From: Verrucomicrobiia bacterium
GTDB taxonomy: Bacteria; Omnitrophota; Omnitrophia; Omnitrophales; Aquincolibacteriaceae
DNA: 52,156 nucleotides
Direction of reading: 5' to 3'
NCBI GenBank assembly: GCA_035495615.1
Contig: DATJFP010000014.1
Span: forward strand, 1-52,156
The notes beneath the pieces are model-generated. The model saw nothing but the letters and a program-made list of their open reading frames with translations. It did no database searches and was not told the DNA's origin. Made by a program: the position numbers and the translations under genes. This document shows positions 1 through 52,156 of the stretch, in pieces (the stretch's first letter is position 1; each line of letters opens with the position of its first letter).

Positions 1-3000
1 GTGACCACGCCCTGGATTTCGCCCTGCTCGCTCACGAGAACCAGGACTTCCTGGTCCGGAGTAAGCTGTTCCAGCGTTTCGAGGCCGCGCGCTTCGTCCA
101 CATCCCCATTTCCCAAGGCCTGGCTCATGACCGTGTCGAGCTGTCTCGCGGCTTCGCGCTTTTCCGCCTCGCTGATACCCGCCAAAAGGTCGCGGGAACG
201 CAGAAGTTTTCCGATGCCGTCCCTCGAAGCCGCGGCGGGAATTTCCAGCGCCAGTTTGCGCTGGAGCGTCTCCGGCTCCGGAATGATCTGCCGAAGCTCC
301 GCCTTGGCCGTTGATTGGCGCAATTCGCTTTTCCCGAGCCAAAGGTCGTCTTCCGGCGGAGCGGGCGGAGCCTGCGGTTCCTCCGTTCCGGACGCGGGCG
401 CCAGGCGCTCGAGATTTTCTTTGATGCCGCTCCCATAAGTCTTCAATTTTTGCAGGCGAATTTTCTCATCCAGACCTTGGTCCAAATTGGCATGAATCTG
501 CTTGAGGAAACCGGAGATGGAAAAGGGTGTTCTGGCACCGTCTTCCGACTCAAGGCGGAATATTTCCAGAAGGATTCTCTCGAATTTTCTATCGTTAATT
601 TGATAGCCGGCGGAATGAAGGGTCAGCAGGGTAAGAAGCCGGATGAGCATCTCACGAAGCTGCGTTTGCTCCGTCGGGACTTTGGCAAGAACGCCCGCGA
701 GGCGCTCCTGAGCGGCGGGGAAATTATCCTGGTCGCCGGAACTGCGGGGAAGCGCCAGCATGGCAAGGGCTGCGAGCAGGTCGGCTTCCACGCCTGCCTT
801 CCGCGCTTCTTTGAGATCGAGATCCTCGTTCAGCATTTCCAGGACCGGCATCGCGATCGCGGGATATTCCCTCAAAAAGTCCGGATAAAAGCTAACGTGG
901 ACGTTCGCGCCTGCGTCCGGCGGGGCATATCCCTGCAAGATATTGTTATGCAGCATGATGTCGGCGACCTTTTCGAAGTCCTTCGGGGAAGTGACCGCGG
1001 CCAGACGACCCAGCTGCTCGACATAGAAATTGACGAAGGCCGCGAAATCTTCTTTCGGGGCCGACAGCTCCTCGTTCAAGCTGTTCCGGTAGGCCAGAAG
1101 TTTCCGCAGGCGGATTTCCTTGTCCTCGCCGCGGTCCAGATAAGCACGGGTTTGCTTCAGAAAATCGGGCAGAGTAAAAGGCGTTTTGGAACCGTCTTCC
1201 GATTTGAGAAGGAATATTTCAGTCAGCGTTTTCTCGAATTTTCCGCCGCCGATTTTATATCCGGCCCCATGAAGGACCAAAACCGCAAGAAGATGGCTGA
1301 TCGTTTCGCGGACCTGAGTCTGGTTCGCTTTGACTTTGGCGAGAACACCGGCGAGACGGTCCTGGACCACGAGAAGATTGTCCTGATCCCCGGACCTGCG
1401 AGGCTGCCCCAGCAAAGCGACGGCCGCGAGCACGTCGGCTCCCACGCCCGCGGCCACGGTTTTTTCGATAAATTTATTGTACAGGGCCGAGTACATCATT
1501 TCCAGAACCGGGATCGCGATCTTGGGATAGGCGGCAAAAAAATCGGGATAAAAACTCAGATGCTTCCGGAGGTCCACGCCGGGCTGCGCGAGATATTCGA
1601 AAGTGCCGCTGCGAAGGACCAGCTCCAGGATCCTGTCGAACTCCTCGCCGGAAGTTTCTCCGGCCAGGCGTTCCATCTGCTCGACGTAAAAATCCAGAAA
1701 TCCCGCGAAGTCTTCTTTTTTGATCTGCGAATGCCGCACGATTTCCTTCAGGAGCAGAAAGACCCTCGCGAAATTTCCTTTGAACTTTTCCCGCAGGGCG
1801 CGGAAAACAGGCTCCGACAAGAACGCATCCATATCCCAGATCACCGCTTGCCCTTTTTCTCCGCCCAGCGAATATTCGGTAAAAGCCCATTTGGCGGAAC
1901 CGGAAGAAATAAATGTCGAACCGGTGACGTCGCCCAAATCCAGCACTTCTTTACGGGCAAAATCGACAATCAAGCTATGCCTGTCCGGGCCGGCCTGCCG
2001 GAGCATGAGGCGTGAGCCGTCATCCGAGAAAGTATGGTCGAAAAATTCCGACCCGGTCAGGGAGGTCAAGTCCTCGCCCGTTTCAAGATCCAGCACTTGG
2101 TTATTGGGATGGACTCCCCTGTCGTCATCGGGAAGGTTCTCAAAACGAAGGACCGCTTTTTTACCGTTCGGTGAAACCTCGATCCTCCAGGCCTTCTGTC
2201 CCAGGACCTGCTTGGTCTGCCGGTTGAAAAGCCGGGAAACTTCCCTCTCCTCCTCGTCCTGGACCTTGACGAGGAACCACGGGCCCTCGCCCAGCCGGGT
2301 CACTTCAAGGATGCCTTCGGGGATCCTCGCTGCGAGATCTTCGCCGGTTTCGGCATCGATAAATTTTTTCGTCTTGCGCTCGTTGTAATCCGCCGTTATC
2401 CACAACCTGTCTTCCGTCAGGCGGACCTGCCTGCGCTCCGGCCCCACCAGGGCCTCGACGTCAAAAGGCTGGCCTTCATACTGGCCGGTTTCGTAGTTAT
2501 AAAGCACCGTTTTCCCGTCTTTCAAAAAGACGCGCGCCCGCTTGCCGTCCGCCAGAGACGAAACCTGCCAACCGCTCACCGGGTTTCCTTCATACGGCGG
2601 CAGATGCGGGACGATTTCGATCGCGGCGTCCGGGTTATCAAAATGGATGATCTTTTGCGGGTCGTCGCCGCTGATGCCGGTCGGGTTGGCGCCTTCATTA
2701 TAAAATCTCAATTGGCCCGGCCCCCAATGAAGCGCCCAGGTCTTGATGCCCGGCACGGAGTAAATCTTGCCCGTTTCGATGACAATGACCTCATCTTTCC
2801 CCCCTCTGCGGTCGTCCTGGACATAGGCTTTCAAATCCGGCGAAAGCAAAAGGCCTTGGTCGTAGGCGCTGATCGTGATCGGCGCGCCGATCGGCGCAAA
2901 AGTGTCCGCGTCATAAACTTGCCGGCCGATGAGCACGCGCTTCTCGTCGTCCGAAAAAACTTTTCCCTGGTCTTTCAATTTATGCTGTTCGCCGGTAACG

Positions 3001-6000
3001 AGATTGATGAGCACGCCGCCTACCGTCACCCATTTTCCGTTCTTTGAAAATTGGGCCTGGCGCCCGTTGACCTTGATCTCCTGGCCTGTCCTGTGATTGA
3101 CCAGCCGGTAAACGCTTTCCCGGGTTCTGCCGCCCAAGTCCAGGAAAGCGGACCAGCCGCTGTCCAGACCGTGGAAATCGTCATACATGAGACGCGAGTC
3201 TTTGAGAGCATCCATGGGCTGCAAGACTTGATAAGCCGCTTCGTAATCCGCGGGCCTTCCCAAAACGCCCGCGCCGGCCGTGAAGGTTTGCTGGTAAGCA
3301 CGGTACAAAAGAAAAATATTTTCCCACATCCGGCCTTTCGCGCCGGGAACCTCCGACAGCTTCCGGACTTGATCGACAAGCCGCGCATTGTCCCAGAATT
3401 TACCCAGTAGTTCTTCCTGGAAAGCGGTGCGCGCCCGGGCGGGAAAAGCTTCTTCGACATTGCTGATTTCGAATTTGCCGCCGAGCAGTTCGCCGAGCTC
3501 CATGGATGCACGGACTTTATCGCGGCTCGGCCGCAAAGGAATGGTCTGGCCCGAAGGGGTTTTGAGATAGACGATCAAGGCATCCGCATCCTCCGGATCG
3601 AGCGACGGATCTCCCAGCACCAGCATGTTTCCGTTCGCGAGCCGGACCTGGATTTGCACCACTTCGCCCTGCGCGTTTCTCACAAAAGACGGCGAGGCGC
3701 TCCCGAAAAGCACCGGAACAATGCCGGCGATCGGCGCACGCGAAACGCTGACGGTGAGGCTTGCGGGTTTCGCCGGGGCCGCAGCTTCGCGCAATTCGGC
3801 TTTCTTTTCCTCCCCTTCCGCAGCCGCAGGAGCTGCGGGCTTGTCGCGCGCCTCGAGATAAGCCCGGAATTTTTCGCGGAGCGCCTGCACCTTTTCGGCC
3901 GGCCATTCGGGAAAGGTCTTCGAAAAATAAGTGGCGATGCGTTCGATCTCACTGCCGCGCCCGCGCGAAGCGTCGCCCATGCCGTCGGGATAGCCGAGCA
4001 TGAATTCGAGATAATTTTCGAAGTCTTTTTCCGGAAGCGCGGCAAGATCGGGAACGTGCAGCGCTTCGGCCGTGATCTGCCAGGGCTCGCCGTGGAAATT
4101 CTCGAGCGCGGCGAGAAGCGCGCGCAGCCGGTGGAAGCCGTCGGTCGTGACCTGGATCTTCAGAGGCTTGGAAGGATCGGCAAAGCGCGGCAGGATTTCG
4201 TCTTTGATCTTCTTCAGGCTTTCCTGCAGGCTCTGCTGCGTCTGCTTCGAGACTTCTTCGAGGATGACGCGCGTGGGATCTTCTGTATTCTCCACGCCCT
4301 CCTCTTTCAGGATAAACCGCATCACCTTGGCCTCGGTCAGGTTTTCCCCTTCGGCGGCGCGCAGGTCGCGGAACCGGGCCGCGGATTCCGGGCGCACGCG
4401 GTCGTAATAGGCCTGCGTGTTTTCGATCAGCCGCGCCGTGCCGCGGGCCTTGCCGGTCGCAGCGATGATAGGAACGACGAATCCCGGCGATACCGCCTGA
4501 TACCAGGCTGTCATTTCCTTCCACTTCCGCGCCGTGTTGACAAAGGTCTCGGGGCTCGGACTGCCCAGCGCGAGGATGAGCGGCAGCACCTGGCCGGCAT
4601 CCTCCTGCGTGAAAACGGGCGCGGAGCCCGGTACGTCATGGCGCGCCAGGAAATTCAAGCCTTCCTGGGCCTCGGCGGCCAGCGGGCCCCGCAGCGCGGC
4701 CGCATCCGTGCGAAGTTCCGGCCGGGCTCCCTTGAGCCCGGCACCGAGAACGCCCTCCGCGCTCGAAGCGCGGAGCTCCGGCCGGGCTCCCTTAAGCCCG
4801 GCACCGAGAACGCCCTCCGCGCTCGAAGCGCGGAGCTCCGCCTTTGGCTTTCGCGCGGCGGCGCGCAGCTCGATGATTTCGAGCTGCCTCGTTAGGATTT
4901 CTGAAACTCGCGCGCGGCGGTCGTTGTCCTGGTCGATGCCGAGGCCGCCTTTGATGTCCTGGAGATTTTTCAGGGCTTTCTCCAGGTCCGGCCCCTCATT
5001 GCCATTCAGTTTGGCGCGCTCGTGATAAGCAATGCCTTGATAGAGCAGCGATTGCGGGTCGTCATGATGACGGTCCAGGCCGAGCTGGGCTTCTTCGATC
5101 ACGCGGTCCCAGTCCTTTCGTTCTTTCAGGACCTGGAGATACGCGTGAAGCCAGCCAAAATCCGTGCCGAGATCGCTCTTCCTTGCCGCGAGCTTGCCGC
5201 GCAAAGTCTCGAAGGCTTTTCCGGCGTCTTCGAATCGCTGCATTTCGACGAGCAGCATGGCGAGTGTGCCGAGCGAATTCTCGGAGTCGGGAAACTTTTC
5301 CGCCAGAGCTTTCAGATACGTCAGAAGCCCGTCTTCGCCTTCCATCACGCCGTAATACGGATTGTCCGCTTTGTTGGGATCTTCGAAAATTCGTCTCCGG
5401 CGCGCGCCTGGTTCGGCCGGGGGTTCGGGAAGCGCCGGGCCATAGAGATGCCGGAGCTCGATCAGGACAGCCTTGCGGTTGATGTATTCTTTGCCCGTCC
5501 GCTCGAGATATTCCCGGGCCTGGCGCACGGCCTCGCGGTAGCCTTCAGACGTTCTCTTGAGATAGTGGTAACGCATCATGCCGATGACCGGTTCGGCAAG
5601 CGCTTCCGGCTGTTTGTGCCCCATGAACAATTCGATGACGCCGCGGGAAAAATCCAGGTAGCGCGCTTCAATTCCCGCCTTGCCCGCGAACGTTCCATAA
5701 AGTTCATAGAGATTGGTGTTGCGCGGATTGGCGCGGAGCGCCCTTTCGAAGATGTCCGCCGTCTTTCCCACGAACGCGGCATCCCCCGCGCCTTTCGAGG
5801 TTTCGTATTGTTTCTTGTAGGCTTTGGCGAGCCATTCGAGAAGGCCGGGATGGTCCGGGAAAAGCGCGATGCCTCTTTCATAAATCGGAAGAGAAAGCCG
5901 GGCCCGCTCCTCCTCGGGAAGGGAGAGATCGCCCAGATAAAATTTATTGGCCGCGCCCAGGAAGATGCCGGGATCTTTCCGTTTCTCCGCCTGGTCCAGG

Positions 6001-9000
6001 AGACCGGCCAGGAACTCCTCGGCCTCCTTTTTCTTGTCCACGGCAAGGGCCATCTGGTAAAAATATTGGAAGGCGCTCTCCAGCGGGGCGTACTGCAGCG
6101 ACAGATAGCGCTTGTAACCGTAATAAGCCTGGAACGCTTCCGATTTGGTCTTGGCACCCGTATATCGATTCCGGTGAACATCCGCGATCATATTATGGTA
6201 GGCCACGGCGAACGGGGCCTGGCGCAGGATGCGATCGCCGAATTCGAATTTCTTCCTGGAGTCCCCCGAAGTGTTCCAGCCGTAGAGGAAAAGCGCCAGC
6301 AGGACTTCGCTGTTGTCGTGGACCAGGACGCGTTTGTGCTCGCTTTTGGCGGCCGGCAGGATGATCTCACGCACGGGCCCGCGCCGCGTCACGGTCATTT
6401 CGCTGTCCGCGACGGGCTGACTGAAATAATTGTCCCACGTCACGTCCGCGACCACGAGATTGCCCTCGCCTTCCTGCGGCGGCAGGAAAAACACGTTGGC
6501 GGCATGGGCAATCTTTCTTTCCCGGCCGTCTTCGTCATAGGAGTAGCTGACGTCGGTGAGATGCACGTCTAGCCCGATCTGCTGCCCGATCAGATAAAAC
6601 ATGGTGGCATAACGCACGCAGTTGGATTTGTTCTCGTCGGTCTCCAGGTTGAATTTGCCGGAACCGTAGACCGGGAAATAGTGGCGCAGGAGCTCGCCGA
6701 TTTTCCTTGCGGCCGTCAGGTGCAGTTCGCGCAGCGCCGCCGGATCGTTCTCTCTCGCGCGCGCAAGGCGCTGGAATTCTTCGCGCACCGCGGCCCAGTC
6801 GTTCGAGAACGCATCCCACCGGTCCTCGCCCACCCATTCCCTGGCCAGGACGTTTTTCAGACCCGGCTCCCGCCACCGCCCGGCCGTCGCCAGAAAATCC
6901 CGGTTGGGAATCTGAATCAGGACTTTGTCGAGCGAGAGGCTGAACCGCTGCAGCAGGAAGCGCTGAAAAATGCGCATGCGCTTTTCAATGCCCGCGTCCG
7001 TCAGCTCGGCGCGCTGCTCCGCGCTGAACCACCGGTTCAAAAACTTCTGGATGACTTCAACGGTCGCAGGGTCTGCGTCCTGATTTTCCAGGCCCAGCTG
7101 CGCACGCATCCTTTCGGCCAACGCGCCAAAATAATTACCGAGCTCCGTGATTTCCTCGGATCTCGGGCCGCCCTGCCTGCCGAGCTCCGTGAGCGCCTGC
7201 TGCCACGCGAGAAAATCCCGGTAAAAAGCTTCGGGCACGCTTTCCCAGCGCTCGAACGGGCTCAGATTCAATTGCTTCATTTCGGAAAGAAACGTGATCA
7301 TATCTTCGGTATTCATGTTGTAATTGACGGACATGACTTTGCCCAGCCTCTGCGTACGGTCCGCGAACAAAATCATGCGGGACTCCGCCGCCCCGGCGGC
7401 CGGGCGGTCAAACCCCATGTCAATGCCGCCGAGAGCTTTGAAAACGAACTTCAATTCCTGCTCCAGATCCAGATTGCGGGCCACAATCGGCCGGCGCATC
7501 GCTTCTTCGAAAAGGGCGCGGAGCGTCTTGGTCTCGCTGCGCAGTTCCGCCCGGAGCGCCTCCGTACGGGCGCTGAGCTTCTCTTCCGCCCTCAATTCGC
7601 CGCGCAAGACGGAGGCCATGCCGTCAAGCTCGCCCGGGGTCACGCGGATCGCGTGCTGCAAAAACTCTTTTGCCTTTTCGAGCCCGTCCTCTTCATAGCC
7701 GCCGTTGGCCAGGTACACCAGTCCGAGAAGCGCTTCGAAATACGTTCCGGCCCTATGGGTCTTGGTGCCGGCAGGAAGCGCTGCCAGCCCCTTTTCATCC
7801 ATAAGCGCCTGCAGCAGCCGCTCGAGGCTGACATTGCGGGTCATGCCGAGGTGGAAGGAATTCAATTCCGAGGCGGGCCTGCCCCGCATCTCCGGGCTGT
7901 GCCAGATCAGGTCCGCCATGATCACGTCGAGCACCGCGTCGCCGCGCTTGGCCAGGCGGTAGACCTCCCGGACTTCCGGCGCCTCCGCCGGAAGAAAATC
8001 CTGCGCCAGCGGAAGAAGCCGCGCAAACTCGACGGCGGCCGCGGGATCCGAATCTCCCGAATAAATTCCCTTGGCCCACGCCTTCCGCTTCTGCGTTTGG
8101 AAGAACGGACCGGACAGGCGGCTGACAACGTCCCATTGCCTGTCGGAAGCCAAGACGCCAAGGATCATTTGAGCCAGAGTGCCGGGCGCGGGCCTGGATC
8201 CTTTCCTGCCCGTCTGGCCGTAAAATTCGCGGTAACGGCGGGCCGTGGCCGGGAGAAACAGCTCCCGGGATTCATAGGCTTGCTTGATCATGGCGTCCAG
8301 GGCCGTGGATCCCAATTCCGGTTCGCGATTCATGGCCGCGTCAACCACGGCGAATTTAACCGCAAACGACGCGACGTATTCGAGCTTTTCACGATTCTCG
8401 CGGAACGTTTCCGGATGCACCATGCCCTGGACCAGCGACGGTTCGGAAAATTTGACACCCAATTCTTTCTCCAGCGCCGCGGCCCATCCCTCGCCGGCTT
8501 GGTCCTCGGCCCGCAGCTCCCCGCGTCGAAAAACCGTGAGCGCGAAACTTCCGCCCTGCACGGTGGGCGGCGTGACATGGGCATCGTAAAGCGCGAAACT
8601 CCGGCGGAGGTGGGACGCGAGGCGGTCCAGGATGAGTTCGGCCACTTCCGCGTCCGCGGGCTGAACGGGGATGCTGACCGTCAGGCCTTCGCGGTTGAGA
8701 TCGCCGCTGAGCGTCGCGTGGACCAAGAGAGGCGCCAGCTGCGGCGCTTCCTTTTCGATCATGTGGGTGACCAGGTCCAGGCTCAAAACCTGGCCGTAAA
8801 GATCGATCATTTCCCCATACGCCATTTCCTCGGGATAAGTGGCCCGGAGCTGGCTGTAAAGATCCAGAGGATGCTCGCGGACATACTGAACCATGTCGGC
8901 ATGCCTTTGCGCGACTTCGTCCGGCCCGCCCGCCAGCGCGAACTGGACGTCCCATGGAATCAGAAGGTTGCCCTGAACCTCGATCCCGCGCAGGTGCATG

Positions 9001-12000
9001 AAGACCCGGTCTTTTTCCGGAGCAAAGGCCGTCACGATCGTGACCGGGTAAGGATTGTTGCGAAGCGGGACCTTGTCCACCTGGGCCTGGATGCCGGGTC
9101 CGGGCTGCACCTGGGCCTGAGGAATCTGATCGACCGGCAGCGACAGGACGATCTTCACGCCTTCCCCGGGCCGCAGCGTGCTCGGCCCCAGCTCGCGGAA
9201 GCCGACGTGCAAAAAGGAAAGCCGTTCCAGGGCGTACCAGAGGCCCATCCAAAGGCGAGGCCACTTGCGCAGGAATTCCCACTTGGCCCAGCGCTTGGGA
9301 TAAAACTCCCAGGTCTTGCCGTCGAACTCGACGCGCACGGTCCCGCCGTGGCGGAAAACCGCGGGCGCGATGAAATTATAGGAAGCGTGGGCGCGCTTCA
9401 TGCCGTCGTTGTCGTAGGAGATGCCCCGCATCGAGTCTTTGATGCGTTCCGCGTCGGCCGTGTTGCGGTTTCCATAATAATAGATGAGCTGGAGCTGCCC
9501 ATCCGCGATGCGCCGGACCGCCGTGACGAAATTGTTCGGCTGCATGTGGCGCTGGTTGTTCTGGACGAGCTCAGTGATGGGCTGGTGGAAATCCGAAAGG
9601 TCGAACTGCCCGCCGCCGTAGCCGGTAACGGACGTCGGGAGGTACGAATCGGAATATTCGTACGGCCGCTCGACGGAAACGGACTTGCCGCGCTCGCTGC
9701 CCCGTTCGATCTGGAAGGCGTTCCAGAGCGCGCCGTGGAAAAAGAAGAGCCGGAAATTTTCTCCGGAAAGGCGGCGGATGTCCTCGATGATGCGGCGCAC
9801 GTTCGGATCGTTGAAGGTTTCCTCGAAGATCATGTCGACAGCCCGGTTGTAGCGCCGGACTTTTTCCGCGTCGAACTCGTCCTCGAGCAGCGGCAGGAAC
9901 GTCCGCTTGACCTGCTGGATTTTGTAATAGATGTTGCTCTCCGGCACCATCTCCGAAGGGCTTGCCGAATACCAGATTCTCTGGAGCGCGCGGAACGCGT
10001 CGTTCAACTGCGCCTGGACGTCTCCCGCCGGCGCGGCGGAAGGAACCGCGTACGAAGTGCGAAGTTCTGATTTTGTTAAACGCACGGAATCTTTGCCCTG
10101 CGGCCGGGCTTCGAAGCCTTCGAGGACCGCGGGCTTTTTCGCGCGGTACTGGGACGCGCGGTTGTGGAGGATTTGCCCGCCCGGGACCAGAAAATTGCGC
10201 AGCTCCTGCATGTGTCCCGCGTAAGTGAGAAGCGGCAGCGTCGAGCCTTCCGGGTTTTGGACCTTTTCGCTGTAAAGATGGTTCAGGCCGAAATGGCTGA
10301 AGATGAAATCCACGGATTCCGGAGAAACGTACCGGCCCAGGTTGCGGGCCGAATCCAGGATGAACGTCACGTTCGAAGGCGCCTCCTGCCAGAGCGAAAA
10401 GTAGGCGTCACCGAAAGCCAGAAGGCGGACGTTCGTGAGGCCGCGTTTCTGCAGTTCCCGGGCGATTTCGATGAGCGCACGGCCGTTGGCCGCGCCCCAG
10501 TCCATGACCGTGAAAGTGCGCCCGGGCTCGGCCTGGGCACGGGCCGCGATTTCCTCCACGAGATCCGTCCCGAAATTCCCGTTTACTTCCGAGAGCGGGC
10601 TGTCGGTTCTTTTGAGATAATGCGCGGCCGCGGTCGAAGCGCGGTTCACGCGGAGTTTTCCCCGGCTGTTCAGGTCCACGATGACGCCGAACAGCGACTC
10701 TTCGGAAGCCAGCCGTTCCAATCTTTCCTGCGAAAGCCCGCTCACCAGCTGCGCGCCGCCCCGCAGCGTGACGCTCGAAGCACGCAGCTCGGCCCTTGCC
10801 GGAGGTTCTACGGAAAGAAGCGTGGGAAATGGGGCCTGGGACCGGGCATCGCGGACTCCTTGATAAACGGCCCAGGCGCCGAACAAAAGTCCCAGCAGCA
10901 TCCAGACAGGCTGGGCATACCGGAAGGCCGCCGCAATCCCGAGAGCCGCGCCCATGATCCCGGCGACTCCGGCGGGAAGCCCGGCCGTCCATCCTTCTTC
11001 ATTCGTCAGGTAAAGGGTGTTGATGCGGCTCTGCAGGCCGCGGACCGCGGCGCGGCGGCGCCGGATGTCGTTCTCATAACGCTCTTGTTCCGCGGCCGGA
11101 GCCTTCTCTATCTTTTCGAGAAGCGCCGTGAACTCGCGGGTCTTGTCGACGGCCTTTTGGAACGACCGGAGCGCGGAGATCTCGTATTGTTCGCGTCCCC
11201 ATTCATAATCATTGAGAAGACTTTCCACGTCGCCGGTTTCGCTGTGAATCTTCGACAGCGCGTTCCCCACCGAGAACGCGGCTTCGCCGTTTTCTCCCGT
11301 GCGCAGCTCCGGATGCGCGGGCGGAAGATTCTCGACCGGGATGGAAAGCGTGACCTTCACGCCTTCGGCGGGCCTTAAATTGCTGGGTTTCAGGTCGCGG
11401 GAACCGATGGCCGCAAAGCTGAAATTGGCGAGCTTCTGCCACAGCCAGTTCCACAGGCCCGGCGAATTCCGGAGGACGTCGAGCAAGGCCCAGCCCTGCG
11501 GGAAAAACTCCCACGACTTTCCGTCGAACTCCACGCGGATCACGCCGCCGTGACGGAACACGCGGCGGGAAATTTCATTGTAGAAAGCATGGCGCCGCAC
11601 CCCGCCGTGGCCGCTGACGTAGACTCTGCCGAAAACCGACTGGCGGATGCGCGCTGCGTCCCCGGTATTGCGGTTGCCGTAATAAAAGGTAACGTCGAGA
11701 TTGTTTCCGTTCACCCGCGGCACGACAAGCGAAAAGTTGGCGGGCTCCATGTGCTTGAGATTGTCCTGCAAAAGCTCGACAAAGGCCGCGTCGAATTCCC
11801 TCAGATCGTAAAGATCGGCGCCGGCATACTCGGGGGCCAGGTCGAACGCCTTGGCGTAGCGGCTGGCCGCGCTCTGATACGGGACCCCGCGCTGCCGGGC
11901 CGCGGGCTCGTTCACAAACGCATTGAAGACCGCGCCGTGGAAGATGAAGGGATCGTGGCCGGTCATTTCCACGATTTGCCGGATTTGTTCACGGGCCTCC

Positions 12001-15000
12001 GGGTCTTCGTCCGCCTCGCGCAGGATGTCCCGGAGGCGCTGGTTGTAGGCCGCCGTCGCTTCCGCTTCCACCTCCGACAGCGCCGTCGGCAAATACGTGC
12101 GGCGCGCTGCGGCGATCTTGCTCAAAATGCTCGACGGGCCGGTGCCGTACCAGATCTGCTGCAGCGCGCGGAAATGCCCGTTCAGGGCCTGACGGAAATT
12201 CTCGTCCTCCGCGGCTGTCCTCAATTCCCCGCGGTCCGCCCGGCGCGTATAAACATACGAAGGAACGCCGGATTTATTGGTAAAGACCGGGTTGGAGGCT
12301 TTCATGAAGTCTTTGAGGACGTTGGGCGTGAGGACCTGCGCCTGGTAGACGATCAGCTTCGCGCCGGGCTTCAACGTCTTCAGCTTGGCGATGAAGTCCG
12401 GACTGACGGCCTGTTTGTTATCTTTTAACTCGCCGGAATAACTCAAATCCGCGTAGAACACCGCGTCATAGCGGGCAAGGTCCGCGCGTTTGGCGGCCGA
12501 CATGAAATTGACAGGCATCACGCGGAACCGTCCCGCCTTGGTAATTTTGCGCGTGTCGGGAAGCCGCGCGAGCTTGCGGCCCATGTTCACCAGCTTCGCG
12601 TCGGTTTCGTAACTGACGCCGGAAAGCCCCCGGCCCGCGGCAGCCACGACGGCGCGGTGATCGCCTCCTCCCAGGTCCGCGAAGAGCTGGCCGGGCTTGA
12701 GCTTGGCCGCGTCCAAAAGCGTGAGCACTTCGCCGATTTCCGTAGCCTGGAACATGCCGTCGGCCGTGTGCGTGCTGTCCGTCTGATCGAAAACTTCCGA
12801 AGAAAAACCGGGAATGAGATACCCCGCGTACAGGTTTTGGTACAAATTTTCAACGCTGTAGGCGAGGCCGGCGGCGCCCTCCGCGCCCGAAGCGCGGAGC
12901 TCGGCGCGGACCGCGGGTAATTCGTCGAGCATGTGGAGCACGGTGTTCATGTTGCGGTACTGGCGGGTGGATGTTTCCAGGGCCTCGATTTGGCCGCGCA
13001 GCGCATCGGCTTCGGGGCTGGGCCCGCGGCTCTCCAATTCTCTCAGCTGTTTCTGCTTCTGCGAAAGGTCGAGAAGATCCGCGACCGCGAATTCGATGAA
13101 GTCCCGCACCGAAGGCGGCACAAGCGCGGCTCCGCGGATATTTGCGCGGATGTTGTCGACCCCGGACGCTAAGTCGTTGGTCAGCATGAAGGGAATGTCG
13201 ATGCCGAACATTTCGCCGGCCACGACGCCTAAGGCAAACACGTCCTTGCGGAAATCATTGATATAAGGATCGAATTTTTCGGCCGGCCTGACGGTGGTAT
13301 AGCCCTCCGTTCCCGCATAGGCCAGTTCCGGATGGGCCGCGTTCTGCTCCCATCCTCTTTGGAAGAAAGCATCGTGCCCGCCGTTCCTCGCATCATTAAG
13401 GAAGAGAGAAAGACTGAGATCGAAGACCATGGGCGGATGGACCCGCAAGTCTTCGACGTCCCAAAGCGGGTTGTCCAGCAGCGTGTCCGGGACCCAGAGG
13501 TTATGCGGTTTGATGTCGCGGTGGATGACGTTGTGCGCGTGCATGTACTGAAGCGTCGAGGCCACTGAACGCAGGAACAGAAGCCGCTGGCGAATGCTCC
13601 AATGCGAAACAATGCCGACGGCCTCCGCGAGAGTCTTTCCCGGAGGGAATTTCTGCTCGATCACGATGAGCTTGGACTCGTCCAGGTCCCTTTCCTGCAG
13701 CGCAAACGGAAGGTCGCGCCGCAGTCCCGCGGGGTTCAAAGCCTCGGCCACGGTCTGCATGGCGCGGAAATATTCCTTGGCATTCACGTCCGGCCCGAAA
13801 TTCCGGACAAAAGCGTCCATGCGCGGAAAAGCGGCGGCGTAGGTGATGCCTTTGTAATTGTGGGCATACACCGACTTGAAGCCGCCCGAGCCGAGTTTCA
13901 TCCTGCCTGAAATGAGCTCTTCCCTGCCGGGGAGGCTGCCTTCCGGGATTTTGTAGCGTTCGATCGCCGCCTTGAGAATCTGTTCGCGGATACGGGGATT
14001 CTGGAAAAAGTCCGCGAGATCGCCTTTGGCTTCGTCCGAGAAAAAGTGCAGGATCTCGGAAAGATGCCAGGCGAACTGGTCGGGATATTGCTGCATGAAT
14101 TCGAGCAGGCGTGAAAAACGCGGGCCGTCCGCGGTCAGGAGTTCCGGCGGCACCTCCTGCAGGGAAAGCACCCTTCTCAGATTGGCCTGAAGGCCGGCAT
14201 TCACGTACGAGCGCAGAAAACCGGGCATGTTACGGCGCAGCCATCCCGCGATGCCGCGCGTCGACGGCAGGAGCCGGCGGTGGATCGCCTCGAGGTCGGC
14301 GGCGATGCCGAGAACTCGCTGCGAGTCCTCTTCCGCGCTCCGCATCTCGCCGCGGCGCGGAAGCTCGAGAAGCTGGGGACGGAATTGCGGGCGCACGGGC
14401 TCTTTAGGCGCCGGAGGAGTTTTGGGCGGTTCGATTTTCGTCTCGTACGGACGCGGGTCGAAATCCGCGGGATGGACGACCAGCGTGAAGGACACTTTTT
14501 CGCCGTCGAGGGCCTTTTTGTTCTGGTAAACGCTGAGCACCGGCTTGAGGTCCGGCCGCGCGCCGTAGAAGTCTTTGAGCTTTTTCAGGAACTCCACCGC
14601 GAACTGCGTTCCCTGGTTCGCTTCCCAGAAAATTCCGGGAAAAACCTTGTATTCTTCCGGCGCCAGGAAATCGAATTTCCCGTTCCGTCCCGTCACGATG
14701 AATTGCAGGTGCAGCCTTTCATTCGTTTCCAGGAAATAATCATGGTCCTGGTCCATGAGATTGCCGAAAATCCGGCTCGGGTCTTTCGAACGCAGAAACT
14801 CGAGAAGGTCCGAGATTTCCGAAGTCTTTTCCAGCGGCAGCGACCGGAACCGTTCCACGGGCTCAAGGCCCTTGAAAAGACGCGGCAGGTCCGTGCGGCG
14901 CTTCAGCCAGTCGCGGCCCCAAAGGTCCCAAAGAACATAAGCGCCGATGCCTGTGAGCACGGCCAGGGCGCCGAATATCAGCGCGCCATAGGCCATTTCC

Positions 15001-18000
15001 CAAAAGTCGGATTCGGGTTCCTGCGGGACAACGGGCGCCTTCACCGCCGCGGCCTCCGGCGCCGGAACGACGGGCTTGGCCTCCGGCTCCCGCGGACGGA
15101 ATTTGAAATCCTCCGGCCTCATCTTGTCCTGCTCGTCGATATCGCCGTCGCGGTTCACGTCCTTGGGTTTGGCGGGCTGCGGCTTGAAAAGGTTTTCCAG
15201 GACTTTGAGATCCCGCTCGTCGATGGCGCCGTCGCGGTTGATGTCCTTGCCTTGATTCGTTTCCGTCCGCACGGGATTGCCTTTGTCATCGAAGAAGGTG
15301 CGGGACTTGACCGCGCCCTCTTTCTTTTCCGCCGGAGGTTCCTGGCCGATGACGCGGGACACCCACGGCGACGAAACCACCAGCGCGGCCGCGAGCGTCA
15401 GCGCCGCGAAAATCCTGGCCGGGAAACGCATCTCCGGACGCAGCGGCAGGGCTTCGGTCCGCATTTCCCCGCGCCGCGCCGTGTACTGGACGCCTTCGAA
15501 ATCCGGGTTCTCGAGCGTGCCCTCGAGAAACTGCTTGTATTCCGCCTCGGTAAACTGGAGCGTGACGCTGATGTTCTTCTTGATTTCCATCAGGATGACA
15601 CGGACCGTCTTGGCTTTGGGATCGCGCGAATACTGTTCGCGGATGGCGACGGCCGCCGTGTCGGAATCCGTGTCTTTTCCATGTCCCACCTCATACTCGC
15701 CCGGTTCGGTCAGCGTCATGGCTTCCAAAACCTTCAAAATTCCCGGTGTCACGGCGAAATCGGGAAGCTGGACGTTCTTGGGAATTTCCTGGGCCTGATA
15801 GAGCGGCGGCGCTTTCTGGACGGAGGATTGGAGCTCGATATCGAAGTCGTATTCGCTCGATTCGCTGGTTTCGATTTCGGTAAGCGCGGCGGCCGGAGCA
15901 TTTTCGAAAAGGCGCATCAGCAGGTCCCGCCGGCTGAAGGTGCGTCCGCGGTCTTCGATGGGCTTGTCCCAATCCAGCTCGTCCAGCTGGGTCAGCCACA
16001 GGTCGGTATAATCCTCGGCCATCTGCCGCAGCTGCGCCCCGCGGAAAGCAAAGAGGTCCCAGTATTTTCCGGGCCCGTACTTGGCGCGCAGGTAACGCCG
16101 CGTGAGCACCGAGGCAAGAATCTTCTGCAGCTCGATGTGGTAGACCTCCGGATTAGCGGTCCGGGCAAGGATCGTCATCATCTGGCGTTCTTCGCGGCTC
16201 GGATCGAGAGAGTAGTGGTACGGGCTGTTGTAGCGGCCATGGGAAAGGATGTTCATGAAGCGGGCATAGACTTCCGCGCCCTCCCGGATATCCCCTTCGG
16301 TCAAGCCGGAATGCTGGCGGACGAGCATCTGCACCCTCTGGGCTTCCAGCTTGATTTTCATGTTCTTTCCCGCTTTGTCGAAGCTGGCTTTTCCCAGTTT
16401 TCCGGAAGCCTTGGCGCCGGCGGGCGGAGTTTCCGGAAGCCGCAGCCGCCGGTCGCGCGCGGGAATCTGGTCGATCTTGGCCACCATTTCGTGCACTTCA
16501 TCGAGGGTTTGTTTGGCTTCGATTTTGCGCGAGAGCTCCTGGCGCCAATCCTTGTATTTTTTCCAAAGGCCGGCAAAAAAGTTCTGGATCGGCGGGAGAG
16601 GATTCAAAGCCGCGGCCATATAAAAAACGCCGGTCTTGAAAATGGCGGTCCATTTTTCCCAGCGGGTCATGTCCGTCGCCCGGGCCAGCTCATTAAGCGC
16701 GGTGTGCCCCTTCAAGGGGCTGGCGGGGAAAAGCCACAGCGCCTGGGTAAAGCCTTTGATGAACGTGCTGAACGTGTCGCTGCCTTTGCCGTCGCCGTAT
16801 TTCAGGATGATGGCGCCGATGTCGTTCAAAAGGCGCGGCATGTTGAAACGGTTCGCGCGGAAGGCCGCATTCAGCTCCTTCAGGATCTTATCCTGTTCCT
16901 TCAGACGGCCCCCTTCATAAAGGAAGACCTCTTCGATTCCGCGGAGCACGCGCTTCACGTCGCGGGTCAGGATGCCTTTGACGATTTCCTTGATCGCTTT
17001 GATCTGGTCGTGGCTGGGAGACGCGCGGCGCTCGGGAACGTTCAGCCGGCCCAGCAGGCCCACGTCGATGAAGTAAAGCGTTCCCGGCCCGACCATGACG
17101 TTGGCGGCGTGCAGGTCCGCGTGGAACACGCCTTTCACGAAAGTCTGGTAAATGAAATGATTGCGCAGGAAACGCTTGAGCGATTCCAGGTCCGTATCCA
17201 GGATTTGCTGCGCCTCCCGGCGCGTCAGCCCGCTTTGCATCATCTTCGCCAGGAGCTTCCGGTCGTCCCGGTCCGGATCGAGCAGCTTCTTCAGTTCGAC
17301 GCCGCGCACTTTTTCTTCCGCCATCGCGTGCCGCACGTCCACCCCGGCCGGCGTTTTCGACGTCGGCACCCGGACCTCGCGGAGCGTCTCGTGCTGGTAC
17401 CAGTCGTCCGGGTAATCCTTGATGGCGTCGGCCAGGTCTTTCATGTTCACCACTTCGATGCGAAAATCCCTTTCCTGGTCGATCATGTGGCGGATGCGCT
17501 GGATGATGTTGGACGGATCGAAAAACGGATTCATCTGCCGGATGCGTCCCAGCACGGCGGAGTCTTTCAGCACGGCGTCGAGGACGGCCATGTCTTCGGC
17601 GATGGTGCGGTTGATGTCGGGCCTGAGCACTTTGAAAACCACGTCTTCCCACACGCCTTCGTCGTTCAGCAGCTGGCCCGCGTGCACCTGCTTCATGGAC
17701 GCCGATCCCAGGCGCGCGCCCAGCCGGATGCGCGTCAGGTCGAAACCCGCGGCAAGGAGCGCGTCGAGGACGGCTACTTTGCTGAGAGGCTTCGCGTTGT
17801 CCTTGAGCGAACCGAGATGGGAACGCAGGCCCGCGTGCGCGACGAGCTCCTCCTGTTCCGAAAGCACCTGGCCGACCTTGACGCCGACAGGTCCGAGGCT
17901 TGCCAGGAGTGTCGTCAGGCGTTCGCCGAAAGAAAGCTTCTTCAGGTCTCTTTCCATGTCCATCATGGCCTGCATGATGGTCGCGCCGCGCCCCTCGTTG

Positions 18001-21000
18001 AAGCGCTCCACGGAAGCCACAAAGATGTCCCCTACCAGCGCGAGGACTTCCGGGCTCATGCCGGTGGAGGCCGGGTCGTTCTCCGCCGCCGGGAAAAAAT
18101 GATTGAAGATCCCGCGCGCGAATTCCCTTTTCACCACGACATCTTCCGGACGGCGCGCATTCAGCAGCCCGTTCTCCCCGGTCAGCAGGTTGTTCAGCAG
18201 GATGCGTTTCAGGGAAGGCGGCGCGTAGCGCATGTGCTTGGGCAAAAGCTCGAAATCGATGTTCTTGGTGGAGCGTGCCTGCACGAGAGGCTCCGGCATG
18301 AGATCCGGGTTCTGTGTCAAAATCCACATGACCGCGTTTTTGCGGTCCGTGCGCGACGCGGCGGACATGAGGCTCTGCACGGCCTGGAAAGCGGCATTCG
18401 CGTTGGTCAGTTCTTCGTCGTACTCGAGCTTGTGAAATTCGGAATACAGCCGCCGGGCACGACGGAAAAGCGCGGCATCGGGAAGCGCGTGGCGCTCGAA
18501 CAATTCGTCCAGCGCCGTGTCCCGCACCTCCGACGGTTCCGGAAAAGATTTTTCCAGGAATTCGAGCTCGCGCTGAAACGCGGTCTGGTCCTCCGCCGTG
18601 CGCATCTCGGACCGGACTTCCTCCGGTTCAACATTAAGCAAGACCTCCTCAGAAGCTCGGAGCTCGCGCCGGGCTTCCGTAAGCCCGGCACCGGGAATGC
18701 CCTCCTCGCCTGAAGCTCGGAGCTCGGCTTTTTGCAGGCTGCGTCCCATTTTCATCAAGGTGGCGCCGTACCGCAATTTTCGCTGCGGGTCCGCGAGCAG
18801 CGGAATGACCAGCTCGTAGAAGCTCATGATCGCCCGCACGCGGGAGGCCGTCAGCCGGATCTTTTCGTTCTGGAGGTTTTCCCATTCCAGGGGCAATTCG
18901 ATCACGCTGTCGCGCAAAAACTCGTTGATCTCTTCTCCGGAGGACGCGTCGAGGATGCCGTCGATGCGTCCCTGCGTGATCTTGGTGTGGTTGTGGATCT
19001 CCGGGAAAAGCTTCCGCTCGAAGAGGTCGATGAGGCCGTCGCGGAAAAGATTCGGCTTCGGCAGGAACTGGGCGATGGTCCGGACGGCGCCGGCAGGATC
19101 GTTTTTCCCGCCGAAGTACTGCTGCTGCACCAGGTATCTCTTGAAGATTTTTCCCTTCGGCCCCAGGACATCCACGGCGCTGGAGAAAGCTTTCAGGTAG
19201 GACTGCGTTTCCGCCGTGGCCTTGGGTTCTTTATCCACTTGCGGGATCTGGAAATCCCCCATGAGTCCCATGAAGTCAGGAAAGAACTCCAGGAAATCCT
19301 CGCCCTCTTTCGTCAGTTTGAGGAAGAAAATGTCCGACTGGTTAGTGGGCCAGATTTCTTCGGGATTGAAGCTCACGAAGCCCTGGCCGAGCCCGGAAAT
19401 AAAGGCGCCCAGCTGTCCGCGGTTGGCGAGAAACACGCCGTGCGCGTTCTTGCCCTGTTCTTCGTAGGATTTGACCTTCACGGGAAGGGCAAGCCCCCCA
19501 TTGCCGTAAACCGACGGTTTGACGGACGCCGTCATCAAGCCCTGGAAAGCCGTAGGGGTCACGCGCGCCTGCGCCGTGTCTCTTTCTTCGAGAAGGCGGG
19601 TGATGATCAGCCCGTTGAGCAGGATGAGGAAATCCGTGCCTGCCGCGGGCAGGTCCGTTTGAAAACGCCCGAACTTCACCCGCTCGGTCCCCGGAGCCTG
19701 CCGGAGCAGGCTGTTTTGGTGGACGGCGATTGTTTGGAGCTGCGCGCGCGAAAATCCCATGAGCTGCCGGAAATAAGCCTGGTGTTTCGGCGTCTTGGGA
19801 TCTTCGAAAAAGGCGATGGGAATCTGGGAATCCGGGATCGGCGTTTCATCTCGGGTTACCAGGGCGGCATCGAACTCCCCGATGGAGGGTTCCTGCTTTC
19901 CCGTTTTCCCATCCGGGACTTCGTAAGACAGGATCGCGTGCCGGCTCAAAAGCTCGATGACGGGATAAACCTCCGCGGGCGTGGGATCGGCGGCGCCGAG
20001 CATGCGCACGCGGGCATCGATGAATTGCGCCATCAGTTTGCGGTCGACCTGCGGCGCCCCGTCCTGCCGCGCGGCAAGATAGACGTTCTCGAAAAAGGCG
20101 GCGAACGAGGCCGCGTCGTCGGTGTCCTGCAGGGGTTTTTTCTCCATGTAGCCGGTCACGAGCTCGTACGCATCCGCAAAACCCACCAGGTTCGTGAAAA
20201 TTCTCATCAGGTCGGCGTGCGGCGGATACGTGATCGTTTGCCGCCCCACATAAAAGGAAGTCTGGGTCCCGACCACGTACCTGAGGATTTCCTTACGGAA
20301 ATATTTTTTGTAGATCGCGAGATGCTGCTGGAGGACGCGTTCGAAGTCGGCCGGATTCGCAGCCCCTTTGAGTTCATCCGCGAGAACCCTGTAAGCGGCT
20401 TCGGGCTTATCGAGAAACTGGAAGGAAAGGCGCTGCTTTTTCTCGCGGTCATCAACGCCTCCCCGGGCTTCAGGCGGCGTCAGGCCGTTCTCGCGCTCAT
20501 AAAGAGGCGACCGTATCTGGCTTGCCTGCGCCGCGATCCCGGCAAACTGCAGGTATTCCAGCAGCCTGTCGGTCTTGGCGCCGTAAACCTTTTCTCCCGA
20601 GGCATACTCGCCCAATTCCCTTTTCACTTTTCTGTTTTCCTCGTCGTACTGCCCTTGGGACAAGGCCCGCGGCATATCGGGAGCAAGCGCTTCCGCGCGT
20701 TTCTTGGCTTTCTGGGCAAAAGGACGGATGGAAATGTAGACCTTGTTATGCTCTTCCTTCAGGATTTCCCGGAAAACCGTGTACCGTACGGCGTCATAGG
20801 CCTTGCGCCGGTCCGCGGGCGTCGCGAGCGGCCAGAACGCCATGTTCGTCCTGTAAAAGCCGGAGTCTTCGATTTCCTCTTTCGCGGTGCCGAGATAAAT
20901 CCGGGCTTCTCCCGTCTGCCAGGTCAGCTTCTGTTCCCGGTCCAGGGTCGTTTTTCCGAAATGCGAGAAAACCGAGTACGGCACGAGCCTCAGGCTTTGG

Positions 21001-24000
21001 GCCGCGTCGGGCCTGCCTTGGAGCAGGTCCGCGACGGCCTCCTGAAGGGTCGCGGGCGCCTTGGCCCGGCCCTCGAACGCCTTTTCGAAATCCGCTTCCT
21101 CGACATCGAGGTAATGGGTTTCGAATTCGCGCCGAAGCGTGGCGATGGCCCGCAGCGCGCCAAGCTTGCGCGCCGTGGGAATCTGGGATTCGCGGATGCG
21201 GGCGGCGATGAGCGCCAGGTCGCGGCTGAGCTGCTTCCGTATTTTTTCGGGAGCTTTGTTCTTCAAGTCGTTACTGACAGTGCTGGTCAAGGTGGCATCC
21301 TGCCCGTCCAATTCCTTGACCAGGGCAACGTCGATGTCTTCGGCCATGTGCGCGCCGAGCTGGGAAGGCTTCAGTGAGCCGGAATAAAATGGAATTTCCT
21401 TGTCAAGCGCGCTTTCGATCGCATGCGCCGCGTCCAGGATATTGGCCGCGAAAACGCGCTGGGCCACGGCCTTACGGCCTTCGGGCGTTCCCGCGAGCTG
21501 CTTCTCGGAGGCAAGCACGGCTTTCTCATGGGCAATGCGGCTTATTTCCATGACCTGCCGGACGTGCCTGGCCCGGCCGAGAGCCGCTTCCAGGTCCGCG
21601 GCCGTTTTCAATTTATGGGCAAAGGCCGAGATGCCGGCCGGCCCTCCGAAATTCGAATAGGCCTTGGCGTCAAGCTCGTGGAGCGGATTGTCCCAGCTCG
21701 TCGTGCTCGGCCGCGGGCTGTTGAAATAGAGGTCCATGTTGGAAATGCGCAGCTTGGGATGCGGATGCGTGGAAAGCGTGTGCATGGCCGTGCTCTCCGG
21801 CGTGATGCGGGCCAAAAAGGACAAGAGCGGCTTGAGCATGCGCGGCGAATAGCCCTGAAAATCGCTGGGAGTTCCCCCCGGCTGCCGCCGCGGATCATCG
21901 CGCGCGTCGCGGAGGATGCGCACCGCTCCTTTGTCCGCATGCCATTCCGCCTCGCGTTTCAGGGCAAGCAGCGCCTGGATCTGCGTTTTGTTCTCCTCCT
22001 TGTTTTTTTCCCATTCCGAATAATTCAGGCCTTCGAAGGAGCTGTGCTGCAGCACGTGCGTCAGTTCGTGCGCGAAAATCGCCGCGATCATCTCTTCGGA
22101 AAATTGCGCGTCCACGCCTTCCTGCTGGGTGTAGCGCGCCAGTTCACGGATCAGGCCGGCGTGAATGTAAACGTCGTCGTGCTCAGCAAAGACAAAGGCA
22201 TTGATTTCCGGCGAATCCACGATAAACAGCTTGCCGCGGTAAGCCGGAACGCCTTCGACTTCCGCCACTTTGTTGTAGCCGTACACCACGCGGTCGAAAA
22301 TCTTGAAGATCCGCTCGACCTCGGGCATCTTCGATGTCCTCGGGAGGAAGCCGTACTCCATGCGCATGCGCTCGTGATACGTGTCGATGTAATCGTTCAG
22401 GTCCGCGCGGATTTCCTGGATCGTCTTTTTCGAGCTCTGGGAAGCGGCATTCAGGAAATCGTTGTCGTCGGCGTACACCGCGGGTGTCCGGTCGAAATTG
22501 AGTCCGCTGAGCTCGTAAGGTTCGCGGACGTGCAGCGAGACCTCGAGGCTGATGCTTTTTTTACCGCCGGCCAGCGGTGTGGATTTGGCCTGCCCTCCAA
22601 GCTGATGGAGCGGAAATCCTTTCCGGAACTCCAGGGCAAAGGCCTTGAGCTTGTCGACAAGCTGGGCGTCGTCCGCGGCGGTGAACGACAGGACGGCCTT
22701 GGCGGGCTGGCCGGGCTGGGCCGCGACGGCATTAAATTCGAGCCCCTGCGCCGCGGCCGTTTGCTGCGCAAAACCCTTGATCTGCGCGACGGCCTCACGG
22801 GTCCGCGCCTCTTCAGCCTGCTGTCGTTCCCGCTGGAAATCGGTCAATTCCGCCGCCGGCTGCGCGCGCAGTTCAGAGCGCTCCTCCTGCGGCGTGGCCG
22901 TGGCCGGTCCTTCGTCGCCATGTTCCTCGATGAAAGTTTTTTCCGCGGCATCGAACGCTTCACGGCGCTCGTTGATAAGCCGGCCCATCCGCTGCTGGAG
23001 CGCCTCGAGCGCATCGAATTTTCCGCGCAGCCAGGCTTCCCAGCCGGCTTCGCTGCGGTCCGCGGGCGCGTCGAACTTCGCGATGACGGGCGCCGCCGCG
23101 AGAATGGCCTCGGCCTCGCCGGCCCTGTCGCCGAAAACCATGGCCAGCCGGTCGCGCACCGTATCGCCGGTCAGTTCCACGGTCACGTCTGCCCGCGCGT
23201 AAAAAGGATAAAAGTGGACCACATTGAAAAGCTTCGCCAGCTCGTGCAGTTGAGAATACGCGAGCTCGATTTTTTCGCGCAGGTTCTCGAAGCCCGGCGC
23301 CACGACGACGGCGCCGTTCAGCCAGGCCTGGTGGATCGGCGGGACAGTGGAAAGATCGAGAGTCCCGTCATCGGGATACTGGTATTGAGAAGAGGTTTCG
23401 TGGTTGCCGGTCAGGTCCACGGCATAAAAGGCCGCGCCCGCGAGAGGATGTCCCGCGGGATAAGACGCCGGTCTGTCCGCGGGATCGGCCAGGAGAAGCC
23501 CGTCCATGTCGATGGCCACCGGATTTCCGTCCGGCGTGACGAGAAAGGCGTCGGGCTTGCCATCGCTCAGAAGCGTGGCCTTGCGGCCGTCCTGGGCCAG
23601 CGCGCGCTTTTTCAACGCCTCCAGAATCCTGCCGTAAATTTCGTGCTTCTGCGACAATGAAAAAGCGCGGAAATCTTTTCCGAAATTGAGTCCTGAAGGA
23701 TTCTTCACCAGAAGCAGGCGGCGTTCCTGACTCGCCTCTTCCGGTAAGGGAAGGCGGACAATACCGTGCCACAGGTACTGCGGGAAAATGCCGAGCGCGC
23801 CGTCGGCGTTGACCGCGGCAAGCGCTTCCGCGCTCCGCGTCACGGTGCGCGGCAGGCCCGCCGCCGACATCTTCATCGCGTACGACGTGCTTCCGTCCGC
23901 GGATTTTCCGACAAAAACCGTGAGAAGATGCCCGGCCTCCACGACCGGTTCCATGCGGATTGTCTGCCCGTCGATGCGGAGGTCAAAGGCTTCGCGGTCC

Positions 24001-27000
24001 GCAAGCTTCGAAGCAATGTCTTCCGGCAAGTCCGCGAGAACGCCTCCCGTCTCGCCGCGCAGGAGCGCCTGGCCATCCGCCACTTCGACCTCACGCGTGC
24101 CGGGTTCGGCACGCAATTCCGTGCGGCCGGCGGGGCGCGATTCCGGATTTATGACGACAGCCCCGGGCTCGACCATCGGAAGGATCCAATCCACGGCCTG
24201 GGATTTATCGAGCAGCGCCTGCACCTCTTCGCGCGTGAGCGTCTCGCCGTTGAGCAGCCGGATATAAAGAGCATCGGACTCGGCTTTGGCGTCCGGGGGA
24301 TAAAATCCGCGCTTGAGATAAAAAATCGCGTTTTGAACCGGGTCCCCGACTTTGGTGTTGCGGATCTGGGAGGCGGCGGGCAGCACGAATTGCCTCGGCT
24401 GAAATTCCCGGAACAGAACGGCAAGTGAATTGATGAACAGGTTGACCGACAGGCCTTTTGCGCGGAATTGCGGCAGGACATCGAAGGCAAGGGTCACCTC
24501 GTCGCCGCGGCGGCCGTAGATCATATAACCCACCGCGTCGTCCAGCGGCGGCGTGGCCGAACTCTGCTTGGCCCTGTGAATGAGAAAGCCCAGCGCTCCG
24601 GTCGAAACTTCCGGCACCATCGTGACCAGGTCCAGGCCCTCCCGGGGCAAGTCGAGATAGGCCGATCGTCCCTGCGCCGCGTAACGGCTCAGGTTTTCCA
24701 GGTGCTTGAAATCAAAGTTGCCCGCCATTCCCGGCGCACTATGGATGGACTTCCGGAGCGCGCTGATTTCTTCGTCCACCGGTCCCACCCGCGGCGCGGG
24801 ATACAATTCCGCGTCCTTGCGCGAGCGCAGAATCACGCGCCGGATGCGGTCGCGGTAATAGTCGGCATTCAGCTCCCGCAGTTCGGATTTTCCGCGACGC
24901 AAGGCCAGCACCGGAGGATTGATTTCTTCCTCCTGCCCGCGCAGCTCCGGATGGGCCAGGAGATCAAGGGCTTTGTTGAGGTACCGGTTGACGTCATCGT
25001 AATAAGGTTCTCCCGGCCGGATGACTGTCGGTAAATGTTTCTGGGCTTTCTCCAGCAAGGCCCGGGCTTCGTCAACCGGGACGGCCATCGACGTGGCTGC
25101 CAGAGCCTCGGCGACCATGAAACTCAGGACGTAGAGAGTCAACGGAAAGGCGTGATATCCCAAAGGTTCCATCAGCGCATGAAGCATGCTCCAGTGCTCT
25201 ATGGCGACGGGGAAAATGTAATCGACGGCCTTTTGTTTCAGGTCCGGCTCGGCGGTGAATGTCAGCACCTGGACGAGATACTCCCAATAATTCGGGTTTT
25301 GCTGCCACACGGGATCGTCGAACAGGGCATCGCCGGCGAGATCTTTGGCCTTCCACCAGGAGCCTCTCGGACGCGCCGCCTTTTTCCAGGCCACGTAGAG
25401 ATGCCTGTCCTCCACCGCGCTGAAAGCCGCTCCCTGCGTGAGAATCCCCTGCTTTTCCAGACGGCCTAGCTCGTCGTATTTTTTTTGCGCGACGATGACG
25501 GGCAGGATATGCAGCGAGAAAATGCCGTCGGGACGCAGAAGCGACGCGCCTTTGCGGAACGTGTCATTGTCGAAAATCATGCCCTGGACATAAAACATGT
25601 CCAGCCCGCCCTTGGTTTCACCCAGAAGGTCCGGCGTAAACACGTTGGCATCGGCTCCATAAAGCACGACCTGCGCCTCGCCTTCCGCCAGAGGGACCCG
25701 GAAATCAAATCGCGGGATTTTTTCCCGGCGTCCGTCCGGGAAAGCAACCGTCTCGTAAGTCCGCGCAGCCGTGACGTCCTTTCCGTAAAGCTTCAGGGTG
25801 AGCGTTTCCTGATCTGCATAATACACATCGGTGCCTACGAGTTTGGCGGGGTTAAAGATTTCCAGCATCCTCTGGATGTCGGCCCCGATGCCGGGATAAT
25901 AAATTTCGCGGATGGGCCGGGCGCCTTTTTCGCGCAGCATGCCGCGGAACATCTCGATGTCCCACGGTTCCGCCGCGCGCAATTCCGCGCGGCCGGCGCG
26001 GAGCTCGCTCTTGACGGCCAAGACTTCGTCTTTCAAGCCTTTCCAGTCGAGCCTGTCCAGCACGGCCAGGTTTTTCATCATCTCGTCCATGCCGGCTTCC
26101 GCGCGATCGTCCGGCATGTTCATCGTGAGCGCGTACAAGAAATACTGCAGGATTTTGAGCCGGAAGACATCGGAAAGAAGATCCATCTCTTCCGCCGTGA
26201 GCGGAAACGATCCTTCCGCTTGATAGGCCTTGAGAAACTCGCCGATCTTGGCGAGGTCCAGGCTGGACCCGTCCGCCTGAAAGCGGATCATGAATGCATT
26301 GGCAAGATCGGAGAGCCGCGCGTCTTCGTGCGCGTATTCGAAATCCATGAGCTTCAGGCCGGCAGGTGTGTAAAACGCATTGTCCTGGTGGTAGTCGCCG
26401 TGAACGATGGCTTTGGGAAGTTTCGCGGCGCGCTCCGGCGTGAACGCCTGGCGCAGCCGTTCGATCTGATTTTTGAGGATGGGAAATTCGGAAAGGTAAC
26501 GGGCCTGCGCGTACGTGAGCGGCGGACCGCGCGACTGCAGTTCGCTCTGGAGCTCTTCGAGTTTCCGGAGCTTGGCTTCCAGGTTAACGATGGAAATCAT
26601 CGGTGGCTCTTCTTCTTCCGTGTACGCGCGGCCGGCCGGCGCGAACGTCCGCGAGGCCGCGTGAAATTTGGCAAGTGTTTTCGCCGCGATCGCAAGATCC
26701 TCGCCTTCGACCTGTCCCCAGGAATAGCGCTTCCCTTCCACGAATTCATAGAGCACGTACGTGCCGTCCGGCGTTGCGGTGGCGGCTTTACCCTCGCGGT
26801 TCTTGATGATCCCGGCCGCGGCGACGCCGGCAGCCTTGGTCTGTTCGATCAGCGAATCTTCCCGATCCACGAGATCGGGCGAGTTGCGGTAAAGAGGCTT
26901 CTTGAGGATAAATTTTTTCTCGCCCTGCGTGACCCGGAAAACGTTGGGATGGCCCGGATCAAAAGCTTCGATCGTGGCGCCGGCCAAATTGTATGCGGCC

Positions 27001-30000
27001 AAGGCCTCCTCGGCCGACCGGAGTTCTGCTTTGGACTGTGATTGGCCGGACGGCGCCGCCGGAGTTTCAGGCCCCAGGATTTCATCCAGCACCGGCGTCA
27101 GCCTGCGCAGGGATTCCTGCTCGATCCTCATTCCCAAGAGCAGGTGCTTGGGCTGTTTTCCCCAGCGGCTCTGTACGAAAGCCGGCACCCAGAAGGGCAA
27201 GGTGCCCTTTGCCGCCGCGATCTCGGCCTCGGCCCGCGCATCGTTGTAGCCTTCCACTTCGGCATTGACCCGCTGCATGAAAGCCAGCTCCGATTCTCGT
27301 GAAAAAGCAAATCCGGCATTCAGGCCGAGCCCGACGTGCAATTCTCCCTTGAGCTGGTCGCGGGTGTAGCGGGTCACTTGAAGCTTAAGCGCGGCTTCAA
27401 TCTGGTCCGCAAATGCGGCACGATTGCGGATGAAACGCGAAATCATCGTCTTGGTGATTTCCGGCTCGCCCACGACGGCCTGGTCCAGGATGTCGGTCAC
27501 GTAAAACCGGCTGAGCGGGATCTTCTCGGCGAGAAAGGCCTGCGCGAAATAGCCGAGCGCGTACCGGATTTTCTGCGGGCTCATTTGCTGGTCGAGCATG
27601 TATTTGTACAGCGGCAGACTCAGCGCCTTCTCAGCAACTTCCGGCGTCACATTTTTGTTGCTGCTCGTCACCGCGTACCCGTGGATCTGATTCCGGACGA
27701 GTGCGAACTGCACGGTCATGGCCAGGCCTTCCTTGACGATGACTTCTCCCAGGTCGCTTTTCAATTCCGATTCCCCTTTTTCCTCGCTGATCTTCCGGTA
27801 CTCGCTTTCGAGGCTCAATTTCTCGCCGGCAAGCGTGGAATCAAGCGTCACTGTCCGCCGCACGCGGCGGGCTTTGTCGATCTCTCCAAGGCGCGTCCGG
27901 ATTTCGGCGAGCCGCTGGGCTTTTTTACGGTCTTCGGAATCGTGCAGGAAGGTAAAAATCGCGTGGTCGATTTCGTGGACCAGGAAGCTGGCCAGATTCA
28001 CGTAATTGTGCTGCAGCGCGGTGCGCACCGTGTACGGGTTCATGAACTTGATGACGTCGAAATTCGTTTTGTCATCGACCGTCATGTAGTTGTAGCGGCC
28101 GATGATGTCCCGGCCCTGGATGCTGTCGACGGAAAACATGGGGATTCGTTTTTGCGCCTTCCCCTTGGTGATGACGAGCACGGGAATCTGAATGCCCGGC
28201 GGCAGGTTTCCAAGGCTCGACTTGACGTCGGGATGCCGGTTCTCCATATCGATCGTCGCGGCCGCATCCGCCGGGTTCGCCCATTCGATCTGGATGTGGA
28301 CTTTGTCTTTGCCCCACACAAGCCCCGCGTAATAATGGTCAAGCCAGCCTCCGAACGTCTGCCGGGCTCCCTCGCCGTCGAACAAAAACGCTTTTTGCTG
28401 GAACATCGCGTTTAAAATTTCCTGGGGATGAGCCTGTCCCTTTTTGGCTTTCGCGAAAGCGGCCTCGATCTCGCCGCCCTTGGTTTCCCGCTCGAAGAAA
28501 GCGTCGATCACGCGGTTCGCGTCGGCTAAGGGATCCACGCCCCTGTCTTTCGCGGCCCGGTTGACGATGAAGGCGGCTTCCGCTTCCACCATGCTGTCGC
28601 GGCTCGCCTTGAAGTCTTCCAGAAAAGGCGTCCCCGTCAGGCGCAGCGCTTCGGCATTGCCCAGCAGCAGCGCGGTCGCGATCACGTTCCGCATTTCCGC
28701 GCGCAGCGGCGCGAGCACGGGGTCATCGGAAAATTGCGGCCCGTCGTAAGGCGTCAGGTCGAAGACCGCGCTGATGGTCTCCGCGGAAATATGGCCGGTG
28801 CCGTCCAGCAGCCCTTTTTGTTTCAACACTTCCCGGGTCTGCGATTCCGCCGGAGGATTGTAATAAAGCGACAGCCAGAGGCCGTAGAAAAGCTCGCGGT
28901 ACACGCCGGGATCGGAAACGGCAAGCTGCTGAAGCACCGGCTTGAGCTTCTCGACCTCGGGATATTTCCGCTCGTCCACGAACCGCAGCTCGCTTTGGGC
29001 TTCGCCTCCGGCCTGAGCCACCGAGCCGTCCGCCGTTTTGACGTCCTGGGCCGCGCTGGTTTCCGGCGGCCGGTTTTCCGGAAAAACCTGCTGCGCGATT
29101 TGGCGCAGCTCGGCGGCCTTGGCAAGCGCCTGGCGTCCCGCGGCCTCGGCCTGTTCGATGGCGGTGAAAAGCTGCTGGGCTTTTTCCGCGGGCACGGCCA
29201 CCTGGCCCGCGCCCGGTTCTTCCGCCGGGGCCGGAATGATTTGCGCGGACGCGTTGCCCGAGGCCCGGGAAAGCCCGATCAAAGCGGCCTGCTCGGCCTG
29301 GTCCGTCGTGAGCTCCGGATTCTGCCGGAGCACCGTGCCCACGGCGCGGTCCGCCATTTGAGTCACGAGATTGTTGGACGGGAGAGTTTCGCGGAGCTCC
29401 GCATTGGCGGCCGCGCCGCTCGTGGCCGCTTCGTAATCGTTCATCACGCCTGCAAGCACGGGCGCGGTGCGCAGTCCTGCCTCCTGCACCTGCGGGGAAA
29501 AAGCTCCGGCCTCGACCCGCTGCCTCAAATTCGCCAGCACGCGCTGGGAAAGCTCGGACCTTCCGACGTATTCCAGCGGAAGCCGTCCCACCGCCGACGG
29601 CAGGGACTGCATGGCAAGCCTCGCGGCCTCCGGATCCCGGATCCAGCGCACGACGGGCATGCCGCGGTCCAGGTGCACCGGCGGATTCATGGCCGCGGGT
29701 CCGGCCTTGCCTTCGAGGAGCGGCGCGATCGCGGCCGCGGAAATTTCCTTGCGGCGGACCAGCGCTTCCAGCTTTTGTTTGAATCCCGCGAATTGTTCCT
29801 GGAAATTTTTCCACATCTCGTCTACGGCACCGTCGCGCGCGCCCGCGATCTCCTCTTCGAGGGACCGGACGAGTTCCTCCGGCGTGGCGGCGCTCCGCGT
29901 TTTCTCGTACTTGTCGTGGTAGACCTTGAAAACAAGATCCACGTAGCGCGTGTAGTCGGCGGCCTGGTCCAGGCGGCCTTCCTGCGCGAGCTGCCGCAGG

Positions 30001-31634: not shown

Positions 31635-31881
31635 ACGGCTCCTTTCGTGATGATGCGGCCATCCCCCCTGATCGCCGCATTATGTTTATAGAAGAACGCA
31701 AAACTAAATACTTTAAAAACCTTATATAAAAAGTTTATCATCTAGCCAAGCAGAAAGCTTGGCAGGAAGTGAAAATTTTTGATTTTTTTGATCAATTATG
31801 ATCAATAAAGATATTTATTGATCGTTTTCAAGAGGAAAAAGAGGGAGCTGCGAGAAAAAAGGAGTGCGGAATTTTGAGGTT
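31635..31881. promoter_or_regulatory. AT-rich upstream region of the giant gene with inverted repeats
   Basis: This 247-bp gap is strikingly A+T-rich compared with its surroundings and holds the putative control region of the giant gene. A perfect 10-bp inverted repeat (GATCAATAAA with a 4-nt spacer, 31800-31823) is preceded by a further GATCAAT at 31790-31796, an operator-like arrangement. A 7-bp hairpin (GCCAAGC, 31745-31763) lies closer to the start. No convincing -35/-10 pair could be fixed. Confidence 0.45.
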
Positions 31882-32205
31882 TTAGAACAGGGTTTCGGGC
31901 TTTACCGGCAAGCCTTCTTGTCCGCCCGGGATGAATGCCGCGCCGAGATCCCAGATGCCGCTGCCTGTGCGGGCAATGGCCTGGAAAGTTCCGTCGACAA
32001 AGCCCGCGGCATGGCGGACAAACGGTTTCCCCGCCTGCTCGTGATATTCCTGGATGGTGATGGGGATTTCCAGGAAGCCCGTCAGGATATTTTTGACCCC
32101 GCGGATGAGCGTGTGTTTCATGTTCTCGGTATACGTGCCTGCATAGGCGGAAGCGGATGCTCCAAGCAGCAGAACGGCCAATAAAAATGCGGTTTTTTTC
32201 TTCAT
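31882..32205 (-). CDS. TIGR04073-like exosortase system-associated secreted protein
   Basis: A 107-residue protein with a signal peptide (residues 1-22, ending AYA) and a short conserved body with RGVKNILTGFLEIPITI and a Gly/Ala-rich GFVDGTFQAIARTGSGIWDLGAAF segment, ending in PVKPETLF. RG-x-x-N-x-x-x-G-x-x-E-I-P is the signature of the small TIGR04073 family found in genomes with exosortase/PEP-CTERM-type sorting. Its molecular role is unknown. The start has a strong Shine-Dalgarno (AAGGAGGGGG). It is transcribed towards the giant gene, 248 bp away, so co-transcription is possible but separated by the inverted repeats. Confidence 0.8.
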   Translation of the reverse strand: MKKKTAFLLAVLLLGASASAYAGTYTENMKHTLIRGVKNILTGFLEIPITIQEYHEQAGKPFVRHAAGFVDGTFQAIARTGSGIWDLGAAFIPGGQEGLPVKPETLF

Positions 32206-32360
32206 AAGAGCCCCCTCCTTTTCGCGGGTTTCTTAAGTATCGGACGAAACGGAAATTTACAAAAGAATGTTTAAGTTTTAATTCGGAACGCCGTTTCTCT
32301 TACAACGTCGTCTCCAAAAACAAGCTCGTTTCATCGTTCTGAAAGATTCAGCAAACGCGC

Positions 32361-32570
32361 ATGGAACAAGATTTACCTTTAAAACCTCTTTATAGCTGCT
32401 CGAGCTGCCAATGGTCGGGCAATGAGTCCAGCTTCATCACGAAGATCCTCTCCATCATGTACCGTCCGAAGCACGACAACATCCAGGCCTTCAAGCAGAT
32501 CAAGTGTCCGAAGTGTCACAATCTCGTGACCATCATTTTCGAGACGCTCGACGGCTCCATCGCCAAGTAA
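32361..32570 (+). CDS. Small zinc-ribbon protein
   Basis: A 69-residue protein with two Cys pairs, CSSC near residue 13 and CPKC near residue 49, spaced as in a zinc-ribbon. The middle is basic (MYRPKHD, FKQIKCPKC) and the C terminus is a short strand (LVTIIFETLDG). It is divergent from the preceding gene. The ribosome site is weak. The Cys pattern supports this strand over an overlapping open frame on the other strand. Function unknown; possibly nucleic acid binding. Confidence 0.6.
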   Translation: MEQDLPLKPLYSCSSCQWSGNESSFITKILSIMYRPKHDNIQAFKQIKCPKCHNLVTIIFETLDGSIAK

Positions 32571-32647
32571 ATTCTCTGCGATTAAATTCCGCGGTTTTGC
32601 GGCACACGCTTCCATGCTTTCAACGGGCATTGTGCACTCATGCCTAG

Positions 32648-32673
32648 GGGGACAGGTCTAAAGACCCGTCCCC
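32648..32673. repeat. Long hairpin, REP-like
   Basis: A 12-bp stem with one mismatch and a 2-nt loop (GGGGACAGGTCT on the left arm) lies between two converging genes, the zinc ribbon and the aminotransferase. There is no following T-run, so it looks more like a dispersed REP-type palindrome or an RNA end-stabiliser than a classical terminator. Confidence 0.5.
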
Positions 32674-32694
32674 GTCCATGCATCCGTGAGGCAA

Positions 32695-34023
32695 TTAAAG
32701 GCGGGAAAACACGCCCTCTAAAATCTCGAGGGCCACGTCCACGTCTTTCTTGGACGCGATGAGCGGCGGGGAAAAACGGATGGAGGTCTCGCCGCAAGGA
32801 AGCAGCAGGAGTCCCTTTTCGAACGCGCCCTGCACGATGCGGTCGCGCAGCGCGGGCGCCGGCTCTTTGGTCGCTCGGTTTTTGACGATTTCGATGGCGC
32901 ACATAAGCCCAAGTCCCCGCGCGTCGCCGATCGAGAGAAAGCGGCGGCTTAAACTTTCCAGGCCCGCCAGCAAATACTTCCCCACGACTTCGGAGTTTTT
33001 CAGGAGCTTGGTTTCCAAAAGATCGATCGTTTCCAGCGCGGCCACGCAGGCCAGCGGATTCCCGCCGAACGTGTTCGCATGCGCGCCCGGTTCCCAATCC
33101 ATGACTTCGCCGCGTGCGATGATGGCGCCGAGCGGCATGCCGGAGGCAATGCCCTTGGCCACGGTGATGATATCCGGCTCCACGTTCCAATGTTCGATCG
33201 CGAACATCTTGCCCGTGCGCCCCATGCCTGACTGCACTTCGTCGGCGATGAGGAGAATCCCGTATTTGCGCGTGAGCTCGCGCAGCTTGGGATGGAAGGT
33301 CGGCGGCGGGACCACATACCCCCCCTCGCCCTGCACGGGTTCCACGATGATGGCCGCGACTTCGCTCGGCGGAATCGTTTTCTTGAACAGCACTTCCTCG
33401 ATGTAACGCACGCATTCTTCCCCGTATTTCAGCGGATCCTGATGTTTGCAGTTCCGGTAAAAATACGGGTATTCCACATGCGTGACGCCGGGCACGAGCG
33501 GCCCGAACTTCTGCTTCTGAATGATCTTGCTGCCGGTCAGGGAAAGCGCGCCCATGGTGCGGCCGTGAAAAGCGCCGAAAAAGGCAATCATCTTTTCCCT
33601 TCCGGTCTTATAGCGCGCCAGCTTGAACGCGGCCTCAACCGATTCCGTGCCGGAATTGGTGAAAAAGACTTTTTTGACGCCTTTGCCCGGCGTGAGCGCC
33701 CCGAGTTTTTCCGCGAGCTTGACCTGCGCCTCGTAATAAAAATCCGTGCCCGACATGTGGATGAGCCGCGCCGCCTGTTTTTGCAGCGCCTTCACGACGC
33801 GAGGATGGCAATGGCCCGTGGACGTCACCGCGATGCCCGCCGTGAAATCCAGGAAGCGGTTACCGTCCGTATCGGTAATCCACATGCCTCTCCCCTTGTC
33901 CGCGACAAGAGGATACGAACGGGTATACGAGGGCGACACGACCGCCGCGTCGCGCTTCAGAAGTTTGCGGGCGTTGGGTCCCGGCAGGGACGTTTTGATT
34001 TTAGGCTTCGTGAACTTGCTCAT
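32695..34023 (-). CDS. Class III PLP-dependent aminotransferase (GABA/lysine/acetylornithine type)
   Basis: A 442-residue enzyme of the usual length for omega-amino acid aminotransferases. Visible features are FTNSGTESVEAAFKLAR (PLP phosphate binding), FHGRTMGALSLT, the aspartate strand LLIADEVQSGMGRTG, the Schiff-base lysine Lys290 in ITVAKGIASGMPLGA, and HANTFGGNPLAC. It transfers a terminal amino group to 2-oxoglutarate; the donor (GABA, lysine or another diamine-derived acid) cannot be told from sequence. Its start overlaps the stop of the aldehyde dehydrogenase gene by 4 bp, so the two are translated together and probably act in sequence, the aminotransferase making a semialdehyde that the dehydrogenase oxidises. 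Confidence 0.88.
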   Translation of the reverse strand: MSKFTKPKIKTSLPGPNARKLLKRDAAVVSPSYTRSYPLVADKGRGMWITDTDGNRFLDFTAGIAVTSTGHCHPRVVKALQKQAARLIHMSGTDFYYEAQVKLAEKLGALTPGKGVKKVFFTNSGTESVEAAFKLARYKTGREKMIAFFGAFHGRTMGALSLTGSKIIQKQKFGPLVPGVTHVEYPYFYRNCKHQDPLKYGEECVRYIEEVLFKKTIPPSEVAAIIVEPVQGEGGYVVPPPTFHPKLRELTRKYGILLIADEVQSGMGRTGKMFAIEHWNVEPDIITVAKGIASGMPLGAIIARGEVMDWEPGAHANTFGGNPLACVAALETIDLLETKLLKNSEVVGKYLLAGLESLSRRFLSIGDARGLGLMCAIEIVKNRATKEPAPALRDRIVQGAFEKGLLLLPCGETSIRFSPPLIASKKDVDVALEILEGVFSRL

Positions 34024-35507
34024 GATGGCTCGGTATCGATCTGGGCTTTCTGTAGCTTGCCTGAATAGTCAATGTAAACGCTTTTCCATTCACTAAAAAT
34101 GTCCAATCCGTGCTCGCCGGCTTCGCGGTGGCCGTTGCCCGTGTCTTTGACGCCGCCGAACGGCATGTGCACTTCCGCGCCGATCGTGGGGCCGTTGATG
34201 TAGGTGATCCCGGCTTCAATGTCTCGGATCGCCTTCATGGCCGCGTTGACATCGCGCGTGTAAATCGAGGACGAAAGGCCGTAGGCCGTGTCGTTGATCT
34301 GCTTCAGCGCGTCTTCCAGGTCGCTCACCGGCATGATGCAGACCACAGGCCCGAAAATTTCTTCTTTCATGATGCGCATGGAAGGCTTCACTCCGGTAAA
34401 AACCGTGGGCTGGAAAAAATAGCCGTGCGAAAGGCCCGGGCCTTTGGCCGGACCGCCGCCGCATTCGATCTTCGCGCCTTCGCGCTCGCCGAGTTTCACG
34501 TAATCGGTCACGCGCTCGAGCTGGTCCGCGTTGACGAGCGGCCCCACCTGCACCCGGGGATCCATCCCGTCGCCCAGTCGCATCCTGCGGGCGCCGGCCA
34601 CCATCTTGCGTTTGAACGACTCGTAGACTTTTTTCTGCACGTAGATGCGGCTGGTCGCGGTACAGCGCTGGCCCGCGGTCCCGAAAGCGCCCCACAAGGC
34701 GCCTTCCAGCGCGAGGTCCACGTCCGCATCGTCCATGACGATCTGCGCGTTCTTGCCGCCCAGCTCCAGCGAACAGCGCTTCAGCGTGCGGCCGCATTCG
34801 GCCGCGATCTTGCGCCCGGTTTCACTCGAGCCGGTAAAAGAAATCAAGCGCACGTCCGGATGCCGCACGAGCGCGGCTCCGGTTTCCGGGCCTCCGAGCA
34901 CCACATTCAGGACGCCGTCCGGAAGCCCGGCCTCGGTAAGAATTTCGGCGAAACGGATCGCTGTTGCGGGCGTGTCTTCCGCGGGTTTCAGCACCACGGT
35001 ATTGCCGCAGAGGAGCGCGGGAAAAGATTTCCAGGAAGGAATGGCGACGGGGAAATTCCACGGCGTGATGAGGCCGCACACGCCGAGAGGCTGGCGCACG
35101 CTCATCACGAATTTATTTTTCAATTCGCTGGTGGTCGTCTTGCCGAAAAGGCGGCGGCCTTCGCCGGCCATGTAGAAAGCCATGTCGACAGCTTCCTGCA
35201 CATCACCCTCGGCTTCTTTCAGGACCTTGCCCATTTCGCGCGTCATGAGCCGAGCCAGGCTCTTTTTCTCTTTTTCGAAAAGCAGTCCCGCGCGGAACAG
35301 GATGTCGCCGCGCTTGGGCGGCGGCACAAGGTGCCAGGATTCATAAGCCGCGGCCGCCGCGCGCACCGCGGCGTCCACGTCGCGGGCGTCGGAATCCGGA
35401 AAAGAGGCCAGAACCTGGCGCGTGTCCGCGGGGTTGGTGTCTTTGAGCAGGCGGCCGCTCTTCGAGGCCTTCTTTTTCCCGCCGATAAAATTTTTGAGTT
35501 GAGCCAC
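34020..35507 (-). CDS. NAD(P)-dependent aldehyde dehydrogenase
   Basis: An ALDH-superfamily enzyme with all catalytic features: TPWNFPVAIPSWK (cofactor binding), FTGSSETGR, general base Glu in LELGGKN, nucleophile Cys282 in FGTAGQRCTATSR, and EEIFGPV. The GTG at 35507 was chosen because it puts NFIGGK at the N terminus, as in relatives, and a GGGA site lies upstream. An earlier GTG at 35555 in the same frame would overlap surE by 25 bp and has no ribosome site. The sequence fits semialdehyde dehydrogenases (succinate, 2-oxoglutarate or aminoadipate semialdehyde). The neighbouring aminotransferase supports oxidation of an amino-acid-derived semialdehyde. Confidence 0.88.
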   Translation of the reverse strand: MAQLKNFIGGKKKASKSGRLLKDTNPADTRQVLASFPDSDARDVDAAVRAAAAAYESWHLVPPPKRGDILFRAGLLFEKEKKSLARLMTREMGKVLKEAEGDVQEAVDMAFYMAGEGRRLFGKTTTSELKNKFVMSVRQPLGVCGLITPWNFPVAIPSWKSFPALLCGNTVVLKPAEDTPATAIRFAEILTEAGLPDGVLNVVLGGPETGAALVRHPDVRLISFTGSSETGRKIAAECGRTLKRCSLELGGKNAQIVMDDADVDLALEGALWGAFGTAGQRCTATSRIYVQKKVYESFKRKMVAGARRMRLGDGMDPRVQVGPLVNADQLERVTDYVKLGEREGAKIECGGGPAKGPGLSHGYFFQPTVFTGVKPSMRIMKEEIFGPVVCIMPVSDLEDALKQINDTAYGLSSSIYTRDVNAAMKAIRDIEAGITYINGPTIGAEVHMPFGGVKDTGNGHREAGEHGLDIFSEWKSVYIDYSGKLQKAQIDTEPS

Positions 35508-35530
35508 GGTCAGTCCCGCAGGGTTAAAGG

Positions 35531-36292
35531 TTACAAGGACTGTTTCTTGAGCCACGCTTCGAAGACGCGCATGGCGTGATAGGCCGTCACGTCGAGCTTG
35601 AGAGGCGTCAGCGAAATATACCCGTCGACCACCGCTTCTTCGTCGCTCGTGCCGTCCGGATCGTACAGCTCGATTTCGCCGGCCAGCGAATAGACTCTCT
35701 TGCCTTCATGCTCTTTCTCTTTGACGAACTCTTCGACGAAACGCGACGAGGCCTGCTTGGTAATTTTGATCCCGCGTATTTGATCGGCCGTAAGCGGCGG
35801 GATATTCACATTGAGCAGCACGTCGGGCGGAAAGAGGCCGCCGCGGTGCCCTTCGATCAAAAGGCTCGCGATCCAGGCGCTTGGCCCGAAATCGTCAAAC
35901 TCACGGCTGCAGAGCGACAGCGCCATGGCCGGCACGCGGTTGATCAGGCCTTCGCGCGCCGCGGAGATCGTGCCCGAATAATAAACGCTGACGCCCGTGT
36001 TCGCGCCCAGGTTCACGCCCGAGACAATGAGATCCGGCGCGAATTCGCGCAGCTCTGCGATGGCGAACTTCACGCAGTCCGCGGGCGTGCCGTGCACCAT
36101 GAAATGCGGGATGCCTTTGAGACGGTATTCCTCGACACGCAGTTTCTGTCCGAGAGAAATGGAATGGCTCGAGGCGGAACGTTCGCTGGCGGGAGCGACC
36201 ACAATGGGATTGACGCCGGCAGGAATGGCGGCTACAAGCGCCTTGATGCCGGGGGCCTGGATGCCATCGTCGTTCGTATAAATGATATTCAT
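35531..36292 (-). CDS. surE: 5'/3'-nucleotidase SurE
   Basis: A 253-residue protein starting MNIIYTNDDGIQAPGI, the diagnostic SurE N terminus with the metal-binding Asp-Asp pair. Further conserved segments are VVAPASERSASSHSI, HGTPADCVKFAI, the SGVNLGANTGVSVYYSGT loop with metal-binding Asn, and REGLINRVPAMALS. SurE hydrolyses nucleoside 5'- and 3'-monophosphates and short polyphosphate in the cytoplasm and is linked to stationary-phase survival. Length and motifs are normal. The gene is the first of a minus-strand cluster with the aldehyde dehydrogenase (24 bp from stop to its GTG) and aminotransferase. Confidence 0.95.
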   Translation of the reverse strand: MNIIYTNDDGIQAPGIKALVAAIPAGVNPIVVAPASERSASSHSISLGQKLRVEEYRLKGIPHFMVHGTPADCVKFAIAELREFAPDLIVSGVNLGANTGVSVYYSGTISAAREGLINRVPAMALSLCSREFDDFGPSAWIASLLIEGHRGGLFPPDVLLNVNIPPLTADQIRGIKITKQASSRFVEEFVKEKEHEGKRVYSLAGEIELYDPDGTSDEEAVVDGYISLTPLKLDVTAYHAMRVFEAWLKKQSL

Positions 36293-36360
36293 GCCGGAAG
36301 TAAGCCGTTGTAAAGCGATGATCGGGACGTTTCGAGAACGTGCGTTTTGTTAGGTTCTCT

Positions 36361-37131
36361 TCAAGTATAGCATACGCCGTAATTCGCAAGGCGTATGCCC
36401 CACTCCGGCAGCTTTTTCTTCCAGACGGAAGAACGGAAAAGGTCCCTTTCTTTGTCGCGGCCGTGGGTGAAGGAGCTGAGCGCCTTCAGGTCGCGGTCAA
36501 TGCGCCCGGGATGGCACATCACTTCATTGAGGCCTTCGGGAAGTTTCCGCAGCACGGTCTCGAGCGAGGCCTTGCGCCAGAAACCTTTCGGGTCGAGGTC
36601 GCCCAAAACACGGTCCACGGTTTTCACTCCTTTATAGACCGGGGCCCCGGACTTTGCGGATTTCATGAGGGCCGAACGCCGGACGGGAAGCCGGAAGCGT
36701 TTCGCCACCGCGATGAGCGCCTCGAGATAAAGCGGATGATCGTGCATCTGATGATGCGTGTCCAGATGCGTGGGAAGCCGCTCGAAGACATGCCGGAAAA
36801 GAAGCACCTGCGCGGCATATTCCTTCACCAAATCTTTTTTCAGCGGCAGTTTCGCGAGCTGGTCGCCTCGCCTGCGGAATTTCCCTTCCGCGTCCGTGAG
36901 CGACGGCACTTGCGAAGGCCTGGACACAGGGCGTCCGAGCGTCACGTTCAGATGCACGCCCACGCCGAGCGCCTTGCGCTTTTTGATCGCGCGGATTTCC
37001 GCGGGCCGGATGGGAAGGTTCGCCATGAAGGTCGTGCTGGAAACAATGCCCGTGTCGTGCGCGGCGAGAATGGCGGCTGTCACGCCGGGCGTCAGGTTGC
37101 AGTCGTCGGCATTGACGATGAGCGTTTTCAC
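36361..37131 (-). CDS. YdjC/ChbG-family carbohydrate deacetylase
   Basis: A 256-residue protein with the YdjC signature: LIVNADDCNLTPGVTAAI (metal-binding Asp pair near residues 9-10), IVSSTTFMANLP, LGVGVHLNVTLGRPV, HLDTHHQMHDHP (metal-binding His) and EVMCHPGRID. The family removes acetyl groups from N-acetylated sugars such as diacetylchitobiose or hopanoid-linked GlcNAc. The GTG at 37131 was chosen: it overlaps the acpS stop as GTGA and has GGGG 7 nt upstream. A longer in-frame start at 37161 would run 34 bp into acpS. Confidence 0.88.
   Translation of the reverse strand: MKTLIVNADDCNLTPGVTAAILAAHDTGIVSSTTFMANLPIRPAEIRAIKKRKALGVGVHLNVTLGRPVSRPSQVPSLTDAEGKFRRRGDQLAKLPLKKDLVKEYAAQVLLFRHVFERLPTHLDTHHQMHDHPLYLEALIAVAKRFRLPVRRSALMKSAKSGAPVYKGVKTVDRVLGDLDPKGFWRKASLETVLRKLPEGLNEVMCHPGRIDRDLKALSSFTHGRDKERDLFRSSVWKKKLPEWGIRLANYGVCYT
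36364..36372 (-). promoter_or_regulatory. Possible extended -10 promoter of the surE cluster
   Basis: On the minus strand TGCTATACT forms an extended -10 element about 70 bp before the surE start, overlapping the 3' end of the upstream deacetylase gene. A recognisable -35 at proper distance is lacking. Confidence 0.3.
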
Positions 37132-37544
37132 CGGGAACCCCGCTTTGTTTTGGAAGGGCACAGAAGAACGACGGTCGCAACCGCGAATTCGCGCTCATGC
37201 GCGAGCGACAGCTCGATCCGCGCGCGCGCGGGAAATCCCAGTTTTTTCCGCGCGGCCGGGGACAGATGAAGGAACGGCTTGCCCCCGTTTTCTTTCCGCA
37301 CCTCGATCTGGTTCAAGGCGACACCGCGGGAAACCGGGTTCTTCGTCACCGGCGTGCAGGCCTTGATGAAGGCCTCTTTGGCGGCAAAGCGCGCGGCCAG
37401 ATGCTCGTATTTCATTTTGCGCGGAAGGCAGTAGGCGCGCTCGGAGACGCTGAAAATGCGGTTTAAAAACCGGGCTCCCTGCGCCTCGGCCGCTTGCTGC
37501 AGGCGGCGGACGCTGACGAGATCGATGCCCTGGTAGAGCTCCAC
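37128..37544 (-). CDS. acpS: Holo-[acyl-carrier-protein] synthase
   Basis: A 138-residue phosphopantetheinyl transferase of the AcpS type, which transfers the 4'-phosphopantetheine arm of CoA to acyl carrier protein. It has the Mg-binding GIDLVSVRR motif near the N terminus, SERAYCLP, the second catalytic block HLAARFAAKEAFIKA, and a C-terminal SLAHEREFAVATVV strand. Length is slightly above the usual 120-130 because of a basic tail. It starts 1 bp after the stop of the membrane-anchored HTH gene and overlaps the deacetylase start by 4 bp, so the three are one transcription unit. Confidence 0.93.
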   Translation of the reverse strand: MELYQGIDLVSVRRLQQAAEAQGARFLNRIFSVSERAYCLPRKMKYEHLAARFAAKEAFIKACTPVTKNPVSRGVALNQIEVRKENGGKPFLHLSPAARKKLGFPARARIELSLAHEREFAVATVVLLCPSKTKRGSR

Positions 37545-37545
37545 T

Positions 37546-37845
37546 TCAGCTCCTTACGAGAAGGTAAACCAGAGCCCCGACGAGGATGAGCGAGATGATG
37601 TAGAAATTGTTGAAGCGCCAGAAATCGTAGGCGTGGGACAGGATGCCGGCGCGGACTTGTTTCTTCTTCTGGGTGCCGGGCGCGAGCTCGTAGCGGAGAT
37701 TGAGGACTTCTTCTTTGCGGAACCGGAGGTAGGTGCCCCCGATCTTGTACGCATGCAGCTTTCCCTGGCCGATGAACTTTTCGATCTGCTGCTGTTCGAT
37801 TTCCAGGTAGCTTTTGACTTCTTCCAAAGTCAGCATGTTATTCAT
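37546..37845 (-). CDS. Excisionase/MerR-like HTH protein with C-terminal membrane anchor
   Basis: A 99-residue protein. Residues 4-52 (LTLEEVKSYLEIEQQQIEKF followed by GKLHAYKIGG and FRKEEVLNL) match the helix-turn-helix of the excisionase-like HTH_17 class. Residues 77-97 (NNFYIISLILVGALVYLLV) are one transmembrane helix at the very C terminus. A DNA-binding domain tethered to the membrane is unusual. The same HTH type occurs in the preceding bactofilin gene. It has a ribosome site AAGGTG and is followed within 1 bp by acpS. Confidence 0.78.
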   Translation of the reverse strand: MNNMLTLEEVKSYLEIEQQQIEKFIGQGKLHAYKIGGTYLRFRKEEVLNLRYELAPGTQKKKQVRAGILSHAYDFWRFNNFYIISLILVGALVYLLVRS

Positions 37846-37940
37846 GGATTCACACCTTTGACGCCCAATGGATTACCTCCGTTGCCGGAGGCGGAAAGGA
37901 AAACACAGCGGACAATTTCAGACGACCGCGAAACGCAGGA

Positions 37941-38477
37941 CTACGAGCGATTGCTCTCTTCTTGGATCCAGCGGTCGACCGCCGACTTGCTGAAGAGCCA
38001 GGAACCTTTTTCGTTTCTCGCGGGAATCTTTTTGCTCGAGGCCCATTCTTCCACGACACGGGACTCCACTTCGAGGTAATGAGATACGTCCTTCAGCGTC
38101 ATGGTGACGTCCGAAGCCTCGCCGGTGGGATTGCCGTTCAACATGGAAAGCTGGCCTTCGATGATGGCGCCTTCGGTGACGCTCAGGCGCGGGGTGCTGA
38201 TGTTCCCTTTGATGACCGCGGGAGAAATGACGGAAACGCTCTGGGTGGCATTGATATCGCCTGTGACCTTGCCGGCGATAATGATCTTGTCACCGTCGAT
38301 ATTCGCCTTCACCTTGGCGTTTTCGCCGATGGTAAGATTGCCGCGCGTATCGAGCTTGCCCTCGAAGCTGCCATTGATGCGGAGATTGACAGGGTCTTTA
38401 AAAGCAATCGTCCCCTGCATGCTCGCGTCGACGTCGAGGATTTTTTCTTCCGTCAGGTCTTTTTCCTTTTTGGCCAT
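37941..38477 (-). CDS. Bactofilin fused to a C-terminal excisionase-like HTH domain
   Basis: A 178-residue protein. Residues about 14-118 are a bactofilin (DUF583) beta-helix core, with a regular run of short strands: TIAFKDPVNLRINGSFEG, LTIGENAKVKANI, KIIIAGKVTGDI, VSVISPAVIKGNI and LSVTEGAIIEGQL. Bactofilins polymerise without nucleotide into filaments at the inner face of the membrane and guide cell-wall enzymes and cell shape. Residues 124-174 (LKDVSHYLEVESRVVEEWAS, later WLFSKSAVDRWIQEE) form an HTH_17-type helix-turn-helix. The fusion is odd and suggests a polymer that binds DNA or a protein partner. A strong AAAGGAG site precedes the ATG. Confidence 0.88.
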   Translation of the reverse strand: MAKKEKDLTEEKILDVDASMQGTIAFKDPVNLRINGSFEGKLDTRGNLTIGENAKVKANIDGDKIIIAGKVTGDINATQSVSVISPAVIKGNISTPRLSVTEGAIIEGQLSMLNGNPTGEASDVTMTLKDVSHYLEVESRVVEEWASSKKIPARNEKGSWLFSKSAVDRWIQEESNRS

Positions 38478-38617
38478 AAAGAGTCTCCTTTGGGGGCGTT
38501 GAAGGCCCCTTCATTATCCATATTTCATCGGGGCTGTAAAGGAAAAACCCGGTGGGTCAAGAAACCGCAATTTTGACCGAAAATCTTTAAGTGGCCTTGG
38601 GTTGCAACGGCCGCCTT

Positions 38618-38645
38618 TTGATTTTTTTGCCAGTCAGGTTAAAAT
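38618..38645 (+). promoter_or_regulatory. Probable sigma70-type promoter of the transglutaminase-ABC-M16 cluster
   Basis: TTGATT at 38618-38623 and TAAAAT at 38640-38645 are 16 bp apart and lie about 20 bp before the ribosome site (GGAG at 38652-38655) of the gene starting at 38667. Confidence 0.4.
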
Positions 38646-38666
38646 ATTTCCGGAGCTTGAAACACG

Positions 38667-40181
38667 ATGCTGAAACCGGCTTTTTTGATTGGAACCACCG
38701 CCTTCTGGCTGATGATGACCAGCCAGCTTATTCAGCGGGAATTTTTCCAGCTGACGCCTATCCAATCCTCTTACCAGGTGCTCCCCCTCTATGGGTTCAC
38801 GGTGCGGGAGGAATACCAGGGCATTTACATCGGCGACAAGCTGATCGGCTTCAATCTGGCCGTTCTCGAAAAGAAGGAAGACAAGGACAAGCCGGAAAAC
38901 GCCCCTGCCAAAATCTATTACGAGCTGCGCCAGAACACCTACATGACGTTTCTCTTCCTCGGCCAGGAGCGCGAGATGCTGGTGAAAAGCAAGGCGATGC
39001 TCGACGAGCGCCTGGAGCTGCAGTCCTTCGAGATGAAATTCACGAGCGGTGAAAACTGGACCGAAATGAACGGCCAGATCGCCAAAGACCACCTGAACAT
39101 GGTCATCCAATCCAAAGAAGGCGAGCCGATCCGCAAGATCGTCCCGGTCGAGCGGCCGCTGTTTTTTTCCGAGTCGCTCAATATGATCTGGACGCCGGAA
39201 AATCTCAAGACCGGAAAAACCGGCAAGGTCCACATGTGGAACCCGCTGCTCATGAGTTTCGAGGACATGGAATTCCGCGTCGGCCCCAAAGTAAAAATCC
39301 CTTACGAAGGCAAGTCCACGGAAGTCTACGACCTGCGCCTCACGCAGCAGGGCATCGAGACGCGGTATTGGGCCACGCCCGAAGGCGTGATCATCAAGCA
39401 TGAAAGCCCGACCGGCCTTTTCATGATCAAGCAGGACGCGTGGAAAATCTTCGACAAGATGCGCGAAGAGCGCGGCAAGCTCGCCGACCTTCCGAACCTT
39501 TATTCGACGCCGTCCAACCGCACGTTCGAAAATCCGGCGGCGCTGAAAAAAATCAAAGTGAACGTTCGCACACCGAAAGAGGAAAAAACACTCGTCCTCG
39601 AAAAGCCGTCGCTCGAAGACTTGCGCAGCGTCCCGCTTCCCGTGCCGGAAGAAATTCTCGACCAAATCCCGTCGGACCTTCCGCTGGGCGCGGGCGGGCT
39701 GAGAGCCAAGCCCTATCTCGAATCCACGGAATTCATCCAGTCCGACAGCCCTTTCATTGCCAAACAGGCCAAGGAGGTCGTGGGGCACGAAAAATCCGCG
39801 CTCGAAGCGGCGCGGAAATTGAACGCTTGGGTCAACCGGTGGATTTCCCCTTCGCCGAGCGTGAGCATCCCGTCGGCGCTGCAGGTCTACAAAGTGCGCA
39901 AAGGCGACTGCAACGAATACACCGCGCTTTTCACGGCCATGGCGCGCTCGCTCGGCATTCCCACGAAAATGGTCGCCGGGCTCGTGTACCAGAACGGCCG
40001 CTTTTTCTACCACGCCTGGCCGGAAGTTTTCCTCGGGCGCTGGGTGGGCATGGATCCGACGTTCGACCAGGAGCCGAACGACGTGACGCACATTCCCCTT
40101 GTCGAGGGCAATCTGGACGAACAGATCGAACTCATCCGCAAGGTCGGCCAAATCCAAATCAACGTTTTGGAAACAGAATAG
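38667..40181 (+). CDS. Membrane-anchored transglutaminase-like domain protein
   Basis: A 504-residue protein with one N-terminal hydrophobic helix (residues 5-22) and a long strand-rich middle. The C-terminal transglutaminase-like domain has Cys415 in KGDCNEYTALFTAMARSLG, His449 in FFYHAWPEVF and Asp463 in WVGMDPTFDQ, a complete Cys-His-Asp triad. Such bacterial domains act as cysteine peptidases or amide-bond transferases, mostly in the envelope. It opens a plus-strand cluster with an ABC transporter and an M16 protease, suggesting a joint envelope or export task. Confidence 0.85.
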   Translation: MLKPAFLIGTTAFWLMMTSQLIQREFFQLTPIQSSYQVLPLYGFTVREEYQGIYIGDKLIGFNLAVLEKKEDKDKPENAPAKIYYELRQNTYMTFLFLGQEREMLVKSKAMLDERLELQSFEMKFTSGENWTEMNGQIAKDHLNMVIQSKEGEPIRKIVPVERPLFFSESLNMIWTPENLKTGKTGKVHMWNPLLMSFEDMEFRVGPKVKIPYEGKSTEVYDLRLTQQGIETRYWATPEGVIIKHESPTGLFMIKQDAWKIFDKMREERGKLADLPNLYSTPSNRTFENPAALKKIKVNVRTPKEEKTLVLEKPSLEDLRSVPLPVPEEILDQIPSDLPLGAGGLRAKPYLESTEFIQSDSPFIAKQAKEVVGHEKSALEAARKLNAWVNRWISPSPSVSIPSALQVYKVRKGDCNEYTALFTAMARSLGIPTKMVAGLVYQNGRFFYHAWPEVFLGRWVGMDPTFDQEPNDVTHIPLVEGNLDEQIELIRKVGQIQINVLETE

Positions 40182-40199
40182 GCTCACCCCTCACCCTCC

Positions 40200-40223
40200 C
40201 CTCTCCCCGTTTGCGGGGAGAGG
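40200..40223. repeat. REP-like palindrome inside the operon
   Basis: A perfect 10-bp stem (CCTCTCCCCG) with a TTTG loop occupies the 76-bp gap between the transglutaminase-like gene and the ABC ATPase gene. The flanks continue an imperfect pyrimidine/purine symmetry. It has no T-run and looks like the dispersed C-rich REP-type element seen in many bacterial genomes. Confidence 0.6.
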
Positions 40224-40257
40224 ATAAAGGAGAGGGGAATGAGATCAAGGAGGCTTT

Positions 40258-41007
40258 ATGAACGCGATGGTCGAATTCGAAAATGCGCGCAAGGAATACG
40301 GAAAAAAAGTCGCGGTCGTGAACCTGAACCTTTCCATCCCGCAGGGCGAGCTGTTCGTGCTGGTCGGCCCCAACGGCGCGGGCAAGACGACCACGCTGAA
40401 AATGCTCGTGGGCCTCTTGCGCCCGACACAGGGAAGCGTGCGCGTCGGCGGCCACGACATGAAGACAGATCCCCTGAAAGCCAAGGCGCTCATGAGCTTT
40501 GTGCCGGACGTGCCGTACGTTTACGACAAGCTGACGCCGCGCGAACTGCTCCGCTTCGTGGGCAAGCTGTACGATCTGGATTCCGTCGTGATCAACGCGC
40601 GCACCGAAGAGCTTCTTTCCTTTTTCTCTCTCGATCACGTGCGCGACACCCTGATCGAGGAGTTCTCTCACGGCATGAAGCAGAAAGCAATTTTATCGGC
40701 GGCCCTTTTGCACAATCCCAAAGTCCTCGTCCTCGACGAGCCCATGGTCGGCCTGGACCCCATGAGCATCAAGAGCTTCAAGGATTTCCTGCAGCGCAAA
40801 AGCAAGGAAGGCACGACCATCATTTTTTCCACGCACACGCTTTCCATGGCCGAAGAGCTGGCGCAGCGGGTTGGCATCATCAACAAGGGCGAGCTCATCG
40901 CGCTGGGCTCCATGCAGGAGCTGCGGCAGAAATACCAGTCCCGGGAAAATCTCGAGAACATGTTCATGGCGCTTGTGGAAAAAGAGGAAGCGGCGGGAAG
41001 ATCATGA
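40258..41007 (+). CDS. ABC transporter ATP-binding protein (ABC-2 type)
   Basis: A 249-residue ATPase with Walker A GPNGAGKTT, a signature loop read as EEFSHGMKQK (variant of LSGGQ, frequent in ABC-2 exporters), Walker B VLVLDEPMVGLDP and the switch His in STHTLSMAEEL. The ATG follows an AAGGAGG site. Its stop overlaps the permease start (ATGA), so both subunits are made together. It powers export, or membrane work, through the adjoining permease. Confidence 0.93.
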   Translation: MNAMVEFENARKEYGKKVAVVNLNLSIPQGELFVLVGPNGAGKTTTLKMLVGLLRPTQGSVRVGGHDMKTDPLKAKALMSFVPDVPYVYDKLTPRELLRFVGKLYDLDSVVINARTEELLSFFSLDHVRDTLIEEFSHGMKQKAILSAALLHNPKVLVLDEPMVGLDPMSIKSFKDFLQRKSKEGTTIIFSTHTLSMAEELAQRVGIINKGELIALGSMQELRQKYQSRENLENMFMALVEKEEAAGRS

Positions 41008-42659
41008 AAAAACTGGGCCTTCTCCTCGAACTCAAGGCCACCGCGGTCAAGAATACCTTCCAGCGGCTGCGCCTGCGATCGCGCGTCGAATTCTTCACGC
41101 TGATCTTTTTCTTCGGGCTCCTGGGCGCCGGGCTTTTCTTCTTTTTCTTTTTCAGCTTCCGCTTTTTCAGCAGGCAGGAGCCTTTCGGCCCCATCCTGCT
41201 TGACGAGACGTTCTATCTTTTCACGTTCGCGCTTTTCGTCATGCTCCTCATCTCGTCCGCCGTCTCGGCCTACACGTCCCTTTTCCGTTCCGGCGAAGTC
41301 ACGTTCCTGCTCACGCGCCCGCTCGGCTGGGACGAGATCTATTTCTTCAAGCTCAACGAAGCGCTGTGGTACAGCTCCTGGGCCCTGCTTTTCATCGCGG
41401 TCCCTTTCATGACGGCCTACGGCATGGTCAAGCATGCCGGCCCGTTTTTCCCGGCGATCTGCTTCGTGTTCACCATGCCCTTCATCGTCCTGGCCGGATC
41501 GCTGGGAACGCTGATCATGCTTGCCCTTCTTTATCTTCTGCCCGACAGGAAACGGCAGCGTCTCGCGTTGTTTGCCGTCGTCGTTTTTCTGGCGTGGTTC
41601 TTTTTCAGGATCCGCCCCGAGGTCATCAAAGAGCAAGGCTCTCTCGCAGGCGTGCTGAGCGGTTATCTCCCGCACGTGACGTTCGCCAAAAACCCTCTCT
41701 TTCCTTCGTCGTGGACGACACGCGGCATCATCTTCTTCAGCCAGAGCCAGGCTCCGGGCGACACGTTCTTTCAGGAGGGTAAATTTTATTTCCTCTTGCT
41801 GCTGTCGAACGCGCTTTTCTTCCTCATTCCTTCGTATTCAGCCGGCGCCCGGCTTTATCCCAAGATTTATTACCGCATCCAGGATCTCGCGGGATCGGAA
41901 AAGATCCGCCGCGCGCGTGCGCCCCGTTTCTTCGAAAAGATCGCGGACGCGATGCCCTGGCCGCCCAAAGCCGTGACCGCCTTTCTTGAAAAGGACCTCA
42001 AGACGTTTTTCCGCGATCCCTCGGAGTGGAGCCAGATGATCATCTTCTTCGGGCTGCTGCTGCTCTATTTCTCGAACTTGAAAAACATGGAATTCCACGT
42101 CCTGAAAAGCTTCTGGAAGAATATCGTGTTCGTCCTGAACAGCGTGGGCACGTACATCGTTCTGTCGAGCTTCAGCATGCGTTTTATTTTCCCCATGCTG
42201 TCGCTGGAAGGCGCGCGCTTCTGGATCATCGACCTGTCGCCGATCCGGATCTCGCAGCTCCTTCTCGAAAAATTCCTGCTCGGCACGCTGATCTCCGCGT
42301 TTTTTACCGTGCCTCTGCTTTTCCTCTCCGGCTGGATGCTGGAGATCCCCCTCGACCGGATCCTTTACACGACGGGTCTCGGATTTTTCGTGTGTGTGGC
42401 GCTCACCGGGCTTTCCGTCGGGTTCGGCGCAAAATTTCCCAATTTTAAGTCCACGAACCCTTCGGAAATTATTTCCGGGTTCGGCGGTTCCGTGCTGCTG
42501 GTTTCCCATCTCGCCTACCTCGCACTGGTCGGCACGTTCCTCATGCTCTCGCGCGAGGCGCATGCCGTGGTTTTCCTGACCGCGGCCGCGGGGAGCCTGC
42601 TCATCGGAACGCTGCCGCTTTACTGGGGCATGGCTTCGCTCAAAAAAATGGAATTCTGA
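41004..42659 (+). CDS. ABC-2-type transporter permease
   Basis: A 551-residue integral membrane protein with about twelve hydrophobic segments, for example LIFFFGLLGAGLFFFFFF near the N terminus, LYLLPDRKRQRLALFAVVVF in the middle and VALTGLSVGFGA near the C terminus. The frame is open further upstream, but the ATG at 41004 overlaps the ATPase stop and has a GGGAAG site, so it is taken as start. The two-half layout (about six helices, a soluble loop, six helices) fits large single-chain permeases. Substrate unknown. Confidence 0.85.
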   Translation: MKKLGLLLELKATAVKNTFQRLRLRSRVEFFTLIFFFGLLGAGLFFFFFFSFRFFSRQEPFGPILLDETFYLFTFALFVMLLISSAVSAYTSLFRSGEVTFLLTRPLGWDEIYFFKLNEALWYSSWALLFIAVPFMTAYGMVKHAGPFFPAICFVFTMPFIVLAGSLGTLIMLALLYLLPDRKRQRLALFAVVVFLAWFFFRIRPEVIKEQGSLAGVLSGYLPHVTFAKNPLFPSSWTTRGIIFFSQSQAPGDTFFQEGKFYFLLLLSNALFFLIPSYSAGARLYPKIYYRIQDLAGSEKIRRARAPRFFEKIADAMPWPPKAVTAFLEKDLKTFFRDPSEWSQMIIFFGLLLLYFSNLKNMEFHVLKSFWKNIVFVLNSVGTYIVLSSFSMRFIFPMLSLEGARFWIIDLSPIRISQLLLEKFLLGTLISAFFTVPLLFLSGWMLEIPLDRILYTTGLGFFVCVALTGLSVGFGAKFPNFKSTNPSEIISGFGGSVLLVSHLAYLALVGTFLMLSREAHAVVFLTAAAGSLLIGTLPLYWGMASLKKMEF

Positions 42660-42676
42660 TTTCGATCGGACGGATC

Positions 42677-45418
42677 ATGAAACGCAGCAGGACGGCCCCG
42701 GCTTTCTTTTTTCTTTTTCTTTCCCTCCTTCCTCTTTCCCGGGCGGAAGAAGCCGCCGCGCCTTTCCGGCTCGTGAAAGAAAAGGCCGGCATCCAGGAAT
42801 ACGAGCTCGTCTCCAACGGCCTGCGCGTCCTGGTCATGCGCGACGCTTCGCTTCCCCTGGCTTCAGTGCTCGTCACCTACAAAGCGGGCTCGCGCTTCGA
42901 AACTGGCGGCACCCGCGGGATCGCCCACCTCATCGAGCACATGATGTTCAAGGGCACGCCGCGCTACCACAAAGACAAAGGCACGGCGGTTTTCGCGGTG
43001 CTCCAGTCGCTCGGCGCGGGCATCCACGGCGGAACATGGAAGGACGGCATGGAATTCGTGGAAATTTTTCCTCACGACCAGCTCGAGACCGTGCTGGACA
43101 TCGAGGCCGACCGCATGCGGAATTCGCTTTTACAGGACAAAGACCTGAAGTCGGAGATGCCGGTCGTGCAAAGCGAATTCGATCTCATGGAAAATTCCCC
43201 GGGCGAGATGCTCTACAACGCGGTCTGGGGCGAGGCGTTCCAAGTCCATCCCTACCGCTATTCGCCCATCGGCCTGCGCCCGGATATCGAAAAGGCGCGG
43301 CATGACGACCTGAAAAAATTCTACGACGTTTACTTCCAGCCAGGCAATGCGGTGCTGGCCGTCTTCGGCAACATCGAAACGCCCCAGGTCCTGAAAATCG
43401 TCGAAGAAAAATTCGGCGCGATCCCCGCCGCCCCCGCGATCCCGGAAGTGAAGGAGCGCGAGCCCGAGCAAAAGGAAATGCGCCGCGTCGAGCTTCATAA
43501 AGAAGAGCCCGTGGAAATGGTCATGGTCGCGCATAAAATCCCGCCGGCGGCGCATCCGGACACGGCCGCGCTGGAAGTCCTGTCGCAGATCCTCTGCGGC
43601 GGGAAATTGAGCCGCCTCTACCCCCTCGTCGAAGAAGGCCTGGCTTCGGCCATTGCCTGCGAGGCGGACAAGGCCCATGATCCCACGCTGTTTTCGACCA
43701 CGGTGACGCTCGCGCCCGGCGCGAAACACGCGGAAACGGAGGCCCGGATCTTCGCGGCGTACGAAGCGCTCAAAAAAAATCCGCCTTCGGAGGCCGAGCT
43801 TGTCGTCGCGCAGAACAAAATCCTCGTCGCGGCCGCCTACCGGAGGGACGGCTTCTTCAACATGGCGCTCGACATGAGCGTCTCGATTGCCGCGGCCGAT
43901 TGGACGCTGGCCGTGGATTTTCCGGAAAAAATCCGCAAGGTCACGGCTTCCGACGTGCAGCGCGCGGCGCAGACCTATTTCCTCGACGGCCAGGCTACGG
44001 TGGGACGCCTGATTTCCAAAAATCCGCCTCCGTCCGCGGGCGGGACTTTGCCCGAGGCCGCGGCCATGCCGTCCTCCGAAGTCCCGGCTCTCGCACCGGA
44101 ACCCGCGGCTTCGAACGCGGCCGCACTCCCTGAAAAATTTTCCGACCGCATGACCGTGAGCGAACACGGCGGGCTCACGATCGTCGCGCTCAGGACCGCG
44201 ACGCCGGGCGTGATGTCGGTCGCCGGATCTTTCCGGGGCGGCGGCACGGCCTATGACGCGAATCCCGTGCTTCCAACCCTGACGGGCGAGCTGCTGGACG
44301 AAGGCACGACGAGCCGGAACAAATATGAAATCGCGCGGGAGATCGAAGCGCGCGGCATGGAATTGGAATTCGGGGTGAAAGAGGAACGCGCGGGGTTTAA
44401 GGCGCGCTTTCTCAGCGCGGACCAGGATGCCGCCCTCGGCCTCATCGCGGACCAGATGCGCCGGCCTTTGTTCGCGGAGACCGACTTCAACATCGAGAAA
44501 AAAGTCCTGGAATCCGGCATCCGCCAGGCCATGGGCGACACGCAGGACCAGGCCAAACGCGCGCTTTCGCGCCTCCTTTATCCGCAGGGGCATCCCTACC
44601 GCAGGCCGGACTACGGCGAAGAGCTGTCCTTCCTTTCCTCCGTCACGCTGCAGCAGGTCAAAGATTTCCATGCATCGCATTACGGCCCCCAGGAGATGTT
44701 CGTCGTGGCCGTGGGCGACGTGGATCCTGAGGCGTTTGAAAAAAGCGCGCTGCGGGCCTTTGGCGATTGGGAGAAAAAAGATGTGCCCGCGCTCCGGATC
44801 GAAAAGGCCGCACAGGGTGCGGCCGTGAAGCAGCACGTGCCGGTGCCCGGCAAGGTCAACATCGACGTCACCATGGGGCACGTGCTCGACCTCGAGCGCA
44901 CGAGCCCGGACTTCGTGCCCGTTTACATGGCCAATCGCGTCCTGGGAGGCGATTTCATGGGGCGGCTTTTCACTAAAGTCCGGGACGAAAAAGGGCTGAG
45001 CTACCACGTTTATTCTTATTTGAATGGTTTTGACGCGGGCCTGGGCGGGACCTGGCAGATCGACATGACCGTGAACCGCAAGACGCTGGAACCGGGGCTC
45101 GCGGCGGCTTTCGAGGAATACGAAAAATTCAAACGCGACGGGACCTTCGAGCAGGAACTCCAGAAAAAGAAAACGGGCGCTCTGGGAAATTTTCAGGTGG
45201 GAATTTCCACGACGCCCAATCTGGCGCGCGAACTTTTGAGGGCGCTCGAAAGCGGGCTGGGCGCGGGCTATCTCGATCATTTTCCGGAGCAGGTCCGGGC
45301 CTTGACCGTCGAAGATACCAACCGCGCGATCCGCGAATATTTCCATCCCGACAAAGTGAGCGTCGTGACGGCCGGCGACCTGCAGGAAACTCCGGCGGCC
45401 CAAGCCCAAACGGCTTAG
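42677..45418 (+). CDS. M16-family zinc protease (two insulinase-like halves), secreted
   Basis: A 913-residue protein with a signal peptide (residues 1-23, ending SRA). The first half has the inverted zinc motif HLIEH at residues 84-88 and a downstream Glu167 in VVQSEFDLMENSP, so it is catalytic. The second half (from about residue 480, after a Pro/Ala-rich linker) has the same fold but no HxxEH, as is usual. Length and layout match periplasmic pitrilysin-like proteases that clear peptides. It begins 17 bp after the permease stop, so it belongs to the same operon. Confidence 0.92.
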   Translation: MKRSRTAPAFFFLFLSLLPLSRAEEAAAPFRLVKEKAGIQEYELVSNGLRVLVMRDASLPLASVLVTYKAGSRFETGGTRGIAHLIEHMMFKGTPRYHKDKGTAVFAVLQSLGAGIHGGTWKDGMEFVEIFPHDQLETVLDIEADRMRNSLLQDKDLKSEMPVVQSEFDLMENSPGEMLYNAVWGEAFQVHPYRYSPIGLRPDIEKARHDDLKKFYDVYFQPGNAVLAVFGNIETPQVLKIVEEKFGAIPAAPAIPEVKEREPEQKEMRRVELHKEEPVEMVMVAHKIPPAAHPDTAALEVLSQILCGGKLSRLYPLVEEGLASAIACEADKAHDPTLFSTTVTLAPGAKHAETEARIFAAYEALKKNPPSEAELVVAQNKILVAAAYRRDGFFNMALDMSVSIAAADWTLAVDFPEKIRKVTASDVQRAAQTYFLDGQATVGRLISKNPPPSAGGTLPEAAAMPSSEVPALAPEPAASNAAALPEKFSDRMTVSEHGGLTIVALRTATPGVMSVAGSFRGGGTAYDANPVLPTLTGELLDEGTTSRNKYEIAREIEARGMELEFGVKEERAGFKARFLSADQDAALGLIADQMRRPLFAETDFNIEKKVLESGIRQAMGDTQDQAKRALSRLLYPQGHPYRRPDYGEELSFLSSVTLQQVKDFHASHYGPQEMFVVAVGDVDPEAFEKSALRAFGDWEKKDVPALRIEKAAQGAAVKQHVPVPGKVNIDVTMGHVLDLERTSPDFVPVYMANRVLGGDFMGRLFTKVRDEKGLSYHVYSYLNGFDAGLGGTWQIDMTVNRKTLEPGLAAAFEEYEKFKRDGTFEQELQKKKTGALGNFQVGISTTPNLARELLRALESGLGAGYLDHFPEQVRALTVEDTNRAIREYFHPDKVSVVTAGDLQETPAAQAQTA

Positions 45419-45445
45419 GCCGCCGTTTCAATTCATCTTCTTTCT

Positions 45446-45907
45446 TTAAACGCCCACGGGCTGCAGCTGCGACGTGCACGCGCAGCAGCGCGTCGCTTTG
45501 AGCGGAATCGTGGAAATACAGAACGGACATTCCTTGGTCGTCGGCGCGGCGGCCGGAGCCGGGGGCTTTTCCGTGAGCCGGCTGACCTGCTTGATCACCA
45601 CGAAAATGACGAAGGCCACGATCAGGAAATTGATGATCGTGTTCAGAAATACGCCATAATTGAGGGTCGGGGCGCCCGCCTTCTGGGCTTCTGCCAGCGA
45701 CGCGTAAGACGCTCCCGAAAGGCTGACGAACAAATTGCTGAAGTCCACCTTGCCCAGGAGCATCCCGATGGGCGGCATGATCACGTCGTTGACCAGCGAC
45801 GTGATGATTTTTCCGAAAGCGGCGCCGACGATGACGCCGACCGCCATGTCGATGACGTTGCCGCGCATGATAAATTTTTTGAAATCTTCCAGTGTGTTAG
45901 AAGCCAT
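45446..45907 (-). CDS. mscL: Large-conductance mechanosensitive channel MscL with C-terminal zinc ribbon
   Basis: A 153-residue protein starting with the MscL N-terminal helix and first membrane helix ([20 protein letters not shown], then [20 protein letters not shown]). The second helix, [18 protein letters not shown], follows. It opens as a pentamer in the inner membrane under osmotic downshock. After a Pro/Ala linker the C terminus carries CPFC and CCAC pairs, a short zinc ribbon found in some MscL proteins. It converges with the M16 gene. Confidence 0.93.
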
Positions 45908-45962
45908 GCTCTTTCCCTCCTTATGGGAATATCAGGGTCCTGTTTTGGACTCGATATAACAA

Positions 45963-45994
45963 AAAAAGGCGGGGCTGACAAGCCCCGCCTTTTT
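45963..45994. terminator. Bidirectional Rho-independent terminator
   Basis: A perfect 9-bp GC stem (GGCGGGGCT, loop GACA, 45968-45989) is flanked by A-run and T-run on either side. It lies just beyond the stop of the lipoprotein gene at 46018 and before mscL, ending the former transcript. Confidence 0.85.
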
Positions 45995-46017
45995 CCGCAT
46001 TAAATTGTCCTGAAAGC

Positions 46018-46380
46018 TTACTGGATGGCTTCGCCCGCGACGTTGCTGGTGACCGGCGTCACGAAAAGCGTAAAGGGAAAGAACAAAAACCACCACGCCC
46101 GGCTGGAAGACTGGACGATCCGCACCTTGCTCGCGCCGTGCGCCTTGGCCGCGGCCGTGAAATCCGCCACGGTCTTCTGCAGCGTCGCATCGCCCCACAC
46201 GGGCTCACGGCCCATCATGAGATGAATGGCGGCGTTGGACGTGCTGAGATGCGCGGCCGGCGTGCCGTCAGGCGACGTCAGACCGCTGAAGTCGGTGGCG
46301 ACTTTCGTGCTGCTGCAGCCCGCCAGATGAAATACGGCGAGCATGAGGGCGAAGAATTTAAGGGACTTTGAGTAACGCAT
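46018..46380 (-). CDS. Small lipoprotein of unknown function
   Basis: A 120-residue protein with a lipoprotein signal peptide ending in the lipobox LAGC (Cys22). The mature part is unremarkable until a segment AKAHGASKVRIVQSSSRAWW and a hydrophobic FLFFPFTLFVTPVTSNVAG stretch near the C terminus, which may be a membrane segment or amyloid-like strand. GGAGG precedes the start. I do not recognise the family. Confidence 0.75.
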   Translation of the reverse strand: MRYSKSLKFFALMLAVFHLAGCSSTKVATDFSGLTSPDGTPAAHLSTSNAAIHLMMGREPVWGDATLQKTVADFTAAAKAHGASKVRIVQSSSRAWWFLFFPFTLFVTPVTSNVAGEAIQ

Positions 46381-46470
46381 AAATTGCCTCCGTGGTTGGG
46401 TGTTCTATGACAAAGGTAGCGCACTCTAGCCGATGCCCGAAAAGGCGTCAATAAGGAAAAACCCTACAAC

Positions 46471-47061
46471 CTATTGCACGGGTACGCTTTTCGTTTTCTG
46501 CTGTTCCTTCTGCGGGGTCAGTTTGGGAAGCTTGATTTCCAGGACGCCGTTGTCGTATTTGGCCGTGACATTGTCCGGAACTACTTTTTCCGGAAGCGAC
46601 ATGCTGCGCCGGAAGCTGCCGAAAGTCCGTTCCATGCTGTAATACCCCTGCTTGTTCTTCTCCTGATTGTCCGACTGCCTTTCCCCCGAAACCGTGAGCG
46701 TGTCTTCGGTGACGTCGATTTTGATCTGATCCTTCTGCATGCCCGGAAGGTCGAGCGTCGCAACAAAAGCATCGCCCTTGTCCTGAAGGTCCGTGTCCGG
46801 CTGGAAGGAAGAAGACTTGGCCATCTGGTTCCAGCGCTGGTTGAACTGGTTGAAAAACTGCTGCATGTTCTGCTGGACGGATTGCATGTCCGCGAAGGGA
46901 TCCTCCATGCCGTTGCCGGTCTGGATGTTCGCCTGATTCGCGTTGGCGGGAGGCTCTTTCTGAGCGGATTCGGCAAAAGCCGCCGGACCCCAAAGCAGGA
47001 ATGACGCGGCCCCGATCGCGGCGGCGCGGAAGAAAAAATGAAGGCTCGATTTCTTTTTCAT
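46471..47061 (-). CDS. Small heat-shock protein (Hsp20/alpha-crystallin) with signal peptide
   Basis: A 196-residue protein. Residues 1-30 are a signal peptide (Lys-rich start, FLLWGPAAFA end). Residues 35-80 are Gln/Asn-rich, and residues about 88-185 are an alpha-crystallin domain, with ATLDLPGMQKDQIKIDV, TLTVSGER, RSMSLPEKV and the conserved NGVLEIKLPK. Small heat-shock proteins bind unfolding proteins without ATP and are normally cytoplasmic. Here the chaperone is predicted to act outside the inner membrane. A strong AAGGAG site precedes the ATG by 6 nt. Confidence 0.9.
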   Translation of the reverse strand: MKKKSSLHFFFRAAAIGAASFLLWGPAAFAESAQKEPPANANQANIQTGNGMEDPFADMQSVQQNMQQFFNQFNQRWNQMAKSSSFQPDTDLQDKGDAFVATLDLPGMQKDQIKIDVTEDTLTVSGERQSDNQEKNKQGYYSMERTFGSFRRSMSLPEKVVPDNVTAKYDNGVLEIKLPKLTPQKEQQKTKSVPVQ

Positions 47062-47152
47062 GGCGATCTCCTTAATAAGCGTTGAAAGAGCTTCGACAAA
47101 TGGTTCCAGGGGGCTGAGGGGAGGCTTCTATTATATCGATTCCGGGGCTTTT

Positions 47153-48019
47153 TCAAAGCGCCGCGGAGAATCTTTTAACCGGAGCGCTCGTCCCTCGATT
47201 CTTTTCCAGCGTCAGAAGCCCGCGCTTGCGTTCCGGATTCCACCGGTATCCGCCCACGCCGCCGGCCTTGGGCACGATGCGGTGGCAGGGAATGACAAGG
47301 GCCAGAGGGTTCGTGGCGCAGGCGCGCGCGACCGCGCGTGCTGCGGAAGGATGGCCCATGGCTTTTGCCGCTTCCGAATAGCTGTACGTGGTGCCGGACG
47401 GAATGCTGCGCAGCCATTCCCAGACGCGACGCTGAAAAGCCGTGGCTTGCACGTCGTAGGGCAGGAGCGGCCAAGGCTTGTGCCCGGCCAGATAATCGAC
47501 GAGCGCCTGCACCCAATCGCGCAGGTGCTCCGCGTCTTCGTCAAAACGCGCCTCCGGAAATTCCCGTTTGAGCTCGCTTTTCAATGCACCCTTGCTGCTC
47601 CCCAGCCGGACGGAGCAAATCCCCTTTTCGGCGGCCGCAAGGAGAAGATATCCCAGGGGGGAATCCGCGATCAAGTAGGTGATGCGGACGCCCTGCCCTT
47701 TTTTCTTGTAATCGTTCGGCGTCATGCCCAGATAACGGCCCGCGAATTCGTACAGGCGGCTGCTCGACCCGAAGCCGGCGTCGTACAGAGCGCGGGTGAC
47801 ATCATCCCCTTTGCGCAACTGGCGGCGCAGCCGGTCGAACCGCACCGCGTCAGCGTAATGGCGCGGCGAAATCCCCAGGGCGCGCGTGAATGTTTTTTGA
47901 AAGTAGGCGGGGCTCATCGACACCTGCCCGGCCACCCTCGAGAGCGTGGGCAACTCCTCGCTCTCTTCGATGTAGCGGCAGGCCCGGATCAACCTTTGGG
48001 AAAGGGACTTTGCTTTCAT
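47153..48019 (-). CDS. Ada-like AraC-type regulator fused to methylated-DNA-protein-cysteine methyltransferase
   Basis: A 288-residue protein. Residues about 5-95 are an AraC-type double HTH (LSRVAGQVSMSPAYFQKTFT, DAGFGSSSRLYEFAGRYLG). The rest is an O6-alkylguanine transferase domain with YSYSEAAKAMGHPSAARAVA, and acceptor Cys245 in LVIPCHRIV. E. coli Ada also has an N-terminal zinc domain that senses methylphosphotriesters; it is absent here. The frame stays open to 48220 but that stretch shows no Ada-type cysteines. Hence the ATG at 48019 is preferred. It repairs alkylated guanine; how it would sense damage for gene control is unclear. Confidence 0.85.
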   Translation of the reverse strand: MKAKSLSQRLIRACRYIEESEELPTLSRVAGQVSMSPAYFQKTFTRALGISPRHYADAVRFDRLRRQLRKGDDVTRALYDAGFGSSSRLYEFAGRYLGMTPNDYKKKGQGVRITYLIADSPLGYLLLAAAEKGICSVRLGSSKGALKSELKREFPEARFDEDAEHLRDWVQALVDYLAGHKPWPLLPYDVQATAFQRRVWEWLRSIPSGTTYSYSEAAKAMGHPSAARAVARACATNPLALVIPCHRIVPKAGGVGGYRWNPERKRGLLTLEKNRGTSAPVKRFSAAL

Positions 48020-48045
48020 GGCCTTATGATAGCCTATCCGTTGGA

Positions 48046-48071
48046 GGAATCTATCCGATTCGTGTCCTGAA
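48046..48071. repeat. Direct repeat, left copy (flanks desaturase gene)
   Basis: GGAATCTATCCGATTC, identical over 16 bp to 49214-49229, with partial match continuing to about 26 bp (23 of 26). The core is itself an imperfect palindrome (GAATC...GATTC). It lies in the 194-bp gap between the divergent ada-like and desaturase genes. Confidence 0.7.
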
Positions 48072-48213
48072 AAAGCGGCCCAACTCATGAATGCGAGACA
48101 CTTTGCCGATGCGGACGAGAATACGGGTTGTAACCAAGCCGGATAGGGCGTAAAATGCCTGATGTCTTTTACGCAAACTCCACCCCCTTTCGCTCGTCTC
48201 GAGCTCGCTGACC

Positions 48214-49119
48214 ATGGCAAAAATTAAAGGCACTCAGAACACCTATCCTTCGCCCATTCGCCAAACGCGCTGGGTCGGCATTATTTTTTTTATCGTTCTC
48301 CACGCCGTGGGGCTCATCGGCACGCCTCTTTATTTGATCTATCACGGGGCCTCAGCGGCGGAGTGGGTTCTTTTCGGCTCTTTTTTTGCCCTGACAAGCC
48401 TTGCGATCACCGTGGGTTATCACCGCTTTTTTGCCCACGTCTGCTTTAAAGCCAATCCCGTCATTCGGTTTCTTCTGCTTTTTTTCGGCGCGGCGACCTT
48501 CGAACAATCGGCCCTGAAATGGGCTTCGCAGCACCGCCAGCATCACCAATTCACCGACACCGATCAGGATCCTTACAATATCAAGCGCGGCTTCTGGTAT
48601 GCCCACATGAACTGGATCCTGCTTTATAAGCACCGCGTGAATTACGACAACGTCAAAGACCTGCAAAAGTCAAAACTCGTGATGAACCAGCATTTTTATT
48701 ACAGCCTGTGGTCCGTCGGGGCCGGGATCGCGCTCCCCATGCTGATCGGAGTTTTAATCGGACATCCGCTGGGAGCCTTCATCATGGCGGTCAATCTTCG
48801 GCTGGTTCTTGTCATCCACTCCGCCTTCTTCATCAATTCCTGGGCACACATGTTCGGCACCCGAAATTATGACGGGACGATTTCGGCCAGGGATAATTGG
48901 TTTGGAGTATTCCTCACGAACGGGGAAGGCTACCACAATTTCCACCACCGTTTTCCCAATGATTACCGGAACGGCATTCGCTGGTATGATTGGGATCCCA
49001 GCAAGTGGCTGATTTTCGGGCTCTCCAAATTGAATCTCACCTGGGATCTTAAGCGGACGCCGGATTCATTGATCAGGAAGTATGCCGAAGAGACGGGGGC
49101 GAAGGCTGCAACCGCTTAA
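48214..49119 (+). CDS. Acyl-CoA/fatty acid desaturase (delta-9 type)
   Basis: A 301-residue membrane enzyme with the three His boxes of acyl-CoA desaturases: HRFFAH at 70-75, HRQHH at 107-111 and HNFHH at 241-245. There are four hydrophobic segments (VGIIFFIVLHAVGLIGTP, WVLFGSFFALTSLAI, SVGAGIALPMLIGVLIG, LGAFIMAVNLRLVLVIHSAFF). It introduces a double bond in membrane fatty acids using a di-iron centre, O2 and an electron donor, so the organism meets oxygen at least at times. The ribosome site is weak. A strong terminator follows. Confidence 0.93.
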   Translation: MAKIKGTQNTYPSPIRQTRWVGIIFFIVLHAVGLIGTPLYLIYHGASAAEWVLFGSFFALTSLAITVGYHRFFAHVCFKANPVIRFLLLFFGAATFEQSALKWASQHRQHHQFTDTDQDPYNIKRGFWYAHMNWILLYKHRVNYDNVKDLQKSKLVMNQHFYYSLWSVGAGIALPMLIGVLIGHPLGAFIMAVNLRLVLVIHSAFFINSWAHMFGTRNYDGTISARDNWFGVFLTNGEGYHNFHHRFPNDYRNGIRWYDWDPSKWLIFGLSKLNLTWDLKRTPDSLIRKYAEETGAKAATA

Positions 49120-49149
49120 AAGGCGATTCTAAAAGATTCTTAAAAAACG

Positions 49150-49175
49150 GCCGGATAAAATATCCGGCTTTTTTT
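49150..49175. terminator. Rho-independent terminator after the desaturase
   Basis: An 8-bp stem (GCCGGATA, AAA loop) is followed by seven T on the plus strand. On the minus strand it is followed by a T-rich run as well, so it may also end the histidine kinase transcript. Confidence 0.88.
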
Positions 49176-49213
49176 ATGCTCAAAGAGGCCGGTCCTTCGG
49201 CTGATCCGTCGCC

Positions 49214-49239
49214 GGAATCTATCCGATTCCTGCCTTGAA
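49214..49239. repeat. Direct repeat, right copy (flanks desaturase gene)
   Basis: Second copy of the repeat at 48046-48071, lying 1 bp outside the stop of the histidine kinase gene and downstream of the desaturase terminator. Its position in a convergent gap makes a shared operator unlikely. Confidence 0.7.
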
Positions 49240-51168
49240 TCAGCCGCGCGTGAGCGGAGGTGTCTGCGGTTTATCTAAAACCTCGCGCACCATCATGAGG
49301 AGCTCAGCCTGGGTATACGGCTTTTGCAGGAAGCTGCAGCCCCGGTCGAGCCAGCTCTGGACGCCCCCGTGGTCCGTGTATCCCGAAGTGAAGATGATTT
49401 TTATCCTGGGATAGTTCGCTGAAAATTTCTCCGCCAACTCGTTGCCTCCCATGTGGGGCATCACCATATCCGTGATGAGCAAGGCGATGGGAGAGCCTTC
49501 ATGACGCGCTGCCGCATCCAGGGCTTCAAGACCATTCCGGGCTTCAAGCACGCGGTATCCCTGCCTCGCCAGAAACTGCACGGCCAGTCCGCGGACCAGT
49601 TCTTCGTCTTCGGCGATCACGACCGTCTCTTGACCGCAAGGCAGTTCCACAACGGCTGCAACAGCCGCGTTTTGAGGCTTCTCCGCAGAGGGTGGCAGAT
49701 AAACAAGAAACTCGGTCCCTTTTCCCGGTTCGCTTTCCGCGTATATAAATCCCTGGGATTGCTTTACGATACCGTAAACCGTCGCCAGACCCAGCCCCGT
49801 TCCTTTGCCTTTTTCTTTGGTGGTGAAAAAGGGCTCGAAAAGGTGAGCTTTGGCCTCGGGTGAAATTCCTGTGCCCGTGTCTTGGACCTTGAGAACCGTA
49901 TAGACGCCGGGAACGAACCCTGGATGTTTCCCGTTCCCGGCAAGCACGGCGTCGACTGAAGCCTTGCGGGTTTCGATCACGACTTTTCCCCCATTCGGCA
50001 TGGCGTCCCGCGCATTGACTACGAGATTCATGATCACCTGCTCGATCTGTCCGGCATCGATCCAGACAGGGTCCACATCCTCTCCCAGCAGGGTGACGAG
50101 TTCGATGTCCGCCCCCAGCAGGCGGCGGATCATTTTATCCATGCCCGCCACGATTTCGTTTAGAGAATGAACTTTCATCTGGAAAACCTGCTTGCGGCTA
50201 AAGGCCAAAAGCTGGCGCGTCAAAGCCGCGGCACGGACTCCCGCTTTCCGGATCTCGGTGAGACTGCTGGTCAGGCGTTCATCGTCCCACCCTTTGGCGA
50301 GGAGAAGATCGGAATGCCCCAGAATGACCGTCAGCAGGTTGTTGAAATCATGGGCCACACCGCCCGCCAGCCTGCCGACGGCTTCCATTTTCTGCGCCTG
50401 ACGGAACTGGGCTTCCAGCTTCTTTTCTTCCGAAACATCGCGCTTGATAGCGATGAAATGCGTGATGCCCCCATCATTGCCGACGACCGGAGTGATCGTC
50501 TGTTTTTCAAAATAAAGAGTACCGTCCTTGCGCCGGTTGATCAGCTCGCCGGTCCATGATTTCCCCGCCAGGATCGTTTCCCATAGTTCTTTATACAACT
50601 TGGGCGATTGCTCTCCAGATTTAAGGATGCGGGGATTTTTTCCTACGGCTTCATCATAAGAATAGCCAGTCATGGCCGTAAACGCTGGATTGACCCACAG
50701 AATCGTCCCTGCGCGTTCGCTGATGAGAATGCCGTTAGAGCTGGCCGTGAGAGCCTCGGATTGGAGCCGCATCTTTAATTCTACATCGCGGTGAAATGCC
50801 ATATCGCGGGAGGAAACAACCACACCACGAACGTGAGGATCGAACAGAAGATTTTTCGCGCTGCATTCGAGATAGACCCAGTGACCGTCTTTATGCCTGA
50901 AGCGCAGCTCAACCGCTTCGACTGCGTTTTTCTTCGCGGACTTTCCGGCAAAAAGACTGAAAACTCTTTTATAATCGTCCGGATGAACGAACCCAAATGC
51001 GTTCTGTCCGACCATTTCATCGGGCAAATAGCCCAGGACGTTCGTGATAGAAGGGCTTTCGTAGCGGATGGTCCCATCGGCCTCCAGGATCGTGATGATG
51101 TCCACGATGTTTTGGATGATGGATTCGAGATAGGCCAGCTTGTCGAATTGATTGGGGTCCGCAGCCAT
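49240..51168 (-). CDS. Cytoplasmic PAS-PAS hybrid sensor histidine kinase with receiver domain
   Basis: A 642-residue protein without membrane helices. There are two PAS domains (residues about 13-125 and 140-260, the second with an AITPV-like core and an HFIAIKRDVSEEKKLE end). The phosphoacceptor His273 lies in the HisKA helix GGVAHDFNNLLTVILGH. The ATPase has N-box VVNARDAMPNGG, TGTGIS and GTGLGLATVYG, and a C-terminal receiver has phosphorylatable Asp567 in LLITDMVMPHMGG and Lys in FLQKPYT. It senses a small ligand or redox state in the cytoplasm. It begins 5 bp after the stop of the double-receiver regulator, whose transcript it shares. Confidence 0.93.
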   Translation of the reverse strand: MAADPNQFDKLAYLESIIQNIVDIITILEADGTIRYESPSITNVLGYLPDEMVGQNAFGFVHPDDYKRVFSLFAGKSAKKNAVEAVELRFRHKDGHWVYLECSAKNLLFDPHVRGVVVSSRDMAFHRDVELKMRLQSEALTASSNGILISERAGTILWVNPAFTAMTGYSYDEAVGKNPRILKSGEQSPKLYKELWETILAGKSWTGELINRRKDGTLYFEKQTITPVVGNDGGITHFIAIKRDVSEEKKLEAQFRQAQKMEAVGRLAGGVAHDFNNLLTVILGHSDLLLAKGWDDERLTSSLTEIRKAGVRAAALTRQLLAFSRKQVFQMKVHSLNEIVAGMDKMIRRLLGADIELVTLLGEDVDPVWIDAGQIEQVIMNLVVNARDAMPNGGKVVIETRKASVDAVLAGNGKHPGFVPGVYTVLKVQDTGTGISPEAKAHLFEPFFTTKEKGKGTGLGLATVYGIVKQSQGFIYAESEPGKGTEFLVYLPPSAEKPQNAAVAAVVELPCGQETVVIAEDEELVRGLAVQFLARQGYRVLEARNGLEALDAAARHEGSPIALLITDMVMPHMGGNELAEKFSANYPRIKIIFTSGYTDHGGVQSWLDRGCSFLQKPYTQAELLMMVREVLDKPQTPPLTRG

Positions 51169-51173
51169 GCGAA

Positions 51174-51935
51174 CTATTTCTCCAATTCGTACTCACGCAG
51201 AAGGGTCACAAAACTGTCATAGGAAGGCGAAGTGCCTGCATAGCGGTCAGCCCCAGCGGAAAGGCTTTTCTCCGCAAAATCGAACCCGGAATACGTATAC
51301 ACGATCAGCGGAACGGCTTTGCGGCCACTGCCCTTCTGAAGTCCGGCGAGGATTCTTTGGGTCTCCCGGATGCGCTGACTGCCTTCGACATCGGCTTGCT
51401 CGTACTCCATAAGAATAAAATCGGGCGGCTCCTGGGCGAAGCGATTGGAGAGCTCGGCGAGGTCCACCGTGGAAATTACCTTATAACGTTCCGTTTTCAA
51501 GCGCCGTGCGATCTGCTCGGAGTGCCTGCCGGGAATGTCCAGGATATAAACAAGGCCCTTCTGGCTGCCGTGGAAAAGGATCCTCTCGACTTCACAGAGG
51601 TAGTCGTGTAATTCGAAAGGCTTGCTCAGAAATCCATCCACCTCGAGGTCTTTGAAAACTTCGCTCAATTCGCCGCGGCCTGTGACGACCAGGACCGGGA
51701 TCCGGGTGCGGCTGCGTCCGTCGGAAATCCGCCGATAAAACTCCAGTCCGCCAACCTTCGGCATTTCCATGTCGAGGGAAATCAGGTCCGGCGTGACTTT
51801 GCGAAGTTTCGCGAGCGCGTCCGCGCCGTCCTTTGCTGTCACGACTTCGTATCCTTTCGCCTGCAAATGCATCGCGAGCAACTGCACAATGGCTGCATCG
51901 TCGTCGATAATCAGGATTTTCTTTTTCTCTTCCAA
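51174..51935 (-). CDS. Response regulator with a second, pseudo-receiver domain
   Basis: A 253-residue protein. Residues 5-120 form a receiver domain with the acidic cluster Asp11-13, phosphorylatable Asp55 in LISLDMEMPK, Thr in VLVVTGRG and Lys in FLSKPFE. Residues about 127-250 repeat the receiver fold, but the acceptor site reads FILMEYE with Glu in place of Asp, so it cannot be phosphorylated. No output domain follows. The start is TTG, supported by GGAGGG six bases upstream. It probably works with the hybrid kinase gene 5 bp downstream. Confidence 0.9.
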   Translation of the reverse strand: MEEKKKILIIDDDAAIVQLLAMHLQAKGYEVVTAKDGADALAKLRKVTPDLISLDMEMPKVGGLEFYRRISDGRSRTRIPVLVVTGRGELSEVFKDLEVDGFLSKPFELHDYLCEVERILFHGSQKGLVYILDIPGRHSEQIARRLKTERYKVISTVDLAELSNRFAQEPPDFILMEYEQADVEGSQRIRETQRILAGLQKGSGRKAVPLIVYTYSGFDFAEKSLSAGADRYAGTSPSYDSFVTLLREYELEK

Positions 51936-52039
51936 AACGGCCCTCCGACCTTCTCAGCTTTACCAAATAGTATCGCCCATAGCGATCATATTTAAAGTAT
52001 TTTTTTTGATACGGAGCCGGTCTTCGACTTACGCCTTTC

Positions 52040-52124
52040 CCGCCCATAAGGGCGGCGCTCGTTCGCTTCGAATCCCCTTGGGGACGAAAATCAAAAAAAA
52101 TGCCGGACAGATTTCTGTCCGGCG
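52040..52124 (-). terminator. Hairpin cluster; minus-strand terminator of an off-window gene
   Basis: Three hairpins follow one another: CCGCCC (52040-52055, 6-bp stem), CCCC/GGGG around 52073-52083, and a perfect 10-bp stem GCCGGACAGA (52102-52123). On the minus strand the last is followed by a run of eight T, a good Rho-independent terminator for a gene to the right of the window. No coding sequence was supported in 51936-52156. Confidence 0.6.
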
Positions 52125-52156
52125 GGATTCGGCCACTACGCTCGGACGGAGCCTCG

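Follow-up and report, generated by a model that had tools for sequence, protein, structure and literature searches.

What the giant ORFs of Omnitrophota and related phyla do is a long-standing puzzle: few of their domains are annotated, and such chains might act whole or in parts. A 2023 preprint by West-Roberts et al., known to us through citations, reportedly deals with the giant ORFs of Omnitrophota. In the passages that concern them, Seymour et al. 2023 (PMC10066038) describe giant ORFs of this phylum with few annotated domains and poorly understood roles, and a further paper (PMC12419801), in its corresponding passages, describes gigantic Omnitrophota proteins that mix enzymes with toxin-like domains, and Skillet lipocones. 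The stretch of DNA analyzed here (the window, 52,156 nucleotides, the entire contig C14 of a 3.16-Mb genome bin (MAG) of 106 contigs) raises this question for a gene that occupies its left part and is still open at the edge: is this one gene, and does its product act as one protein?

The giant reading frame

The ORF list contains an ORF at 3..31634 on the minus strand that has a GTG start, encodes 10,544 aa and runs off the left contig edge. Codon-position GC is even along the ORF, with a GC3 of about 0.70-0.80 in each block of 1,000 codons. The two remaining sense frames are interrupted by 308 and 158 stops; a chance frame or a fusion of spurious frames is thereby excluded. These results confirm the sequence-only reading, which had reported a stop-free minus-strand frame from 31634 to position 1 of at least 10,544 residues. 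That reading had also called for an extension leftwards to the stop. The last 141 bp of contig C31 are identical to the first 141 bp of C14, an exact overlap that fits an assembler using k=141. When the two contigs were joined, the frame continued unbroken to its first stop at C31:15208, giving a complete protein of 11,005 aa (a 33-kb ORF). The window (1..31634) thus holds residues 1-10,544, and C31 adds only 461 residues. The gene is longer than 20 kb in an Omnitrophota genome, as expected of an Omnitrophota giant ORF, and one uninterrupted frame covers several independent modules, as expected of a polyprotein.

The long frame could in principle be an artefact of assembly or gene calling, or several translationally coupled genes. 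The gene does span a contig break in a MAG, and an SD-like sequence with a start codon is somewhat commoner near the junction tags described below (7 versus 2.6), an excess that may come from the Glu-rich linkers. However, the exact overlap keeps the frame, there is no internal stop, codon-position GC is uniform and giants of similar size occur in many genomes. Methionine is rarer after tags than expected (2 versus 5.1), and we therefore rejected independent internal starts at the tags. An artefact or a set of coupled genes is extremely unlikely. Related genomes also have this N-terminal head, and the open frames behind it reach 11,476 aa, on contigs as long as 310 kb. In the single-cell genome of Omnitrophus fodinae SCGC AAA011-A17 the ORFs that carry this head are shorter.

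Several features around the gene were also recorded. A small gene just upstream of the giant (31882-32205, minus strand) resembles the exosortase-associated family TIGR04073, with 45.6 bits against a cut-off of 50, and the same genome has an exosortase on contig C83. Downstream, a full clpB (C31:12273-15014, minus strand; L011) lies 193 bp from the giant on the same strand. It does not recur beside other giants, and its position looks like coincidence. Genes for a transglutaminase-like protein, an ABC-2-type transporter and an M16 peptidase stand in tandem beside the giant at 38667-45418 on the plus strand. Short repeats near the right contig edge (51600-52156) recur on C38, C62, C5 and other contigs; a dispersed repeat may explain the contig break.

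The head module and probable export of the chain

The first ~640 aa consist of a Sec-type signal-like sequence (about aa 1-29; 31548..31634, minus strand) and a conserved head module of ~600 aa (aa 50-640; 29715..31487, minus strand). Matches to aa 1-979 were found in 54 of 58 related genomes, mostly in many copies per genome, often 15 or more in the same family, and usually at the start of long ORFs. When named genomes were scanned with an alignment as the query, all 79 named loci with the head module belonged to Candidatus Omnitrophota; the same scan with a single-protein query gave no match. Over 23 divergent copies the motifs QxAH, EG, GxE and GGFH are invariant, as are a Tyr and an Arg. 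In an AlphaFold model of the head (pLDDT 88.8), a long helical insertion is added to a small alpha/beta core.

The invariant motifs are reminiscent of the EreA/ChaN/TIKI superfamily, and by eye QxAH, EG and GGFH may be equivalent to the His/Glu/His sites of those enzymes. Both would then have an invariant H, E, H pattern around an alpha/beta core, whereas the large helical insertion sets the head apart. A fold search against solved structures returned nothing significant (erythromycin esterase EreC at E=2, rank 42), and a profile search of PDB sequences gave no match; membership of the superfamily thus finds no significant fold or profile similarity behind it, and the relation is a lead only. 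One could nevertheless propose that the head is a protease, an EreA/ChaN/TIKI-like metalloenzyme, and that the giants process themselves or each other at their tags, since every complete giant seen carries it. Apart from the poor match to EreC and the empty profile search, two observations speak against this. Heads differ as much within one genome as between genomes, yet the tag is uniform in each genome, so that changes in the head are not matched by changes in the tag, as they would be for a protease cutting in cis; and relatives free of the tag still have the head. We consider a proteolytic head improbable.

The N-terminus is signal-like by a hydropathy cut-off in 25 of 26 giants. For the window giant the value is 1.54 against a cut-off of 1.6, and an n/h/c layout can be recognized by eye. 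The window giant contains 2 Cys in 11,005 aa (0.18 per 1000), compared with 8.0 per 1000 in conserved neighbour ORFs (Poisson p 2e-35), and is thus depleted of Cys along the chain in the manner of exported proteins. That modules of usually cytoplasmic enzyme families are free of Cys suggests that the whole chain enters an oxidising compartment. Taken together, two Cys and a Sec-like start indicate that the window giant is probably exported.

The signal sequences of the 26 giants look more alike than ordinary signal peptides, following roughly R.IA...A..FT.TSV.W, as if they were read by a dedicated export route.

Modules and the tag at their joints

Beyond the head, a five-residue tag, R/K-[A/S/G/P]-E-[L/M]-R, which the sequence-only reading had not remarked on, stands between the modules. 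All features below are on the minus strand and are given in the order of the chain. A RAEMR match at aa 978 (28689..28703) lies inside a module and is possibly due to chance. The tag KAELR at aa 1535 (27018..27032) adjoins an APH kinase module (26013..27017; Pfam match aa 1555-1796), which is followed by the double tag KSELR/RAELR at aa 1875 and 1882 (25977..26012). Between KSELR at aa 2249 (24876..24890) and RTELR at aa 2504 (24111..24125) lies a module that is GNAT-like by eye and homologous to a segment of the giant on contig C9 (24126..24875). After RSELR at aa 2919 (22866..22880) comes an M48 peptidase domain (aa 3122-3300; 21735..22271), assigned by Pfam, in which the sequence HELTH is intact. 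The tags KAELR and RSEMR at aa 4302 and 4341 (18600..18731) precede an ABC1/UbiB kinase domain (aa 4642-4870; 17025..17711). RGEMR and RPEMR at aa 5388 and 5399 (15426..15473) and RGEMR at aa 5761 (14340..14354) enclose a module with two TM-like helices and a dockerin-like stretch (14355..15425). A protein-kinase-like module below the Pfam cut-off (12909..14339) extends from there to RAELR at aa 6243 (12894..12908).

Further along the chain, RGELR at aa 6468 (12219..12233) adjoins the first copy of a duplicated module (11316..12218). The tags RAELR at aa 6947 (10782..10796) and KSELR at aa 7188 (10059..10073) come next, and the second copy (8526..10058) then runs to RGELR at aa 7704 (8511..8525). 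An RNase III-like module below the Pfam cut-off (7605..8510) is bounded on its far side by RGELR and RAELR at aa 8011 and 8028 (7539..7604). A TPR-containing module with a weak Pfam match (4845..7538) leads to the triple tag KAELR/RPELR/RPELR at aa 8931-8975 (4710..4844), and a DUF218-like module below the Pfam cut-off (3804..4709) leads to KAELR at aa 9278 (3789..3803). The double tag KSELR/KAELR at aa 10435 and 10444 (291..332) is followed by a GNAT-like module that runs into C31.

The two duplicated modules are 41% identical to each other and matched no Pfam family at the threshold used; their pattern recalls GHKL ATPases by eye. No copy was present in the other giants fetched, and the predicted structure was too poor in quality for use.

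The sequence-only reading had listed the domains of this chain as a remarkable mixture. In our searches APH, M48 and ABC1/UbiB exceed the Pfam cut-offs and this part of the list holds; Ser/Thr kinase, dockerin and RNase III matches, together with TPR and DUF218, are sub-threshold. Its methyltransferases found no match among the Pfam methyltransferase models and, like GNAT and GHKL, are readings by eye. NCBIfam added little beyond UbiB-, APH- and kinase-type matches. Active-site-type residues are in place in the APH (HGDYHQDN and DFE), UbiB (KVGQ and HADLHAAN) and M48 (HELTH) modules, which we take to be the active-site motifs of these families. The mixture is real, but the set varies among giants: others contain FHA, Ser/Thr kinase, DOT1-like and other methyltransferases, HTH_3, HAD hydrolase, histidine phosphatase and WD40 domains. 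Since the module sets differ from giant to giant, domain content is not the conserved property. What the giants have in common is the head module, the tag and the export signature.

The tag is greatly over-represented. In the window giant the strict pattern [RK][SAGPT]E[LM]R occurs 25 times, and ELR occurs 30 times against 7.4 expected. Eight giants of genome G000 contain 75 tags versus 1.1 in shuffles, and six giants of genome G014 contain 40 copies of RSELR versus 0.1. When the residues after 650 of 26 giants were pooled (149k aa), 292 tags were counted against 6.6 expected, while non-giant neighbour ORFs had 6 against 3.6 expected, near chance, and the head regions of the same 26 giants had 3. 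A de novo motif search, which scored all 4-of-6 patterns without prior input of the tag, ranked RSE.R (or RAE.R, R.ELR) first in most related genomes, with log10 p down to -74. Some relatives, among them the ORFs of Omnitrophus fodinae and the genomes G002 and G057, showed no such tag.

In G030 and G039 (families f5 and f7) we observed another tag, GxSLG, with 27 copies against 0.28 expected in G030; the giants concerned are on contig C71 of G030 (L040, L041) and contig C21 of G039 (L154, L155). The G030 giant has 10.1 Cys per 1000, unlike all other giants, and G039 is Cys-poor. The giant at G022:C50 (L151), like L132, is dominated by the internal repeats L.G.GF and DP.ER and retains some RSExR tags.

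The tag can also be used to find giants. Across the whole of G014 the RSELR codon pattern gave 334 matches, compared with 26 for a reversed control. By following clusters of matches that lie beyond the giants already known, we arrived at eight further ORFs of 2,217-10,304 aa with 0 to 0.5 Cys per 1000. The start could be fetched for six of these eight, and all six open with a signal-like N-terminus followed by a diverged head; the remaining two are cut by the end of the fetched stretch. The sixteen giants seen in G014 amount to about 101,000 aa or 303 kb, which is 8.7% of the genome; of the roughly 308 net RSELR-pattern matches, 140 lie in them. Extrapolation from the tag count places the true share of giants in G014 near what may be a fifth of the genome.

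Sixty RSELR tags of G014 are encoded by 57 distinct 15-mers, where codon usage predicts 58.6, and all six Leu and all six Arg codons are in use. This near-expected diversity rules out a DNA repeat as the origin of the tag in that genome. The variable residue x of the tag (RSExR) depends on the genome: it is L in G014, G031 and G000 (with some M), A or V in G041, T or S in G006, and V, M, L or A in G016. Similarity in tag x is 0.83 within a genome, where heads are 34% identical, and 0.39 between genomes; for the nearest head relative in another genome it is 0.37 although the heads are 47% identical (permutation p 2e-4). The heads interleave among genomes, with 57 label changes in the tree against a shuffled mean of 58. 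Judged from these head sequences, the giants are old paralogues, older than the genomes that carry them. Because the tag is uniform over such old paralogues, with its residues fixed and its codons free, it would appear that some factor of the cell recognizes all of the giants, in trans, as protein.

The tag is also concentrated at the joints. Only 17 tags fall inside shared homologous segments, compared with 57 expected (the minimum of 2,000 simulations was 34), and 34 segment edges lie within 15 aa of a tag, compared with 15 (simulation maximum 29). Ala, Pro, Glu, Gly, Ser and Thr are frequent in its flanks, and aromatic residues are scarce. A recurrent motif at module borders that is conserved as protein is what a polyprotein would be expected to have. 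The tag could also be a neutral scar of domain shuffling, a linker peptide brought along by recombining modules. It is true that the same modules turn up in different giants and that the tag is uniform inside each genome, and for G041 the DNA of the tags varies less than codon usage predicts (59 distinct 15-mers among 78 tags, against 77). On the other hand, the identical peptides of G014 come from nearly as many different 15-mers as there are tags, which argues that the peptide was kept by selection and not by recent copying, and the residues next to the tag are not conserved. We therefore hold a neutral scar to be very unlikely.

Proposed processing or docking at the tags

The sequence-only reading had left the choice between a polyfunctional envelope machine and a polyprotein. 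We favour the polyprotein because the modules are separated by a repeated, genome-specific, protein-level tag in disordered-looking linkers; the envelope machine survives only as far as the chain looks exported. On balance we believe it probable, with a good deal of room for doubt, that the giants are exported, effector-like polyproteins processed at their tags. The reading frame, the head, the tag with its border position, protein-level conservation and genome-specificity, and the Cys and signal signature are what we observe; cleavage, the protease and action on another cell are what we infer. In this mechanism the Sec-type signal and the conserved head would take the chain out of the cytoplasm. 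Behind the head would follow about 20 separately folding modules, many of the type of intracellular enzymes (kinases, M48, GNAT- and methyltransferase-like proteins, TPR), joined by flexible linkers rich in A, P, E, S and T that each carry a tag. One trans factor would serve all giants of the cell, most likely a single extracytoplasmic protease whose specificity drifts between species. It would read the tag in an extended conformation and cut, giving about 20 products from the window giant, and this cocktail would work extracellularly or inside a cell that serves as partner or prey. In the tag, R, E and R are interspersed with one small residue and one that is mostly small or hydrophobic, a pattern that would suit an extended strand in a protease cleft. 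Against processing, a stretch between two tags sometimes contains more than one domain, tags can be doubled or tripled, and some relatives show no such tag. The kinase modules would also require ATP, of which there is little outside cells, and this counts against their extracellular action.

The strongest rival to processing is that the chain stays whole, as beads on a string, and that the tag is a docking site for one scaffold, anchor or secretion/chaperone factor, which would read it in trans without cutting. All of the tag statistics show recognition, not cleavage, and double and triple tags with loose spacing would also suit binding by avidity. However, sites confined to disordered linkers at module borders resemble processing sites, and a kinase and an RNase III-like module tied together in one exported chain would have no evident use. 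We judge docking to be rather unlikely, and retain processing as the preferred reading.

Several candidates for a universal processing factor were examined. Caspases (C14) are present in only 3 of 58 genomes and clostripain (C11) in 0 of 58, and both were rejected. Exosortase was rejected as well; it is present in 14 of 58 genomes and is absent from the tag-rich near-complete genomes G014, G016 and G006. A search for gingipain (C25), run without a positive control, found nothing. A conserved neighbour gene was also discarded, as the families that recur beside giants are generic.

A wider proposal, toward which we are almost evenly disposed but lean slightly to doubt, is that Omnitrophota run a cellular polyprotein economy. 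Nearly Cys-free giants would be exported and cut by one dedicated protease at a species-specific tag, and would supply other cells with dozens of effector enzymes; the protease would co-evolve with the tag, and whole lineages would have switched to GxSLG.

Viral polyproteins offer a parallel, with many products per chain and recurrent short cleavage motifs in linkers that drift between species with the protease. Unlike them, the giants are cellular, many per genome share one tag, they are apparently exported, and here cleavage is a deduction. The gingipain/HagA adhesin polyproteins of Porphyromonas are exported bacterial polyproteins cut after basic residues. In contrast to these, the giants carry enzyme modules of many families, and C25 was not found in the uncontrolled search mentioned above. 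PEP-CTERM/exosortase sorting tags are likewise short lineage-specific motifs common to many exported proteins of one genome; they are single and C-terminal, whereas the tags of giants are internal and repeated, and exosortase is missing from tag-rich genomes. The published Omnitrophota giants share with the window gene the phylum, a gene length above 20 kb, few annotated domains, very mixed content and a proposed role in cell contact. A shared head, a recurrent junction tag, its genome-specificity and Cys depletion are not reported in the passages of those papers that treat giant genes. A literature search on Omnitrophota together with polyprotein found no paper. Giants of Omnitrophota are thus already known, while their tag-jointed architecture is, as far as these sources go, new.

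If cleavage is true, this would be a bacterial polyprotein system of a scale that we have not found described. A tag that marks the joints turns the giants into lists of products that can be expressed, folded and assayed singly. It also predicts protein ends that can be searched for in existing metaproteomes, and co-variation with the tag provides a route to the factor that recognizes it.
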